Source of the DNA: Rhodohalobacter sp. 614A
GTDB taxonomy: Bacteria; Bacteroidota; Rhodothermia; Balneolales; Balneolaceae
Direction: 5' to 3'
Assembly: GCF_021462415.1 (NCBI RefSeq)
Contig: NZ_JAKEDS010000003.1
Coordinates: 524,743 to 588,742, forward strand
DNA length: 64,000 nucleotides
The notes under the pieces are model-generated. The model had not been told where the DNA came from. It ran no database searches and saw only the letters and a list, made by a program, of their open reading frames with translations. Shown here one piece after another: positions 1-64,000 of this stretch. The first letter of the stretch is position 1; every line of letters begins with the position of its first letter. The translations under genes and the position numbers were made by a program.

Positions 1-44
1 GTTTTTTATTTTATACTCACGCTAAATACAGTTTATCGATGCTC

Positions 45-1058
45 ATGAATCGCTTTCTTTGTATTATTTTTTTGCTTTTTTTTGCTTCATGTGGGCAGCC
101 CGGAGAACCACTGTTTATTGAAAATAATGGCCGGGCCCAGGGATCTACCTATCAGATCAAATACGAATCGCCCAAGGGACAAGATTTTGGAAAAGAAATT
201 GAGGAAATACTACGCCAGATTGATCTCTCTATGAGCACCTACGTTCCCTCCTCCCTCGTCTCACAAATTAATAAAGGGAATACACCTGTTGAGGTTGATT
301 CGCTCTTTATAACCGTTTTAAACCGATCAACTGAAATAGCTGAAGAAACCGCCGGATCTTTCGATCCCACGGTGGGGCCTTTGGTAAATCTTTGGGGATT
401 TGGTTTTAAAGAGATCCGGCAGGATGTCAGTGCCGATACCCTTACGCAGGTTTTATCCAAAGTTGGATATGAATCCATTCAAATTGATGATATGAGAGTG
501 TCCATTCCTGAAGGATTCACGATTGATTTCAACGCTATCGCACAGGGATTTACAGTGGATCATATCGCAGAATTTCTGGAAAATCATAAAGTTGAAAATT
601 ATATGGTGGAAGTGGGCGGTGAAGTCCGCGCAAAAGGAGTGAATGAATCGGGTAATGTTTGGAGAATTGGTGTTGATAAACCACAAGAAGAAATTGATGC
701 TGAAAACCGATTTCAATTTGTTCTTGAGCTTGAAAATGCGGGATTGGCAACCTCAGGAAACTATCGGCGATTTTGGGTTGACGAGGAAACCGGCACTCGT
801 TACTCACACACAATTGATCCTAAAATCGGTTATCCGGCCCGTAATCGCCTTTTAAGTGCATCTATCATTGCTCCTTCCGCGATGGATGCAGATGCATATG
901 CTACGGTCTGTATGGTCCAAGGACTCGAAAGGTGTAAAGAATTATTAGCGAGTAAAGAAAATTTTGAAGGCTACCTGATTTTCTCAGGAGATGAGAACGA
1001 ATGGGATACGTTTATTACCGAAGGATTCCAAGCCTTTATTATAGAACCCGTAAATTAG
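45..1058 (+). CDS. apbE: FAD:protein FMN transferase, lipoprotein
   Basis: ApbE-family enzyme that attaches FMN from FAD to a threonine of target proteins, classically NqrB and NqrC of the Na+-translocating NADH:quinone reductase. From the ATG at 45 the protein is 337 residues; an ATG two codons upstream (39) is also possible. The N-terminus is a lipoprotein signal with lipobox FASC (Cys16), so the enzyme should be anchored facing the periplasm. Family motifs seen: DFNAIAQGF (161-169), SHTIDP (254-259) and the metal-binding DADAYAT (281-287). It converges on nqrM, another Na+-NQR assembly gene, and the two stop codons overlap. Only 44 bases precede it, so an upstream nqr operon would lie outside the window. 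Confidence 0.92.
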   Translation: MNRFLCIIFLLFFASCGQPGEPLFIENNGRAQGSTYQIKYESPKGQDFGKEIEEILRQIDLSMSTYVPSSLVSQINKGNTPVEVDSLFITVLNRSTEIAEETAGSFDPTVGPLVNLWGFGFKEIRQDVSADTLTQVLSKVGYESIQIDDMRVSIPEGFTIDFNAIAQGFTVDHIAEFLENHKVENYMVEVGGEVRAKGVNESGNVWRIGVDKPQEEIDAENRFQFVLELENAGLATSGNYRRFWVDEETGTRYSHTIDPKIGYPARNRLLSASIIAPSAMDADAYATVCMVQGLERCKELLASKENFEGYLIFSGDENEWDTFITEGFQAFIIEPVN

Positions 1059-1282
1059 ACGAACGGGCTAAATTCTTCCTTGGGTTTCTCGCTCGAGTCT
1101 TTTTTACATTTTTCGCTCGGTTTGGCACCACAAAAACTACAAGGCTCTCCTTCTTTATTCAGGAAAGGGCTATTGCTTGCACACGTTCCGGCAAACTCTC
1201 CATCTTCTTTTGCCCAAATCTTAACGGCAATCCCTGCAAATGCAAGTCCAATTAATACCGCTGCTAATAGAAAAACAGTCAT
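1055..1282 (-). CDS. nqrM: Na+-NQR maturation protein NqrM (DUF539 family)
   Basis: Small membrane protein of 75 residues: one N-terminal transmembrane helix (about 1-22) followed by a Cys-rich tail with GTCAS, CSFCGA and EKCKK. This matches NqrM, needed for maturation of Na+-NQR and proposed to deliver iron to its membrane site. I chose the internal ATG at 1282 because family members start directly with the helix and an AGAAG stretch lies about 8 bases upstream; a longer frame starts at 1321. The Cys pattern has four cysteines, whereas the linker between them is longer than in Vibrio-type proteins. It faces apbE tail to tail, with TAA and TAG sharing bases 1055-1058. Confidence 0.8.
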   Translation of the reverse strand: MTVFLLAAVLIGLAFAGIAVKIWAKEDGEFAGTCASNSPFLNKEGEPCSFCGAKPSEKCKKDSSEKPKEEFSPFV

Positions 1283-1667
1283 ATCTAAACTTCTTTTATT
1301 GGTGAACTCAAAGTTCGGCATTTATTGGATAAACGGCAATCTTCACCCTTTGGTTCACTCAACAGACAACTTTTTTCTTACATTTATAATATTTGAGATT
1401 TCTGAGTGATTACCATCTGCATTATTTCAAGATGAGAAACTCATCATTCAAAATTTACTTCCTCGGGGAAATTCACATAGAAAACATTTCAAAAATCTAA
1501 AATGAAATGTATTGGTAACTAAACAGTCCTGTAATCATCCCGACCTGATAAAGATTATTAAATCCATATAATGTTTCTGAAGATTTGTGTATTCTTAATA
1601 TAGGTTAACAGTTGGATTCATTAGCCCAGAAAAGACAATCCTTCCAACGATTAAAAACCAAGAGGGC
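1283..1667. other. AT-rich intergenic region before the PAS kinase
   Basis: No gene seen in these 385 bases. They hold a short perfect hairpin (GATGAG 1431-1436, CTCATC 1440-1445) and, at 1512-1534, a stretch closely matching one at 18676-18699 upstream of the prenyl synthase gene. The promoters of both nqrM (leftward) and the kinase (rightward) should lie here. Confidence 0.6.
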
Positions 1668-2831
1668 ATGGAGAACAACGAAGTACAAGAAGAGGTATTT
1701 GAAATTGAATCGTATGAGGGCTTAGAAATATACCACGAAATATTCAGGCAGCTCATTAAAAATTCCTTTGACATGATCGTGTTATTGGACGCCAAAGGAA
1801 ATCAGCATTATGTCAGCGAATCCTGCGAAAAGATTTTAGGATTCAAGCCCGATGAACTCACACATGTTCCGGTAATCGAAACGATGCTTCACCCGGACGA
1901 CCGGGAAAATGCCAGGAAAGGATTCATAGAACTGATAAGAGATTCGAACCCGGGAGGCACTCAATACAGACACCGCCATAAAAATGGAGGGTGGGTATAT
2001 CTTGAAGCTTTTGGCACCAATCAACTCGACAATCCTCTTATCAAATCAGTTGTTTTAAATGTTCGGGATATTACCGAGAGAAAGGAAGCCGAACAGGCTT
2101 TGAAAAAAAGCGAGACAAGACTTCAGGCTCTGAATGCCACAAAAGATCGGCTACTGTCCATTATCGGCCACGACCTGAAGAATCCATTTAGTTCTATTTT
2201 GGGATTTAGCGAGCTTCTAACGGCAGAAATTCAGAAAAAAAATTATGATGATGCTGAAGAGTTTGCCAAAATAATTCAACACTCTTCCAAACAGGCTGTT
2301 GATTTGTTAAACAATCTCATTGTTTGGGCACAATCACAAACAGGTAAAATTGAGTATCAGCCTGAATCATTTTTACTGGATACCGTCGCCAGAGAATTAA
2401 TTGAATTATTGCTTGACGCCTGTACAGCAAAATCAATTACTATTCATAATAAAATATCTAAAGCCACTCCCCTTTTTGCCGATAAAACCATGATTACGCT
2501 TATCATTCGCAATCTCCTATCAAATGCCATTAAGTTTACGAAACCCAGTGGAGAAATTACTCTTGAGGCTACGAAAAATGATTCTGAACTGACCGTCTCC
2601 GTAACAGATAACGGTATTGGTATCAAAAAAAGTGATCTCAACAAACTGTTTTGTAACGAAAATGGTAAAACCCATTCTACGGAAGGAACTCTAAAGGAAT
2701 CTGGGACAGGTCTCGGGTTACTTTTATGCAAAGATTTCATTGAAATGCACGGCGGCAAAATATGGGTAGAAAGTCAGCCTAAAAAAGGTAGTGTCTTTAC
2801 ATTTTCAATACCCATTCGGGAAAAACCATAA
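1668..2831 (+). CDS. soluble PAS domain sensor histidine kinase
   Basis: Two-component sensor kinase of 387 residues. A PAS fold with C-terminal PAC spans about 24-140 (LGFKPDEL, HPDDRE, VRDITERK). The dimerisation/phosphoacceptor domain follows with His168 in GHDLKNPF, then a HATPase_c domain with N-box NLLSNAIKF (about 283-291), DNGIGI and the GTGLGL lid. There is no transmembrane helix or signal peptide, so it senses a cytoplasmic cue. No response regulator is encoded next to it, making it an orphan kinase; its partner cannot be told from this window. The ATG at 1668 is preceded by AGAGGG. Confidence 0.9.
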   Translation: MENNEVQEEVFEIESYEGLEIYHEIFRQLIKNSFDMIVLLDAKGNQHYVSESCEKILGFKPDELTHVPVIETMLHPDDRENARKGFIELIRDSNPGGTQYRHRHKNGGWVYLEAFGTNQLDNPLIKSVVLNVRDITERKEAEQALKKSETRLQALNATKDRLLSIIGHDLKNPFSSILGFSELLTAEIQKKNYDDAEEFAKIIQHSSKQAVDLLNNLIVWAQSQTGKIEYQPESFLLDTVARELIELLLDACTAKSITIHNKISKATPLFADKTMITLIIRNLLSNAIKFTKPSGEITLEATKNDSELTVSVTDNGIGIKKSDLNKLFCNENGKTHSTEGTLKESGTGLGLLLCKDFIEMHGGKIWVESQPKKGSVFTFSIPIREKP

Positions 2832-2903
2832 AGATTAAATCCCTCCTTTATTTTCAATAAAATCGCTGATCTTCCCGCATCTACTATTCAGTTTTTAAAA
2901 TGT

Positions 2904-3977
2904 TTAGACCTCAAAAACTTGGTCTGCATCCATCGCCAGAACGGTTTCTGTCATCAGATTAATTAGATTTTCAACATCTCTCAAAGATGCTGTTTCAACC
3001 GGTGAGTGCATGTAGCGCAATGGCAACGAAATAAGCGCGCTTGGAATCCCGGTTTTTTGATAGAAAATACTGTCCGTATCCGTTCCGGTTCGTATGCTCG
3101 TAGCTTCGTGCTGAATATCGATTTTTTGTTTTTTGGCGGTTTTCTCGATCAATTCCACAATGGCTCTGTGGTTGGCACCTCCGTGTTGAACGGTTGGCCC
3201 TTTACCCAATTTCACAGTTCCGTGTTCTTTGTTATTAATGCCAGGGGTATCGGTGGCGTGGGTTACATCTGTAACTAAAGCGGCATCCGGCATGTGACGG
3301 AAACTCATCATGCGTGCCCCAAATCCGCCAACTTCTTCCTGCACGGAGTTCAGGGCAATCACATTGACCTTCAGATCTTTCTTTCGCTTTTTCAATTGCT
3401 TTAGTACATGCGCAATCACAAATCCGCCAATCCTGTTATCAAGAGCGCGGCCGGTGATGATATCATCATTTAAATATTCAAGCTCATCCGCATAGGTGAC
3501 CGGATCACCAATCTGGATCATCTCCAGGGCTTCTTCTTTTGACGATACGCCAATGTCCACATAAATATCTTTCCAGGCTGGCTGCTTACCTCCGCCGTTT
3601 TTGCTTTCCTGAAGATGAATAGCCGTATTTCCCACAACTCCGGTCACACGGCCATTTCGGGAATGAATCACAACCCGTTTGGCCCTTGCAATCGTGGAAT
3701 CACTTCCACCGAGTTTATTTAGCGTCACAAATCCATCACTTGAAATATGTTGAACCACCATCCCGATTTCATCCGCGTGCGCCTCCAGCATAATCGTTGG
3801 CACATCAGTATTGATTTGAAGCTTTGCCATGGCTGAACCATATGCGTCGGATTCTACACTATCGGCAAATTCTGAAACAAACTCTTTCCAGACTTTTTGG
3901 CCTTCAGACTCATATCCGGTTGGGCTTGGAGTGATAATCAGCTTTTCAAGAAACTCGTGAGATTCGCTATCGAACAT
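2904..3977 (-). CDS. M42 family metallopeptidase (glutamyl aminopeptidase/endoglucanase-like)
   Basis: Cytoplasmic dinuclear-metal aminopeptidase of the M42 (FrvX/YsdC/PepA-like tetrahedral) family, 357 residues, full length. Expected metal ligands and catalytic residues are visible: HADEIG (His67, Asp69), ALDNRIG (Asp180), QEEVG (Glu214/215), TDVTHATD (Asp237) and YMHSPVE (His324). These enzymes form dodecamers that finish off peptides released by other proteases. The gene stands alone, converging on the PAS kinase (72-base gap) and diverging from the thioesterase gene. The exact side-chain preference cannot be read from the sequence; the label endoglucanase used for some relatives is historical. 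Confidence 0.9.
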   Translation of the reverse strand: MFDSESHEFLEKLIITPSPTGYESEGQKVWKEFVSEFADSVESDAYGSAMAKLQINTDVPTIMLEAHADEIGMVVQHISSDGFVTLNKLGGSDSTIARAKRVVIHSRNGRVTGVVGNTAIHLQESKNGGGKQPAWKDIYVDIGVSSKEEALEMIQIGDPVTYADELEYLNDDIITGRALDNRIGGFVIAHVLKQLKKRKKDLKVNVIALNSVQEEVGGFGARMMSFRHMPDAALVTDVTHATDTPGINNKEHGTVKLGKGPTVQHGGANHRAIVELIEKTAKKQKIDIQHEATSIRTGTDTDSIFYQKTGIPSALISLPLRYMHSPVETASLRDVENLINLMTETVLAMDADQVFEV

Positions 3978-4116
3978 TCTTATAAATTTTGTTTTTGCAG
4001 ATTTACATCAGGGAATATAAGCATCAAAAACATTTGATTCGTTCGCAATAGAAAAACTCCTTCATATTCCTGCAATATTCTGTTTACCTTTCCTCAAAAA
4101 AGGATAAACTTTTATC

Positions 4117-4563
4117 ATGAAGAAACCTGAATATAATAAAGACTCTTTCGCTCACTGGACCGAATTATTCGTTCGATTTCGAGATCTTGACGCTTTAAAC
4201 CATGTAAATAACGCTGTTTTTAACACTTACTTTGAAGAGGCGCGAATCAACTTTATCAATGAAATTCCTGAATTTCAGGCATCCATGAGTGAAGGAAAAA
4301 GCTTTATGCTGGTGCACCTGGAACTGGATTATATCCGGCCCATTGAATTCCATGAAACTCTTCTGATTGGGACCTCGGTTGAAGAATACGGCAACACCAG
4401 TATAAAAGGATTCCAGGCGATTTATTCCAAAGGCGATGCTGAATTAAAAGCCATCGCTAAAACCACAGGCGTTTGGTTTGATCTGGAGGCTCAGAAACCA
4501 ACGAGCCTGCCCGAAATTAAAGATCGCGACAAGTATCTCTACAAGATTCCCGACAATGGATAA
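4117..4563 (+). CDS. acyl-CoA thioesterase, 4HBT/YbgC-FadM hot-dog family
   Basis: Single hot-dog domain protein of 148 residues with the family signature RFRDLDALNHVNN (20-32), whose Asp is the usual catalytic residue, followed by the Y/FEEAR helix. Such enzymes hydrolyse medium or long acyl-CoA or aromatic acyl-CoA thioesters in the cytoplasm; the substrate is not predictable here. The end of the gene overlaps the start of the HD-domain gene by 8 bases, so the two are probably co-translated. Confidence 0.85.
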   Translation: MKKPEYNKDSFAHWTELFVRFRDLDALNHVNNAVFNTYFEEARINFINEIPEFQASMSEGKSFMLVHLELDYIRPIEFHETLLIGTSVEEYGNTSIKGFQAIYSKGDAELKAIAKTTGVWFDLEAQKPTSLPEIKDRDKYLYKIPDNG

Positions 4564-5803
4564 GAGTAGTCAATACAAAATCTTCAGCGATCCGGTTCAC
4601 GGTTTTATTACCATTCCCAAAGGAACCATTTTGCGGTTGATTGATCATCCGTATGTTCAAAGATTGCGCAGGATTCGTCAGCTTGGTTTGGGCTATCTTG
4701 TATTTCCGGCGGCGGAACATTCCCGTTTTTCTCATGCCATTGGTGCCCTGGAACTTGGCCAGCGAGTCCTTAAAAATCTTCGAGAAAAAGACACTACAAT
4801 CAGCGATGCGGAAGTTACCGGAACGCTGATCGCGATTCTTCTGCATGATGTTGGGCACGGCCCTCTCTCCCACACTCTTGAACACACATTGATTGAGGAT
4901 TTCAATCACGAGATGATGAGCCTCAAAATCATGGAAACGCTGAATAAAGAATTCGACGGCGAGCTGAGTACGGCGATTAAAATCTTCAAAGACCAGTATC
5001 CGAAGAAGTTTCTCCACCAATTGATCTCTTCTCAGCTTGATATGGATCGTCTCGATTACCTGAAACGCGACAGCTTCTTTACCGGGGTTTCCGAAGGTTC
5101 GGTTGGAATCAATCGCATTCTAAAAACGATGCGGGTTTTTAAAGGAAATGTGGTGATTGAAAAGAAAGGAATTTATGCGGTTGAAAACTACATCCTCTCC
5201 CGACGATTGATGTATATGCAGGTATATCTTCACAAAACGGTTTTGAGCGCAGATGCTTTGCTGAGAAAAATTTTTAAACGTGTTCGTTTTTTGATTGATG
5301 CTAGTGAAAATGTGGATATTCCTTCCCTCCCATTAAATTATTTTCTCTCCAAAAATCCATCGTCCAAAAAGAGAATCACCCAGAAAATGTTGGAGAATTA
5401 CATCGCACTGGATGATCATGACGTATACATCTGTATCAAACAATGGGCGCAGCATGACGATTTGATTTTAGCGGATCTTTCTCATCGATTTTTAAGCAGA
5501 CAACTGTTTCGAACTACATTCGCCGAACGAAGAGAACGGGATAGACTACAGGATCAAATTCTTAGCAAAACCCAAAAGTATCTCAAAAAACATGGTTTCC
5601 CCCATGATGATGAATCTGCCAGCTATTATTATGATGTCAACGAAAGTTACAGTGAAGCCTATCGCTACGAAAACGAAAGCATCTGGATTTTAGAGGATAA
5701 CAATAAAGCTGTGGAGTTCTCTAAAGCCGCAGACACCAAACACATCATTGCGTTGACCGAACCCGTTGTGAAGCCATATTTAGTACATCTGAAAGAAATT
5801 TAG
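4556..5803 (+). CDS. HD domain phosphohydrolase (dNTPase/SAMHD1-like)
   Basis: Protein of 415 residues with an N-terminal HD fold. Visible metal ligands: His60 in SRFSHAIGAL, His97-Asp98 in LLHDVGHGPLSH, and a distal Asp in the LDMDRLDYL segment. The SDPVHGFI start and RLRRIRQLG segment are typical of the deoxyguanosine-triphosphatase-like YdhJ/SAMHD1-related branch. It may hydrolyse dNTPs or other nucleotides; activity on a specific nucleotide is inference. The start is taken at the ATG overlapping the thioesterase stop (4556) because residues from an in-frame upstream ATG (4478) lie wholly within the thioesterase and have no family similarity. Confidence 0.85.
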   Translation: MDKSSQYKIFSDPVHGFITIPKGTILRLIDHPYVQRLRRIRQLGLGYLVFPAAEHSRFSHAIGALELGQRVLKNLREKDTTISDAEVTGTLIAILLHDVGHGPLSHTLEHTLIEDFNHEMMSLKIMETLNKEFDGELSTAIKIFKDQYPKKFLHQLISSQLDMDRLDYLKRDSFFTGVSEGSVGINRILKTMRVFKGNVVIEKKGIYAVENYILSRRLMYMQVYLHKTVLSADALLRKIFKRVRFLIDASENVDIPSLPLNYFLSKNPSSKKRITQKMLENYIALDDHDVYICIKQWAQHDDLILADLSHRFLSRQLFRTTFAERRERDRLQDQILSKTQKYLKKHGFPHDDESASYYYDVNESYSEAYRYENESIWILEDNNKAVEFSKAADTKHIIALTEPVVKPYLVHLKEI

Positions 5804-5900
5804 GAACATTTCAGGCAGAATGCGCTCTATTTTCTAAAGGTTGTAAAGTGTTCATATGAAGGAATTACGCATTAACTGTTCATTTTAAAACTTCAATATT

Positions 5901-6056
5901 ATGAGTGACAAGAAAAACAAGGCTTCAAAGAAGAAGAAAGATTCCAAAAAGATCGATGAAGAGTTGAATGAAGATCTCAAGGAAACATTTCCCGCAAGTG
6001 ATCCGCCATCACATACGCAGCCGGGGCATGGCCGAGATGAAAAAGAGGATAAATAG
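5901..6056 (+). CDS. 51-residue protein with ETFPASDPPS motif
   Basis: Short frame starting MSDKKNKAS: a Lys-rich N-terminus (12 of the first 17 residues are Lys or Ser), an acidic helix (EELNEDLKETF), then the motif ETFPASDPPSH and a charged tail. The motif LxETFPASDPPS recurs in many unrelated small bacterial proteins of unknown function, which is the main reason to believe the gene is real. It lies in the otherwise empty stretch between the HD gene and folA. No membrane segment or Cys is present. Function unknown. Confidence 0.7.
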   Translation: MSDKKNKASKKKKDSKKIDEELNEDLKETFPASDPPSHTQPGHGRDEKEDK

Positions 6057-6116
6057 CTCAGTTGCGGATTTAAGAAATGTGAAAGAACCAGATATAGCCG
6101 GTCTTTATCTATACAA

Positions 6117-6596
6117 TTAATTTGGGTGGATTCGACTGTATTTCACAAAAGAAAACTTGTCGTGATCTTCTCTCCGGACTTCTTCCCACACTTCCCCGAT
6201 TTGATTCCGATATTCGGGAAAGAAAGTATCTCCGTCATATTCTTTTTTCACTTGTGTGATGATCAGCTCATCAACCCGATTGATGGTTTGTTTGTAGATT
6301 TCTCCTCCTCCAATCACAAACACCTGTGCGTGTCCTGATAAGTGATCTAACGCCTTATCAATAGATTTGAAGGTTGGTACATGATCATAGGATTTGGACC
6401 GGCTCAGCACCACGTTTTCTCTTCCCGGAAGAGGTTTTTCATTGAGTTCCTCAAAGACACCGCGTCCCATCAAAATTGGTGAACCCATCGTTGTTTTTTT
6501 GAAAAACTTCAGATCTTCGCTGAAATGCCAGGGAAGTTCGCCGTCTTTTCCTATAACAAGATTAGGATCGTGAGCTACAATAATGGATAACTTCAT
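6117..6596 (-). CDS. folA: dihydrofolate reductase
   Basis: 159-residue DHFR that reduces dihydrofolate to tetrahydrofolate with NADPH. Motifs: N-terminal SIIVAHDPNLVIGKDGELPW, active-site acid Asp28 in the HFSEDLKFFKK helix, MGSPILMGR, and the NADPH-binding VIGGGEIY. Its ATG overlaps the TGA of thyA by 4 bases, so it is translationally coupled to the enzyme that produces its substrate. Confidence 0.96.
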   Translation of the reverse strand: MKLSIIVAHDPNLVIGKDGELPWHFSEDLKFFKKTTMGSPILMGRGVFEELNEKPLPGRENVVLSRSKSYDHVPTFKSIDKALDHLSGHAQVFVIGGGEIYKQTINRVDELIITQVKKEYDGDTFFPEYRNQIGEVWEEVRREDHDKFSFVKYSRIHPN

Positions 6597-7441
6597 ACGG
6601 CAACCGGAAATTTGATAACCGGATCGGGATCATAATTTTTCAAAGTAAAGTCTTCAAAAGTGAGCTCATCCACCGGCTTATTTGCAATTTCCAGTGTTGG
6701 CAATTCCCGAGGTTCACGCTTCAGTTGCTCTTTCAGTCCATCCATGTGATTTTCGTAGATATGTGCATCTACAATTGTGTGAGCAAATGTTCCGGGTTTC
6801 AGTCCGACTTCCTGGGCAACGGCCATCGTTAAAGCTGAATAACACGCTAAATTAAACGGGATTCCCAATGCAATGTCCCCGGAGCGCTGCGTTAAATGAC
6901 AATTCAGTTTTCCGTCTGCCACGTTAAAAATGTACATCAAATGGCAAGGCGGTAATCCCATTTCTCCGAGCAATCCCGGATGCCACGCAGAGACAACGAT
7001 CCGCCGGCTATTTGGATTGGTTTTAAGCATGTGAATGGCGTTTTGAACCTGATCGTACTCCTCGTATTGCCAATCTCTTTCTTGTTTGTCTCCCAGTGGT
7101 TTGTAAACATCTCCATTACTTGATTTCGCCATTGGAAACCGCCGCCAGAGTACCGGATAAATGGGACCAACGTATCCATCCTCGTCTGCCCACGCATCCC
7201 AGATATGGCAATCTTTTTCATCCCTTAACCACTTGATGTGATCTTCTCCACGCAAATACCAAAGCAGTTCAAGAATCACAGATCGGAAGAACACTTTCTT
7301 TGTTGTCAGGAGGGGATAGCCTTCGGAGAGGTCCACTTTATAAAATTCAGCGAAATTTGAAAGTGTTTTTACACCGGTTCGATTCTCCTTCCAAACTCCG
7401 TGATCCATCACATTTTGAACCAGGTCAAGATATTGTTTCAT
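6593..7441 (-). CDS. thyA: thymidylate synthase
   Basis: Converts dUMP and methylene-tetrahydrofolate to dTMP and dihydrofolate, which folA downstream then recycles. 282 residues with the catalytic Cys166 in LPPCHLMYIF, the RSGDIALGIPFNL segment that binds dUMP, and the C-terminal FPVAV. It has the classic ThyA fold; no flavin-dependent ThyX is seen in the window. It follows mgtE by 23 bases on the same strand. Confidence 0.97.
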   Translation of the reverse strand: MKQYLDLVQNVMDHGVWKENRTGVKTLSNFAEFYKVDLSEGYPLLTTKKVFFRSVILELLWYLRGEDHIKWLRDEKDCHIWDAWADEDGYVGPIYPVLWRRFPMAKSSNGDVYKPLGDKQERDWQYEEYDQVQNAIHMLKTNPNSRRIVVSAWHPGLLGEMGLPPCHLMYIFNVADGKLNCHLTQRSGDIALGIPFNLACYSALTMAVAQEVGLKPGTFAHTIVDAHIYENHMDGLKEQLKREPRELPTLEIANKPVDELTFEDFTLKNYDPDPVIKFPVAV

Positions 7442-7464
7442 GCTTAGTCAATAAATGATTTTAA

Positions 7465-8847
7465 TTAAAGGACGACTCCGCGAAGCAGTAAAACTGCCAC
7501 CGTAAAATAGATGATAATTCCGGTTACATCCACCAAAGTTGAGATAAACGGTGCCGAAGTCACAGCCGGATCCAAACCCATTCTCGTCATAATAAAAGGT
7601 AAAATCGATCCGCTCAGGTTTCCAAAAAGAACCACACCCACAAGGCTGGTTCCCACTGTAAGTGCTTGTAAACCAACCGAAAGCGTCAATGGTTCACCCC
7701 GTACAATCATCCATGTAGTGATAACAATCGTTCCCAAAATACCTAATAGCGAACCGAGAAGAAGGCCCGATAATAATTCCCTTTTTAAGACGGTTGTCCA
7801 TTCTTCAAATTTAATGTCGTCGGTTGAGAGAGCACGAATAATCAATGTTGCGGCCTGAGAACCGGAGTTACCACCACTGGAAATAATCATCGGAATAAAG
7901 AGAGCTAAAACGGTAGCAGCGGCTAATGTATCTTCATAACTGGCCATCGCTGTAACGGTAAACATTTGTCCCAAAAAGAGGAGAATCAACCAACCCAAAC
8001 GCTTTTTTACCATATCTGTAACACCGGTTTGGGAATAGTGTGTATCCAGCGCACTCATACCTGCCATCAACTGCATATCTTCGGTGGTTTCCTCTTCAGC
8101 TACGTCCAGAACGTCATCCACCGTTACAATTCCAACCAAAATACCTCCTGAATCAACCACGGGAAGTGCAACGCGGTCGTATTTACTGAGCATCCGAACG
8201 GCCTCCTCCTGGTCGTCAAAAGCGCTAAGGGCCTCAAATGTGTTATCCATAATATCGGATATTTTCGCATCCGGCTCAGCGAGAATAAGCTGGTTGAGCC
8301 GAAGGTCGTCAATCAACGTTTCATCTTCATCCACCACATAAATAACGTTAACCGTTTCCGCATTTCTGCCGTGTTTCCGAATGTGTTCAAAACTGCGGTT
8401 CACCGACCAATCTTTTTTGATACGAACATAGTTCGTGGTCATCAAACGGCCCACACTTTCCGGAGGATATCCTAAAAGGCGCCGGACCTGGGCAATATTC
8501 TCTGAATCCATTGAATTCAACACCCTTTGGGTCAGGTCACCCGGAAGTTCCTCCATCAGAGCTACGCGTTCATCCGGCTCCAGATTGTTCATCACATCAC
8601 TGAGTTGTTGCCGGCTAAACGTTTCCAGAAGCTCAACCCCTTTTGTTGAACTCAGATAGGTAAAAACATCAGCGGCTTTGCTTTTTTTCAGTAACCGAAA
8701 TATAACCACGGCTACTTCCGGGGCCAGGTCATCCAGGAGTTCGGCAACATCTACAGCCGGCACATCATCGAGTACCTCCTTGATGGTTACCCACTCTTTT
8801 TTTTGGATGAGTTCATCCAATTCCGGTTTTAGCAAATGTGCAATCAT
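7465..8847 (-). CDS. mgtE: magnesium transporter MgtE
   Basis: 460-residue MgtE channel. The cytosolic MgtE_N domain (about 1-130) with repeated LEPDERVALMEELP-type helices is followed by a CBS pair (about 135-255) and five transmembrane helices from about 280 to the end. The Mg2+-selectivity region GNSGSQAATLIIRAL is present. In characterised MgtE proteins the N and CBS domains bind Mg2+ and close the pore when cytoplasmic Mg2+ is ample. It lies between rnc and thyA; a 7-base inverted repeat precedes it. Confidence 0.94.
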   Translation of the reverse strand: MIAHLLKPELDELIQKKEWVTIKEVLDDVPAVDVAELLDDLAPEVAVVIFRLLKKSKAADVFTYLSSTKGVELLETFSRQQLSDVMNNLEPDERVALMEELPGDLTQRVLNSMDSENIAQVRRLLGYPPESVGRLMTTNYVRIKKDWSVNRSFEHIRKHGRNAETVNVIYVVDEDETLIDDLRLNQLILAEPDAKISDIMDNTFEALSAFDDQEEAVRMLSKYDRVALPVVDSGGILVGIVTVDDVLDVAEEETTEDMQLMAGMSALDTHYSQTGVTDMVKKRLGWLILLFLGQMFTVTAMASYEDTLAAATVLALFIPMIISSGGNSGSQAATLIIRALSTDDIKFEEWTTVLKRELLSGLLLGSLLGILGTIVITTWMIVRGEPLTLSVGLQALTVGTSLVGVVLFGNLSGSILPFIMTRMGLDPAVTSAPFISTLVDVTGIIIYFTVAVLLLRGVVL

Positions 8848-8886
8848 GGCAAAATTTGTTCGGATGGATTCAAAAATATTGGACTA

Positions 8887-8910
8887 TGATAACGCTTGTG
8901 GAAGTTATCA
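8887..8910. repeat. perfect 7-base inverted repeat upstream of mgtE
   Basis: TGATAAC and GTTATCA are separated by 10 bases in the 96-base gap between rnc and mgtE. On the minus (transcribed) strand it is not followed by a T run, so it is not an obvious intrinsic terminator; an operator or a leader hairpin of mgtE is possible. Confidence 0.4.
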
Positions 8911-8943
8911 AAAAATAAAATGCAATCGTGACAAAAAGAGAAT

Positions 8944-9702
8944 TTAATTCTGTCCCAAAGCTGTAAGTGCATCTTCTGCAGCCGCCTGTTCTGCTTTCTT
9001 CTTGCTCTTTCCTTCTCCCTCTCCCAACTTTTTATTTTCAATATAAACAGCTACATGAAATGTTTTATCATGCCCCGGTCCTTCCTCTGAAATAACCTGG
9101 TATTTTGGCAATTTCAACTTCTGTGATTGTGAGTATTCCATCAACAGGCTTTTGTAATTATCAATAGCTTTTACAACCTCTTTGAAGTTGATAAAACGGT
9201 CGATATGCGATGAAACAAACTTGTGTGCGGCATCATATCCACTGGAGATATAAATGGCTGCGACTAATGCCTCATAAACATCTGAAAGGACACTTTTGGA
9301 AAGCTCTATTCCCTGGCCTGCAGCACGTTCTCCAATCTCAAGAAACTCGTTGAGGCCAAGTTTTTTTGCAATCTCAAAAAGAGTATCGCCCCGGACAATT
9401 TTTGCCCGAAGTTTGGTGAGAAATCCTTCGTTCTCTTTCGGGTATTTCTCGAAGAGAATTTCCGTGACGATAAGGTCGAGAACGGCATCTCCTAAAAATT
9501 CAAGTCGCTCATAGGTTTCGTGCGACTCAAACTTTTCGTTGTCAACGATGGAACGATGCCTTAACGCTTTTTGAAAAAGCTGATGGTACTCATCAGGTAT
9601 TTGTAAACCGATCGCCTTTTCAAGGTGAGTTAAACGTTTTTTCGACTCAGATTGTATCGGACCCTTATCTTTCCACAACCATTTTTTGAGTCGATAAAGC
9701 AT
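8944..9702 (-). CDS. rnc: ribonuclease III
   Basis: Double-strand-specific endoribonuclease for rRNA and mRNA processing, 252 residues. The signature ERLEFLGDA (65-73) with its metal-binding acids starts the RNase III domain, and a dsRNA-binding domain occupies about 178-252 (MEYSQSQKLKLPKYQV to KKAEQAAAEDAL). It lies 3 bases after fabF, as in many Bacteroidota where acpP-fabF-rnc form a unit. Confidence 0.96.
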   Translation of the reverse strand: MLYRLKKWLWKDKGPIQSESKKRLTHLEKAIGLQIPDEYHQLFQKALRHRSIVDNEKFESHETYERLEFLGDAVLDLIVTEILFEKYPKENEGFLTKLRAKIVRGDTLFEIAKKLGLNEFLEIGERAAGQGIELSKSVLSDVYEALVAAIYISSGYDAAHKFVSSHIDRFINFKEVVKAIDNYKSLLMEYSQSQKLKLPKYQVISEEGPGHDKTFHVAVYIENKKLGEGEGKSKKKAEQAAAEDALTALGQN

Positions 9703-9705
9703 CTA

Positions 9706-10950
9706 TCATTCTTCAAATTTTTTGAAAACAAGCGTCGTATTATGACCGCCAAATCCAAATGCATTGTTCAGCCCATAATTGATATCCCGTTCAACGGGTT
9801 TATTAGGCGTGTAATTCAAATCGCATTCAGGATCCGGGTTTTCCTGGTTGATGGTTGGTGGAATCATACTGTGATAGATTGCCAAAAGTGTTGCGATGGA
9901 TTCCGCAGCACCAGCGGCACCCAACATATGACCTGTCATCGATTTGGTTGAATTCAGGTTGATGTTGTATGCGTGATCCCCAAAAACTTTTTTGATAGAA
10001 TTTGTTTCAGCGATATCTCCGAGCGGGGTAGACGTTCCGTGCATATTAATATGCTCCACATCTTCCGGTTCAATACCGGCCATATTCAGGGCATTATTTA
10101 GTGCCAACAGAACACCGTTTCCATCTGGATCGGGAGCAGTAATGTGATGAGCATCTGCAGAAAAACCATATCCCACAATTTCGCCGTAAATCCTGGCACC
10201 ACGATCCAACGCAGATTCCAGAGATTCGAGGAAAAACATCGCTGAACCTTCACCAAGCACAAATCCGTCGCGGTCTTTATCGAAAGGACGGGAGGCTTTT
10301 TCGGGTTCGTCATTACGGCGGGAAAGGGCCCTCATAGAGGAAAAACCGGCAACGCCGATCCTCCACACAGGCGATTCTGTGCCCCCGCAAAGTGCCATGT
10401 CTGCCTGGCCGTATCGGATAGAGTCAAATGCCAATCCAATATTATGAGAACCGGTTGCACAAGCTGAAACTGCACAAAAATTAGGCCCGCGGAATCCATA
10501 TTTAATGGAGACCTGGCCTGCCGGCATATCCGGAATTAACATCGGGATAAAGAATGGATTAACTCCTCTCGCACCTGATTCATGAAGAGAAACAGATTGC
10601 TCATAGAAAGTTTGCATCCCCCCGATTCCGGTACCAATTAAAACAGCAACACGATCTTTGTTAATTTTTTCAAGATCAATGCCGCTGTCTTCAATAGCCT
10701 CATCGGAGGAGATAATAGCATACTGCGTGACCGGATCAAGTCTGCGGGCTTCTTTCCGATCGAAGTAATCGTTCGAATCGTAATTCTCGATCTGTCCTGC
10801 AAATTTTGTGGGTAAATCACTTGTATCAAAATGTTCAATAGGCCGTACCCCACTCTTGCCGGAAATTAATCCGTTCCAAAAATCGGGAGCGGTTTTTCCA
10901 ACGGGGGTAAATGCACCAATTCCAGTGATTACTACTCTACGTCCGGTCAT
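9706..10950 (-). CDS. fabF: beta-ketoacyl-ACP synthase II
   Basis: Elongating condensing enzyme of type II fatty-acid synthesis, 414 residues. Catalytic triad visible: Cys164 in SACATGSHN, His in NMHGTSTPLGD and His in KSMTGHMLGAAGA. Glycine-rich C-terminus NAFGFGGHN is standard. It follows acpP by 25 bases on the same strand. Confidence 0.97.
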   Translation of the reverse strand: MTGRRVVITGIGAFTPVGKTAPDFWNGLISGKSGVRPIEHFDTSDLPTKFAGQIENYDSNDYFDRKEARRLDPVTQYAIISSDEAIEDSGIDLEKINKDRVAVLIGTGIGGMQTFYEQSVSLHESGARGVNPFFIPMLIPDMPAGQVSIKYGFRGPNFCAVSACATGSHNIGLAFDSIRYGQADMALCGGTESPVWRIGVAGFSSMRALSRRNDEPEKASRPFDKDRDGFVLGEGSAMFFLESLESALDRGARIYGEIVGYGFSADAHHITAPDPDGNGVLLALNNALNMAGIEPEDVEHINMHGTSTPLGDIAETNSIKKVFGDHAYNINLNSTKSMTGHMLGAAGAAESIATLLAIYHSMIPPTINQENPDPECDLNYTPNKPVERDINYGLNNAFGFGGHNTTLVFKKFEE

Positions 10951-10975
10951 AAATGGTTTTTTTATCGTTTATTAT

Positions 10976-11212
10976 CTACGATTTTTCCTGGATATACTTG
11001 ATGGCATCACCGACTGTAGCAATATTTTCGGCGTCTTCATCAGGAATGCTGATATCAAATTCTTTTTCAAATTCCATAATTAGCTCAACAGTGTCGAGTG
11101 AATCAGCTCCAAGATCGTTTGTGAAGTTAGCATCAGCAGTTACTTCTGATTCATCTACTCCAAGTTTATCAACAATAATAGATTTTACTTTAGCTTCAAC
11201 GTCCTGTGACAT
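10976..11212 (-). CDS. acpP: acyl carrier protein
   Basis: 78-residue acidic four-helix protein carrying fatty-acyl intermediates on a phosphopantetheine arm at Ser38 ([12 protein letters not shown]). It serves FabD, FabH, FabG and FabF encoded around it, and PlsX. A 131-base gap separates it from fabG upstream, room for a private promoter, fitting the high abundance of ACP in cells. Confidence 0.97.
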
Positions 11213-11343
11213 AAGATAGACCTTTTGTTTGGATTAGTAGTTAAGTGGTTAATATGTATGTTCTTTCGAATTTCTTATCAGGTAAAAATACAATATCTGA
11301 CTATAAAATAACACGCACAAATCATTCATTTCAATGAAACCGG

Positions 11344-12090
11344 CTACATAGCCATTCCCCCATCTACCCGAATAACTTCGCCTGTTATATATGAACTGAT
11401 GTCCGATGCAAGGAAAGCAACCACATTCGATACCTCTTCGGGCTCTCCTGCCCTGCCAAGTGGTGTTTCCTGTTTGATTGTTTCCAATACTTTTTCGCTG
11501 AGATTTTCAGTCATCTCGGTTAAAATATAACCCGGAGCTACTACATTTGCCCGGATATTCCGGCTTGCAAGCTCTTTGGCATAAGATTTTGTAAAGCCGA
11601 TAATACCAGCTTTGGAAGCTGCGTAATTACTTTGGCCGGCATTCCCGCTGATTCCCACAACGGAACTGATATTGATAATAGAACCCCCACGTGCACGCAT
11701 CATTGGCTTGGCGGCTGCTTTACTGTAATTAAAAATACTTTTCAGATTGGTGGTGATAACATCATCCCACGCTTGTTCATCCATCCGGAGAATAAGATTG
11801 TCTTTTGTAATACCGGCATTATTGACCAGAACATCGAGAGATCCCCATTTCTCAACAATATTGGAAATCACCTCTTCTGCCCTGCCGAATTCTGTAGCAT
11901 CTGCCTGATAAGAGGTTCCCTGTACCCCTTCTGTTTCGATTTCTTTCACAACTTCTTCGGCAGCCTCGGCAGATCGAGCATAGGTAATTGCGACATTTGC
12001 CCCGGCTTTAGCCAATACAAGAGCAATTGATTTTCCAATACCACGGCTGCCGCCGGTAACCAAGCAATTCTTTCCTTCCAGATTAATCAT
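11344..12090 (-). CDS. fabG: 3-oxoacyl-ACP reductase
   Basis: NADPH-dependent ketoreductase of fatty-acid elongation; short-chain dehydrogenase of 248 residues. Nucleotide-binding TGGSRGIG (12-19), NNAG (90-93), and catalytic Ser143, Tyr156, Lys160 in SNYAASK. It ends with the family's GEVIRVDGGMAM. Six bases separate it from fabD. Confidence 0.97.
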   Translation of the reverse strand: MINLEGKNCLVTGGSRGIGKSIALVLAKAGANVAITYARSAEAAEEVVKEIETEGVQGTSYQADATEFGRAEEVISNIVEKWGSLDVLVNNAGITKDNLILRMDEQAWDDVITTNLKSIFNYSKAAAKPMMRARGGSIINISSVVGISGNAGQSNYAASKAGIIGFTKSYAKELASRNIRANVVAPGYILTEMTENLSEKVLETIKQETPLGRAGEPEEVSNVVAFLASDISSYITGEVIRVDGGMAM

Positions 12091-12096
12091 AATATT

Positions 12097-12981
12097 CTAT
12101 TCGTATCCTTCAATAGTTACATTTTTCAACGTACGCTTCACCAAACCCTGGAGGACATTTCCCGGGCCTACTTCGATAAATGTGTCTATTCCGTACCTCT
12201 CCATATTTAACAAAGTCTGCGTCCATTTGACGGGATTTACCAATTGTTGTAAAACATTTTCTTTCAGTACGGTTTCGTCCCTGCTTGCCTCGGCAGTGTA
12301 GTTGCTGTACACCTTGCAGTGCGGCCGCATAAACTTTGTATTTTCAAGCTTTGCCTGAAGAGCTTCGAAGGCCGGTTTCATCAAAGGAGAGTGAAATGCA
12401 CCGCTGACTGGTAAAATTTTTGCCAGCCGACAACCTTTTTCTTTTGCAAGATCTATTGCTTTATGAACAGCATCCACATCCCCGGATATAACAAGCTGTC
12501 CCGGACAATTGTAGTTTGCAGGCACCACGGGCTTACCTATTTCAGAAGTAGCTTCGTCACAAATTTCGTCTACGGTTTCATCATCCATCCCAATAATTGC
12601 GGCCATCGTTCCTGGATTGTCATTTCCGGCTACCTGCATTTTGTTTCCACGCAAAGAAACCAACTCCAGCGCATCGTTAAAATCGATTGCTCCAGCTGCT
12701 GCCAGTGCAGAAAACTCTCCCAAACTGTGACCAGCTACAACATCGGGTTCAATATTCAGTATTTGAAAAAGTGCATAAGAATGAACAAAAATCGCCGGCT
12801 GAGTATATTTTGTCTGTGTCAGCTCATCAGATGGCCCTTCAAACATAATTTCACTAAGAGGGTAACCGAGCAACTCATCCGCTTCACCTACAATTGACCG
12901 AAACTTCGGTTTATTTTTGTAGTGATCGAGGCCCATTCCGACTGACTGCGAACCTTGTCCGGGAAATAGTAATGCTTTCAT
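12097..12981 (-). CDS. fabD: malonyl-CoA:ACP transacylase
   Basis: Loads malonyl groups onto ACP. 294 residues; N-terminal LLFPGQGSQSVGMG oxyanion segment, nucleophile Ser86 in GHSLGEF, and the GAFHSPLM segment with the catalytic His. Three bases separate it from fabH. Confidence 0.97.
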   Translation of the reverse strand: MKALLFPGQGSQSVGMGLDHYKNKPKFRSIVGEADELLGYPLSEIMFEGPSDELTQTKYTQPAIFVHSYALFQILNIEPDVVAGHSLGEFSALAAAGAIDFNDALELVSLRGNKMQVAGNDNPGTMAAIIGMDDETVDEICDEATSEIGKPVVPANYNCPGQLVISGDVDAVHKAIDLAKEKGCRLAKILPVSGAFHSPLMKPAFEALQAKLENTKFMRPHCKVYSNYTAEASRDETVLKENVLQQLVNPVKWTQTLLNMERYGIDTFIEVGPGNVLQGLVKRTLKNVTIEGYE

Positions 12982-12984
12982 TAT

Positions 12985-13971
12985 TTATTTACTCCACTTC
13001 AGGTAAATAGCGCCCCATGTTAAACCGCCTCCAAACGCGGAAAGAATCAGGTTATCTCCTTCCTTCAGTTGATCTTTCCAATCGTAAAGGCATAAAGGAA
13101 TTGTGGCAGCGGTAGTATTACCATATTTACCGATGTTTATCATCACTTTCTCACTGTCGAGTCCCATTCGCCGGGCAGTTGCATCAATAATTCTCTGGTT
13201 GGCCTGATGCGGTACGAGCCAGGCTACATCATCGCCCGTAAGATTATTTCTCTCCATAATTTCAAGAGATACATCTGCCATACCTTCGGTAGCTCTTTTA
13301 AAAACAGACCGTCCATCCTGGCGAATGTAGTGCATCCTGTTTTTTATAGTTTCTTCTGTGGGGGGATTCAAACTTCCTCCCGCCGGTTGATAGAGCATGC
13401 ATTCTTCATCGCCATCGGTATGCTGTACAAAATCGATAATACCATCCTTATCAGTCTCTTCAAGAACCACAGCACCGGCTCCGTCACCAAACAAAATACA
13501 GGTGGTGCGGTCTGTAAAATCTACAATAGAACTCATTTTATCGGCACCAATAACCAGTACTTTTTTCGCACGACCCGATTCAATCATCATGGTTCCGTTA
13601 GAAAGGGCAAAAAGGAATCCGGAGCAGGCTGCTGACAGATCGAAACCGAACGCATTTTTTGCACCGATTCTTTTTTGTACAAGTGCTGCGGTAGCTGGAA
13701 AGAAGTAATCCGGGGTAACGGTAGCTACAATGATGGCATCAATCTCTTCAGCTGAAACACCGGCATCTTCCAGCGCTTCGTTTGCAGCCCGAACGGCCAT
13801 ATATGATGTTGCCTTGTCAGGGTCTTTTAAAATTCGTCTTTCTGAAATACCGGTACGGCTGCGAATCCATTCATCATTCGTTTCAACATACTTTTCAAGT
13901 TCTTTATTCGTCAAAACATAATCAGGTAAAAACCGGCCAACACCACTGATTTTAGCTCGTTTTACAGACAT
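12985..13971 (-). CDS. fabH: beta-ketoacyl-ACP synthase III
   Basis: Initiates fatty-acid synthesis by condensing a starter acyl-CoA with malonyl-ACP. 328 residues with Cys116 in SAACSGFLFAL, His255 in VPHQANQRI and Asn285 in GNTTAATIP. Starter specificity (acetyl or branched) cannot be read directly. It follows plsX by 4 bases. Confidence 0.97.
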   Translation of the reverse strand: MSVKRAKISGVGRFLPDYVLTNKELEKYVETNDEWIRSRTGISERRILKDPDKATSYMAVRAANEALEDAGVSAEEIDAIIVATVTPDYFFPATAALVQKRIGAKNAFGFDLSAACSGFLFALSNGTMMIESGRAKKVLVIGADKMSSIVDFTDRTTCILFGDGAGAVVLEETDKDGIIDFVQHTDGDEECMLYQPAGGSLNPPTEETIKNRMHYIRQDGRSVFKRATEGMADVSLEIMERNNLTGDDVAWLVPHQANQRIIDATARRMGLDSEKVMINIGKYGNTTAATIPLCLYDWKDQLKEGDNLILSAFGGGLTWGAIYLKWSK

Positions 13972-13975
13972 TTAA

Positions 13976-14968
13976 TCAAATATTTTCGTTAAGAGATGCT
14001 ACAATTTTTTTGTTGATATCATGCTCCACACATTGTACAGCATTAAAAATCATGTTTTTAATGGCTGTGGCCGAACTGCCGCCGTGTCCAACCAAACTCA
14101 TACCATTCACTCCCAGGAATGGTATTCCACCCACATGTTCGTAGTTAAAGGCGTCGAGCGCACGGGAAAGAATTCCAAAAATTTGTTTTTGGGTCTGGGC
14201 ATCTACGTTCTCTTCAGACATGGTTTTCTTGAGCATATGTTGAAGAATTCCGGGTATTGATTCACCATATTTGAGCAGAACATTCCCACAAAAACCATCG
14301 GTCAGGTAAATATCTGCTTTTCCTTGTAGAATATCTTTCCCCTCAATGTTCCCAACAAAGCTCTTCATAGAAGACAGTATGCTATAGACCTCTTTGTGAG
14401 TTTCCAGTCCCTTTTCGGGTTCTTCACCAACATTTAAAAGGCCAATTGTGGGATTCTCAATACCTAAAATTTCACGAGAAAGAATGCGGCTCATTTTTGC
14501 AAACTGCAGATACATCTCGGGCTTTAATTCGAGATTTGCACCGGCATCCGTTAACAAGCTAATGCCCTTAAGTGTGGGATAGGTGGCCGAAATTGTCGGG
14601 CGAATAACTCCTTCGAGCTTGCCCAACAGAAAGGTAGATGCCGCGAGTAATGCGCCGGTATTCCCGGCACTTACAAATGCAGAACAGTCTCCCTTTTTGT
14701 GAGCAGAGAGACCAAGTGTAATTGAAGATTGCTGCTTGGATTTTACAGCAGAAGCCGGAGATTCATCCATCCCAATAATTTGAGGGGCGTGAAGAATATG
14801 AATTCTTTCTTTGTCATAATCCTGAGAATCCAGTTCTGCCTGGATCATCTCTTGTGGCCCGACTAAAAGAATTTCTAAATCCGGATTTTCCTGTGTTGCC
14901 TGAACCGCTCCCTGCACCGGTACTTTCGGAAAGTAATCTCCCCCTACCGCATCAACAGCAATCACCAT
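13976..14968 (-). CDS. plsX: phosphate acyltransferase PlsX
   Basis: Makes acyl-phosphate from acyl-ACP for phospholipid synthesis (PlsX/PlsY route). 330 residues beginning with the family's IAVDAVGGDYFP; SAGNTGALLAAS and TDGFCGNVLLK are conserved segments, with FLGVNGMSLVGHGGS near the C-terminus. The rpmF-plsX-fabH order is widely conserved in bacteria. Confidence 0.96.
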   Translation of the reverse strand: MVIAVDAVGGDYFPKVPVQGAVQATQENPDLEILLVGPQEMIQAELDSQDYDKERIHILHAPQIIGMDESPASAVKSKQQSSITLGLSAHKKGDCSAFVSAGNTGALLAASTFLLGKLEGVIRPTISATYPTLKGISLLTDAGANLELKPEMYLQFAKMSRILSREILGIENPTIGLLNVGEEPEKGLETHKEVYSILSSMKSFVGNIEGKDILQGKADIYLTDGFCGNVLLKYGESIPGILQHMLKKTMSEENVDAQTQKQIFGILSRALDAFNYEHVGGIPFLGVNGMSLVGHGGSSATAIKNMIFNAVQCVEHDINKKIVASLNENI

Positions 14969-14983
14969 GTGTAAACCTTTTGA

Positions 14984-15163
14984 TTAATTTGAAGGTTGAA
15001 TCACCTGTCTGCCGCGATAGTATCCACACTCCATGCACACGTGATGACGTCGATGCAATGCGCCGCAATTCGCGCACTCGGTTAGTGGAATGTCGGACAA
15101 TCCATGGTGAGAACGTCTCTTATTTTTGCGAGACTTTGACGTTTTTCGTTTTGGATGTGCCAT
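14984..15163 (-). CDS. rpmF: 50S ribosomal protein L32
   Basis: 59-residue protein starting [20 protein letters not shown], with two zinc-binding CxxC pairs (CANCG and CMECG) separated by a His-rich turn. It sits between the DUF177 gene (11-base gap) and plsX (15-base gap), the conserved context of rpmF. All four zinc cysteines are present, so this is the zinc-dependent form. Confidence 0.96.
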
Positions 15164-15174
15164 TTATTTCTGTT

Positions 15175-15696
15175 TTATGATTTCTTCAGTTTCTTAAGTT
15201 TTTCCCATCTGGGATCTATCTGATCTTCCTCATCTTCTGGTTCCGGACCAAAATGCTGTATTTCAAAATCTTCCGGATTTCCTTCCGAATCGTAATAATC
15301 AGGATGTATTTTTCTAACCGGTATTTCCAGCATGATCGTATCACGTACTTCTTTTTCAATATCTACTGTTAAATCATTAGCAGATATTTGCCGGACAGCA
15401 CCTTTTTCGGTTTCCGTGTTTTCCACTTCATCCGGTTCAAAAAGTATGTGATAAGAACCGCTCAACTCTTTTCGAAACGGTTTTAATGAACGATCACATA
15501 TTAATTCAGTTTCAACATCAACTGTAAAATCAACTTCAATAAAATGATTCGTTTTTAAAAAGTTGATTTCAACGTCCCCCCGCTTAAGGGTTACTTCATC
15601 ATCCAATTCAAGTTCACCGTCGGATAAATATACACTTCTTTTACTTCTCCCCTCGGGTATTTCCTGTAAACTGAATGTTAATTTTGACGTTTCCAC
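15175..15696 (-). CDS. DUF177 / YceD family protein
   Basis: 173-residue soluble acidic protein directly upstream of rpmF. YceD/DUF177 proteins almost always precede rpmF; in some bacteria and plant plastids they are implicated in 23S rRNA maturation or accumulation. The usual Cys-bearing segment is represented by ELICDRSLKPF (single Cys), and the C-terminal DEEDQIDPRWEKLKKL is the typical ending. Function in this organism is inferred from family and position. Confidence 0.85.
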   Translation of the reverse strand: METSKLTFSLQEIPEGRSKRSVYLSDGELELDDEVTLKRGDVEINFLKTNHFIEVDFTVDVETELICDRSLKPFRKELSGSYHILFEPDEVENTETEKGAVRQISANDLTVDIEKEVRDTIMLEIPVRKIHPDYYDSEGNPEDFEIQHFGPEPEDEEDQIDPRWEKLKKLKKS

Positions 15697-15737
15697 AATA
15701 GCTTTGAAAAATAGGAAGAACTCTATTTTTATGCAAT

Positions 15738-16373
15738 TTAATTAAACAGCCCAAATAACCTCTGCTCAATTAATTCCAGCACCTTGCCTAAATCGTCCTG
15801 ATTGTTCACAAAATCAAGATTATCAGTATCAATAATCAGCTTTTCCTGGTCATATCGGTCAATCCAGTCCTCATAAAGCCGATTCAGCCGTTCCAGGTAT
15901 TCAATTCTGATTGTGTTTTCGTATTCACGTCCGCGCTGCTGGATTTGCCGAACCAATGTCGGAACTTCTGCGCGAAGATAAATCAGCAAATCGGGTGGCT
16001 GCAAATAATACACCATTTCATTAAACAGAGCGCAGTAGTTCTCGTAGTCGCGGTCGCTCATCAACCCCATTTCGTGGAGGTTTTTGGCAAATATTTCCAC
16101 GTCTTCATAAATGGTTCGGTCCTGGATAATACTTTCGGTTACTTCCATCAGCTTCTTCTGATGCTGAAACCGGCTCGACAGAAAATAAATTTGAAGATTG
16201 AAACTCCACCGTCTCATATCCTCATAAAAATCAGACAGGTATGGATTATCATCAACGGATTCGAAATAGGTCCGCCATCCAAAATTCTTTCCCAAAAGGG
16301 AGGTTAAAGATGATTTCCCCGCGCCGATATTTCCGGCAATAGCTATATATTTTTTTCCTGTTTGATCTGCCAT
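15738..16373 (-). CDS. deoxynucleoside kinase (dGK/dAK type)
   Basis: 211-residue salvage kinase phosphorylating deoxynucleosides. P-loop GNIGAGKSS (14-22), the DRTIYEDVEIFAKNLHE substrate-binding segment, and the LID region with RQIQQRGREYE. I chose the ATG at 16373, just 4 bases after pgi ends; a longer frame to 16427 would extend into pgi and adds residues without similarity. Whether the preferred base is adenine or guanine cannot be told. Confidence 0.9.
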   Translation of the reverse strand: MADQTGKKYIAIAGNIGAGKSSLTSLLGKNFGWRTYFESVDDNPYLSDFYEDMRRWSFNLQIYFLSSRFQHQKKLMEVTESIIQDRTIYEDVEIFAKNLHEMGLMSDRDYENYCALFNEMVYYLQPPDLLIYLRAEVPTLVRQIQQRGREYENTIRIEYLERLNRLYEDWIDRYDQEKLIIDTDNLDFVNNQDDLGKVLELIEQRLFGLFN

Positions 16374-16377
16374 TTTA

Positions 16378-17667
16378 TTATTTCTTGCCCAAAAGACGGT
16401 ACATTGCTTTTTTGTAACCTTCCACACCAGGCTGATTGAACGGGTTTACTCCCAACATGTAAACATACACTGCCGTAAACAATTCATAAAAATAGATAAG
16501 TTTTCCGAGCTGTTGTGCATTTAGTTTCTCAATATTGATTTTAAGAACCGGCACGCCTCCTTCGGTGTGTGCCTGAACTGTTCCGTCAAGCGCACTTTTG
16601 TTGATTTCGTGGAAAGATTTTCCAGCGAGATATTCTAATTGATCGACGTCTTCCCCATCGGTTGATTCCACGCTGAAATCGGAAATCGGTTTTTGCACAA
16701 CCAGAACGGTCTCCATTAAATTACGCTGGCCTTCCTGGATAATCTGACCAATGCTGTGAAGATCTGTTGAGTATCCGGCCATTGCGGGAAACATTCCTTT
16801 GCCTTCTTTTCCTTCACTTTCCCCCAGCAACTGTTGAATCCACGCTGTGAAGCCAAGAAGTTCTGGTTCAAATGAAGTAATCACATCCATTACATGGCCT
16901 TTCTTCAAAAAAGAATATCGAAGTGCGGCGTATTCAAGAACCGTCTCCTGATCTTTTTCGCGATCTTCAAATTCAGAAACCGCACCGTAATAAAGAGTTT
17001 GAATATCAATTCCAGCCACTGCAATCGGCAACAGTCCTACGGGAGTCAGAACCGAAAATCGTCCGCCAATGTCATCCGGAATGATATATTTTTGATATCC
17101 TTCCTCATCCACAATTTTATTCATCACTCCGCCTTCCTTTCCGGTAGTGGCAATAATACGATCGGCAGCGTCCTCATATGTATTGTGCATCCATGTTCGG
17201 ATAGCTCGAAATGCAAGAGCGGTTTCCAGGGTTGATCCTGATTTTGAAATCGCATTCAGGTAAACACTTTTAGCCTCGCCATTTTCTTTCGGTTCCTGAA
17301 TATATTCCATCAATTGCTTCAGGTATTTGCCACTCATATGGTGACCGGCATACAGGATCTCAGGGCCGTTATTTTTGAAATACGGATTCAGCGCTTTGAT
17401 GATGGCCATCGCGCCCGTGTATGATCCGCCAATTCCACAGACGATAAATATGTCAGCATCTTTACGGATTCTTTCGGCATGGCTCGAAATTTTCTCGAGC
17501 TCGGCATCATTCGGCTCTCTCAGGATTCTTCTCCAACCCAACCATTCACTACCGGCTCCGCTCTTATCTTTTACTTTTTGATAGGCTTTTTGGGCTTCAG
17601 AAAATGCCTGGTCAAATTCCTCATCCGAGAGAAATGACCGTGCACTTTGAACATCTGTAGTAATCAT
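16378..17667 (-). CDS. pgi: glucose-6-phosphate isomerase
   Basis: Interconverts glucose-6-phosphate and fructose-6-phosphate. 429 residues, the shorter Bacillus-like form. Sugar-phosphate-binding SIS motifs GIGGSYTGA and ISKSGSTLETALAFR are clear, followed by GGRFSVLTPVGLLP and the C-terminal NPFNQPGVEGYK with the catalytic Lys. It follows pfkA by 5 bases, pairing two consecutive glycolytic steps. Confidence 0.96.
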   Translation of the reverse strand: MITTDVQSARSFLSDEEFDQAFSEAQKAYQKVKDKSGAGSEWLGWRRILREPNDAELEKISSHAERIRKDADIFIVCGIGGSYTGAMAIIKALNPYFKNNGPEILYAGHHMSGKYLKQLMEYIQEPKENGEAKSVYLNAISKSGSTLETALAFRAIRTWMHNTYEDAADRIIATTGKEGGVMNKIVDEEGYQKYIIPDDIGGRFSVLTPVGLLPIAVAGIDIQTLYYGAVSEFEDREKDQETVLEYAALRYSFLKKGHVMDVITSFEPELLGFTAWIQQLLGESEGKEGKGMFPAMAGYSTDLHSIGQIIQEGQRNLMETVLVVQKPISDFSVESTDGEDVDQLEYLAGKSFHEINKSALDGTVQAHTEGGVPVLKINIEKLNAQQLGKLIYFYELFTAVYVYMLGVNPFNQPGVEGYKKAMYRLLGKK

Positions 17668-17672
17668 AATTT

Positions 17673-18641
17673 TTACCTCAATATTTTTGCAAGAGCAACC
17701 AAGTCGTGATTGATCTCTTTAATCTTTCCAAAAGTATCTTTCAATGGAGTTAATTTCACTTCGTTGTTTATAATTCCAACCATCACTTGGCTATGCCCGT
17801 CGTGAAATGCCTTCACCGCTTCAAAACCAAGCCGGGTTGCAAGCACACGATCTCTGGCCGTCGGGTTTCCCCCTCTTTGAATGTAGCCCAGAATGGCAAC
17901 GCGCATTTCATAGTCTTCAAAATCACTTTGCAGGGCCTGGGAAATATTTATAGCTCCGCCGGTTTGATCGCCTTCGGCAATTACAACCAACGTACTTCGC
18001 TTATGAACTTTCAAAATTCTATTCAAAGACTCTCTGATATCATCCGTGCTGGTCAGGTATTCGGGTAGCACAATGATTTCCGCACCACTGGCAATTCCTG
18101 TCTCAAGTGCTATAAAACCGGCATCTCTGCCCATGACTTCTACAAAGAAAAGTCGTTCATGGGCATCGGCGGTGTCCCGGATTTTGTCGATGGCTTCCAT
18201 CGCTGTGTTCAGGGCCGTATCATAACCGATCGTTTCGTCTGAGCCAATCAGGTCATTATCAATCGTGGCCGGCACGCCAATCGTTGCAATATTATGTTCT
18301 TGCGACAGAAGTGTGGCTCCCCGAAAAGTACCATCACCTCCAATAACGATCAGTGCATCCACTCCACGATCTTTCAGTTGAGCGGCTGCTTTCTCCCTGC
18401 CTTCTTTGGTACGGAACTCTTCGGATCGGGCCGACTTTAAAACGGTTCCTCCGCGCTGAATTATTCCGGATACATCTGTATGTTCTACATCTGTAAAATC
18501 ACCGTTAATAAGTCCTTTATAGCCATGCCGAACGGCAATTACCTCAAATCCATAGTGTGCACCGCCCCTGATAATTGCACGTACAGCAGCGTTCATTCCG
18601 GGAGAGTCCCCGCCGCTTGTGAGAGTGGCTATTTTTTTCAA
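17673..18641 (-). CDS. pfkA: ATP-dependent 6-phosphofructokinase
   Basis: Phosphorylates fructose-6-phosphate, the committed glycolytic step. 322 residues, the size of E. coli PfkA. Motifs: GGDSPGMNA (10-18), GGDGT (101-105; Gly rather than Asp after GGD indicates ATP not pyrophosphate as donor), TIDND (126-130) with the catalytic Asp, and MGRDAGFIAL. First gene of the long minus-strand series, diverging from the prenyl synthase gene. Confidence 0.96.
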   Translation of the reverse strand: MKKIATLTSGGDSPGMNAAVRAIIRGGAHYGFEVIAVRHGYKGLINGDFTDVEHTDVSGIIQRGGTVLKSARSEEFRTKEGREKAAAQLKDRGVDALIVIGGDGTFRGATLLSQEHNIATIGVPATIDNDLIGSDETIGYDTALNTAMEAIDKIRDTADAHERLFFVEVMGRDAGFIALETGIASGAEIIVLPEYLTSTDDIRESLNRILKVHKRSTLVVIAEGDQTGGAINISQALQSDFEDYEMRVAILGYIQRGGNPTARDRVLATRLGFEAVKAFHDGHSQVMVGIINNEVKLTPLKDTFGKIKEINHDLVALAKILR

Positions 18642-18675
18642 ACGTCGCCTTCTTTGTTTTAATTACATTTTTAAG

Positions 18676-18704
18676 TTGGTAAACTAAACAGCCCTATAAC
18701 TTTG
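18676..18704 (+). promoter_or_regulatory. candidate Bacteroidota-type promoter for the prenyl synthase gene
   Basis: TTGG (18676-18679) and TAACTTTG (18697-18704) are 17 bases apart and resemble the -33 TTG and -7 TAnnTTTG elements described for Bacteroidota. The start codon is 65 bases downstream. Part of the segment is shared with 1512-1534, where the TAnnTTTG element is not kept, so the shared part may instead bind a regulator. Confidence 0.35.
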
Positions 18705-18769
18705 CGCAAATAATTAATGAGCATAATTTGTATTTTCAACGATTAACTTAAGAAATATAAGATAATAGG

Positions 18770-19786
18770 ATGGCCCAAGAGGTATTGTTACATACCGAAA
18801 ATGTTCAATCAAAAAAAAGCTCTTTGAAAGAGATCACCGAACCTGTTCGGGATGATTTAAATGTATTCAGAGACTTCTTCAAAGATGAAATAAGCAGCGA
18901 TGTTTTCCTGCTGGACCAAATCATCCGATACCTGCTGCGCCAGAAAGGAAAAGAAATTCGGCCAACCCTTGTATTTATGACGGCACGCATGTTCGGCTCC
19001 GTAGACAAACGAAGCTTCATTGCCGCCACCATGATTGAACTCCTCCACACCGCCACACTTATCCATGACGATGTTGTGGATGAAGCCGATAAACGCCGTG
19101 GATTCCTTAGTATCAATAAAATCTGGCGGAACAAAGCCGGGGTTCTTTTGGGTGATTTTCTGCTCTCAAAAGGTCTTTTAATTGCGCTTGATTATAAAGA
19201 ATATCAACTGCTGCATGTGCTGTCTGATGCGGTGCGGGATATGAGTGAAGGTGAGTTACGCCAGATGAAAACATCCAACCTCTTCAATATGACTGAAGAG
19301 CGTTATTTCCAGATTATCTCTGAAAAAACAGCCAGCCTTATTTCGGCCTGTTGCCAGTGCGGCGCCATAGCCACAACTGACGATGAAGACGTAATCCAGG
19401 GAATGAAAGAAGTAGGCATGAACATCGGAATTGCCTTCCAGATAAAAGACGACCTGTTTGATTATGGTTTAGCCGATGTTGGAAAACCCACCCGCAACGA
19501 CATCCAGGAACGAAAAGTAACCCTGCCGCTCATTTATGCTATGGATAATGCACCAAAAATGGAGCAGCTTAATGTTCGGCGTCTCATGAAAAAACGGAAA
19601 AAAACGCAGAAAGACGTCGATAGAATTGTGGAGTTTGTCCACGAATATAACGGATTAAAACTGGCCGAATTAAAAATGGTGAGTTATGCAGAAATGGCCC
19701 TGGAAAAGTTACAGTCACTTCCTATCCAACAGGGTTTTGATGATTTTAAGGCACTTGTTGAATTTATCATCACAAGAAAAAAGTAA
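18770..19786 (+). CDS. polyprenyl diphosphate synthase
   Basis: trans-prenyltransferase of 338 residues that chain-elongates isoprenoid diphosphates, probably for the quinone side chain. First Asp-rich motif DDVVDEADKRRG (from 100), chain-end motif KEIRPTL (61-67) and second Asp-rich motif QIKDDLFDY. The small or large residues before the first motif (LIHDD) suggest a long product (octaprenyl or similar), but length is inference. The next gene starts 6 bases after its stop. Confidence 0.92.
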   Translation: MAQEVLLHTENVQSKKSSLKEITEPVRDDLNVFRDFFKDEISSDVFLLDQIIRYLLRQKGKEIRPTLVFMTARMFGSVDKRSFIAATMIELLHTATLIHDDVVDEADKRRGFLSINKIWRNKAGVLLGDFLLSKGLLIALDYKEYQLLHVLSDAVRDMSEGELRQMKTSNLFNMTEERYFQIISEKTASLISACCQCGAIATTDDEDVIQGMKEVGMNIGIAFQIKDDLFDYGLADVGKPTRNDIQERKVTLPLIYAMDNAPKMEQLNVRRLMKKRKKTQKDVDRIVEFVHEYNGLKLAELKMVSYAEMALEKLQSLPIQQGFDDFKALVEFIITRKK

Positions 19787-19792
19787 CCACTT

Positions 19793-20539
19793 ATGGTTCA
19801 GATCTTTCTGTCTGATGTTCACCTTGGAGGATTCTCAGAAGAAAAAAATCAACACCTCGAAAATGAATTAATCAGGCTGGTTGATTACTGCGAATCAAAC
19901 AACATCCAAATTTATATTCTGGGAGATTTCTTTGATTACTGGATGGAATTTCCAAATTATATTCCTGAAGTAGGCCGATCCATTTTGGAGCGATTTGAGG
20001 CATACCATAAGACGATGGGAAGACGCTCCATCTACATCACCGGCAACCACGATAACTGGACAGTATCCCATTTTGAAGAACGTGGATTCCGTGTTGAACA
20101 TGAAACCGTGGAACTGGAACTGGATCAAAAAAAAATACTTTTATGCCACGGAGATGGACTCTCGGACAAAGAATTTGAACTTCCGCGGCCGCTTCTTCAC
20201 CGATTTATCCGCAACCCGAAATTCGTTACATTTTACAAAACCGTTTTAACAGGAAAAGCCGGAGTTCGGTTAATGAAAAATTTCTCGGCATTTACCCGGG
20301 ACGATAACCACATCAATACTGAACGATTGAGCAGATGGTCTGAATTTATGCTGAATTCATTTCCTTATGATGTAGTTATTGCCGGGCATGATCACGTGGC
20401 AAGGAAGGAAACATTTGCCGGTGGAACTTATATAAACACCGGGGCATTTCACAGAGATAAAACCGTTTTGAAGTATACCAACGGTACCTTTACACTCGTT
20501 ACCTGGGGTGATGGCGAAAATAAATTCAAACCTTTTTAA
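19793..20539 (+). CDS. UDP-2,3-diacylglucosamine diphosphatase-like metallophosphoesterase
   Basis: Calcineurin-like phosphoesterase of 248 residues. Metal-site motifs in order: DVH (8-10), GDFFD (44-48), GNHDN (84-88), CHGDG and GHDH. The composition fits the LpxH family acting in lipid A synthesis, which removes UMP from UDP-diacylglucosamine at the inner membrane. Neighbouring cell-envelope genes support an envelope role. LpxH versus another substrate of the same fold cannot be settled by eye. Confidence 0.8.
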   Translation: MVQIFLSDVHLGGFSEEKNQHLENELIRLVDYCESNNIQIYILGDFFDYWMEFPNYIPEVGRSILERFEAYHKTMGRRSIYITGNHDNWTVSHFEERGFRVEHETVELELDQKKILLCHGDGLSDKEFELPRPLLHRFIRNPKFVTFYKTVLTGKAGVRLMKNFSAFTRDDNHINTERLSRWSEFMLNSFPYDVVIAGHDHVARKETFAGGTYINTGAFHRDKTVLKYTNGTFTLVTWGDGENKFKPF

Positions 20540-20561
20540 AACAGTACAAATTCAGTTTTGA

Positions 20562-22868
20562 ATGGATAACAACAATGTAGATATGGACCGATACTTCAAT
20601 GACAAGGAGTATCGTAAACAAATTTCTGAAAACAGAAAAAAAAGGGAGCAACCGGATCGTTCTTTTAAAGGTCTCATCTCAAATAAATATGTGCGCATCG
20701 GACTCATTGTATGCGCCGTTATTCTGGTAGCTATCATTGGATACGTGTATTACCTGTTTCAGGGCCTGCCTTCCATCCAGGAACTGGAAAATCCAAAAAC
20801 GGCGATTGCAACAGAAGTTCGAAGCCGCGACGGTGTAGTTCTGGACAGGTATTTTGTTGAAAACCGAACGCATGTTTCTATCGACAATATTTCGCCAAAT
20901 GTGATTAATGCCCTGGTAGCTACAGAAGATCACCGCTTTTTTGATCATTGGGGAGTTGATTTCCGAAGTCTGATGAGACTGCCTTACTATTGGCTCCGAC
21001 AACGGTTTGAAGGTGGTTCTACGATTAGTCAGCAGCTTGCAAGAAATCTCTACAGAAAGATTGGTTTTGAAGTAACGGTTACAAGAAAACTTCGTGAGAT
21101 GATTACTGCCGTACAGATCGAAAGTAATTACACGAAGCGCGAAATTATTGAAATGTATCTGAATACGGTGGAATTTAGTAACAGTGCTTTCGGAATTGAA
21201 TCGGCGGCCAGAACACATTACGGCAAACCCGCGTCGGATCTAACGCTTTCAGAATCCGCAAATCTGGTCGGCCAGCTAAAAGCCGTTTATGCCTACAACC
21301 CGAGACTTTTCCCTGAACGATCTCAGGCTCGGCGAAATGTCGTTTTAAGCCAGATGCAAAAGAGAGGATTTATCACAACGGAAGTGCTTGAAAATTTGAG
21401 AGCAGAACCCATTGCATTGGATTATCATCCTCCATCAAAAGCGGGAAGAGAAAGCCGGTATTTTGGTGAATATGTACGATTAAAAGTTGAAGATTGGGCA
21501 GAAGAAAATGGATATGACCTTTATTCAGACGGACTTGTAATTTATACCACCATTGATTCGCGCCTCCAGCAGCATGCCGAAATGGCTGTCCGGGAAAAAC
21601 TGCAAGAGTTTCAGGGGAAATTCGAAAGCGAATGGACCTCGTATGGCGGGGATTACATGAACAGGCTTTGGGAAGAATATCCTACTTTTTTGAGGAGCTT
21701 TGTTCGTGAAACCGATCGTTACAAAAATGCTTTTTCGGAGCTGGAAACCAACCAGGAATCCGTCGTATTCGATCACCTGATGGCTGATTCTGCTTTTGTA
21801 GATTCGGTGAAACGAGTTCGAACCAAATTACAGGCCAGTTTTACGGCTATCCGTCCGGATAACGGACACATCCTCGCCTGGGTTGGCGGGGCGGATTTTG
21901 GTACTCAGCAATTCGATCATGTTCATCAATCCAAACGGCAGGCAGGTTCTACATTCAAACCCTTTGTATATGCCGTTGCAATTGATAACGGGTATATGCC
22001 TTATCATAAATTTTCGAAATATCCGCGCAGCTTCATTCAGCCGAATGGAAGAACCTGGGATCCTAAAGATCCTCATGTTCCCTCAGGCCCTGCAATGGTA
22101 CCTTTGCGCGAAGCACTTGCGCGAAGCCTCAATAACGTAACGATTCGGTTGCTTCCCGAAATTGCCGGAGCGCCGGAAACAAACCGTACTCAAGATCTTG
22201 AACCGGCAGCCCGAATGATTCGGGAAATGGCAAGCAACTTTGGAATTGATATGGGCGATTTTCCTCCTTATCCGTCCATTGCTCTGGGCACGGCAGAAGT
22301 TTCTCTTCTCGATATGGTCAGTGCTTACACAACATTCGTGAATAAAGGCGTGCATATCGAACCGATTGCGATTACCCGTATCGAAGACAAAGAAGGAAAT
22401 GTTCTTGTTGAATACTTCCCGGAAATGAGCCAGGAAGTAATTAGCCCCGAAACGGCCTACATTATGGTTGACATGATGCGCGGAGTCATTCGCGGTGGAG
22501 AAGATTATCACGGTACCGGTGTGCGCCTCAGAAATGTGTATAACGTTCAACAAGATGTAGCCGGCAAAACCGGAACTACACAGAATAGTGCGGATAACTG
22601 GTTTGTTGCTATGATGCCACACATCGTAATGGGATCGTGGGTTGGTGGTGAAGACCGCAGGATTCGATTCCCTACCGACAATCCTGGAAGTATTGGTCAG
22701 GGCGCCAGAACAGCTTTGCCTATTGTTGGACAATTCATCAATAATGTTACAAATGATCCTGAAGCCCCCTGGAGCTATGATGCATTTGAACCACCTGCTG
22801 GGTTTACGATGCCGGAGGACCCTGCGAACTCAGATCGACCGCGGGAAAGGGAGCGCATTGGCTGGTAG
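20562..22868 (+). CDS. penicillin-binding protein 1A (bifunctional)
   Basis: 768-residue class A PBP that polymerises and cross-links peptidoglycan. A charged cytoplasmic tail, one transmembrane helix (about 45-66), a glycosyltransferase domain with EDHRFFDHWGVDF and GGSTISQQLARNL, then a transpeptidase domain with SxxK in GSTFKPF, the SLNN motif and KTGTTQNSADNWF. An unusual extended insert of about 75 residues with many acidic and aromatic residues lies between the two domains (near residues 345-420). 22 bases follow the LpxH-like gene. Confidence 0.95.
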   Translation: MDNNNVDMDRYFNDKEYRKQISENRKKREQPDRSFKGLISNKYVRIGLIVCAVILVAIIGYVYYLFQGLPSIQELENPKTAIATEVRSRDGVVLDRYFVENRTHVSIDNISPNVINALVATEDHRFFDHWGVDFRSLMRLPYYWLRQRFEGGSTISQQLARNLYRKIGFEVTVTRKLREMITAVQIESNYTKREIIEMYLNTVEFSNSAFGIESAARTHYGKPASDLTLSESANLVGQLKAVYAYNPRLFPERSQARRNVVLSQMQKRGFITTEVLENLRAEPIALDYHPPSKAGRESRYFGEYVRLKVEDWAEENGYDLYSDGLVIYTTIDSRLQQHAEMAVREKLQEFQGKFESEWTSYGGDYMNRLWEEYPTFLRSFVRETDRYKNAFSELETNQESVVFDHLMADSAFVDSVKRVRTKLQASFTAIRPDNGHILAWVGGADFGTQQFDHVHQSKRQAGSTFKPFVYAVAIDNGYMPYHKFSKYPRSFIQPNGRTWDPKDPHVPSGPAMVPLREALARSLNNVTIRLLPEIAGAPETNRTQDLEPAARMIREMASNFGIDMGDFPPYPSIALGTAEVSLLDMVSAYTTFVNKGVHIEPIAITRIEDKEGNVLVEYFPEMSQEVISPETAYIMVDMMRGVIRGGEDYHGTGVRLRNVYNVQQDVAGKTGTTQNSADNWFVAMMPHIVMGSWVGGEDRRIRFPTDNPGSIGQGARTALPIVGQFINNVTNDPEAPWSYDAFEPPAGFTMPEDPANSDRPRERERIGW

Positions 22869-22913
22869 ACTCTCAATCTAACCTCTCCTGTAAATATTTA
22901 AAAGTAAACATAG

Positions 22914-22969
22914 TACCTTTGTCTCTGAGTTATACGACCGATCGGGCATACAATTCAAGGACAAAGGTA
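22914..22969. repeat. inverted repeat between convergent genes
   Basis: TACCTTTGTC (22914-22923) and GACAAAGGTA (22960-22969) are perfect complements 36 bases apart; flanking AGTAAA and TTTACTT extend the pairing after a 5-base bulge. The loop contains the palindrome CCGATCGG (22938-22945). It lies between the convergent PBP and PI-PLC genes and could act as a two-way transcript end, though no long T run follows. Confidence 0.5.
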
Positions 22970-23010
22970 TTTACTTCAAGAAGTCGTCTGGGCGATTAAT
23001 CCCTCCTATC

Positions 23011-24183
23011 CTATTCTTTGATATAACTATTCTTACAGGATTCAGGAGCACTTACGGGGTTACAACGTCCGGGGCTCTCAGCACCAGGTAATGTTACAAT
23101 GTAATTTGCATTAAATGGACTCGGTTCTGGATAGTCGGTACTGATATAGTGAGCGCCACTTTGCAAAGCGAGATCTCGCCGGCTGGTATCTCCGGATCTT
23201 GCCTCGACTGTGGGAATATCCGATCGAGTCCGGATTAAGTATCCCTTTTCAGAAAATTCCTTGATCTCCTCCTCTTCATCAAACACCTCATTCATTTTAA
23301 TGAACGCTGCCGATGGTTGTCCCGGACGGCTGCTTACAAAGAGCGCACGATTTTCGAGAGTGGATGATTCAGACAGATACAAATCCCTAATACGATTTGT
23401 GTTATCCAGTGCGAACAGAATTTTGCCCCTGCTTTGAGCCAGGATGGGCCAACCTTTTTCCAGAATGGCTTTTTCAAGTGTGTCAAAATCCTCTCTTACA
23501 TCATCGGGTGTAATTACATGATCTTCGGAAAAAACAGACCATATTTCTTCATCAATATCATAAATAACGGATTCGTCAATATGCAAAGCTTCTGTAAAGG
23601 ATAGGTTTCCGCGAGCCTGTGGAGTGCCGTCTTTCACCTCCAGCATAATCATAATTGGCAAGTGATTCGGATTCTCCGATGACCAATCCCGAATTTCGGT
23701 CAGGCAGTTCACAAGTGTTCGGCATGTTCCCCGGTAGTCGATATCCTGCACATGAATGACTTTAAAGCCGGGCTTCATCATGTCCTCATCATCTAAATAT
23801 TCCTCATCATTGATAAGTTTTGCTCCTGCAGGTTCTGCAAATCGTCCCCCGGATGTATCCGCAAAAATATCAAGCTCGAACTTTCGGATTCCAAGTTCTT
23901 CGAGCTGTTCGGTAAGTGGCTTGTGCGAATATTCCAAACCTCTCGCCCACCCTTCATTGAACTCATCCAAAGCTGAAATCAATGCATCGGCCGGTTTGAT
24001 TTTATAACTGTTGTGAGTGCCCAAAACCTGTATGTGATTTAATCGCAGGCATTGATCTGCATTCTCAGCGGTAATCGAATCGCAATCTACAGTTTGAGTG
24101 TCCTTCACCTGATTCTCAGTTTCAGACGGACCACAACTACCAATAAAAAGCAGTAGAATAAATGATAAAAACAGATTTTTCAT
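23011..24183 (-). CDS. PI-PLC C1-like Ca2+-dependent phospholipase, lipoprotein
   Basis: 390-residue protein of the Ca2+-dependent phosphoinositide-specific phospholipase C1-like family. A lipoprotein signal (lipobox FIGSC, Cys17) predicts outer-membrane or periplasmic anchoring. The TIM-barrel catalytic residues appear as His57 in LGTHNSYK, acidic ligands in KFELDIFAD (Asp105) and His144 in KVIHVQDID. The real substrate, a phosphoinositide, another glycerophosphodiester or a headgroup, is unknown. It follows the first susC-susD pair, separated from susD by a terminator-like hairpin, suggesting the transporter imports its product or feeds it substrate. Confidence 0.85.
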   Translation of the reverse strand: MKNLFLSFILLLFIGSCGPSETENQVKDTQTVDCDSITAENADQCLRLNHIQVLGTHNSYKIKPADALISALDEFNEGWARGLEYSHKPLTEQLEELGIRKFELDIFADTSGGRFAEPAGAKLINDEEYLDDEDMMKPGFKVIHVQDIDYRGTCRTLVNCLTEIRDWSSENPNHLPIMIMLEVKDGTPQARGNLSFTEALHIDESVIYDIDEEIWSVFSEDHVITPDDVREDFDTLEKAILEKGWPILAQSRGKILFALDNTNRIRDLYLSESSTLENRALFVSSRPGQPSAAFIKMNEVFDEEEEIKEFSEKGYLIRTRSDIPTVEARSGDTSRRDLALQSGAHYISTDYPEPSPFNANYIVTLPGAESPGRCNPVSAPESCKNSYIKE

Positions 24184-24220
24184 AGGATTGAGTAATTATT
24201 ATTGACTTAAAATATTCGTA

Positions 24221-24264
24221 ATAGAAAAGCCCGGCAACCAAAAAATAAAATTGATTACCGGGCT
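24221..24264 (-). terminator. intrinsic terminator after susD (first pair)
   Basis: On the minus strand AGCCCGG (24264-24258) and CCGGGCT (24234-24228) form a 7-base GC stem with a partly pairing interior, followed by TTTCTATT. It starts 19 bases past the susD stop codon and ends about 38 bases before the PI-PLC start codon, so readthrough would feed the phospholipase gene. Confidence 0.7.
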
Positions 24265-24282
24265 GATGGGATTCATATTGAA

Positions 24283-25944
24283 TTAGTAACCGGGATTTTG
24301 AGTGACGAGCCCCTGACTGGAATCGATCACTTCCTGGGGAACCGGGAAAACCCGTTTGTTCACATCTGTATTGGTTTTATCGCGCCAGGAATCTTCCCAC
24401 ATATCAAACCGGACCTGGATGGTTCGCGTCCAGTGCTCGGCATACATTTCAAACATATACTCACGGAAAAGCTCATCAAAAGAGTCCAGTTCACTTGCCA
24501 TAAGTTGTCGGGCGCCGCGTGCTTCCCGAAGTTCATTAACATCATTCAGTGCAAGCCCCCAGTTACCGAGACGTGCGTTGGCTTCAGCCCGCATCAGGTA
24601 GATTTCACCCAATCGCAACCATGGGAGGTTTACGGCTGATTGACCGCCGGGAACTCTGGGATCAACATCCCACTTGAGATTTCGGGCTCCGGCTTCGTGG
24701 TTGTTGTCATCGGTAAGGCCAACTTCCCGGGTGTAGTTTAATAGATTTCCACCTCGTGCATTATTTACAAGCGGGAGTATCAACAGGTCGCCGTTTTCAT
24801 CTCGCTGCCATTCAGAACCACTTCCTTCCTCAAGAATAATACCATATTGCTGGCCCACCTGGATGCCCCGGTTCCAGCGATATTCACTGTCGGGAATGGA
24901 GCCGCCATCTGGAATAAATCGGTGGAAAAAGCGTGGATCGTCTCTCCATCCTTCCCACAAGTCATAAAAATCCTGGGTAATTGCACCGCCGTCTGAACCG
25001 GTTTTGCTTGGATATTGGATCGATCCCCGACGATCACGCGAAGCATGGAAATACGCCATATTATGCCGGCCTCCGGTTTCCGGTTCCTGGTTGAAAGCAA
25101 ACAAAAACTCGGGATGGTCTTCATTTTCCAGCCCGAACATGTAGAAATAGTTTTCCCTTTCCAGCTCAAAAGTTCCGGAATTGATTATTTGAGTTGTATA
25201 GTCAATCACAGCCTGCATGTCAGCGGCGGGAAAAGTGTGGGTATTTGCATATCGATCCTCATAAATGGCTTTGTTCAGCATCAATCGTGCCTTCAACCCG
25301 ATGGCTGCACTTCTGTTGAGGCGAGTCTCACCCACCTGATCAATGGTTGGAAGCTGACTTTCCATCTCCTCAATTTCACTTAACAGATATTGCACGGCAT
25401 CACCGTCGGTATATACGGTTGAAACATTATCGGTACCGATATTTTCAGGTCGGTTATCGAAAGCCACATTCCACATATCCAGCAGCCAAAAGTTGTAAAC
25501 GGCTTTCAGCATTCTGGCTTCCGCCCAAAGTGCGTCAGAACCATTGTTATCGCGAATGGTTTTCTGGGATAGCGTGGCCCTGCCAATTCCCTGTGTAATA
25601 TTCTCCCACACATTAATGATGGTAACGTGTTGAGGAGTCCAGTTGTGCTGATGCATTTCGAAGAAACGACCGCCGTCAAACCAATCGGTTCCGCCACGAT
25701 ACGGCACAATTTGTTCAATGGAAGAAACACCTTGAAGGTTGTTCAATTCATTGTGATTTCCCATGATTTCTTCCATCATGGAGTAAGCCGGTGCCAATGT
25801 CTTTTCACCTGCCTGCGGATCATTCATTTCGTCTTCGCCAAGAGCTGTATCTTTCACAGAAGTTGTTAAATCTGCACATGAATACAGCAAGATGAAAGCG
25901 ACCAAAACGGATAGTGCTTTTCCGAATATTTTTGAAAATTTCAT
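24283..25944 (-). CDS. RagB/SusD family nutrient-binding outer membrane lipoprotein
   Basis: Surface lipoprotein of 553 residues that lids the SusC channel and binds its ligand. Lipobox LLYSC (Cys23). TPR-rich SusD fold features include the C-terminal RLGEIYLMRAEANARLGN segment, followed by NELREARGA, and NPGY at the end. It follows its susC partner by 18 bases. Ligand class is not readable; the neighbouring phospholipase is the only hint. Confidence 0.92.
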   Translation of the reverse strand: MKFSKIFGKALSVLVAFILLYSCADLTTSVKDTALGEDEMNDPQAGEKTLAPAYSMMEEIMGNHNELNNLQGVSSIEQIVPYRGGTDWFDGGRFFEMHQHNWTPQHVTIINVWENITQGIGRATLSQKTIRDNNGSDALWAEARMLKAVYNFWLLDMWNVAFDNRPENIGTDNVSTVYTDGDAVQYLLSEIEEMESQLPTIDQVGETRLNRSAAIGLKARLMLNKAIYEDRYANTHTFPAADMQAVIDYTTQIINSGTFELERENYFYMFGLENEDHPEFLFAFNQEPETGGRHNMAYFHASRDRRGSIQYPSKTGSDGGAITQDFYDLWEGWRDDPRFFHRFIPDGGSIPDSEYRWNRGIQVGQQYGIILEEGSGSEWQRDENGDLLILPLVNNARGGNLLNYTREVGLTDDNNHEAGARNLKWDVDPRVPGGQSAVNLPWLRLGEIYLMRAEANARLGNWGLALNDVNELREARGARQLMASELDSFDELFREYMFEMYAEHWTRTIQVRFDMWEDSWRDKTNTDVNKRVFPVPQEVIDSSQGLVTQNPGY

Positions 25945-25962
25945 GATATAAACTATTTGATT

Positions 25963-28900
25963 TTAAAGAGTTACGTTAACTGAAAACATGACTGATCTTG
26001 CCGTTGGATATCGGGAACTGTCGATTCCATACGACTGTATTCCACCCACGTCCCGCGGCATGTTTACTTCAGGATCAAAGCCTTCATAATCCGTAATCGT
26101 GAAGAGATTTTGGCCAGTTACAGACAATTGCAAACCTCTCAGCGGCAGATTCGTTGTGTTTACATCGTAGCTGAGTGTGGCATTGCTGAACCGGAAATAA
26201 TCACCATCTTGCAAAAATCGAGTGGAAGCGGTGGCAGAGTTGGACGGATCTTCATTGGGTTCGAATCCAGCCCTTGCAATATTTTTGCCGGCATACAGCT
26301 GCGGCATGGTGAACAGTGCGTTATGGTCGTTCCAGTAAATCTTGTTACCGGCCACCCCATTGAAATTCAAGCCAAGAGCCCAGTTTTTGAATCCAAAGTT
26401 TGCAGTCAGCCCGTATGTAAGATCCGGAAGTGCACTGCCCGCAAACACACGATCCGCATTGGTAATGGCACCATCACCGTTTACATCCCTGAATTGATTC
26501 AATCCGTTTTCGTCAAGTCCTTCAAACTCAAGCAGCCAGAATGCTCCGATTGGCAATCCGCTTCTTACAGCCTGAACGGTTTCTCCGGATAGCCCCTGGC
26601 CGGTCAAAGAACCTGTTTGGAGAATAGAAACCGGCAAATCTTTTACTTCATTATCCAGGAAAGAGACATTTCCACCGATTTCGAAGAAAGCATTTACACC
26701 AAGATTTTTGAGATAGTTGAGTTCCACTTCAAGACCCCGGTTTACAATTTCCATATCGAAATTGCTCCAGTAGGATGTGGTTGCATTAATCGGGTCGACA
26801 CCGGTGGTTTGTTCAAATAAAATATCTGTGGATACCTTGTTAAATACCTCAACGCTACCGGTTAATGACTGGCTGAAAAATCCAAAATCTAATCCAACAT
26901 TTGTCTGGTTGCTTACTTCCCATTTGATATCTTCATTCTGAATCCTGACAAACGTGATGCCCGGCGTAATTTGGCCCTGATGTAAGCCGTATCCAGCATT
27001 TCCACCTGTACTTACATTAATCAGTTGTTCGGTGATTCCATTGGGAATTTCCTGGTTCCCGGTTCGTCCCCAGCCGATTCTCAACCGGAGATTACTGAGA
27101 ATACTATTCTCTCCCATGAAATCCTCATCACTGATCTGCCATGCGCCGGAAAATGAAGGGAAGAATCCGTATCGATTTCCTGAACCAAACCTGGATGAGC
27201 CATCCGCCCGTAGAGTTGCCGTGACGAAATATCGGTTAATAAAATTGTAGTTGGCTCGTCCAAAGAAAGACTGAAGCTGGTTCTCCTGGTAAAAACCACT
27301 CGGCCGGTTTCCGCTGATCGTCAACTCGGTCCCAATGCCTGGATTATGATACGCTTCAATCTCCTCTGTAGAGAAATTGCTGATACTCCACGAACGCCCT
27401 TCTTCAATAAACTTTTGCCACGAATAACCGCCTAAAAAACCAAAACTGTGGTTCTGAATATCCACCAGATAATTGACCGTACTTTCCAGCTGATAGGTTG
27501 TGTTTTCCCGTTTTGCATCGACTAATCCACCCATGGGATTTGAAATCCGCGGAATGTTATGCCGGGATATTTGTGAGATTGTGGATCCAATGGATCGATC
27601 AAGACCAAAATTACCATTTATGAAGAATCCTTCTGCAATTTCAAACTCGGCCGATGCACTTGAAAGTACGCGGGTTACGTCCGAAAAATTGGTCAGCAAT
27701 TCAGGTGCCCGTAACGGATTAAATCCCTCTTCGGTAATTGGAAACAGTGATCCGTTCTGGAGATACACCGGGTTGGTGGGATTTTGTGTGAGAGCGTTGG
27801 TGAGCATATCCCCAATGTTTGTATCCGGCTGGTTGGCAACAGGTGCGTAATCCGTATGTGTTTGATTCGCCAACAAATTGAAACCAAGTTCCAGCCGGTT
27901 TTCCAAAAATCGTTGGTTAGCCCTGAGGCGGCCGCCATAGCTTTCGAGATTGCTGGCAATGATAATCCCTTCCTGATTTGAAAAATTAAGTGAAGCGATA
28001 AAATCAGAAGTAGCCGAACGATTGCTGTAGGAAAGGGAGTGATTGTTGGATACAGCCGTTCTCGTAATCTCATCAAACCAGTTGGTTCTGGCGCTGTTTA
28101 CCAGATCACTCTGTCCCACACTATTGTGAAAATCGGCAAATTCGTCAGCGCTTAACATATCTACCCTGTTGGCAACATTTGAAATCGTTACATCACTTTT
28201 GTAATTCAGTTGCGACTGACCTTCCGTTCCCCGTTTGGTAGTAATCAAAATCACACCTTCTGAACCGCGGGAACCGTAAATGGCTGTCGCCGATGCGTCT
28301 TTCAGCACATCGATCGACTCAATATCATTCGGGTTCAAAAAAGAAAGCGGATTTGTAGCCGAACTCGACCCAAGACCAAATGTATTTGCTGAGTACGTTG
28401 TATTTACATTGTTAATGGCCACGCCGTCAATCACATAAAGCGGGCCGCTGCCACTTCGAAGGGTTCCTTGTCCGCGGATGGTAACTTGAACAGGTGCGCC
28501 TGGCTGACCGCCCTGACTGGTTACATTTACTCCCGAAACCCGTCCCTGCATCAATTGTTCGGGAGAACCGGAGATTCCAACATTAAAATCTTCCGCATTC
28601 AGAGATGCCACCGAAGTTGTTATTTCTGATCTCCTCTGTGTACCATATCCAACCACCACAACCTCATCTCCCAGAATGGACGCTTCCTGTAGTTCTACAT
28701 GTAGTGTTTGTTGTCCATTGATGGGAACTTCCAGTGTTTGATAACCGATATAGGAAAAAATTAGTGTGTCATTCATTGATGGTACCGAAAGTTCGAACCA
28801 GCCATCCGTATTTGTTGCCGTCCCAATATTACCGGTTCCTTTTACAAGAATATTTACTCCGGGTAATTCATCCCCTGTTTCAGAATCAGAAACGGTTCCG

Positions 28901-28989
28901 TTTACTACCTGGGCGTGCAACACACTCCCCGACAAGAAAAGCAAACCCATCAGAAAGAATGCAGCGTAGAAACTGTAATTTTTAATCAT
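25963..28989 (-). CDS. SusC/RagA family TonB-linked outer membrane receptor (no STN domain)
   Basis: 1008-residue TonB-dependent transporter. Signal peptide about 1-26 ending HAQ, a carboxypeptidase-D-like domain (28-110; GDELPGVNILVKGTG), a plug domain starting near EVVVVGYGTQRR with YVIDGVAINN and the SusC hallmark ASATAIYGSRGSEGVI, then a 22-strand barrel ending in SVNVTL. No secretin/TonB short N-terminal domain is present, so it is not wired to a FecR anti-sigma, unlike the second SusC in this window. Nearly 730 non-coding bases lie upstream. Confidence 0.94.
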   Translation of the reverse strand: MIKNYSFYAAFFLMGLLFLSGSVLHAQVVNGTVSDSETGDELPGVNILVKGTGNIGTATNTDGWFELSVPSMNDTLIFSYIGYQTLEVPINGQQTLHVELQEASILGDEVVVVGYGTQRRSEITTSVASLNAEDFNVGISGSPEQLMQGRVSGVNVTSQGGQPGAPVQVTIRGQGTLRSGSGPLYVIDGVAINNVNTTYSANTFGLGSSSATNPLSFLNPNDIESIDVLKDASATAIYGSRGSEGVILITTKRGTEGQSQLNYKSDVTISNVANRVDMLSADEFADFHNSVGQSDLVNSARTNWFDEITRTAVSNNHSLSYSNRSATSDFIASLNFSNQEGIIIASNLESYGGRLRANQRFLENRLELGFNLLANQTHTDYAPVANQPDTNIGDMLTNALTQNPTNPVYLQNGSLFPITEEGFNPLRAPELLTNFSDVTRVLSSASAEFEIAEGFFINGNFGLDRSIGSTISQISRHNIPRISNPMGGLVDAKRENTTYQLESTVNYLVDIQNHSFGFLGGYSWQKFIEEGRSWSISNFSTEEIEAYHNPGIGTELTISGNRPSGFYQENQLQSFFGRANYNFINRYFVTATLRADGSSRFGSGNRYGFFPSFSGAWQISDEDFMGENSILSNLRLRIGWGRTGNQEIPNGITEQLINVSTGGNAGYGLHQGQITPGITFVRIQNEDIKWEVSNQTNVGLDFGFFSQSLTGSVEVFNKVSTDILFEQTTGVDPINATTSYWSNFDMEIVNRGLEVELNYLKNLGVNAFFEIGGNVSFLDNEVKDLPVSILQTGSLTGQGLSGETVQAVRSGLPIGAFWLLEFEGLDENGLNQFRDVNGDGAITNADRVFAGSALPDLTYGLTANFGFKNWALGLNFNGVAGNKIYWNDHNALFTMPQLYAGKNIARAGFEPNEDPSNSATASTRFLQDGDYFRFSNATLSYDVNTTNLPLRGLQLSVTGQNLFTITDYEGFDPEVNMPRDVGGIQSYGIDSSRYPTARSVMFSVNVTL

Positions 28990-29621
28990 ATTATGCCTTT
29001 GTTTTTATTTCTGGTGAAAGCAGATATTTCTCTCCGGTGACAGACACCCACAGTTAGATTTGTTTGAGCAGTTACTGTACACACGTTAACCATCTCACGT
29101 TTTATAAGATGAAAGAGAGCTTTCTGTAAAATCAGTGACGAGCTATCGTTGACTTTACATTCTCAAAGAAAGGCAAAAAACCAGTTTTGGCGATTATGGA
29201 ATAGTTAACAATATATTACCACAATATTGATCTGTATCTATCTATTAAAAAAGGGCTTACATAAAATTAAATTTATCTTTTGGTAAGCATTTTTTAACCA
29301 TTACATAATACAAGACAATGCTTTGTTTACCATAATTTGAAAGGCTGTTTTTTTGACAAACAAGAATAAAAAATTCAATCGAAAGTTAATTTTTTATTTA
29401 AGTGATATTCGGTCAAGCCCAGAGTTTTTAACCTTCCCTTTTTGGCCATTCTCTGAAATCCGAAAGTGCTTTATTCAAATCATAGAATTCACATTTTGAA
29501 AAACAGCAACACATCTTACCGGGCCCCAAAACAACGCATTTAACTCCACACATTAATCATCCTCAAAAAAAATCTTCCTTCCGAAACGTAACCCCTTGAA
29601 AATCCGTTGCTACATAAGAGA

Positions 29622-29642
29622 CTGTTCTGCATTGTAGAACAG
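29622..29642. repeat. perfect hairpin upstream of the nuo promoter
   Basis: CTGTTCT and AGAACAG with a 7-base loop, 26 bases upstream of the candidate nuo -35 element. Symmetry and position suit a dimeric repressor or activator site. Confidence 0.45.
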
Positions 29643-29666
29643 AACTACTATATTGCACCAGACCGT

Positions 29667-29696
29667 TTTGACATTCCAGATGTCTGACGGTAATTT
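29667..29696 (+). promoter_or_regulatory. candidate promoter of the nuo operon
   Basis: TTGACA (29668-29673) is followed after exactly 17 bases by TAATTT (29691-29696). The same stretch also fits a Bacteroidota pattern, TTTG (29667-29670) then TAATTTTA. A weak palindrome CAGA-TG-TCTG lies in the spacer. The nuoA start is 23 bases further on. Confidence 0.5.
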
Positions 29697-29719
29697 TAGG
29701 ACCCGTAAAAAAATTGACT

Positions 29720-30109
29720 ATGTTTGAGCAATACATTCCAATTTTTGTCCTCCTTGGAGTTGCTTTTGTACTGGCACTCATGCTCATGTCTCTCTCTCGC
29801 CTTTTGGGCCCGTTTCGCCCCAACACCACAAAGTTAAAACCCTATGAAAGCGGCATGGATCCTGTAGGTCAGGCTAAAGACCGCTACTCAATTGCGTTCT
29901 ACCTGGTGGCCATGGAATTCATTGTTTTCGATCTTGAAGTGGTCTTTATTTATCCCTGGGCCGTTCGATTCATGGAACTCGATGCAGGAACTTTTGTGGC
30001 CATGACGATATTTATTGTAATACTGTTTGTCGGTTTGATTTATACGCTGAAGAAAGGAACACTGGACTGGGATGTAAAAAACATTAAATATAAGGCTCTG
30101 AAAAAGTAA
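29720..30109 (+). CDS. nuoA: NADH-quinone oxidoreductase subunit A
   Basis: 129-residue membrane subunit of complex I with three transmembrane helices. Conserved loop KPYESGMDP, followed by [22 protein letters not shown] with the key acidic residues of the NuoA/J/K proton path. Start taken at ATG 29720; an in-frame TTG at 29714 is less likely. Confidence 0.95.
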
Positions 30110-30111
30110 TT

Positions 30112-30594
30112 ATGGGAATTGAAAGCGCACTTGGAAAAGGTTTTTTGACAACTCGCATGGATACGCTTGTCAAATGGGCACGAGCAAATGCGGCCTGGCC
30201 AATGCCGATGGGCCTGGCATGTTGTGCCATTGAGATGATGGCTTTCGCCGGACCGCGTTATGACGCCGCCCGGTTTGGATCTGAAGTCATGCGTTTTTCT
30301 CCGCGCCAGGCCGATGTAATGATTGTAGCCGGCTGGTGCAGCTATAAAATGTCACACGCTATCCGCCGAATCTGGGACCAAATGCCCGATCCAAAATGGT
30401 GTATTGCCATGGGAGCTTGTGCTTCTACAGGCGGAATGCACCGCTGTTATGGTGTAGTGCAGGGCTGTGATAATTTCCTGCCGGTTGATGCGTACATCTC
30501 CGGTTGTCCGCCGCGGCCCGATGCCGTTCTTCATGCATTAATGAAAATTCAGGACAAAATTAAAAAAGAACATTCCATAACACTTGACACCTGA
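30112..30594 (+). CDS. nuoB: NADH-quinone oxidoreductase subunit B
   Basis: 160-residue subunit that holds the terminal [4Fe-4S] cluster N2 near the quinone site. Cluster cysteines are visible in [17 protein letters not shown] and YISGCPPRP. It starts 2 bases after nuoA ends. Confidence 0.97.
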
Positions 30595-30599
30595 TCCGA

Positions 30600-31112
30600 A
30601 TGAGCCTAAACCTGTCTGAATATCTTCAAAAAACAGTCGATGATTTATCCGGCAATTTCGCTGATAAACTCATCCATGTTTACCAATCTTCCGGTGATAC
30701 TTTTATCGTTATTCAGGCCGATGCCCTTCTTGAGATCTGCAAATATCTGAAAGAAAATCTGCATTATATCTATTTAAGTGATGTTTTCGGAATTGACCGA
30801 TATACATCTGAGGAGCGTTTTGAAGTGGTTTATAATCTATTGTCCTTCAAACATCACCAAAGAGTTTTTATAAAAGTACGATGTGAAGAAGAAAATCCTG
30901 AAGTCGATTCCGTCTCGAAAATCTGGAAAGCCGCCAACTGGTTTGAACGGGAAGTGTACGACATGTTTGGCGTCTTTTTCAGAAATCATCCCGACCTCAG
31001 AAGAATTTATATGCCGGAAGATTTTGAATACTATCCGCTGCGGAAAGAATTTCCTCTTTTGGGAATTCCCGGCTCTATTCCATTGCCAAGTACAACTCCC
31101 GATACTGATTAA
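30600..31112 (+). CDS. nuoC: NADH-quinone oxidoreductase subunit C
   Basis: 170-residue 30-kDa subunit of the connecting module. Family signature WFEREVYDMFGVFFRNHPDL followed by PLRKEFPLLG. It is a separate gene, not fused to nuoD as in E. coli. Confidence 0.96.
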   Translation: MSLNLSEYLQKTVDDLSGNFADKLIHVYQSSGDTFIVIQADALLEICKYLKENLHYIYLSDVFGIDRYTSEERFEVVYNLLSFKHHQRVFIKVRCEEENPEVDSVSKIWKAANWFEREVYDMFGVFFRNHPDLRRIYMPEDFEYYPLRKEFPLLGIPGSIPLPSTTPDTD

Positions 31113-31121
31113 GAAGGTTTT

Positions 31122-32414
31122 ATGAAATTATCCGACATCACAAGCAAGGTTCAACCGACATTTTTCAAAGAGCATCAGAAGAAGCTCTACCAGAGCCTTG
31201 AGGATAAGCATACCACGATCGAGGAAATTGACGAAGGCGATCCCCTCACAACAAAAATGGTGCTGAATATGGGGCCGCAACATCCAGCCACTCACGGAGT
31301 TTTGCGGTTGGTTCTTCAGCTTGACGGAGAAACCATCGAAAAAACAAAGATCGATATCGGCTACCTGCACAGGGGTGTCGAAAAAATTGCTGAAAATAAG
31401 ACGTACCAGGAATTCATGCCTTACACAGACCGCATGGATTACCTCTCCCCTTACAGTAACAACGTTGCACTTTGCTGCGCTGTCGAAAAAATAGCAGATG
31501 TTGAAGTCCCCGAACGCGCCCACTATATACGAATGATTGGATGCGAACTGGCACGGATTTCCTCGCATCTCCTATGGTTAGGTACGATGGTGATGGATGC
31601 CGGGGCTGTTTCATTTTTCATCTGGACATTCAAGGAGCGGGAAAAGATTTATGATATCATGGACCGAATTGGCGGCCATCGGTTTACGATCTCACACTCC
31701 CGAATTGGCGGCGTAGCCAACGATCTTACCGATGAAGCCACAGGTGCCATCAAAGAATTTGTAAAAACGTTTCCCAACGAGCTTAAAGACTGGCACAAAC
31801 TCCTGGACCGAAACCGGCTTTTTATCGACCGAAACGAAGCCGTAGGAGTTTTGAAAACCGAAGATGCGTTTGACATTGGCGCGACCGGCCCTGTTTTGAG
31901 GGCATCGGGTTACGCGATGGACATTCGGAAATTCACACCCTATGCCCGCTATTCTGAAGTAGATTTTGATGTACCAACCCGTCTTGAAGGAGATAATCTC
32001 GCACGATATTTCGTAAGAATGGAAGAGATGCACGAAAGCATTCGAATTATTGAACAGTGCCTTGAAAAACTACCGAAAGGCCCCGTTCGAATGGACGATG
32101 CCAAGAAATCATATCCTTCAAAAGATGAAGTATACTACTCCATGGAAGGGATGATTCACGATTTTATGATGACCGATACCGGAATTTGTCCGCCAGATGG
32201 AGCCGAAAGTTATCATGCTATTGAATCTCCAAAAGGTGAGTTGGGTTATTATATCCAAAGTGATGGAACCGGCCACCCATGGCGACTAAAAATCAATGCG
32301 CCGTCTTACACCAATTTACAAGTACTCGAAAATATTTTAGATGGTGAAATGGTGGCAGATACCGTTGTAATTATTGGTGGTGTAGATCCTGTATTAGGAG
32401 AAGCTGACAAATAA
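31122..32414 (+). CDS. nuoD: NADH-quinone oxidoreductase subunit D
   Basis: 430-residue 49-kDa subunit that forms the quinone pocket with NuoB. Conserved MGPQHPATHGVLR (His pair at the quinone headgroup), YLHRGVEK and the C-terminal GGVDPVLGEADK. The first 40 residues before LTTKMVLNMGPQ are a slightly longer extension than in E. coli's NuoCD. Confidence 0.97.
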   Translation: MKLSDITSKVQPTFFKEHQKKLYQSLEDKHTTIEEIDEGDPLTTKMVLNMGPQHPATHGVLRLVLQLDGETIEKTKIDIGYLHRGVEKIAENKTYQEFMPYTDRMDYLSPYSNNVALCCAVEKIADVEVPERAHYIRMIGCELARISSHLLWLGTMVMDAGAVSFFIWTFKEREKIYDIMDRIGGHRFTISHSRIGGVANDLTDEATGAIKEFVKTFPNELKDWHKLLDRNRLFIDRNEAVGVLKTEDAFDIGATGPVLRASGYAMDIRKFTPYARYSEVDFDVPTRLEGDNLARYFVRMEEMHESIRIIEQCLEKLPKGPVRMDDAKKSYPSKDEVYYSMEGMIHDFMMTDTGICPPDGAESYHAIESPKGELGYYIQSDGTGHPWRLKINAPSYTNLQVLENILDGEMVADTVVIIGGVDPVLGEADK

Positions 32415-32419
32415 GAATT

Positions 32420-32956
32420 ATGGCATACGAATTCACAAAAGACGATCTCGAAGCAATTGAGCAACTGAAGACAAAGTTTCCGGAAGTAAAACCGGTTACA
32501 TTGCCCGCTCTGTGGATTGCTCAAAAACGATTTGGTCATGTGAATCCCGAAGTTCAGAAATTAGTTGCCGATACACTCGATCTTCCTCAAGCTCATGTTC
32601 ATGGTGTGGCATCTTTTTACACTCAGTACTATAAGGAGGAAAAAGGCAAACATGTTCTGGATGTTTGTACCTGCCTGAGCTGCCAGATTTGCGGGGGGTA
32701 TGACATTCTTCATTATCTCGAAGAAAAGCTGGATATCAAAGTGGGCGAAACCACTGAGGATGGGATGTTCACCCTCAATGAAGTGGAATGCCTTGGTGCT
32801 TGTGGATACGCCCCGATGTTGCAGGTAACCAATGACAAATATGTGAATCACCTGACACCAGAAAAAGTGGATACACTGATAGAAACTTTGAAAAAAGGTG
32901 AGAAACCGAAGTACGAACAAATCGGAATGCCCCGGCGAAAAAATATCAAGAAATAG
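32420..32956 (+). CDS. nuoE: NADH-quinone oxidoreductase subunit E
   Basis: 178-residue thioredoxin-fold subunit of the NADH module that binds the [2Fe-2S] cluster N1a through CTCLSC and CLGAC pairs. The N-terminal helical part includes PALWIAQKRFGHVNPE, followed by HVHGVASFYTQY. Confidence 0.96.
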   Translation: MAYEFTKDDLEAIEQLKTKFPEVKPVTLPALWIAQKRFGHVNPEVQKLVADTLDLPQAHVHGVASFYTQYYKEEKGKHVLDVCTCLSCQICGGYDILHYLEEKLDIKVGETTEDGMFTLNEVECLGACGYAPMLQVTNDKYVNHLTPEKVDTLIETLKKGEKPKYEQIGMPRRKNIKK

Positions 32957-32959
32957 ATT

Positions 32960-34255
32960 ATGAGTACACCCGACTGGAGAAATTTCGAGCCTGTTTTGAT
33001 TCCCGATATCGCCGATCTGGATCAAATAGATGTATACGAAAAACACGGTGGATATAACGCACTTCGTTCCGTTTTTGAAGACAAGGACAAATGGCCTGAG
33101 CCCAAAAGTGTAACCAATGAAGTGAAAGCAGCCAATATTCGGGGGCGCGGTGGTGCCGGTTTTAATGCAGGGTTGAAATGGTCGTTCATGCCGCCGTCTG
33201 ATGGCGGTCCAAGATACCTGGCCTGCAACGGTGATGAATCTGAGCCGGGTACATTTAAAGACCGAAAAATTTTTGAATACAATCCACACCTTTTCATTGA
33301 AGGCGCTCTGATCGCGGCTTATGCAATGGACGTGACCACAATTTACGTTTACATTCGCGGCGAATATAAAGCTTACATCGACATGATGGGAAAAGCCATT
33401 CAGGATGCGTATGACAAAGGCTATATCGGTGAAAACCTTTTCGGAACGGATCGGAAAATTGATTTTTATGTCTACTCAGGTGCCGGTGCTTATATCTGTG
33501 GTGAAGAAACAGCCATGCTTGAGTCACTTGAAGGAAAACGGGGATATCCACGAACAAAGCCTCCCTTCCCGGCCCAAAAAGGGTTATGGGGACGGCCAAC
33601 AACCATCAACAACATTGAAACGCTGGCACATGTTCCCGGCGTAATAAATAATGGTGCAGATTGGTTTAAAAATATCGGCGCAGAAAATCATCCCGGACCG
33701 GTTCTTTACGGAATTTCCGGACATGTGAATCGGCCCGGAGTATATGAGCTTCCATCGGGCGTTCCGGTTTTGGAATTGATACACGAAGTAGCCGGGGGAA
33801 TCAGAAACGACAAGAAATTAAAAGCGGTCATTCCGGGCGGTTCGTCTACACCGGTTTTGCGAGCCGATCAGCTTGATGGCATCACCATGGACGCAGATTC
33901 CTTGCGAACCGTTGGTTCCATGATGGGAACGGCCGGAATGGTTGTGATGGATGAAGATACCGACATGGTGGATGTACTCTGGAGAATCGCCCATTTTTAT
34001 CACCATGAATCCTGCGGACAATGTACACCCTGCCGGGAAGGAACCGGATGGCTCGAAAAGATTTTGTTGAAAATCAAAAACGGAGAAGGCGAAGTAAAAG
34101 ATCTGGACTTATTGCTGGATCTCACGACACAAATGGAAGGACGCACAATCTGTGCCCTCGCCGATGCAGCGGCATGGCCGGTACGTCATACCATCAACCG
34201 TTTCCGGGATGAATTTGAAGCACGATGTAAAAAGAGCGTTCATGCTTTGGCATGA
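32960..34255 (+). CDS. nuoF: NADH-quinone oxidoreductase subunit F
   Basis: 431-residue NADH-oxidising subunit with FMN and the [4Fe-4S] cluster N3. NADH-binding GRGGAGFNAGLKW, FMN-binding CNGDESEPGTFKDR, GEETAMLESLEGKRGYPR, and cluster Cys in ESCGQCTPCREGTG plus a distal Cys in RTICALADA. The last codons are overlapped by the remnant described at 34242, and the C-terminus (KSVHALA) may have been altered by that insertion. Confidence 0.96.
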   Translation: MSTPDWRNFEPVLIPDIADLDQIDVYEKHGGYNALRSVFEDKDKWPEPKSVTNEVKAANIRGRGGAGFNAGLKWSFMPPSDGGPRYLACNGDESEPGTFKDRKIFEYNPHLFIEGALIAAYAMDVTTIYVYIRGEYKAYIDMMGKAIQDAYDKGYIGENLFGTDRKIDFYVYSGAGAYICGEETAMLESLEGKRGYPRTKPPFPAQKGLWGRPTTINNIETLAHVPGVINNGADWFKNIGAENHPGPVLYGISGHVNRPGVYELPSGVPVLELIHEVAGGIRNDKKLKAVIPGGSSTPVLRADQLDGITMDADSLRTVGSMMGTAGMVVMDEDTDMVDVLWRIAHFYHHESCGQCTPCREGTGWLEKILLKIKNGEGEVKDLDLLLDLTTQMEGRTICALADAAAWPVRHTINRFRDEFEARCKKSVHALA

Positions 34256-34460
34256 ACGGAATCATGGACAAACCAAAGCTGCATTTATTCATAAGATTAG
34301 TATTGTTATTGAAGAAGCTGATGAATCAGAATTCTGGTTAGAATTTATAATCGATGAAAACTTGAAGTCTAAAGAACTCATAGAAGATTTAAAAAATGAA
34401 GCATACGAGCTGGCTTCCATTTTCATCAAATCCAGAAAAACAGCACAAAAGAATTTATGA
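34242..34460 (+). pseudogene. C-terminal remnant of a four-helix-bundle (S23/IVP-like) protein
   Basis: The frame reads NHGQTKAAFIHKISIVIEEA, then DESEFWLEFI and a final helix ending IKSRKTAQKN. This is the second half of the four-helix-bundle family related to proteins encoded in 23S rRNA intervening sequences (family pattern: GQSKADFIHKLSIALKEA, then YWLELL). The first two helices (normally about 45 residues with the LLRSGTSIGAN-type segment) are missing. It begins inside the last codons of nuoF in another frame and is followed at once by a 7-base tandem repeat, so it looks like debris of an insertion inside the nuo operon. A 72-residue product from the ATG at 34242 is possible but unproven. 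Confidence 0.65.
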
Positions 34461-34502
34461 TTGACAAATCATCAATCGACAATCAAAAATCAACAATCCG
34501 AA
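34460..34502. repeat. degenerate 7-base tandem repeat before nuoG
   Basis: ATC recurs every 7 bases at 34468, 34475, 34482, 34489 and 34496, preceded by a related ATTGACA at 34460. Units follow ATCnnnA. The repeat starts at the stop codon of the S23-like remnant and ends 4 bases before the nuoG start. Confidence 0.7.
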
Positions 34503-34506
34503 ACCG

Positions 34507-36240
34507 ATGCCTGAAATAGTTATTGACGGACAGACATACGAATTTGAAGGAGATAAAATGCTGCTTCAGTTTATCCAGGATCTCGGAAAGGAAGTGCCGT
34601 TCTTTTGCTACCATCCGGCGATGTCGATTCCGGCGAACTGCCGCCAGTGTATGGTAAAAGTCGGTCAGTATGTGAAAGACAAAGAAACGGATAAGTATGA
34701 GTTGGATGATAATGGCGAAAAACAGATCCGCTGGTTTCCAAAACTTCAGACATCATGCAATCTGAAAATGACTGACGATATGGTGGTTCATACCCAGGAA
34801 ACAGATGATCTGGTAAAACGGGCTCAAAAAGATAATCTTGAATTTATATTAATAAATCACCCGCTGGATTGCCCGATTTGTGACCAGGCCGGAGAGTGTC
34901 CGCTTCAGATTCAAACCTACAAATACGGACCTGAAGGAAGCCGCTTCGAGGTCAAAAAAATTCATAAACCAAAACGTGTTCAACTTGGCCCGAGAGTCAC
35001 GCTGGATGCCGAACGCTGTATCAACTGTACGCGATGCACCCGGTTTACACAGGAAATCAGCGAGACTCATCAATTGACAATCACCTCACGAGGCGATAAA
35101 AACTACCCGGCCACAGCTCCCGGCGAAACGTTTGACGACCCATATTCCATGAATACCATCGATATCTGTCCGGTGGGAGCACTTACATCATCAGACTTTC
35201 GATTCAAAGCACGGGTTTGGGAAATGAATCAAACGCCAAGTCTCGATATCACAAATGGAAAAGGTTCAAATATTGATCTCTGGACGCGCGACAATTTGAT
35301 CTTGAGAATCACACCACGGCATAACGAGCATGTAAATGATCACTGGATTCCAGATGAAGCGCGTGATGTGTACAAGCTTTTCAATGAAAACAGAGTTTCG
35401 AGGCCCGTTCAGAAATTGGATGGCGAACAGATTTTATCATCCTGGAATAACGCGATTGCGACTTTCTCAGAGCAAATTGCAGAAACCGATAATAAGAAAA
35501 TTTTGATGATCGGAAGTCCACACGCGTCTGTTGAGGAGAATTATGTTTTTGGCAAATACGCGAATCTTCTTGGAATCAACCCGCCCGTTTTTACACCTGA
35601 TATTGAAGAAGGACGGGGAGATGACTTTCTGATTACGGATGATCGGGCGCCGAATACAAACGGTTGTAAACTTCTCGATTTTAAAGAAGAGGATGAAAAA
35701 TCAATCAGAAAATCAGTCAAAAATGCCGACTTGGTCATTATTCTGAGTGATCACCTGATGGATCGGGGAATTCTGTCCAAAGAAGATTTTGAGGGTAAAT
35801 TTGTAATCGTTCTCGGAACCAATCATACCAAAACAACCAAAGCAGCCAACTTGGTGATACCGATTACCTGTATTGCCGAACACGCAGCCAGCTATGTAAA
35901 TCTGGACGGACGCATTCAACGAACACTTCCTGCAAAAGAAACAAAGTATACCAACCGCCGGATTGATTTTGAAATGTCTGAAGGCAGAACGGACCGGTAC
36001 GGCACCAATTTTGATAACTGGCGAAGCGAGGAGAATAAAATCGACTGTTTGCCGGTCTGGAAGTTCATGGCGCAGGTCGCCGAACACAGCGGATTGAATG
36101 TATCATTTAACTCCGGACGTGAAATCATGGAGGAAATTTCAGAATTAAATGAAGCTTTCTCCGGTGTCAGTTATCCGGCGATGGATGATAACGGAGGCAT
36201 TCAGCTTTCGGTTGAAGGAAAGAAGAAAACAAAAGCTTAG
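34507..36240 (+). CDS. nuoG: NADH-quinone oxidoreductase subunit G (short form)
   Basis: Iron-sulfur subunit of the NADH module. [2Fe-2S] Cys in FFCYHPAMSIPANCRQC, the HCCC motif HPLDCPICDQAGECPLQ, and [4Fe-4S] Cys in CINCTRCTRF with DICPVGAL. Beyond about residue 225 comes a molybdopterin-oxidoreductase-like domain, reduced here: 577 residues in all versus about 780-910 in Thermus and E. coli. It is separated from nuoF by 251 bases that hold the S23-like remnant and the 7-base repeat. Confidence 0.95.
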   Translation: MPEIVIDGQTYEFEGDKMLLQFIQDLGKEVPFFCYHPAMSIPANCRQCMVKVGQYVKDKETDKYELDDNGEKQIRWFPKLQTSCNLKMTDDMVVHTQETDDLVKRAQKDNLEFILINHPLDCPICDQAGECPLQIQTYKYGPEGSRFEVKKIHKPKRVQLGPRVTLDAERCINCTRCTRFTQEISETHQLTITSRGDKNYPATAPGETFDDPYSMNTIDICPVGALTSSDFRFKARVWEMNQTPSLDITNGKGSNIDLWTRDNLILRITPRHNEHVNDHWIPDEARDVYKLFNENRVSRPVQKLDGEQILSSWNNAIATFSEQIAETDNKKILMIGSPHASVEENYVFGKYANLLGINPPVFTPDIEEGRGDDFLITDDRAPNTNGCKLLDFKEEDEKSIRKSVKNADLVIILSDHLMDRGILSKEDFEGKFVIVLGTNHTKTTKAANLVIPITCIAEHAASYVNLDGRIQRTLPAKETKYTNRRIDFEMSEGRTDRYGTNFDNWRSEENKIDCLPVWKFMAQVAEHSGLNVSFNSGREIMEEISELNEAFSGVSYPAMDDNGGIQLSVEGKKKTKA

Positions 36241-36277
36241 AAATATAATGAATCAGTCATTCTGAGTATAACTTCGG

Positions 36278-37300
36278 ATGACTTTAACAAGACTAACTAT
36301 GGCAGAAGTTACCACAACGTCTTTCATTGTGTTGTTTACGGCACTGTTTATGTTGTTGAATTCAGCAGCACTTGCAGTTTATGCTGAGCGAAGAGTCGCA
36401 GCATTTATTCAGAATCGTGTGGGACCAAACCGGGTGGGGCCGCTCGGACTCTTTCAACCACTGGCCGATGTTGTAAAACTTCTTTTGAAGGAGGATGTAA
36501 CTCCAGCAGAGGGCAACAAAGTGATCCATACCTTTGCTCCTATGATCCCGGTTGTTACCGCTCTTATGACGGTAGCCGTTCTTCCTTTTGGTGAAGGACT
36601 TTATGCCACCAATATAAATGCCAGTGTACTCTACCTGCTTGCTGTCGCCTCATTAGGCGTATATGGTGTTACGCTCGGAGGATGGGCATCCAACAGTAAA
36701 TATTCGCTTCTCGGTGGATTGCGTGCCGCTGCCCAAATGATTAGTTACGAACTTCCGCTGGGAATGGCCGTGGCCTCTGTTGTAATCTTTGTAGGATCTC
36801 TCCGGGTTGTTGATATTGCCGCTTACCAGGAAACCTGGTGGTTTGTATTTCTGAACCCAATCGGTGCGATCATTTTTATTATTTCGGCTTTTGCTGAAAG
36901 TAACCGAACGCCGTTTGATTTGGTGGAAGCCGAGCAGGAACTTGTCGGCGGATTCCATACGGAGTACAGCTCCATGAAATTCGGCATGTTTTTCCTGGCG
37001 GAGTATATGCATGTAGTGATTAACTCCATGCTGATGACTACCTTTTTCTTCGGAGCCTATCACCTTCCCTTTGCCGGTTACTGGCTGCCCGAAATGCCCG
37101 ATTTCTGGAAAGCAATTCTGGATGTGAGTGTATTTACGGCTAAAACCGTATTCTTTGTCTTCCTCTTTATCTGGGTCCGCTGGACAATCCCAAGATTCAA
37201 ATACAACCAGGTCATGAAATTGGGATGGTCACGGTTGTTGCCGATTAGCATTATCAACTTTTTCGTGATTGCGGCGATATTATACTTTATCGTCAACTAA
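36278..37300 (+). CDS. nuoH: NADH-quinone oxidoreductase subunit H
   Basis: 340-residue membrane subunit joining the peripheral and membrane arms. Typical AERRVAAFIQNRVGPNRVGP loop and the quinone-channel segment AESNRTPFDLVEAEQELVGG. An alternative start is the ATG at 36299 (MAEVTT). It is the last nuo gene here: nuoI to nuoN do not follow, and a hairpin stands 30 bases past its stop. Confidence 0.96.
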   Translation: MTLTRLTMAEVTTTSFIVLFTALFMLLNSAALAVYAERRVAAFIQNRVGPNRVGPLGLFQPLADVVKLLLKEDVTPAEGNKVIHTFAPMIPVVTALMTVAVLPFGEGLYATNINASVLYLLAVASLGVYGVTLGGWASNSKYSLLGGLRAAAQMISYELPLGMAVASVVIFVGSLRVVDIAAYQETWWFVFLNPIGAIIFIISAFAESNRTPFDLVEAEQELVGGFHTEYSSMKFGMFFLAEYMHVVINSMLMTTFFFGAYHLPFAGYWLPEMPDFWKAILDVSVFTAKTVFFVFLFIWVRWTIPRFKYNQVMKLGWSRLLPISIINFFVIAAILYFIVN

Positions 37301-37330
37301 TCCAGGTCGCTTCACCAAAAACCTCACCTC

Positions 37331-37380
37331 AATCATACGTTTGCAGTTCACTCATTTTTGATGAAAGACGTATGATTCTT
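37331..37380 (+). terminator. hairpin ending the nuoA-H transcript
   Basis: AATCATACGT (37331-37340) and ACGTATGATT (37368-37377) are a perfect 10-base inverted repeat; the 27-base loop can pair further (TTCACTCA with TGATGAA, one bulge). CTTTATAT follows. The T tract is weak, so it may be a terminator or a 3-prime stabilising structure. Confidence 0.5.
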
Positions 37381-37456
37381 TATATGCCGGAATATTTATT
37401 TTTTTATCTTAACAATCGTTTTGTAAAGGATTTTCAACCCCTGCGATATTCAATCC

Positions 37457-38140
37457 ATGCCCTTACTTAAGAAACCACTTTTTAAAAAGTTTGCAGACTT
37501 TTTTACCCCTTCTGCAAATGCCGATAAAAATTGTATCGGAGTTTTTATTTCCATCCCAAAAAATGGAACGTATACCGTAAAAAATCTCCTGAAACTGAAT
37601 AAACTATCTGACAGGAAATACGATGATATTATCATTAACAGGAAACATGAAAGAGGTTCGGTCCTCCAAAAGAATTACAATTTTGAAAACCTGTTTGTAT
37701 TCTGTTTTGTGAGAGACCCGTACGACCGGACAATCTCGTGGTATGAATATCACAAAGGGCGGAATTTGGAACCTTATACCTCTCTCTCTTTTGAAGAATG
37801 GATCCGCGAAGGCATGCCTCACCATTGGACAATTTTAAAAGACTCTGACTGGGAAAAAGAAAATATCTCTCCCCTTCTTCAATATAATTTCATTTCGGAT
37901 TGCAAGGTTGATTTTATCGGACATACCGAACATTTCGAACGGGACATGAAAACTATCATCGAAAACCTGAATCAAAAATTATTGGATTCAGGCCGTGAAA
38001 TTGAATTTGAATTCTCCCAGGTTCAAAAAAATAAAAGTAACAGGTTAGCCGATATTGACCACTATTTTACCCCGGAAACCAAAAAGATAGTATCAGAAAT
38101 CCTACATAAGGACTTTGAATATTTTGGATATGACAAATAG
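37457..38140 (+). CDS. sulfotransferase family protein
   Basis: 227-residue PAPS-dependent sulfotransferase-like protein (sulfotransferase family 2 type). The 5-prime-phosphosulfate loop appears as SIPKNGTYTVKN (about 32-43), the 3-prime-phosphate motif as FVRDPYDRTISWYEYH, and the family's FIGHTEHFERDM follows. No signal peptide, so it acts in the cytoplasm, perhaps on a glycan or lipid. No PAPS synthesis gene is nearby. It looks more AT-rich than nuoH and the oxoprolinase on either side, which may mean recent acquisition. The acceptor is unknown. Confidence 0.75.
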   Translation: MPLLKKPLFKKFADFFTPSANADKNCIGVFISIPKNGTYTVKNLLKLNKLSDRKYDDIIINRKHERGSVLQKNYNFENLFVFCFVRDPYDRTISWYEYHKGRNLEPYTSLSFEEWIREGMPHHWTILKDSDWEKENISPLLQYNFISDCKVDFIGHTEHFERDMKTIIENLNQKLLDSGREIEFEFSQVQKNKSNRLADIDHYFTPETKKIVSEILHKDFEYFGYDK

Positions 38141-38167
38141 GTCCGGGATGTAAATTCAGTTATTCCT

Positions 38168-39466
38168 TTAATCTGTTTTTCTTAACCGTTTAATCATTTT
38201 GATGAGCGGCCAGATGATCAAAATGGCGATGGCAATGGAAAGAACAAGCGTTAATCCTTCATTTACCAAATCCGGATAAAACAGTCGGGATATTGCTTTG
38301 AGGACATTCGTAACGCCGATCACCAATGTGATAAAAACAACGATTCCCATCGCCCAATTGTAGGGTTTTGAGTTGATCTGTTTTCCCAGCAATTTGGCAT
38401 TGTTCACCATCAAAAACAGAAAGATGGCAATCAATGGCAACACAATTCCATTTAAAGCCTGTGCTAAAATAATGGCTGGAATCGGTTGTACCTGTAGAAT
38501 TCCAAAAAGCGTACCGATACAAATGACGCCTATCCATATCAGGCGGTAGTACATACCTTTGGCTTCCCATTTTTTATTTCCCCCACCCCAAATACTTTTT
38601 GCGGTGATGGATGCAGCAAGCGGAGCGGTTAAAGAAGAACTGAATCCAGCCGCCATCAAACCAAAAGCAAAGAAAACTCCGGCCCAGCTTCCCAGTTCAT
38701 CTGACAGTGTTTGAGCGAGGCGTTCGAATGAGAATGCTCCGGTAATATTTGTACTTACAATCAGAACGGCAATAGATATTATTCCTCCCAAAACAATGGC
38801 CAGCGTTAAGCTCACACGCATCTCTTTCAGGGTTTGATTGTGTGATAATCCCGATCCCAAAAAAATATTATATGGCACAACGGTGGTTCCTATCAGGCCC
38901 AGTACAATCAGTTCCGATCCTGGAGGAAGCTCCGGAACAAAACTTCGTTGAAGAACTGTGCCCCATTCCGGGCCAATAATAAAAGCCGTGGATAAAAAAC
39001 AAAGGCCCATCAAGGCAACAATTCCACCCATTACCTGGGCGATAACTTCCGTAGAGCCGAACCATAACAGCAATGCGGCGCCGCCGCCCATTAAGAGTGT
39101 ACCCCAAATAGCGGCATTATCAAAAATGAGCAGAATGCCAGAAATTCCTCCCAGAATATTTCCGGTTTCGTAGGCTGCGCACCCAAAAATGATTGAAAAA
39201 GGCACCAGCAAAATCAGCACTTTCCCAACCGAAGAATCACTAAAAAAAGTTTTTAAAACCTGGCCTAAATTCTTTCCTGAAACGATCGTTAGTCTTGCAC
39301 TTGCTTCCTGTAAAACCACGCAGGCAAAGGTTGAAAATACAAGTGCCCAGATAAGACTGTATCCGAAACCGGCACCCGCAGATGCCGCCGTTGTGACCGT
39401 CCCAGGACCAATAAAAGCGGCTGACAACACCGACCAAAACAGGATATTCAATAACCGATGCTTCAT
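38168..39466 (-). CDS. Nramp-fold transporter without metal-binding residues
   Basis: 432-residue integral membrane protein with about 11 helices, assignable to the Nramp family by overall pattern. In metal-transporting Nramp proteins helix 1 carries DPGN and helix 6 carries a Met in a GATVMPHN-type segment. Here helix 1 reads IGPGTVTTA (Gly20, Thr23 in place of Asp and Asn) and helix 6 reads GTTVVPYN (Val197 in place of Met). The Mn/Fe site is therefore absent. Its ATG overlaps the TGA of the 5-oxoprolinase gene, so the two are translationally coupled. Bacillus subtilis places an Nramp-family gene (ycsG) beside its own 5-oxoprolinase genes. I infer import of 5-oxoproline or a related lactam rather than manganese. 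Confidence 0.8.
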   Translation of the reverse strand: MKHRLLNILFWSVLSAAFIGPGTVTTAASAGAGFGYSLIWALVFSTFACVVLQEASARLTIVSGKNLGQVLKTFFSDSSVGKVLILLVPFSIIFGCAAYETGNILGGISGILLIFDNAAIWGTLLMGGGAALLLWFGSTEVIAQVMGGIVALMGLCFLSTAFIIGPEWGTVLQRSFVPELPPGSELIVLGLIGTTVVPYNIFLGSGLSHNQTLKEMRVSLTLAIVLGGIISIAVLIVSTNITGAFSFERLAQTLSDELGSWAGVFFAFGLMAAGFSSSLTAPLAASITAKSIWGGGNKKWEAKGMYYRLIWIGVICIGTLFGILQVQPIPAIILAQALNGIVLPLIAIFLFLMVNNAKLLGKQINSKPYNWAMGIVVFITLVIGVTNVLKAISRLFYPDLVNEGLTLVLSIAIAILIIWPLIKMIKRLRKTD

Positions 39467-42400
39467 ACTGTAGCTTCTTTAGCCTTTGGATTTTTTTGAA
39501 TAGCGGGTTCCGTTTCCAGAGATCCGTAACCTCCGCCGCCCGGAGTGTGCAGGATAAAGCGGTCGCCTGCTGCAAGTTGTCTTCCATCCACAGAAGATAA
39601 TTCTTCTTTCTCGCCACTTTGTCTAACCACCCATTGATGGCCTGTTTTTCCCGGTTCACCGTCTTTTAATCCATACGGACCTTCTTTGCGGTGTTGTGTT
39701 AACACCGACAAACTTACCGGTTCCAAAAAGGTCATTTCTCGAACAATTCCATCTCCACCGGTATGCTGTCCTTTTCCACCGGAATCTTTTCTTACCTGAT
39801 ATAAATCCAGACGAACCGGGTAACGATATTCAAAAACTTCGGGATCAGTTCCGCGGGTATTCGTCATATGCTGGTGTACGGCATGGCAACCTTCGAAATC
39901 CGGCCCCGCGCCGGTTCCGCCGCCAACCGTTTCGTAGTATCCAAAATTGTCGTTTCCAAACAGAATATTGTTCATGGTCCCCTGGCTGCACGCCGCACGG
40001 TTGAACGGTTTCAGAAGTGTATCAACCAACCGCTGACTGATTTCAATATTTCCTCCTACAACCGCCGGACATTTGGCCGGATCTTCATCAAAAACAGGAT
40101 TTAATAAACAGGTCGGTAGATGGATGGTTACAGGATCGAGGAGTCCTTCGTTTAACGGAATCGGTTTGGAGATCAACATTCTCAACACATACATCACCAC
40201 ACTATTTACAATAGCTGGGGTGGCATTCAGGTTATTCGGATGGACATCACCGGTTCCTGTAAAATCAATCGAAACATGTTCATCTTTCACAGTCAGTGTT
40301 GCAACCAATGGGGTTCCATCATCTAAATATTCCGTGCTTTTATAGACGTTATTTTCAATTTCCCGCAGCATACTTTTCGACATGGAAGATGCGTGCTCTT
40401 TGAGTTCATTCATGTAATGACGAACTTCATCCGAGCCATACAAATCCACAAGGTTTTCCAAAGACTGAACGCCCCTTCGGTTTGCAGCTACAGCGGCACG
40501 CAGATCTGCAATATTCTCTTCAACATTTCTGGTGGGATATCTGCCGCCAAGCAACACGTTACGAATGTCTTCCCATTTCGGGTCACCGTTTTTCACCAAA
40601 TACATGGGGGAAATGGTTACGCCTTCCTGCGCCAGATTTGTTGCATCCGGAGGCATAGAGCCCGGTCTTGTCCCTCCTATTTCGGAATGATGAGCCCGAC
40701 TGGCAGCGTATCCGATCAATTGATCTTCATCTACAAAAACGGGTGTAATAACCGTTACATCCGGCAAATGAGCCCCTCCGTAAGCCGGATGATTGGTGAC
40801 TATTACATCGCCCGGTTCTATTTTCATATGTTCTTTGATGCTCCGTACGCACATTCCAATTGCACCGAGATGAACCGGAATGTGAGGAGCATTTACCACT
40901 AATTCGCCTTTTTCATTCAGCAGTGCACAGGAAAAATCAAGTCTCTCTTTTACATTTACGGAGAGGGCTGTTCGCTGAAGCATTTCTCCCATCTCCTCCG
41001 CAATGGACGTAAACCGATTGGTAAAAAGTTCAAGCTTAATCGCTTCCGGTTGAGAGAAAGAAATCAAACTTGATGACTCCTCACTTTTTTCGAGTTTCAG
41101 AGTTAAGTTCATATCCACTTTGGCTTCCCAACCCGGTTCAATAACAATCGTACTTAGCGGATCTAAAACCAATGCAGGTCCTGAAATCAGATGTCCTGGA
41201 CGAAGCTGGGCACGGTCGAATAACTCGGTTTCAATCTTTTCACCGTTAAACCAAATATCTTTCGACTGAACCGCAAGAAGTTTGGATGTTGAGGGCGGCT
41301 CATCCGGATTTTCAATGGTTACCTGTGTTGAGGCAACAACACGTAGTGATTCCACCTCGATAGATAATCCATCAATCCAATGGCCGTACCGTTCCTGGTA
41401 AAGTCCATAAAACAGATCTTCGACCTTTTCATCTTTATCATATTCAACGGAAAGAGTGGATTCCTGGCCTTCAACTCTCAAAAAAACAATTCGCCTTCTG
41501 ATAAAGATTTCATCATTCTTAATATTTTGCTCTTTCAATTCCTGAACGGCCTGCTCTTCCAAATCAGAGAACAGTTTTTCCAATTCTGATTCTGTTTCTT
41601 CCAGCGGCTGAAGCAATTGTTTTTCAGCGAAACGTTCCACCACAGCATGACCCAGGCCATGCGCACTCAAAACACCGGCTTCAATCGGGACCACAATATT
41701 TTTCATCTCAAGCCGGTCTGCAATCGCACAACAATGTTGACTTCCCGCTCCACCAAACGAAACCAATGCGTAGTCCTGTGGATTATACCCTTTTCTCAAC
41801 GATATTTTTTTGATGGCATCCGCCATGCGTTCATTGGCGATACTTAAAAATCCCTCTAATACAACTTTGGGATCAACTTCTTTAGCCTCTGCTTCACTGA
41901 CCTTCGCCACAATCTGGTCTAACTGATTTTTGGCATCCTGAATGGAAATTGGGATTCCGAAATTTTCGGGTGCTAAACGTCCCAAAAGTAAATTGACATC
42001 CGTAATGGTCAGCGGTCCACCGGCACCGTAACACGCCGGTCCGGGATAGGCCCCTGCACTTTCCGGGCCAACACTGAGCGTATATCCATCAAACGAACAA
42101 ACAGAACCGCCACCTGCAGCCACGGTTTCTATGGACAGTGCAGGAGCGACCAAATGGGCATCCCCTACTTTATGCTCAAATGCATATTCATAATCGCCGC
42201 CGTAACGGGCTACGTCCGTGCTGGTTCCTCCCATATCAAACGAAATAATATCGGAGAAACCGGCCTGTTTGCCCACCGTAGATGCGCCCACAACACCACC
42301 TGCCGGTCCACTTAATAAACTGTCTTTGGGATAGAATCTTTGATCACTCACCAATCCGCCGGCGCTGGTCATCACAAATAAATTTCCGTCTGTGAGGCAT

Positions 42401-43302
42401 GATTTTACCGACGAAATATATTCCCTGATGATCGGATCGAGATAGGCATTAACCAGCGTAGTTTCTGCACGTGGCAATATTTTGATGAAACGGCTCAGCT
42501 CACTCGATAGCGAGATGTATTCAAATCCTTTTTGGGATAACCAGTTTTTCAGTTCCTTCTCATGATCCGGATTTTTATAGCTGTTCATCAATGCTACGGA
42601 AATGGATTTCACTCCTTTTCGCAAAAGATCGTCCACAGCTTCCTCCATTGCGCCCAAATCTAATTGGGTTAATACCTCGCCATTAGCATCCATCCGCTCA
42701 GGCACTTCAATGGTATAAGCATATAAAGACTGTGGTTTTTCGATATTCAAAGAAAAAAGATCCGGCCGTTGTTGCGTACCAATCTCTAACAAATCTTTAA
42801 ATCCCTTTGTGATGAACAAAGCCGTAGGTGAACCATTCCGTTCTAACAAGGCGTTTGTCCCGCGGGTAGTTGCCAAGCGCATGTTCATCGGAGGCAGATT
42901 TTCATCCAATAAGGTGCCAGTTACCAAACGTGCCGCTAAAATGGGCGCTTCCTCTTTGGTAATCACCTCAAACCCCACACCTTCCCACGGAATATCATCT
43001 GGCAGGGGAGAATTTACTTTCAGCAGTGATTCCTCAGGATCAAAATGAATCACTGTCATGTCATCACAGGCTTTGTTGAGTAACCGAAAAGTAAACCCTT
43101 TCACAAAGTTTAAAGGAGCCGACCAATCCTGTGAAATCAGAAATGTATCCGGAGAAAGTACCTGCTCAATGGAGCCCCGCAATGAACTATTACTGAGGAC
43201 TTTTGTTCTGATTTTCTGTCCTTCCGGAGTGATGGCGATACAATCGGTAAATGTACCTCCCGTATCAACCCAAATATTCCATCGTTTATCGTCTGTACTC
43301 AT
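39463..43302 (-). CDS. ATP-dependent 5-oxoprolinase / hydantoinase A-B fusion
   Basis: 1279-residue single-chain enzyme with the architecture of eukaryotic OPLAH: HyuA-like half (about 1-720) and HyuB-like half (about 745-1270). ATPase motifs DTGGTFTD (13-20) and SFDMGGTSTD are intact; the HyuB half shows LQRTALSVNVKERLDFSCAL, VHLGAIG and the C-terminal HTPGGGGYG. The reaction expected is ATP-driven opening of L-5-oxoproline to glutamate; hydantoin hydrolysis is the alternative. Cytoplasmic. It overlaps the Nramp-like transporter gene and is preceded by 181 bases of leader after the DUF2891 gene. Confidence 0.9.
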   Translation of the reverse strand: MSTDDKRWNIWVDTGGTFTDCIAITPEGQKIRTKVLSNSSLRGSIEQVLSPDTFLISQDWSAPLNFVKGFTFRLLNKACDDMTVIHFDPEESLLKVNSPLPDDIPWEGVGFEVITKEEAPILAARLVTGTLLDENLPPMNMRLATTRGTNALLERNGSPTALFITKGFKDLLEIGTQQRPDLFSLNIEKPQSLYAYTIEVPERMDANGEVLTQLDLGAMEEAVDDLLRKGVKSISVALMNSYKNPDHEKELKNWLSQKGFEYISLSSELSRFIKILPRAETTLVNAYLDPIIREYISSVKSCLTDGNLFVMTSAGGLVSDQRFYPKDSLLSGPAGGVVGASTVGKQAGFSDIISFDMGGTSTDVARYGGDYEYAFEHKVGDAHLVAPALSIETVAAGGGSVCSFDGYTLSVGPESAGAYPGPACYGAGGPLTITDVNLLLGRLAPENFGIPISIQDAKNQLDQIVAKVSEAEAKEVDPKVVLEGFLSIANERMADAIKKISLRKGYNPQDYALVSFGGAGSQHCCAIADRLEMKNIVVPIEAGVLSAHGLGHAVVERFAEKQLLQPLEETESELEKLFSDLEEQAVQELKEQNIKNDEIFIRRRIVFLRVEGQESTLSVEYDKDEKVEDLFYGLYQERYGHWIDGLSIEVESLRVVASTQVTIENPDEPPSTSKLLAVQSKDIWFNGEKIETELFDRAQLRPGHLISGPALVLDPLSTIVIEPGWEAKVDMNLTLKLEKSEESSSLISFSQPEAIKLELFTNRFTSIAEEMGEMLQRTALSVNVKERLDFSCALLNEKGELVVNAPHIPVHLGAIGMCVRSIKEHMKIEPGDVIVTNHPAYGGAHLPDVTVITPVFVDEDQLIGYAASRAHHSEIGGTRPGSMPPDATNLAQEGVTISPMYLVKNGDPKWEDIRNVLLGGRYPTRNVEENIADLRAAVAANRRGVQSLENLVDLYGSDEVRHYMNELKEHASSMSKSMLREIENNVYKSTEYLDDGTPLVATLTVKDEHVSIDFTGTGDVHPNNLNATPAIVNSVVMYVLRMLISKPIPLNEGLLDPVTIHLPTCLLNPVFDEDPAKCPAVVGGNIEISQRLVDTLLKPFNRAACSQGTMNNILFGNDNFGYYETVGGGTGAGPDFEGCHAVHQHMTNTRGTDPEVFEYRYPVRLDLYQVRKDSGGKGQHTGGDGIVREMTFLEPVSLSVLTQHRKEGPYGLKDGEPGKTGHQWVVRQSGEKEELSSVDGRQLAAGDRFILHTPGGGGYGSLETEPAIQKNPKAKEATV

Positions 43303-43483
43303 ACTGCTTATTGTAAAAATTTGGTGGCATTAATGGTAATAGTTCTGCTGTGGGCGCATTTTTAAATAATCTGCCTGATGATCAACGTACATGTTCAGAT
43401 TCCTTCTTTCCTTCGGGAATACGACCTCTGCCTGGGATCATATCCTTTCAACATGATCAACATAGTAAGAACAGGTCATAAAT
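43303..43483 (-). promoter_or_regulatory. leader of the oxoprolinase gene with two tiny frames and a hairpin
   Basis: Reading on the minus strand: a perfect 6-base hairpin (GATCAT 43458-43453, ATGATC 43441-43436), then two overlapping mini-frames, a 19-codon one (43441 to 43382, starting MIPGRGRIPEGKK, preceded by AAAGGA) and a 20-codon one (43392 to 43330, starting MYVDHQADYLK, preceded by AAGGAA). The arrangement resembles a regulatory leader, but neither peptide is recognised. Confidence 0.3.
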
Positions 43484-44770
43484 CTACTGGTTTTCGGTGG
43501 TAGCGAGATAATAAATCGCATACGTACCCAACCAATGTGTTCCCAAATAATCTGTTTTATATAAAGAGTTGAATCCTTCCTCAGCATGGTAGTTTGCTAA
43601 TTTTATATACAGCTCTTTCCGGGGATCATTCTCCGGCAAAACACTGGCAATTTGATTGAACGCACCGGCCCGGTAAAATGCCAGGCCAACCAGATGCGAT
43701 TTCGCTCCCATCAGGTCATTTTCTTCTTCAGTATCTTCACCGTCCTCGTTCTCTCCATTTTCTTCGTCTGAAGGACTTTCCTTTTCAAACATAATTTCCG
43801 GAACGGTTCGCAGAGAACGAAACCCTTCAGAATATGGAGCAGGCATAAAAGAGTTAAACCAGTCATAAAATTCTTGTTGAGGCAAAACAGAACTCATCAA
43901 GACAGCTTCGGCAAGGCAGGGCGATAGAAAATCTGATCCAGAAGGTTCATACGATGCCGGGCATTGGACATCATCCATGAAAAACCGCCGTGAATGTTTA
44001 TCTATAGCTTCCAAAAGTGGTTCGCCATTGGCATTAACTGCATAATCATGCATCATCTTCAAAGAAAATGCTGTGTTGCTGTGCGTTCCAACCCGTATCG
44101 GATAGTCCAGTCTTTCCAGGTAGGAAACCATGTTTTCTGAAAAGTATTCCACAAGAGGTTTCATTGCTCCTGACCACTCATCGGCTTTTTCATGATCCCA
44201 ATCGAAAATTTCATCGTACAGAAACATGTACCAGGCCCAGCCATACGGACGTTCAAATCCGCCACGGGCGATCTCTTTGAAAAAGTGTAATTCACCTTCT
44301 AAACTGGATTCTGAGAGATGATTATCCAGTTTTTCTTCAATAAGACCGCCGACGGCCATTTCCGGAAATTGCTTGTAAGTGCGTACCATTGTCCAGGTAG
44401 AATTCACGGCCGAATGCCAGTCAAAACATCCATAAAACGATAGCGAATCTTCAAAAGCCGGCTTAAGCTGTTCGGTGCGTTCATACAGATATCCCTGGTA
44501 ATTCGATTTCGTCTGAGGACGGTCAATACAAGAAAGAGGAAGAGCGGCCAACGAAACGGCGGTTACCAAATCCAGTTCAGGAGTTTCCGAAACGGGTATT
44601 TGATCCATCACTTGTTGAATTTTCTCCCTATCACTTCCGGTAAATGTCAGTACACTATCGGGAGCAGTAACAGAATCCGTCTCTGTTCCCGGTTGATCTG
44701 AATTATTACAGGAATAAAAAACAAACAGAGCTGCTAGCAGGAGAATATTTTGTAAGTATTTCATCTTCAA
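43484..44770 (-). CDS. DUF2891 family lipoprotein
   Basis: 428-residue protein of the uncharacterised DUF2891 family, recognised from CFDWHSAVNSTW, GGFERPYGWAWYMF and YPIRVGTHSNTAFSL, which are its hallmark aromatic segments. Lipobox FYSC (Cys21) predicts a lipid-anchored envelope protein. A very acidic low-complexity insert (Glu/Asp/Asn, around 325-350) is unusual. The many Trp, His and Arg on a likely alpha/alpha barrel suggest a hydrolase or lyase, but function is unknown. It follows the M14 peptidase by 26 bases and probably shares its transcript. Confidence 0.85.
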   Translation of the reverse strand: MKMKYLQNILLLAALFVFYSCNNSDQPGTETDSVTAPDSVLTFTGSDREKIQQVMDQIPVSETPELDLVTAVSLAALPLSCIDRPQTKSNYQGYLYERTEQLKPAFEDSLSFYGCFDWHSAVNSTWTMVRTYKQFPEMAVGGLIEEKLDNHLSESSLEGELHFFKEIARGGFERPYGWAWYMFLYDEIFDWDHEKADEWSGAMKPLVEYFSENMVSYLERLDYPIRVGTHSNTAFSLKMMHDYAVNANGEPLLEAIDKHSRRFFMDDVQCPASYEPSGSDFLSPCLAEAVLMSSVLPQQEFYDWFNSFMPAPYSEGFRSLRTVPEIMFEKESPSDEENGENEDGEDTEEENDLMGAKSHLVGLAFYRAGAFNQIASVLPENDPRKELYIKLANYHAEEGFNSLYKTDYLGTHWLGTYAIYYLATTENQ

Positions 44771-44796
44771 ATATGTTAATTGCTGAAAAAGGACTG

Positions 44797-47700
44797 TTAC
44801 TCTTCCACCTCGGAATGGTATTTCTCATATAAAGAATCCGGAAGTACAGGTTTTACTCTGTATTTACTTCTGAGGAATCGGTCGCCCACACTTTTGGATG
44901 TGGTTGTTGTATCAAACTTTCCATTGTACAAATATTGAAGAGCGCCGGTACTGTGGGCAACTCCGGCAGCGGCATTCATCTGCATCCATTCTCCAGCGGC
45001 CGGTTCATCCGGAGCTTCCGATACCAGTGAAAAATAGGTGATTCTCGGATCGCGGTACCCGTCTCCTGTATTTTCAATTCCTTTCAAAGGCGCATTCACC
45101 CAGATATCATTCATATAAAATTCGCCATAGGCATCTTCCTGCGAACGATATTTTTTATAACGGGTCTGCATTTCAAGATTCACTTTTCTCATTTCGGGAA
45201 CGGCATCCACGTGAGCCGAAATGGAATCCAACAAAGCAAACGAGAGATCTTTACTGGAAGAAAAATCTTCATGATCGTACCAGCTGAATCCTGTCAGAAA
45301 ATATCCTCGTGGGATCCAGTAGTTGTTGGACCTCGGACCTCGATCACGGCTGCTCATCCACGCGCTATATCCGGCAAAATATTGGACCCATTCGTGCGGC
45401 GGATATCCATGCATGTTGATATACACATCCGGCAGCCATTCTTCCTGTACTTCGCGACGAACTTTTGCTACCTCGTAACGTGGATCCAGATTGTTTTGAT
45501 CACGGGTAATATCCACAGCAAGCGGCCCAAGATATCCGGCATGATGCATGTGGTACGGGTTGATTTTATTTAGATCCACAGCAAGATTGGCGCCATCCGG
45601 ATTGGTGATGGGATGGAGCACCAAATTCACTTTGTTTAAATATTTACTGTATTCAGGATCGGTCGCTGCTTTTTCCGCAAGCTTCAGAATATGGCTTGTA
45701 CTTGAAAATTCGTTGGCATGCTGCCGACCGGAAATAAACAGCGTCGGTTTCATCGCATTCAATTTAGCCTGCGAAATATACCTGGATTCCGTCGGAGGCA
45801 GCAGATCCATCACGTATACTTTTTCGCCCAAAAGGGATGTTGCTGCATAATAGACCTGGATGTTATCAAACGTGTTTAATTTCGAGAGAATCTCATTCGT
45901 TTCTGCGGGAGGAATGGGCGTGTCCCACTGCACAAGATTCTGTCCTGAATATTCGAAGTTTTCATCGTATGGAGCACTTCGAACAATCGGCTGAGCTTCA
46001 CTCGTTTGAGTCAGCGTTTTCTCAGAAATCCAGCCGGTACTGTCTTCAAGAGCAAACCGGAATGTGATATTTTTAATGCCTTCAACGCTTAGTGAAGAAC
46101 TAAATAAATTATTCTCCCGGAGTTTTTCATGAGCATTCAATATCCCCGTCAGGCGCTCCGAAGAAATAAATACATTGTCTATATAAGATTCTGAACCTCT
46201 TGCTTTTAGCTCTTCATATGGATTTTCCTCCTTGTCTACATCCAGCTCAAAAATCAGGTTTGCAATCTCTTCATCAGCACCAATTTCCAAACCGGTAAGC
46301 GCGGGTTCTTCAACTTGAATATTCGGAAGTTCATAATATAATTCCTTCGTTTCATGATCTTTCTCTTTGTAACGAAGAACTACTTCGGGACGGCCTTTCT
46401 TTTTACCTGTAAAATATATTTTTGCATGCCCAGGCTTTCCGTCTTCGGACGGCATGATATACGGTAAAATTCTTCCGGGATAACTCAGATCACCTACACC
46501 GTAACGGTTTCCAATCAAATCAAAAAACAGGATCGTTTCGAAGTAAATATCTTCATGAAGTGCCTCAAGAGAAGAAATCTGCTCTTCAAGAATTCCAAGT
46601 CTGTAGTCCGGTTCACTGAGTGTGATTTCAAATTTCAATTCATCGAAATAAGGAGCGAGATCGGGATCAGGTTTTCCATCCTGAATATCCATCACATAAT
46701 CCAGCACTTTTTGATAAGTGTCGGTTTGCATATGGTCCCAGAATCGTTCCAAATCGGTTTTGATTCGGTCATCAGCAATCTTTTCACCGTCAATTTCTGC
46801 CGTCAACCAGCCTGTAGTTACGCGAAGAGAATCGTACTCCGGAAACAGATCGAAATAGGGACGAATAACATATTTGGGGTCGAATACGTCAGAAAAAACA
46901 GTCTCCCCTTTTTTGTCGAAGGCTTCAAATGTATAGGTGTGATCGGGTGAATAGACCGGTGTGAATGAGACATCAACACTGGAAATATCAAGCTCATTTT
47001 CCAGGAAAGTGTCTATCGGGTAAATTTCCTGTAACCATCGCGTTTTGGAAGCAGATGTCTGCCATTTGATCTCTTCGGAATCCCGCAAATGTTTATACTG
47101 AATATTGATGGAATCCACTTTTTCGTCCTTGAGCTGAGGAATCACGACATTTTCAATCCAACTGAATCCCTGTTTGTAGGCATTCAAAACCTGCACATCT
47201 ATATCCTCTTCGGAAACACTCTTTTCATTGAGTTTGTCATAAATCTGTTCTTTGATCTGCTCCCGTATTTCAGGTGATTCACTAACCCTAAGAACAATCG
47301 ATCCTTTTGAATTTTCTGTGATGTTCGGCAGCACGTCTGCGTTAAACATCTCCCAAAAATCATTCACTTCCCATGGAATTGTAATCTCTTCCGAGAAGAT
47401 CGGTTCATCAACTCCAAACCCTGTTTTATAGGTTTCCACATCAACCTGGTTTACAGTAACCTGATTCTGAACACGCTGAGAAATAAAGGAATCTAAACCC
47501 TCCGGAATTTCTTTGGCTGCCAGTTCTATATCGAGATTTTCAAGTTCTTTTCCTTCAAGACGCGAAAGCCATGTATCCAGTTTTTCAATACCGTTAGCTA
47601 CTTGTCCGGCGCCTGAAATTCCCTGGAAAAATCGTCTCGCTTCGGTTTGAACTTCTTCCAGTGTCACATTTCCTTTTCCAAAATCCCACACATAAGGCAG

Positions 47701-48918
47701 ATGATGCGTCATATAGGTTAGAGCGGCACTTAATTGTATCTCATCGCTTCCTGTAATAATGAGTCCGTTGGTTTCTTCTCCGAACATTTCTTCACGGATT
47801 TCAATCCGCCCATTTTCGCTGGATGTCAGTGAATCGTCATCGGCCAGTTTTCCCTTAATTCGGTCTGTCACACCCACCAATACCGGAAATCCCTGAGAGC
47901 CAAATGTATCCATTTCATTGGCCGGAAATACGAATGGAAGTTTTAATCCGGCTGTTTCAAATCCTGCACGGGCAGCAAAGTTTATGAACTCCACCGGACT
48001 CTCCGTTCCCGCGTAGGCAATGTAAGAGCGGCTGTCATCCGGAACTTTGTCTTTATTGGTATCTGTATAAATTCCGCTGATGGTATAGAATTCAGAAATA
48101 TCAAAAAATGCAGAAGCGGAAGATGAATGATCACCACCATTTCCTTCGCTCTGGGGTTGGGTGCTATCCGATTGGAAGGTGAGAATATTCGCATCCTGAA
48201 AGTTCAGTTCGAGCTGATAAATACCGCTTCCCAATAATTTCTGTTTCCACTCTGTCCTTTCATCCGATGATAATTGATACTCCTCCTCAAAAATATCCCC
48301 GCTGCCGGTAATGGTGGCAAACATTTTGGTAATTCCTTTTTTTCCACTGCTCACAATCATTTTATCAAACAGGATATCTTCAAACTCTATCTCCTTGTCT
48401 CCGAGCAGGGTGAGGATTTTTTTCTTAAATCCTTCCAAATCATAATTCGAGTTTCCATCAACCGCAGGATACATTCCACTCAGGTAGTTCGATGCTGCCA
48501 ACAATCCCGTTGCGTCGTAACCTTTAACAGACAGGTCAGAATCTTTCAGTTGAATAAATCCCTGCCCCGGTGCAAGTGAAGTGCTGTTTGCATCCGGATC
48601 GATCCAAATAGCAATTTCCCCTTCTTTTGCAGAATATCCGTTTTGGAAACGTACCAAATCCAAATCCATGGCAGTCGTTTCAAAACCGATGCGGGCGGCT
48701 ATATTTGATGCCGCAATAATCTGGGCTTCCGTGGGTTTATCGGGCAAAATGAGTTTACCATTAACCTTATCAATCAATGAATCGGATGTGGTATCAAACA
48801 ACATATATCCGGGAGAAAAAATACCGGATAAATCAGACGTGTTTTGAGTTGCAAAAGCAGTCCCAAAATGTGTTAAAAATGTTATGACAGATATTAAAAC
48901 CAGAGAAAGTTTATTCAT
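44797..48918 (-). CDS. very large M14 zinc carboxypeptidase, exported
   Basis: 1373 residues from the ATG at 48918, which gives a clean signal peptide (about 1-24, ending AFA); a longer frame starts at 48972 inside a terminator hairpin. The zinc carboxypeptidase domain is at the C-terminal end: GRQHANEF (His about 1066, Glu about 1069), NPDGANLA and the third ligand in INMHGY, with a Glu in SLVSEAPDEPA as the candidate catalytic base. The roughly 1000 residues before it form repeated beta-rich and helical segments that I cannot assign. Usual M14 enzymes are 300-500 residues. Placed after an inducible SusC-SusD pair, it likely trims peptides captured at the surface. Confidence 0.87.
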   Translation of the reverse strand: MNKLSLVLISVITFLTHFGTAFATQNTSDLSGIFSPGYMLFDTTSDSLIDKVNGKLILPDKPTEAQIIAASNIAARIGFETTAMDLDLVRFQNGYSAKEGEIAIWIDPDANSTSLAPGQGFIQLKDSDLSVKGYDATGLLAASNYLSGMYPAVDGNSNYDLEGFKKKILTLLGDKEIEFEDILFDKMIVSSGKKGITKMFATITGSGDIFEEEYQLSSDERTEWKQKLLGSGIYQLELNFQDANILTFQSDSTQPQSEGNGGDHSSSASAFFDISEFYTISGIYTDTNKDKVPDDSRSYIAYAGTESPVEFINFAARAGFETAGLKLPFVFPANEMDTFGSQGFPVLVGVTDRIKGKLADDDSLTSSENGRIEIREEMFGEETNGLIITGSDEIQLSAALTYMTHHLPYVWDFGKGNVTLEEVQTEARRFFQGISGAGQVANGIEKLDTWLSRLEGKELENLDIELAAKEIPEGLDSFISQRVQNQVTVNQVDVETYKTGFGVDEPIFSEEITIPWEVNDFWEMFNADVLPNITENSKGSIVLRVSESPEIREQIKEQIYDKLNEKSVSEEDIDVQVLNAYKQGFSWIENVVIPQLKDEKVDSINIQYKHLRDSEEIKWQTSASKTRWLQEIYPIDTFLENELDISSVDVSFTPVYSPDHTYTFEAFDKKGETVFSDVFDPKYVIRPYFDLFPEYDSLRVTTGWLTAEIDGEKIADDRIKTDLERFWDHMQTDTYQKVLDYVMDIQDGKPDPDLAPYFDELKFEITLSEPDYRLGILEEQISSLEALHEDIYFETILFFDLIGNRYGVGDLSYPGRILPYIMPSEDGKPGHAKIYFTGKKKGRPEVVLRYKEKDHETKELYYELPNIQVEEPALTGLEIGADEEIANLIFELDVDKEENPYEELKARGSESYIDNVFISSERLTGILNAHEKLRENNLFSSSLSVEGIKNITFRFALEDSTGWISEKTLTQTSEAQPIVRSAPYDENFEYSGQNLVQWDTPIPPAETNEILSKLNTFDNIQVYYAATSLLGEKVYVMDLLPPTESRYISQAKLNAMKPTLFISGRQHANEFSSTSHILKLAEKAATDPEYSKYLNKVNLVLHPITNPDGANLAVDLNKINPYHMHHAGYLGPLAVDITRDQNNLDPRYEVAKVRREVQEEWLPDVYINMHGYPPHEWVQYFAGYSAWMSSRDRGPRSNNYWIPRGYFLTGFSWYDHEDFSSSKDLSFALLDSISAHVDAVPEMRKVNLEMQTRYKKYRSQEDAYGEFYMNDIWVNAPLKGIENTGDGYRDPRITYFSLVSEAPDEPAAGEWMQMNAAAGVAHSTGALQYLYNGKFDTTTTSKSVGDRFLRSKYRVKPVLPDSLYEKYHSEVEE

Positions 48919-48939
48919 AAGTATTGTTTTACCGTTCAG

Positions 48940-48978
48940 AAAAATTGGTGTGTGGATCAAGTGATGATCCACACACCA
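48940..48978 (-). terminator. strong hairpin between susD and the M14 peptidase gene
   Basis: A perfect 14-base stem, TGGTGTGTGGATCA with TGATCCACACACCA and a 5-base loop, followed on the minus strand by ATTTTTC. It stands 73 bases past the susD stop and only about 21 bases before the M14 start codon, leaving no room for a separate promoter downstream; it may be a partial terminator or attenuator. Confidence 0.85.
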
Positions 48979-49051
48979 GTGTTAGGAGTTATGAGGTCTT
49001 AACTCAACTACTCTAACTTTAACCAAAAACCATGTCGTGGATGATCACGAA

Positions 49052-50596
49052 TTATTGATCCCACCAAACGTGCGTTGTTAAATCATCCGCACCATTCAGA
49101 TTGGAAACGGCTTGCGAAAGATTATCTCCGTTTAACGATTGTTCACTTAACGGATAAATCCACCGTTTGGGAACTTCATCAAGAAGAGCATCGCGTCCCG
49201 GTTCCAATACGGGATAATTCAATCGTTTCCACTCGTGCCAGCCTTGCACGCCCTGGTTGTAAAACTTAATCCATTTCTGAAGGCCAATCAGTTCTCTCCA
49301 TTGTGATGGATTCCAGGCCACACCCGGCTGCTGAAGATATTCGGCGATTTCCTGGTCTGTAATGCCGGAAGGAAATTCACTTTCTTTCAAACCAAGTGTG
49401 TTATAGGTATCATCTCCGGGAAAACTGCTTAAAACGGCATCCAATTTCTCCTGAGAATACATATGCATATTGGCTGTAATAGCTTCTTCGTATAAATCAC
49501 CTGCTGATTTTCCGGGGACATCCAGCCAGCCTCTTGCGGAGGCTTCACTAAATATGAAGAGAACTTCGGAATAGGTCATAATCACACCGGGTGTTGTGGG
49601 AGCCACGAAATATGCCCCGATGGGTGATACGTTGCTGTTGGTGTATCCTGCACCTTGCTCTAATCCAACCGGTAAGCCTATGATTTCGCTTGTCTGGCCT
49701 GTGGGCGCTGCGTATATCCGTAACCTGGGATCGTTCAAAGCCGATAAATTATCCACAACTGTGGCACTGACTTTATCATCTTCCCGAAGGCGGTACTGTT
49801 CATTATCCGGATGGTTGTTTGGATATTGCAGATAGGGTTTTAAAGCGTTGTCAGAATTACTTTCAAAGTATCCGCCCGCCGTATAAACTTCCTGAATACC
49901 GGCTTGTGCCACGCCTGGTTTCACTTCAGATAATCTCATATAAACCCGAAGTTTTAGCGAGGTAGCAAACTTTTTCCATTTGGTCATATCACCGTTATAA
50001 ATCAAATCTTCGCTGCCAAACGGACTGGAAGACTCATCGATTATATTGATGGCATGATCTAATTGTACGATCAAATCTTCATAAATCGACTCCTGTGAAT
50101 CATACTTTGGGTTGATCACTTTCTGTTCCAGAGGTGCATTTCCCAGGTTCGCTTCTGTGTAGGGAATATCACCCCAAAGGTCCGTCATATTTTGAGCAAT
50201 CCATGTTTTTAATATCACTGCGATTGCCTCCTGATTGACATTATTGGTCTCCTCAGCGGCAATTTCTATCTGATTTAAATTTTCCAGGATATTGATATAG
50301 AACGTAGACCAATGTCCGTTAGAACTGGAAGGGCTGTAATCATAAATCCCAGAACTTGCGTACAGAAGATTCGAATAATACTGTACGTACAAATTGCTGA
50401 TATCCAGTCCGCCAACGCTGAGGTCAACGGCGGCCTCTTCGGCGTAAGGAAGCACATATCTTGCATCTGCCGTTGGATTCGCATTGGGATTGGAATTGAC
50501 CTCCTCAAACCCGTTGTCGCAACTTATCATCCCAAAGAACGAGATTACTATAACTATTGCTGTTGGTGTGTTTATTTTTTTGAACATAGCAAACAT
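49052..50596 (-). CDS. SusD/RagB family outer membrane lipoprotein (second pair)
   Basis: 514 residues from the ATG at 50596; upstream frame to 50698 runs into susC and adds an implausible N-terminus. A lipobox GMISC (Cys about 26) is preceded by a hydrophobic helix. The sequence resembles the SusD-like 2 subgroup (SusD and RagB-like, starting NPNANPTADARYVLP). It follows its SusC partner by 19 bases. Ligand unknown; the neighbouring peptidase and oxoprolinase suggest peptides. Confidence 0.9.
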   Translation of the reverse strand: MFAMFKKINTPTAIVIVISFFGMISCDNGFEEVNSNPNANPTADARYVLPYAEEAAVDLSVGGLDISNLYVQYYSNLLYASSGIYDYSPSSSNGHWSTFYINILENLNQIEIAAEETNNVNQEAIAVILKTWIAQNMTDLWGDIPYTEANLGNAPLEQKVINPKYDSQESIYEDLIVQLDHAINIIDESSSPFGSEDLIYNGDMTKWKKFATSLKLRVYMRLSEVKPGVAQAGIQEVYTAGGYFESNSDNALKPYLQYPNNHPDNEQYRLREDDKVSATVVDNLSALNDPRLRIYAAPTGQTSEIIGLPVGLEQGAGYTNSNVSPIGAYFVAPTTPGVIMTYSEVLFIFSEASARGWLDVPGKSAGDLYEEAITANMHMYSQEKLDAVLSSFPGDDTYNTLGLKESEFPSGITDQEIAEYLQQPGVAWNPSQWRELIGLQKWIKFYNQGVQGWHEWKRLNYPVLEPGRDALLDEVPKRWIYPLSEQSLNGDNLSQAVSNLNGADDLTTHVWWDQ

Positions 50597-50615
50597 GTTA
50601 ATTTTTATAATTTCC

Positions 50616-53600
50616 TTAGAATGAGACATTGACATTAAAACCATAAGTACGAACCGGCGGAATCTGGTTGGATTCAATACCTTGCATATTGCCAGCACTT
50701 AAAGCCGTTTCCGGATCAATATGTGGCACTTTTTTATCGATGATCCAGAGGTTACGCCCAATAAGAGCGAAATCTACACTTTTGATAAAGAACTGCTGCA
50801 GAATATCAGTAGGCAGTGAATAAGTCAGTCTGACTTCCCTCAGCTTTATAAAACTGGCATCAAAAATGGTGGATTCTGTCACATTTGAGAAATGACGGTT
50901 GTACGGGTAAACGGTACTCATATCAATAGGAATATCATTCGGCGTGCCGTCTTGTTTAACAGCTCCCGAAGCGTGCCGGCCGCCATCGAATACAAAGGTG
51001 TTGACACGTCCGTCCAGCGTTTCGATATAGGTGCCGGCGTATCGGCCCCACCGGTATCCATCCGAATGAATCACACCACCTTGTTTTGTATCAATAAGAA
51101 AGCTGAACGCCCAATTTTTGTAATTAAACTGGTTGTTGATACTTCCGGACCAATCAGGAGCATAGGTTCCAAAAGACCGGATTTCATTATCGGCAATGGG
51201 AATTCCACGATCATCAACCACAATATTTCCGCTCTCATCCCGCAGATATCCGGTTCCGTACAAGGTACCAAAAGCTTCTCCCGGTCTTGCTTCTACCGAG
51301 GCTCCACGGCCGCCAATCACATAACTTTCAAGGCCTTCGGCCAGGCTTATCACTTCATTTCGGTTGCGGGTATAGTTAATCAGCATATCCCACGTAAAGT
51401 CCGAGGTCTGTACGATTGTACTTGATAGCGTAAGCTCTACTCCGTGGTTTTCAATTTCACCGACGTTAATAATCTGTGTGTTATATCCAGAAGCTTTGGA
51501 GATCTGTACCGGGAGAATCTGGTCTTTTGTATTCGACTGGTAATAGGTGGCATCCAGGCCAAGACGATTATCCAGAAATCTCATTTCAAGACCGACTTCC
51601 CAAGAAGCTGTTTGTTCTGGTTTTAATCCTTTGTTGGCAATCTCATTGTTAATTGCATAAGTCGCGATATTGCCAATGGGATCTTGTGAAGCATATACCG
51701 TTTCAAGCTGATAGGGACTGGTATCACTCCCTACACGGGTCCAGCCGCCACGGGCTTTTCCATAGGTGAACCACGAAGGCGCAGCAAAAAGATCAGTGAA
51801 GACCAAACTCAAACTTGCTGACGGATAAAAATAAGAGTTGTTCTCTTTTGGTAATGTGGATGACCAGTCATTCCGCCCTGTAATATCCAGATATACCAAA
51901 TCTTTATAGCCGATGGTTGCTGAACCATAAATACTGTTCACCTCTTTCTCAGATTGGAAATCAACGAGAGTTGGGCGTACAGCAGCATTTTCGAGTGTAA
52001 AAACACCAGGCAAACTTAACTGACTTGCATGGCCGCTATTATAGTTATAGGTATTCTGCAGATTTTCGGCACCAAGCATCCCTGAAAGAGAAATCAAAGA
52101 ACTTAAATCTGTATTGGCTCTCACCATAAACCGGGAAGACCACTCTTTTATGTATCGGGTTGATTCCAAATATTCACCGTCTGGCGTACGATGACTGCCT
52201 TGCGCATACCGGGCTTCGCGGCGATCGACATACCAATCTGTTCCGGTAAACCCTTCCATTTGCAGCCAATCGTTAACATCATAATTCAGTGTAACCCCAC
52301 CAATAATTCTATCTCTGTTTTGGGAGTTGGTGTTTTCGTATTGAATCCAATAGGGATTTTCGTGAACCGAACTCCAATTCCTCATATTTCCACTTTCATC
52401 TTTGTAATCACTAAGACGATCCATATCAATTTGCCGTGCCGTCCACTGGCCAATGGTAAACATGATGTTGTTCCAGTTATACCCTTGTTCAGCCCGGTTT
52501 AATGCTTCCAGGTCAATATAATTTGCACGAGCTTCGGCCCTCAATCGATTGGTGATGTTCATTCCCCCGTTGAATGAAATATTTGCCCGGTGCATTTTGG
52601 CATTGGGTACAATTCCGGTTTGGTCCAGGTTTGTGAAAGAAAGCCTGAAATTTGCATCCTCTTTACTTCCGGAAAGCGAAATGGAATTATTAAAAACTGA
52701 ACCGGTATTGAAAAAGCTTCTTGTATTTCCGGAATGAGATTCCCATGGCGCGGGCTCGCCATTTGACCACCATTGTACAATTTGCAAACCTTCATCCAAA
52801 GGCGGGCCCCAGCTTTCACCTACGTCATCAAATACTCCTCCCCCTCTTCCATCTACATAGGAAAATTGCGGGACTCCGTTTTCATCAATTTTACCCTGAC
52901 CAAATTTATTTTGGTACTCCGGGAATTCCAGGATCGTTTGAAATTGAGTACTGCTGCTAATATCCACACCAATACCATTATTTTGGCTGCCGTCTTTTGT
53001 AGTGATGACAACAGCACCATTGGCCGCACGGGACCCGTACAAGGCAGCAGCATTCGGACCTTTCAGTACCGTAATACTTTCAATATCCTCGGGATTGATA
53101 TCCATCGCTGCGTTTCCATAGTCAACTTCACTTGTGGTCCAGCCATAAGCGCCGGCTCCATCAAAATTGGAGTTATCTATATACACGCCGTCGATAATAA
53201 AAAGAGGTTGATTATCTCCCGAAAGGGAACTTACACCACGAAGCACAATTCTCGAAGATCCTCCAACATTTCCTGTTGCGCTGACAATATCAACCCCGGC
53301 TACGCGACCTTGCAAAGAATTTATAAGGTTTGTCTCTTTTGCCTTGGTTAGTTCTTCAAAATCGACGGACTGCGATGCGTAACCCAAAGATCGCTGCTCC
53401 CGCTGAACACCAAACGCCGTTACGACAACATCATCCAGTCCATACACGCTTGGCTGAAGGGAAATATTCAGTTCAACTTCTTCCTCCTCAATCACAACTT
53501 CTGTTGAATATTCCTGATACCCTACAAAAGATGCCTGTACAGTATAGGTTCCAAAAGGCACCTCTGTAATTTCAAACCTTCCATCCAAATCGCTGGGCGC

Positions 53601-54167
53601 CCCTATTTGAAGTTCATCAATGTATACATTCACTCCCGGCAGCGTTTCTCCGGTTGCGGCATCATTGACAATACCGGTAATCGTCCCTTCTTCAAACTGG
53701 ACCGAAGCCGTTGCTTCTTCTATATCCGGATCGACTATAATGGCCAAATGACCATTTTCTGATATTGCATATCGCAGGCTGGTGCCGTTCAAAACCTCCC
53801 ATAATGCATTGTTAATCGTAATTTTATGATTTGTTAACGAAACCCTTTTAGAAAGAGGAACAATTTGAGGGCTGTAGGAAAGTTTTAAACCTGCTTTGCC
53901 AGCAATCTCAAGTAAAGCATGTTCAAGAGTTCCGTTTTCAATATCTAACGATATTACTTTTTCAAGTACAGCAGAATTTTTACCAGATAATTCCAATCCT
54001 GTTGTAACATTGTATTTTTCAGCTACTACAAGTTCTCCTTGGGCTGTTGTCGGCTCAGAGTTATTATTCTGGGCCATTATCGGAGTCGCAAAAAAACAAA
54101 CTGAGAGCTGTACATAAAGCAGTACCTTAAGTTTGTTTACTATTTGTCCTGTATCTATTCTGAGCAT
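50616..54167 (-). CDS. SusC family TonB-dependent receptor with STN signalling domain
   Basis: 1183-residue outer-membrane transporter. Signal peptide (to about 32), then a secretin/TonB short N-terminal domain (about 70-145; ISLDIENGTLEHALLEIAG), a carboxypeptidase-D-like domain (about 160-240; GETLPGVNVYID), the plug with VVVTAFGVQREQRSLGYA and the SusC hallmark NAAALYGSRAANGAVVITT, and the barrel ending in YGFNVNVSF. The STN domain is the part that contacts a FecR anti-sigma factor when ligand binds. fecR and its sigma gene stand directly upstream, so this receptor should both import and report its substrate. Confidence 0.94.
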   Translation of the reverse strand: MLRIDTGQIVNKLKVLLYVQLSVCFFATPIMAQNNNSEPTTAQGELVVAEKYNVTTGLELSGKNSAVLEKVISLDIENGTLEHALLEIAGKAGLKLSYSPQIVPLSKRVSLTNHKITINNALWEVLNGTSLRYAISENGHLAIIVDPDIEEATASVQFEEGTITGIVNDAATGETLPGVNVYIDELQIGAPSDLDGRFEITEVPFGTYTVQASFVGYQEYSTEVVIEEEEVELNISLQPSVYGLDDVVVTAFGVQREQRSLGYASQSVDFEELTKAKETNLINSLQGRVAGVDIVSATGNVGGSSRIVLRGVSSLSGDNQPLFIIDGVYIDNSNFDGAGAYGWTTSEVDYGNAAMDINPEDIESITVLKGPNAAALYGSRAANGAVVITTKDGSQNNGIGVDISSSTQFQTILEFPEYQNKFGQGKIDENGVPQFSYVDGRGGGVFDDVGESWGPPLDEGLQIVQWWSNGEPAPWESHSGNTRSFFNTGSVFNNSISLSGSKEDANFRLSFTNLDQTGIVPNAKMHRANISFNGGMNITNRLRAEARANYIDLEALNRAEQGYNWNNIMFTIGQWTARQIDMDRLSDYKDESGNMRNWSSVHENPYWIQYENTNSQNRDRIIGGVTLNYDVNDWLQMEGFTGTDWYVDRREARYAQGSHRTPDGEYLESTRYIKEWSSRFMVRANTDLSSLISLSGMLGAENLQNTYNYNSGHASQLSLPGVFTLENAAVRPTLVDFQSEKEVNSIYGSATIGYKDLVYLDITGRNDWSSTLPKENNSYFYPSASLSLVFTDLFAAPSWFTYGKARGGWTRVGSDTSPYQLETVYASQDPIGNIATYAINNEIANKGLKPEQTASWEVGLEMRFLDNRLGLDATYYQSNTKDQILPVQISKASGYNTQIINVGEIENHGVELTLSSTIVQTSDFTWDMLINYTRNRNEVISLAEGLESYVIGGRGASVEARPGEAFGTLYGTGYLRDESGNIVVDDRGIPIADNEIRSFGTYAPDWSGSINNQFNYKNWAFSFLIDTKQGGVIHSDGYRWGRYAGTYIETLDGRVNTFVFDGGRHASGAVKQDGTPNDIPIDMSTVYPYNRHFSNVTESTIFDASFIKLREVRLTYSLPTDILQQFFIKSVDFALIGRNLWIIDKKVPHIDPETALSAGNMQGIESNQIPPVRTYGFNVNVSF

Positions 54168-54236
54168 ATGTATGTATACCTTAGTTGTGAATTGTGCGTC
54201 GGTTTTAATGACACGATAAACTGATTGTTTAAGGGG

Positions 54237-55301
54237 CTATTTAGCTTCGTAGTTTATAAAAGTTATTTTGTCACCATCTCTTATATAGCGAAGGTGCAGG
54301 GTTGCAGCTACCACATTGAGAACTTCACCCATGGGTTCATCACTAAACTCGGCCGTTAGCTTTGGAAAGCCGGATGTGGAATCCGGTACTTTAATATCGA
54401 TGTTATACCAGCGTTCCAGCTTGCTTACCACTTCATTGAATGGAGTACTTTCAAAAATCAGCAGGCCGTCTTTCCAGCCTAAATACTGATTCAAATCATT
54501 CTTATAGAACACACTTGCGTTTCCGTCCTCGTAGATTTCGGCTACTTCATTTTGTGTGAGTTCTTCGAATTTATGTCCTGTACTGTCGTTTCTTCCAAAA
54601 GCAACCTTCCCTTCCTCTACCACCGCAGTTACTTTTTGTGTGGGATGAGTGAGAACGGCAAACTTGGTTCCCAGAACCTGTGTAAATGTATTTTTTGAGT
54701 AGACGATAAATGGGCGGTCTGCATCCGGATATACCTCGAAATATGCATCTCCCGCCAAGTATAGCTCCCTGTTTTTTTCTCCATAGTCTGCTGGAATACG
54801 AATTTTGCTGTCTGCATTTAAAACAACTCTCGAACCGTCTTTTAACCGGAAGGTGGTGCGCTGCCCTTTTTTAGTTATGATTTCCTGCATGGCTATTTCC
54901 GCATCGGTATTTTTCTGCTCTGCTGAGGAAGAAAACCGGGCCGCCACATAAAGTGTAGCCATGGCCAAAATCAAAATGGATGCGGCTACATACAACCACG
55001 GCAAAATATTAGATCGGCTTTTATGCGAAGAGCTATATAAATGCTGGAGTTGTTCATCAATTCTTTTTTCTGGTGAATCAATGCCGCCCAATCTCGCCTC
55101 TACTCTATCAAGAGCTTTTTGAGCATTTGGCTTGAATTCCTTTTTAGGTTCAACATCCCACACTCTTTTTATATGCGCCAGGTAACGCCGGTTGTCTCTG
55201 TCTTCTTTCAGCCAGTTTTCGACACGTTTCTGTTCCGCCCGGGAACAGTGTCCTGACAAATATTTAACTAAAAGTGCAACATCCATGATTTGTGCTTTCA
55301 A
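54237..55301 (-). CDS. FecR family anti-sigma factor
   Basis: 354-residue single-pass inner-membrane regulator. N-terminal cytosolic anti-sigma region (about 1-95; LSGHCSRAEQKRVENWL), one transmembrane helix (about 103-123; WLYVAASILILAMATLYVAA), and a periplasmic FecR domain with TTFRLKDGSRVVLNADS, followed by a DUF4974-like C-terminal domain. It relays SusC occupancy to the ECF sigma factor. An ATG at 55286 (MDVALL) is an alternative start. Its transcript is separated from the sigma gene by a terminator and three TCAGGAA repeats. Confidence 0.93.
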   Translation of the reverse strand: MKAQIMDVALLVKYLSGHCSRAEQKRVENWLKEDRDNRRYLAHIKRVWDVEPKKEFKPNAQKALDRVEARLGGIDSPEKRIDEQLQHLYSSSHKSRSNILPWLYVAASILILAMATLYVAARFSSSAEQKNTDAEIAMQEIITKKGQRTTFRLKDGSRVVLNADSKIRIPADYGEKNRELYLAGDAYFEVYPDADRPFIVYSKNTFTQVLGTKFAVLTHPTQKVTAVVEEGKVAFGRNDSTGHKFEELTQNEVAEIYEDGNASVFYKNDLNQYLGWKDGLLIFESTPFNEVVSKLERWYNIDIKVPDSTSGFPKLTAEFSDEPMGEVLNVVAATLHLRYIRDGDKITFINYEAK

Positions 55302-55357
55302 TTACATTACTACACCTAACACGAATGAAAAGGAAGGCACCCTAAAAAAAATCTGTA

Positions 55358-55420
55358 TTTCAGGAAAAAAAATTTAAAAACCGTAAACTGTTTCAGGAAA
55401 ACCCTTGAAAAATCAGGAAT
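55358..55420. promoter_or_regulatory. three TCAGGAA repeats upstream of fecR
   Basis: TTTCAGGAAAA occurs at 55358-55368 and again, identically, at 55391-55401, with a shorter copy (AATCAGGAAT) at 55411-55420. Starts of the first two are 33 bases apart, about three helical turns. They lie between the sigma terminator and the fecR start, the expected place for control of fecR-susCD by the sigma factor or another regulator. Confidence 0.45.
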
Positions 55421-55490
55421 GCTTTCATAAAAAACTTCTGAGGGATTATTCTAAAAGAAAGGCTGGCAACAAATATTCCCTGGCTCCAAT

Positions 55491-55534
55491 CAAAAAGAAA
55501 CACAAACCATTTCTAACACTCAGGCGGTGTTTCT
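55491..55534 (-). terminator. intrinsic terminator of the sigma factor gene
   Basis: On the minus strand AGAAACAC (55534-55527) pairs with GTGTTTCT (55503-55496), with an inner CAC/GTG pairing, followed by TTTTTG. It starts immediately after the sigma stop codon, so the sigma gene is transcribed alone. Confidence 0.7.
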
Positions 55535-55535
55535 C

Positions 55536-56114
55536 TTATTTATAGAGCGAATTCTTCTCGTTTTTAAGAGCTACTCTAATGATTTCGAACGTTTTGCTGA
55601 TGTGATATTCAACCGTTTTTACAGAGATGTCTAAGATATCGGCTATTTCTTCGTAAGAAAGTCCATCCGTTTTGCACAATTTGAAAATCTGTCTCGTTTT
55701 TTCAGGAAGTACTTCAATCAGATTTTGAATGCGACTCTCAAACTTATCATGATCTAAATTTTCAGTATTCTGGTCCGTATTGCTCCTGTTAAGAGTAATT
55801 CTAAGCATCGATAACTTTTTATATACCATATCCTGGTGTTCTATAAAATCCAGAGCTTCATTTTTTACAGCCTGGTAAAGATATGGCTTCAGGTTCCTTA
55901 TATCTTTCAACTCCTCTCTTCGCTCCCACATCTTCACAAAAACTTCCTGTACCAGGTCTTCGGCAATAATCCGGGATTTTATATAGCGGTAGGCAAACAA
56001 ACACAGTCTCTCATAATACTGAATAAAGAGAGTTCTGAATGCGTCGGAATTCCCCTCTTGAATTTCTTTTAAACAGTTTTCCTCGTTAAAATGAGAATGG
56101 TGGATATGATTCAT
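55536..56114 (-). CDS. RNA polymerase sigma-70 factor, ECF (Bacteroidota expansion type)
   Basis: 192-residue ECF sigma factor with region 2 (AEDLVQEVFVKMWERREEL, LKPYLYQAVKN) and region 4 (LPEKTRQIFKLCKTDGLSYE, then IADILDISVKTVEYHISK). It matches the sigma factors that pair with FecR and STN-type SusC. It should direct transcription of the downstream fecR-susC-susD genes when the receptor is engaged. Confidence 0.94.
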   Translation of the reverse strand: MNHIHHSHFNEENCLKEIQEGNSDAFRTLFIQYYERLCLFAYRYIKSRIIAEDLVQEVFVKMWERREELKDIRNLKPYLYQAVKNEALDFIEHQDMVYKKLSMLRITLNRSNTDQNTENLDHDKFESRIQNLIEVLPEKTRQIFKLCKTDGLSYEEIADILDISVKTVEYHISKTFEIIRVALKNEKNSLYK

Positions 56115-56342
56115 CTAGAACAAAAAGGAGATAAACTAATTAATTACTACAATGCAAGAATAACTCATTAATATTTTAGGTGCAAAAAAACTTCATCCTT
56201 AATTAACATTTAGGATAAAAAAGTTATAAATAGACCTCATACAAATCGTATTCTCCATCTTAATTGTATATCAACTTTACAATCTTTTCAACAACCGCCA
56301 TCTGTATCCGTTGCCGAACGGCTATGTGAAAGATTGAATCAG

Positions 56343-57290
56343 TTATTTTTTCTCTCTATCTGATCCAATCACCAGTTTGTTTAGTGAAAGTCCTTCCATC
56401 AAAGCATCGTAGTTGGAGATATCTTTTGGAAGGATGATGCTGTTTTCGCCGCGGCCGATTCCTTCAAGAACTTCAAGGTATTTTTCTGCGAGTTGTAACT
56501 GCATGGCTTCTTCTCCATGCGGCTGGGCTAACGCATCGGCAATCTGCTCAATCGATTTGGCAGTAGCTTCCGCAATTGCTTCAATCTCGTTGGCCAAACC
56601 TTCCGCCTCGTTGATTCGGCGCTGCATCTCTGCCTCAGAAATATTGATGATCTCAGCCCGCATCCCTTCGGCATCATTTACTTTGGCGCCTTTCACACCT
56701 TCAGATTTTGCAATCACAGCACGGCGATCACGCTCGGCGGTCATCTGCCGTTCCATAGCGTTTTGTACAGTTCGGGGCGTTACGATATTCTTAATCTCAT
56801 AGCGGTGTACTTTGATTCCCCAGGGACGCTCCATTTCGCTGAGTACTTCCACCACTTCTTTACTCATTTTGGCACGTTCTTCAAATGTTTGGTCAAGATC
56901 CATCGTACCGATGACCGAACGAGTTGTGGTTTGGGCCAATTGAACGGCAGCATACCGGTAATCGGTTACACCATAACTTGCATTTACAGGATCCATTACG
57001 CTGATGTAAATCACACCGTCCACTTCTACCTTCACGTTATCTTGAGTAAAACATTCCTGTGGTTCCACTTCGATGGTTTCTTCTCTCAGATCTTGCTTGT
57101 ATACAACTTTATCGATAAACGGAACCAGGGCATGAAAACCGGCACCCAACGTTTTGTGATAATTCCCCAGACGTTCCACAATGTAATTGTACTGGTTAGG
57201 AACCAAACGAATGGCGCGTACAAACATAAACATCACATAGATGGAGAAAAGTGCTAAGAAAACCTGGCTGATTGTGTTTAAGATTTCCAT
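56343..57290 (-). CDS. SPFH domain protein (stomatin/prohibitin-like), second copy
   Basis: 315-residue paraslipin/QmcA-like protein: N-terminal membrane helix (about 5-27), band-7 domain from about 30 with RLVPNQYNYIVERLGNYHKT, and a long coiled coil with repeated Glu/Ala near 190-250 (RRINEAEGLANEIEAIAEAT). Such proteins form cages around membrane patches and usually partner NfeD proteins. It is a tandem paralogue of the next gene, 2 bases away. Confidence 0.92.
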   Translation of the reverse strand: MEILNTISQVFLALFSIYVMFMFVRAIRLVPNQYNYIVERLGNYHKTLGAGFHALVPFIDKVVYKQDLREETIEVEPQECFTQDNVKVEVDGVIYISVMDPVNASYGVTDYRYAAVQLAQTTTRSVIGTMDLDQTFEERAKMSKEVVEVLSEMERPWGIKVHRYEIKNIVTPRTVQNAMERQMTAERDRRAVIAKSEGVKGAKVNDAEGMRAEIINISEAEMQRRINEAEGLANEIEAIAEATAKSIEQIADALAQPHGEEAMQLQLAEKYLEVLEGIGRGENSIILPKDISNYDALMEGLSLNKLVIGSDREKK

Positions 57291-57292
57291 GG

Positions 57293-58228
57293 CTATTTTC
57301 CTCCTTTTGTGTTTGCTGCAGGTTTGGTATGATCACTCACTTTACTCACTCCTTCAAAAAAGGTTTTTAGATTTGCTGTTTCAGTAGGCAGAACCGACAC
57401 ATTCGATTTTCTGATAATCTTCCCAAACTGGTTGATATACTGTTCTACAAGTTTCGTTTTAACGGCAAGGTCTCCACCCGGGCGATTGATGGCTTCCGCT
57501 ACCCGCCGGATTCCCTTTGCTGTTGCATTAGCAACCAGTTCAATCTCTTGGGCACGGCCTTTTGCTTCGTTAATTCGCCGCTGTCGTTCCGCTTCCGAGA
57601 CCAAAACCTGGCTCTTTTGCTCCCCTTCTGATTCATTGATTCGCGCCTGCCGATGTCCTTCTGAGTGGGTGATTTCTGCACGTTTCTCACGTTCGGCTTC
57701 CATCTGTTTCTCCATTGTATCCACAATATCTTTCGAAGGACGAATATTTTTGATCTCGTAGCGAAGCACTTTAATTCCCCAGGGATCGGCCGCTTTGTCG
57801 ATCTCACGAACAATGTTTTCGTTCATCTTCTCCCGTTCGGAAAAAGTATCATCCAGCGTAATTTTTCCAATTTCACTCCGCATGGTGGTTTGAGCCAAAT
57901 TCACTGCAGCGGCATGATAATTTGAAATTCCATAACTGGCTTTGTACGAATCCATCACTTTGAGGTAAACAAGTCCATCCACGGCCACTTCAATATTATC
58001 TTTGGTAATACAAGTCTGGCTGGGAACGTCAATCACCTGCTCTCTCATTTCCTGGCTGTATGCCGGACGGTCTACAAACGGAATCAAAAAATGAAATCCC
58101 GGTTTTAGTGTTTTTTTATACTTTCCGAGCCGCTCCTGGATCACCTCTTCCCGGAATTCAACAATTTGAAAAAGCCGTGTAAAGATGAAGTATGTGAGAA
58201 CGATCAGAATTAGAAATACTGTCCACAT
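57293..58228 (-). CDS. SPFH domain protein (stomatin/prohibitin-like), first copy
   Basis: 311-residue protein with the same layout as its neighbour: membrane helix at 2-20, band-7 domain (FREEVIQERLGKYKKTLKPG), DPWGIKVLRYEIKNI and a coiled coil to about 250. The two share many identical stretches (for example PWGIKV and RRINEA) but differ throughout, so the duplication is old. They may assemble as a hetero-oligomer. Confidence 0.92.
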   Translation of the reverse strand: MWTVFLILIVLTYFIFTRLFQIVEFREEVIQERLGKYKKTLKPGFHFLIPFVDRPAYSQEMREQVIDVPSQTCITKDNIEVAVDGLVYLKVMDSYKASYGISNYHAAAVNLAQTTMRSEIGKITLDDTFSEREKMNENIVREIDKAADPWGIKVLRYEIKNIRPSKDIVDTMEKQMEAEREKRAEITHSEGHRQARINESEGEQKSQVLVSEAERQRRINEAKGRAQEIELVANATAKGIRRVAEAINRPGGDLAVKTKLVEQYINQFGKIIRKSNVSVLPTETANLKTFFEGVSKVSDHTKPAANTKGGK

Positions 58229-58229
58229 A

Positions 58230-58739
58230 TCAATTTCTGTTTTTTTCTTTTAGTTGAGTTTTTACGGAATCGATGCTCTCCACCGGTTCCACAATCCATG
58301 TTGTATTTTCCCTGTACTTGATACGGACGCTGGTGCCCACAGGAATATCTCCCTCCATAGAACGTGCCTGCCATGAAATTCCCTGGTAGCGAATTCTCCC
58401 GCTGTTATCAAATTCATTGATCGGTTCCACCACTTTCACAATCTGGTCCATTGCTTCATAATCTTCATCCGCAAGTTTGAAAAAAGTTTCCCCGGGGAAA
58501 TACTTTTTGATGAAAGGGCGAATAAGAATCGTTAATGCCATAGATGAGAACAGCCATGTAAATGTGGCAGTAAACGGATCTTCCAAAAAACCGAAGTAAC
58601 GAAGTATTCCAACTGCTAATCCGCTAATACCCAGCAAGAATGTAACGCCGCCGGGAATAAGCATTTCCAGCAGCATTAACACGATTCCGCCAATTAAAAA
58701 TATCCAGGTAATGATTTCCCCATCCATAAGCTCATGCAT
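58230..58739 (-). CDS. NfeD family membrane protein
   Basis: 169-residue short NfeD: three or four transmembrane helices (about 12-80) and a C-terminal OB-fold (about 95-160; GRIRYQGISWQARSMEGDIP then VGTSVRIKYRENTTWIVEP). It lacks the protease domain of long NfeD. It is the first gene of the three-gene SPFH unit (1-2 base spacing), the standard NfeD-SPFH pairing involved in membrane quality control. Confidence 0.9.
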   Translation of the reverse strand: MHELMDGEIITWIFLIGGIVLMLLEMLIPGGVTFLLGISGLAVGILRYFGFLEDPFTATFTWLFSSMALTILIRPFIKKYFPGETFFKLADEDYEAMDQIVKVVEPINEFDNSGRIRYQGISWQARSMEGDIPVGTSVRIKYRENTTWIVEPVESIDSVKTQLKEKNRN

Positions 58740-58893
58740 GTTTTTTCCTTCTACCCGATAGATACAGAATTGACAGCAAAAAATCTCAAGATGTTGGCAT
58801 TAAATTTGTACCATTAAGATCTGAACTTTTTAAGCATTTTGATCTGCCTTTCTCTCGTAAGGAAAGATCCGAGGATTATCTTAACAACATTAA

Positions 58894-60690
58894 ATGACTA
58901 AAGCAGAAGAACAAAAACGCTCCATCAGATCTCTTTGGAGCACGCTGGTTGATATTTTTGCGCTCAGTAAACCTTACCGCACCCGATTTTACATCGCCAC
59001 AGCAGCTACACTTATTGCCTCTGGAATTTGGTTGACGGTTCCGCTCGGACTCCGTGAACTGCTGGATGCCGTTTTTGAATCGGGTAATGAGAGTATGCTC
59101 AACATACTTGCTATCGGATTATTCGGGCTCTTTATTTTGCAAGCCGCTTTTTCATTTGCTGGTAATTACCATCTGGAATGGGTTGGAGAACGTGTGATTA
59201 CTGATCTCCGGAAAAAACTGTATCAACATTTACACCGGCTTGGATTCCGTTTTTTTGCCGAACGAAGGCTTGGCGAGATTACTTCCCGGCTGACCAATGA
59301 TGTAGGCGCCATCCGAACGGCCCTTACCGATTCGCTGCCACAACTACTCACAATTACTTTCTCGCTGATAGGTTCCGTTTCATTAATGGTCATGCTCAAT
59401 TGGCGGTTGAGCTCGGTTATTTTCTTAACGGTTCCTTTTGTAACCATTGCCACCAGGTATTTTGGAAGAAAAATTCGTGAACTCTCCCGTGGTATCCAGG
59501 ATGAACTGGCCAACTCCACAGCTATCGCCGAAGATGCCCTCGGTGCCGTTCGCCTTGTAAAAGCTTTTGTGCGGGAAGATTATGAAGTGAGCCGTTATCA
59601 AACAGCAGTTGAGAAGCTTTTTATCACAGCACGCAGAAAAGTTGTTCTCACACAACTGTTTTGGGCCGGTGTGGGAATTTTGTTCATGAGTACCCTGGTC
59701 ATCATCTTTTGGTACGGAGGCAAAGAGGTTTTAGCGGGCAGGCTGACGGCTGGAGATCTTGTGGCATTCATTATTTATGCTCTAAATATTTCCCGGTCAA
59801 TCGGCCAAACTTCCCGATTGTATACCACTGTTAATACTGCCGCAGGAGCATCTGAACGTACGTTTGAACTTCTTGATGAAACACCGGAAATAGAAGATTC
59901 GCAACATGCCAAACCTGTAGAACGATTAAACGGTCAGGTAACCCTGGACGATCTCTGGTTTGCATATGAAGATGGACGAAATGTTCTCAAAGGCATTTCA
60001 TTTGAGACAAACGCCGGAGAAACTATTGCTCTGGTTGGGCCCAGCGGGGCCGGAAAATCGACCCTTCTCAATTTGCTGCCACGATTTTACGATCCCAATC
60101 AGGGTGCTATTTTAATTGATGGAACCGACATTCGCGAATTGAAAGTAAAATCACTGCGTGAACAAATCTCCATTGTTCCCCAGGAAATACATCTTTTTGG
60201 AACCACCATCAAAGAAAATATTCTTTATGGAAACCTGGAAGCTACTGATGAAGAAGTGGTGCAAGCTGCAAAAGATGCCAATGCCCATGACTTCATCCTG
60301 GAAACAGAGCACGGCTACGATTCTCTGATCGGAGAACGGGGAGTAAAACTGAGTGGCGGACAGCGCCAGCGTTTAGCTATTGCCCGGGCCATTCTTAAAA
60401 ATCCGGCAATTCTTCTTTTGGATGAAGCGACTTCCTCGCTTGATTCTGAATCCGAAGCACAAGTTCAGGAAGCTCTTTATCGGCTGATGCAAAACCGAAC
60501 CACGTTTGTTATCGCTCACCGGTTATCAACCGTTCAGCACGCCGACCGTATTCTTGTACTGGATGAAGGTAAAATCATTGAGGAAGGAAGCCATACAGAA
60601 CTTATTGGACAAAGCGGTTTATACAGCCATCTTTATGAATTGCAATTCCGCGATCTGGACGATGATAATCAGATCACATTGCAACTTTAA
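58894..60690 (+). CDS. ABC exporter, fused permease and ATPase (MsbA/LmrA-like)
   Basis: 598-residue half-transporter. Six-helix exporter domain (about 30-325) then nucleotide-binding domain with Walker A GPSGAGKST, signature LSGGQRQRLAIARA, Walker B ILLLDEATSSLDS and H-loop IAHRLST. It works as a dimer exporting a lipid or drug-like molecule, exact cargo unknown. It diverges from the NfeD operon over 154 bases. Confidence 0.92.
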   Translation: MTKAEEQKRSIRSLWSTLVDIFALSKPYRTRFYIATAATLIASGIWLTVPLGLRELLDAVFESGNESMLNILAIGLFGLFILQAAFSFAGNYHLEWVGERVITDLRKKLYQHLHRLGFRFFAERRLGEITSRLTNDVGAIRTALTDSLPQLLTITFSLIGSVSLMVMLNWRLSSVIFLTVPFVTIATRYFGRKIRELSRGIQDELANSTAIAEDALGAVRLVKAFVREDYEVSRYQTAVEKLFITARRKVVLTQLFWAGVGILFMSTLVIIFWYGGKEVLAGRLTAGDLVAFIIYALNISRSIGQTSRLYTTVNTAAGASERTFELLDETPEIEDSQHAKPVERLNGQVTLDDLWFAYEDGRNVLKGISFETNAGETIALVGPSGAGKSTLLNLLPRFYDPNQGAILIDGTDIRELKVKSLREQISIVPQEIHLFGTTIKENILYGNLEATDEEVVQAAKDANAHDFILETEHGYDSLIGERGVKLSGGQRQRLAIARAILKNPAILLLDEATSSLDSESEAQVQEALYRLMQNRTTFVIAHRLSTVQHADRILVLDEGKIIEEGSHTELIGQSGLYSHLYELQFRDLDDDNQITLQL

Positions 60691-60768
60691 AAATGTTTAC
60701 TAAAGATTACACTTAATGGTTACTTTGTGCTTATCATCATAGATATACCTACATTTAGCTGAAAAAAT

Positions 60769-61470
60769 ATGGGCTCGCCTTCGACGGAAATTTTTGCCAG
60801 AAACTGGAGTATTTACCAGGAAGTTTCGAAATGCAACTATATGTCTCATCATGATTTCTTCAATGAGATAAGATCCTTTTTCCAAGAAAAGCCTGTTGAT
60901 GATAAACCACTGGATGTTCTGGATTGTGGCTGCGGTGATGCATGGATGCTTTCAAAACTTTTAAAAGGGAGAAATGTAAACAGTTTCACTGGATATGACA
61001 TGTCAGAAACCGCCCTTTCCTATGCTCAAAAAAACCTCAAACCTCTTGAATGTTACTTGTCTCTTTTGGGCGGTCCCATGGAGAAATTAATTAAGAAAGC
61101 AGACAAAGATTTCGACCTCATTTACAGTAGTTTTGCGATCCATCATTTGCAGGATGAGGAAAAAAAGATCTTTCTGGCTGACCTTTATAACCATCTGAAA
61201 ATTGGCGGAACTCTTATTGTTATCGACATCATGAGGGATGACACTTTAGACCGCCATGAGTATCTCGAAGAGTATATTGAAAATATCGGGATGACCTGGC
61301 ATACGGTTACTGAAAGTGATAAAGAGCTCGTTTATGACCACATCCGAAATTTTGATTTTCCGGCAAAGACTTCAGAATTCATCTCCTGGCTGGAAGAAAG
61401 GCGATTTTCAATCACAGAAAAGTATGAGCCGGATTCACGAAACGTGATGATCACCGCCACCAAACAATAA
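60769..61470 (+). CDS. class I SAM-dependent methyltransferase
   Basis: 233-residue protein with the SAM-binding glycine motif DVLDCGCGDAWMLSKLL (about 45-61), an acidic GYDMSETAL loop after strand 2, and DLIYSSFAIHHL as motif post-II. Substrate cannot be predicted; the fold resembles small-molecule methyltransferases. It stands alone after the ABC exporter gene and is followed by a terminator-like hairpin. Confidence 0.87.
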   Translation: MGSPSTEIFARNWSIYQEVSKCNYMSHHDFFNEIRSFFQEKPVDDKPLDVLDCGCGDAWMLSKLLKGRNVNSFTGYDMSETALSYAQKNLKPLECYLSLLGGPMEKLIKKADKDFDLIYSSFAIHHLQDEEKKIFLADLYNHLKIGGTLIVIDIMRDDTLDRHEYLEEYIENIGMTWHTVTESDKELVYDHIRNFDFPAKTSEFISWLEERRFSITEKYEPDSRNVMITATKQ

Positions 61471-61484
61471 TCTGCCCTGTAAAA

Positions 61485-61520
61485 ATGGAGAAGCCTTTTG
61501 GTGGCTCCATATTTCCTCTT
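61485..61520 (+). terminator. possible terminator of the methyltransferase gene
   Basis: ATGGAG (61485-61490) pairs with CTCCAT (61505-61510), with partial inner pairing around a TTTT loop, followed by ATTTCCTCTTCTT. Confidence 0.4.
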
Positions 61521-61608
61521 CTTATCAAGCTGATAAAACCCGGCTCACCCTATTAACAATTGAAAACTTTGGAGAAGACACAACCGTTCTTCTTTCAATC
61601 CTTAAAAA

Positions 61609-61622
61609 TGACTGGTAAGTCA
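61609..61622. promoter_or_regulatory. TetR-type operator, copy 1
   Basis: Palindrome TGACTGGTAAGTCA: 5-base arms TGACT and AGTCA around 4 bases. It lies 49 bases upstream of the tetR start codon. Confidence 0.6.
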
Positions 61623-61640
61623 TATTTGAATTTATTAACA

Positions 61641-61654
61641 TGACTATACAGTCA
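61641..61654. promoter_or_regulatory. TetR-type operator, copy 2
   Basis: Palindrome TGACTATACAGTCA with the same arms as copy 1; the centres of the two are 32 bases apart, three helical turns, on the same face of the helix. It is 17 bases upstream of the tetR start codon. Confidence 0.6.
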
Positions 61655-61670
61655 CATCAACAATTAAACT

Positions 61671-62336
61671 ATGCCGAAAGAAACATTTCACAATCTCAAT
61701 CCGAAGAAAAAAGAGAAAATAACAGACGCTTTTCTGAGAGAGTTTGCGGTTCATCCTTTTGACAAAGCATCCCTCAGTTCGGTGGTTGAATTGCTGGGAA
61801 TCGCCAAGGGAAGCGTCTACCAATATTTCGATGATAAACTGGACCTGTTTATGTACCTGATCAACGAATGTACAAAGGTTAAAATGAAGTACATCGGTCA
61901 TCTTAAACGCGATGACTTTCCCGATTTCTGGGCTTATTTCAGAGCGCTTTACGAAGAAGGAGTTCAATTCGATCTGGAAAATCCCTTGGAGAGCCATTTC
62001 CTTCACAGCCTTGTGGAGAATCTCAATTCCCCTTCAGTGAAAGAAATTTATAATAACATGCTGCAACAGACTATCTCTGCATTTGAAGAGATGATAAAAC
62101 ATGAAATCGAACTCGGAAATTTCAGGGATGACATTCCGCTGAAGACTTCAGGATTTTTTCTCTATAAAACCAGCCTGGCTATCAATGAACAGATGCAGGC
62201 TTTTGGCGAAATCACTCCCAAAAAAAGTATCAAAAAACGAAAGCCGGTTTATGAAGGAAAAGTGGATGAACTCATGCAAACAGTGGACAACTACATTGTA
62301 CTTTTGAAAAATGCTCTAGATAAGGAGATGTCATGA
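61671..62336 (+). CDS. TetR/AcrR family transcriptional regulator
   Basis: 221-residue repressor with an N-terminal helix-turn-helix (about 15-60; LLGIAKGSVYQYFDDK) and a ligand-binding helical domain. It is the first gene of an operon with an ABC transporter (its end overlaps the ATPase start by 4 bases), and two palindromes just upstream are the likely autoregulatory operators. The effector is unknown. Confidence 0.92.
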   Translation: MPKETFHNLNPKKKEKITDAFLREFAVHPFDKASLSSVVELLGIAKGSVYQYFDDKLDLFMYLINECTKVKMKYIGHLKRDDFPDFWAYFRALYEEGVQFDLENPLESHFLHSLVENLNSPSVKEIYNNMLQQTISAFEEMIKHEIELGNFRDDIPLKTSGFFLYKTSLAINEQMQAFGEITPKKSIKKRKPVYEGKVDELMQTVDNYIVLLKNALDKEMS

Positions 62337-63184
62337 TACACGTTAATAACCTTCAATTTCAGTATCCAAAAGCTGATTCTCCCACATTGAAAGGAATCAG
62401 TTTCGATATAAAACAAGGCGAGCTGTTCGGCTTTCTCGGTCCCTCGGGAGCGGGAAAAAGTACCACACAAAAAGTGCTTTTTAAAACTCTCGTCAACTAT
62501 ACCGGTGATGTAAAAATTGACGGCAAAGACCTGAAAAGCTGGGATATCTCCTATTATGAAAAAATCGGTGTGGGATTTGAATTGCCGAACCACTACCAGA
62601 AACTGACCGGCCTTGAAAATCTCGATCTGTTCGGATCATTTTATCCCAATGGACAAAAAAAGGACAAAACTGAACTGTTCGAAATGGTGGGTTTGGAAGA
62701 TGCCATCAACAAACCGGTGGAAGCCTATTCAAAGGGAATGAAAGTGAGGCTCAATTTTATCCGGGCTATTCAACACGATCCGGATATTCTCTTTTTTGAC
62801 GAACCGACCGCCGGACTGGACCCGGTCAATTCTCAAATGATCCGCCGACATATCCAGGATCTTCAAAGGAAAGGAAAGACCATTTTCATCACCACACACA
62901 GCATGCACACGGCGGATGAATTGTGTAATCGGGTTGCTTTTATTGTGGATGGTGAGCTTCGAATTACTGACTCCCCGGAATCCCTGAAATCGAAATATGG
63001 AAAAGAAGCTGTTCTTGTGGAATTGAAAAATGGGCAGTCGCAGGAATTTTCTATTCAGAATCTCGGTCATAACAAAGAGTTCCTGGAATTCATCAAGTCG
63101 GATGATGTTCAGCGTATCCACACTATGGAAGCAACTCTCGATGAAGTGTTCATCAACGTAACCGGCAAAGCTCTGGACAAATGA
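62333..63184 (+). CDS. ABC transporter ATP-binding protein
   Basis: 283-residue nucleotide-binding subunit: Walker A GPSGAGKST (about 39-47), signature YSKGMKVRLNF (in place of LSGGQ), Walker B ILFFDEPTAGLDP, H-loop TTHSMHTADEL. The altered signature is common in ABC-2 exporters for drugs or lipids. It overlaps the genes on both sides by 4 bases. Confidence 0.93.
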   Translation: MIHVNNLQFQYPKADSPTLKGISFDIKQGELFGFLGPSGAGKSTTQKVLFKTLVNYTGDVKIDGKDLKSWDISYYEKIGVGFELPNHYQKLTGLENLDLFGSFYPNGQKKDKTELFEMVGLEDAINKPVEAYSKGMKVRLNFIRAIQHDPDILFFDEPTAGLDPVNSQMIRRHIQDLQRKGKTIFITTHSMHTADELCNRVAFIVDGELRITDSPESLKSKYGKEAVLVELKNGQSQEFSIQNLGHNKEFLEFIKSDDVQRIHTMEATLDEVFINVTGKALDK

Positions 63185-63885
63185 AAGCACTCGCCAAACA
63201 ACTCCGATGGCAGTTTGTACTTCTTCAAAAGAACAATATCATCAGTATCAGTATTGTAGTGACGTTAATTTATGGACTTCTTCTCTTCTTTCTTCGATCA
63301 ACCGCCAACATCGACAAGGTGCTTGTTTCACTGATTCTGAATGATCCGACCGTAATTGGCTATTTCTTTATTGCACTGGCCATTTTTACCGAGATGAAGC
63401 ATAAAATTCTACCTGCCATTTTTGTCACACCGATTAGCACTCATCATTATATTCTCTCAAAATCTTTGTCTCTCTCGATTATCGGCCTGATTTGTTCACT
63501 TGGGCTGGCGATTTCCATCAAAGGATTTTCGTTTGATATTGCGGCTTTCAGTATCGGTGCTTTTGGGATTTCCTGGCTGGCGGCTTTGCTTGGAATTGTT
63601 GTGCTTTCTTACAGCGATGATTTTCTGAAATTTGCGCTGCTTTCGTTCCCGGTTTTTCTGCCGGTGGTTAATTTGCCATTGCTGCATTATTTAAACGGGA
63701 TCGATCTCGGTTTTGTCGTTCAACTGCTTCCGGTTCAGGGCGGACTCCACCTCATCGCAGAATCCCTGAATGAGAGCGCTCCTTTCTCTTGGTTTTCAGT
63801 AGTCTCCCTTGCGATCTGGACTCCTCTTTTCTACTTAGCAGCTTACCAAAGATTCCGTTCAACCATTATCCCCCAAACGCCATGA
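63181..63885 (+). CDS. ABC-2 type permease
   Basis: 234-residue membrane protein with about six helices (for example LIYGLLLFFL near 25, IGYFFIALAIF near 58, LGIVVLSY near 140). It forms the membrane part with the ATPase above; the partial gene that follows appears to be a second permease, giving a heteromeric exporter. Confidence 0.85.
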   Translation: MKALAKQLRWQFVLLQKNNIISISIVVTLIYGLLLFFLRSTANIDKVLVSLILNDPTVIGYFFIALAIFTEMKHKILPAIFVTPISTHHYILSKSLSLSIIGLICSLGLAISIKGFSFDIAAFSIGAFGISWLAALLGIVVLSYSDDFLKFALLSFPVFLPVVNLPLLHYLNGIDLGFVVQLLPVQGGLHLIAESLNESAPFSWFSVVSLAIWTPLFYLAAYQRFRSTIIPQTP

Positions 63886-64000
63886 GAAAAATCATCAAAT
63901 TAGCTCTGACTGACTTTAAGCTCATTTTCCGGGATCCGTCACTTTATGCCTTTATTGTACTCCCGGTTCTGCTGTATGCACTGATGGTTTGGTTTCTTCC
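63882..64000 (+). CDS. second ABC-2 permease, truncated by window end
   Basis: Starts with ATGA overlapping the previous stop. The 39 codons visible encode a charged lead (MRKIIKLALTDFKLIFRDPS) and the beginning of a transmembrane helix, the usual start of ABC-2 permeases (the FRDP segment is typical). The rest lies beyond 64000. Confidence 0.8.
   Translation, partial: MRKIIKLALTDFKLIFRDPSLYAFIVLPVLLYALMVWFL

Follow-up and report, generated by a model that had tools for sequence, protein, structure and literature searches.

A predicted 5-oxoproline acquisition and catabolism cluster in Rhodohalobacter sp. 614A

Eight genes that lie head to tail in Rhodohalobacter sp. 614A encode, from first to last, a sigma factor, surface proteins, a peptidase, an oxoprolinase and a transporter, raising the question of whether they could form a single pathway for 5-oxoproline (pyroglutamate). 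We analyzed a window of 64,000 nucleotides of contig NZ_JAKEDS010000003.1 (positions 524,743 to 588,742). The eight ORFs occupy positions 38168–56114 of the window and are all on the minus strand in the same direction, as a sequence-only reading had described. Pfam and NCBIfam profile searches confirmed their families which, in order, are TIGR02985 ECF sigma, FecR plus FecR_C, TIGR04056 SusC, SusD-like_2, Peptidase_M14, DUF2891, Hydantoinase_A plus Hydantoinase_B, and Nramp. We consider it probable that the genes are a cluster for 5-oxoproline acquisition and catabolism. Most likely, the inner half modifies a known pathway, to which the outer-membrane importer, the giant peptidase and DUF2891 are new additions.

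55536..56114, minus strand: ECF sigma factor of the Bacteroidetes FecI-like type (TIGR02985)
54237..55301, minus strand: FecR-type anti-sigma factor (FecR and FecR_C both above cut-off)
50616..54167, minus strand: SusC-type TonB-dependent outer-membrane transporter with an N-terminal STN-like domain (TIGR04056)
49052..50596, minus strand: SusD-like surface lipoprotein (PF12771, PF12741)
48946..48978, minus strand: stem-loop with a perfect 14-bp stem, between SusD and M14
44797..48918, minus strand: exported protein of ~1373 aa with a C-terminal M14 metallocarboxypeptidase domain (Peptidase_M14)
43484..44764, minus strand: DUF2891 lipoprotein with an (alpha/alpha)6-barrel fold, homologue of Campylobacter jejuni CJ0554 (PF11199, predicted structure)
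39463..43302, minus strand: fused ATP-dependent 5-oxoprolinase of the OplAH type (Hydantoinase_A and Hydantoinase_B)
38168..39466, minus strand: Nramp-family (APC fold) transporter, presumed PxpT type (PF01566)

The probable starts of SusD (~50596, though the ORF opens at 50698), M14 (~48918) and DUF2891 (44764) were set by our reading of lipoprotein signals or signal peptides in the sequence. Both cluster boundaries are clearly defined: on one side, an opposite-strand sulfotransferase gene ends at a distance of 27 bp, and on the other lies an SPFH/NfeD operon. M14 and DUF2891 are separated by 26 bp, DUF2891 and OplAH by 181 bp, and the earlier described 4-base overlap of OplAH with the transporter gene is real (39463–39466). 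Separate transcripts are possible, given the hairpin between SusD and M14 and the 181-bp gap; a promoter scan of the region gave no signal above chance level.

Oxoprolinase and transporter

At the core of the proposed pathway, the Nramp-type transporter would bring 5-oxoproline into the cell and the fused ATP-dependent OplAH would open it to glutamate. The oxoprolinase had been called full-length, and both hydantoinase domains are indeed present in one 1279-aa chain, together with the phosphate motifs DTGGTFTD and DMGGTSTD and the adenosine motif GAYPGP (motif definitions from PMC8453981). Eukaryotic-type OPLAH and the caprolactamase CapAB share this Hydantoinase_A/B architecture, with DxGGTxTD, DxGGT and GxxPGP motifs; OPLAH is a fused single chain, as here, whereas CapAB, whose substrate is caprolactam, is in separate parts (PMC8453981). 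Compared with OPLAH and CapAB, the enzyme described here is bacterial and operon-coupled to an apparently PxpT-type transporter.

PxpA (LamB_YcsF), and with it a PxpABC-type oxoprolinase, is absent from the host genome. Among 92 genomes of the family, 38 encode OplAH and 32 encode PxpA, with an overlap of 1 against 13.2 expected (Fisher p=8e-9), a mutual exclusion that is confounded by shared ancestry. At the genus level, nine genera have only OplAH, eight only PxpA, two both and two neither (p=0.009), and within one genus (g5) the sole genome with OplAH is the sole genome without PxpA. That OplAH here substitutes for the PxpABC of related bacteria is well supported. Its predicted substrate is 5-oxo-L-proline, based on the exclusion of PxpA and on the shared transporter and DUF2891 context. 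We predict that, where a fused bacterial OplAH is encoded next to a member of this Nramp subfamily, it is a genuine 5-oxoprolinase that has taken over from PxpABC. The fused enzyme could instead be a hydantoinase or another lactamase of the caprolactamase type, in which case the locus would degrade another lactam; the superfamily is broad, the closest solved structure carries the name N-methylhydantoinase, and the curated NCBIfam matches are caprolactamase and acetophenone carboxylase subunits. However, the scores of those matches all fall well short of the curated thresholds (e.g. 307 vs 1000 bits), OplAH swaps with PxpABC next to the same transporter, and it comes after DUF2891, like PxpT-PxpABC. 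We judge this alternative to be quite improbable.

The last gene had been read as a lactam transporter; the presumed 5-oxoproline type stands, and the family can now be named as Nramp. The match to PF01566 is full-length (227 bits vs a cut-off of 29.8; profile positions 1–356 of 357), with GPGT and VVPYN replacing the metal-binding motifs DPGN (TM1) and MPH (TM6) that mark canonical Nramp/MntH metal transporters. Both motifs are replaced in every relative in which they are readable. The Nramp gene adjoins OplAH in 16 of the 31 OplAH genomes examined and PxpA in nine out of ten PxpA genomes sampled, and the OplAH-linked Nramps form one clade (100/100) nested within the PxpABC-linked Nramps. With an oxoprolinase gene adjacent and a place in the same subfamily as PxpABC-linked Nramps, the protein is a predicted 5-oxoproline importer, apparently of the PxpT/YcsG type.

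The Nramp-family PxpT of Corynebacterium glutamicum is required for growth on 5-oxoproline, since a pxpT deletion stops growth and pxpT alone restores it, and YcsG of Bacillus subtilis, 50% identical to PxpT, is likewise required (PMC13274462). In contrast, a B. subtilis study regarded YcsG as a manganese importer, its overexpression raising cellular Mn (PMC10448178). Together with Nramp family membership, this suggests an alternative in which the transporter would supply manganese or another metal to the oxoprolinase or to M14. The replaced metal-ligand motifs and the C. glutamicum complementation both argue against this explanation, which we regard as improbable, and our genomic comparisons add evidence to the dispute over 5-oxoproline and manganese. 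The pxpTABC genes of C. glutamicum and ycsFGI-kipIAR (pxpA-ycsG-pxpBC) of B. subtilis likewise pair an Nramp protein with an ATP-dependent 5-oxoprolinase and serve growth on 5-oxoproline (PMC13274462; PMC10448178). The module had been proposed as undescribed; this pairing was already known in principle (PxpT-PxpABC, PMC13274462), and what is new is the addition of the importer, M14 and DUF2891. Relative to those systems, the oxoprolinase here is fused OplAH rather than PxpABC, DUF2891, M14, SusCD and ECF sigma/FecR are extra, and there is no GntR/KipR regulator.

The DUF2891 lipoprotein

The DUF2891 protein matches PF11199 with 319 bits, and its structure model matches CJ0554 (PDB 8ieu/8iev) with Z 41. 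The fold also resembles AGE epimerases and GH88 hydrolases (Z 15–18). C. jejuni encodes CJ0554 in the DUF969-DUF979-DUF2891 operon cj0552-cj0554, and growth on 5-oxoproline is abolished in cells without these genes (PMC12795558); because the mutant lacks three genes, the phenotype does not single out DUF2891. The transporter type here differs from that of the C. jejuni operon. DUF969-DUF979-DUF2891 operons also occur on plasmids of Klebsiella, Kosakonia and Niveispirillum, and the DUF2891 of these proteobacterial operons has no signal peptide, in contrast to the lipoprotein described here. A search of 394 genomes of the phylum found no DUF979 above the cut-off and one below it, indicating that this transporter type is not the partner of DUF2891 in Bacteroidota.

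We surveyed the neighborhoods of DUF2891 at 80 loci, which represent the top hits of the query rather than a random sample. PxpT, PxpABC or OplAH lies within 5 kb in 42 of these, usually immediately downstream, and no 5-oxoproline gene lies within 5 kb in 38. Nramp, PxpA or OplAH directly follows DUF2891 in 37 of the 80 named loci, with overlaps mostly of 1–8 bp. PxpT, PxpABC, OplAH and DUF969/979 recur as operon partners in unrelated phyla, and the order DUF2891-OplAH-Nramp is also found in two metagenome-assembled genomes of Thermoanaerobaculales. DUF2891 had been given only a "perhaps" in the pathway by the sequence-only reading; its membership is now well supported by this context.

DUF2891 is unlikely to be the oxoprolinase itself, since it accompanies PxpABC or OplAH, and a substrate-binding role is unlikely for those forms that have no signal peptide. 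A role as a cell-wall or sugar enzyme was considered from the GH88/AGE-like fold, which by itself is uninformative. Most likely, the exported lipoprotein would act outside the inner membrane, making or freeing 5-oxoproline immediately ahead of its import. More tentatively, we propose as one joint reading that DUF2891 may be an unrecognized 5-oxoproline enzyme family, with glutamine, gamma-glutamyl compounds or pyroglutamyl peptides as the source, that in Bacteroidota and Acidobacteriota it may act on the outer side of the inner membrane and in Proteobacteria inside the cytoplasm, and that here it may link a SusCD/M14 pyroglutamyl importer to a bacterial OPLAH-type oxoprolinase, as the first complete outer-membrane-to-glutamate system. 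A family with solved structures but without an assigned role thereby gains a testable function.

The surface half and its attachment

With less certainty, SusC-SusD would carry pyroglutamyl peptides or similar compounds across the outer membrane for trimming by the exported M14 enzyme, and substrate binding would turn on the front end through FecR, the ECF sigma factor and the STN domain of SusC. The gene families, their order and conservation, and the exchange between OplAH and PxpABC are seen in the sequences; the substrates, the DUF2891 reaction and the inducing signal are ones that we infer. In principle, blocked dipeptides (pGlu-X, for example) could also be M14 substrates, so that no pyroglutamyl peptidase would be needed, and pyroglutamyl peptidase C15 is absent from the host genome. 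The M14 domain retains the zinc ligands H1067, E1070 and H1170 of the family (HxxE...H) and a likely catalytic Glu, E1301, all invariant in three homologues. Homologues that align end to end have identities of 39–41% (genome G267), 50% (G264) and 31% (Acidobacteriaceae L127). The N-terminal half has no convincing Pfam match even at E<=5, and structure prediction from two sequences gave a pLDDT of 36.

SusC, SusD, FecR and ECF sigma have the same order as in SusCD/RagAB-type nutrient loci with FecI/FecR. Unlike in those loci, a peptidase and the catabolism of 5-oxoproline are tied in here, and Pfam and NCBIfam found among the eight proteins no carbohydrate-active enzyme of the kind that a polysaccharide utilization locus would carry. 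SusC was confirmed, and its proposed STN domain is N-terminal, as expected, but below the Pfam cut-off (20.2 vs 28.4 bits, E 5e-4). In genome G267, the order FecR-SusC-SusD-M14-DUF2891-OplAH-Nramp is kept at a locus with different flanks, with identities of 39–63% from SusC through Nramp (SusC 58–60%, SusD 52%) and 28% for FecR, and an equally strong hairpin of other sequence lies between SusD and M14. No sigma gene adjoins FecR there, making the regulatory front end the least conserved part of the cluster.

The single pathway that had been proposed holds up for the cytoplasmic half and DUF2891, through the OplAH/PxpA exclusion, the shared Nramp and the DUF2891 partners; for the surface half the evidence is divided. 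The locus could comprise two adjacent modules, SusCD/M14 peptide scavenging with its own sigma/FecR and an unrelated housekeeping DUF2891-OplAH-Nramp salvage operon. In nearly every carrier, OplAH-Nramp stands without SusCD, M14 and DUF2891; the pair can thus do without the front end, and the SusC/SusD/M14 half appears to be an optional attachment. A search with M14 alone matched only the host among 247 genomes of the phylum (a sample without G267), and an alignment search of the class found two further genomes. M14 is on its own in G264, where the surrounding 30 kb examined contain neither SusCD nor an oxoprolinase, and near relatives of SusCD are found in other places with none of the other cluster genes. 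This partly matches what the sequence-only reading had named as counting against a single pathway, a sigma/SusCD/M14 part kept without the oxoprolinase and transporter. The 181-bp gap ahead of OplAH also fits two modules. However, the seven-gene order is kept in G267 at another genomic position, DUF2891 lies on the M14 side here yet is a 5-oxoproline operon gene in other genomes, and M14-DUF2891 pairs recur in another phylum (Acidobacteriota L126 and L127). We therefore consider two separate modules unlikely.

Cell-wall carboxypeptidases exist within the M14 family, and the cluster might instead recycle peptidoglycan or D-amino-acid peptides, with M14 acting on gamma-D-glutamyl bonds and DUF2891 as an epimerase-like enzyme for D-pyroglutamate. 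The AGE- and GH88-like fold would fit, as would genome G289, where genes for an M20 peptidase and an alanine racemase come after a SusCD relative. However, the cluster has no peptidoglycan-specific gene, and fold similarity at Z 15–18 is little guide to function, making this explanation highly improbable. Returning to 5-oxoproline, a literature search found, among the matches listed, no paper joining SusC, SusD or TonB with pyroglutamate. Extracytoplasmic pyroglutamate is abundant in Bacteroidetes (Q-rule, PMC5837995), and the cluster suggests that in some bacteria it is a nutrient with a dedicated surface importer. In L127, a TonB-dependent receptor-like protein and HyuAB are also encoded near the M14-DUF2891 pair.

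Gene families and order of the cluster

Eight minus-strand genes stand head to tail, as read from the open reading frames of the window and assigned by family profile searches:

56114–38168, minus strand: in gene order, ECF sigma factor, FecR, SusC, SusD-like_2, M14 protein, DUF2891 protein, Hydantoinase_A/B and Nramp

The eight-gene anatomy described in the sequence-only reading is thus confirmed; the transporter, whose family it had left unnamed, is present and belongs to Nramp (PF01566). The STN domain of SusC has a sub-threshold Pfam score at the expected position. The M14 gene product is exported, ~1373 amino acids long, with its M14 domain at the C-terminal end and every expected catalytic residue retained. 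DUF2891 is a lipoprotein, and the oxoprolinase (OplAH) is a single fused Hydantoinase_A/B chain of 1279 amino acids.

Exchange of oxoprolinases beside an Nramp transporter

Curated models for caprolactamase and acetophenone carboxylase matched OplAH far under their cut-offs; the substrate is therefore not readable from homology alone, and distribution is informative. Among 92 Balneolaceae genomes, the Hydantoinase_B family was found in 38 and PxpA, marker of the alternative oxoprolinase PxpABC, in 32. Only one genome carried both, versus 13.2 expected (p = 8e-9, a figure inflated by shared ancestry). The exclusion held at the genus level (p = 0.009), and within one genus the sole OplAH genome is the one lacking PxpA, so the switch is seen within a genus too. 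Nramp of the same subfamily adjoined PxpA in 9 of 10 sampled loci from PxpA genomes, and Nramp adjoined OplAH in 16 of 31 fetched loci from OplAH genomes, several of these loci being cut by contig ends. The plain reading would be that PxpABC has been replaced by OplAH next to a constant 5-oxoproline transporter.

When aligned with Nramp proteins of solved structure, the cluster transporter has GPGT in place of DPGN, and VVPYN at the site of MPH/VMPH; all readable Nramp relatives adjoining OplAH or PxpA share this replacement. In a tree with a very long outgroup, OplAH-linked transporters formed one fully supported clade nested among PxpABC-linked transporters; the OplAH-linked clade also includes members from Acidobacteriota. 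Growth on 5-oxoproline requires the Nramp-family PxpT in Corynebacterium glutamicum and, likewise, its homologue YcsG in Bacillus subtilis (PMC13274462); YcsG is a manganese importer according to another study (PMC10448178). The pairing of Nramp with oxoprolinase is therefore already known; the cluster is a new variant of the PxpT-oxoprolinase system. The core of the earlier pyroglutamate assignment was correct, on stronger grounds than those first offered.

Neighbourhood, structure and likely role of DUF2891

A transporter or oxoprolinase of the 5-oxoproline pathway lay within 5 kb of DUF2891 in 42 of 80 named loci; in 37 of the 80, Nramp, PxpA or OplAH was the next gene downstream, in most cases with an overlap of 1–8 bases. 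Among 20 sampled Bacteroidota loci, DUF2891 was directly upstream of Nramp-PxpA-PxpB-PxpC in five and had Nramp only in a sixth. The DUF2891-OplAH-Nramp order of the window recurs in two Thermoanaerobaculales MAGs (L174, L182). A gamma-glutamyltranspeptidase gene is divergent to these genes in L174 and adjoins DUF2891-Nramp in Psychroflexus (L173, L179, L180), a hint that may point to the DUF2891 substrate.

On plasmids of Klebsiella, Kosakonia and Niveispirillum, DUF2891 follows DUF969-DUF979; the Campylobacter jejuni operon of this composition, cj0552-4, is required for growth on 5-oxoproline (PMC12795558). The Klebsiella and Kosakonia operons (L117, L119) are carried by large conjugative plasmids and could be read as mobile 5-oxoproline uptake genes.

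The predicted structure of the window DUF2891 (pLDDT 85) best matched CJ0554, the C. jejuni DUF2891 protein (Z 41), followed by GH88 and AGE-type (alpha/alpha)6 barrels (Z 15–18). Most DUF2891 proteins of the Bacteroidota and Acidobacteriota loci have a signal or lipoprotein peptide; those on the DUF969-979 plasmids have no signal peptide. We infer that DUF2891 makes or frees 5-oxoproline. No C15 pyroglutamyl peptidase was found in the window's genome, so the release of pyroglutamate could fall to M14 or DUF2891. DUF2891 is the most valuable lead from the cluster, and here the evidence reaches past the sequence-only reading. The window protein (43484–44764) also has an acidic insertion, ESPSDEENGENEDGEDTEEEND, at residues ~325–350, and N at the otherwise nearly invariant H121.

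The surface half and the proposed pathway

The order FecR-SusC-SusD-M14-DUF2891-OplAH-Nramp is preserved in a second genome of the class (G267). There, a single small OMP gene has been added upstream of OplAH, FecR has no neighbouring sigma gene, and the flanks do not match those of the window. Estimated contamination of G267 is 9% and the contig may belong to another organism, yet the arrangement still counts as seen a second time. Few genomes of the class have the M14 protein (3 of 245); in the third of these, G264, no SusCD, DUF2891 or OplAH accompanied it in the 30 kb fetched, and OplAH-Nramp is present elsewhere in the genome. The closest SusCD relatives elsewhere lack the cluster partners, and one such pair has genes for an M20 peptidase and an alanine racemase after it.

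Full-length or partial M14-protein homologues adjoin DUF2891 in two Acidobacteriota loci (L126, L127). One of these, from Acidobacteriaceae (L127 2426–16874), encodes, beside DUF2891 and a giant M14 protein, a TonB-dependent-receptor-like protein as well as an MFS transporter, with HyuB-HyuA-GntR divergent, and appears to represent the module in an independent form. A single, integrated and complete module, as originally proposed, is likely, on the strength of two genomes together with partial recurrence in another phylum.

The gap between SusD and M14 holds a perfect hairpin (48946–48978), and the corresponding gap in G267 (L034 8321–8450) has a strong intercistronic hairpin whose sequence is unrelated. 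Only the window copy has a T-run, so we read the hairpin as a processing or stability element, not simply a terminator; it may separate SusCD from the enzyme genes.

In the proposed pathway, SusCD would take pyroglutamyl peptides, or material resembling them, through the outer membrane, M14 would trim what has been imported, and DUF2891 would yield periplasmic 5-oxoproline. Uptake of 5-oxoproline would then fall to the Nramp-type carrier, and OplAH would open it to glutamate at the expense of ATP, with the STN/FecR/sigma relay presumably sensing the substrate. Sequence comparison shows the gene families, their order and conservation, and the exchange of OplAH with PxpABC; what SusCD imports, which reactions M14 and DUF2891 carry out and how the genes are regulated are inferred.

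Upstream of the sigma gene is an operon for two SPFH/band-7 proteins and one NfeD protein (56343–58739, minus strand); no such operon was found in the G267 contig. At 23011–28989 (minus strand), a gene for a Ca2+-dependent phosphoinositide phospholipase C of exported type (PF16670) comes after a second SusC-SusD pair, and together they may form a phosphoinositide/phospholipid scavenging locus. At 30112–38140 (plus strand), the nuo (complex I) genes end at NuoH, with a small sulfotransferase gene in place of the next nuo subunits.
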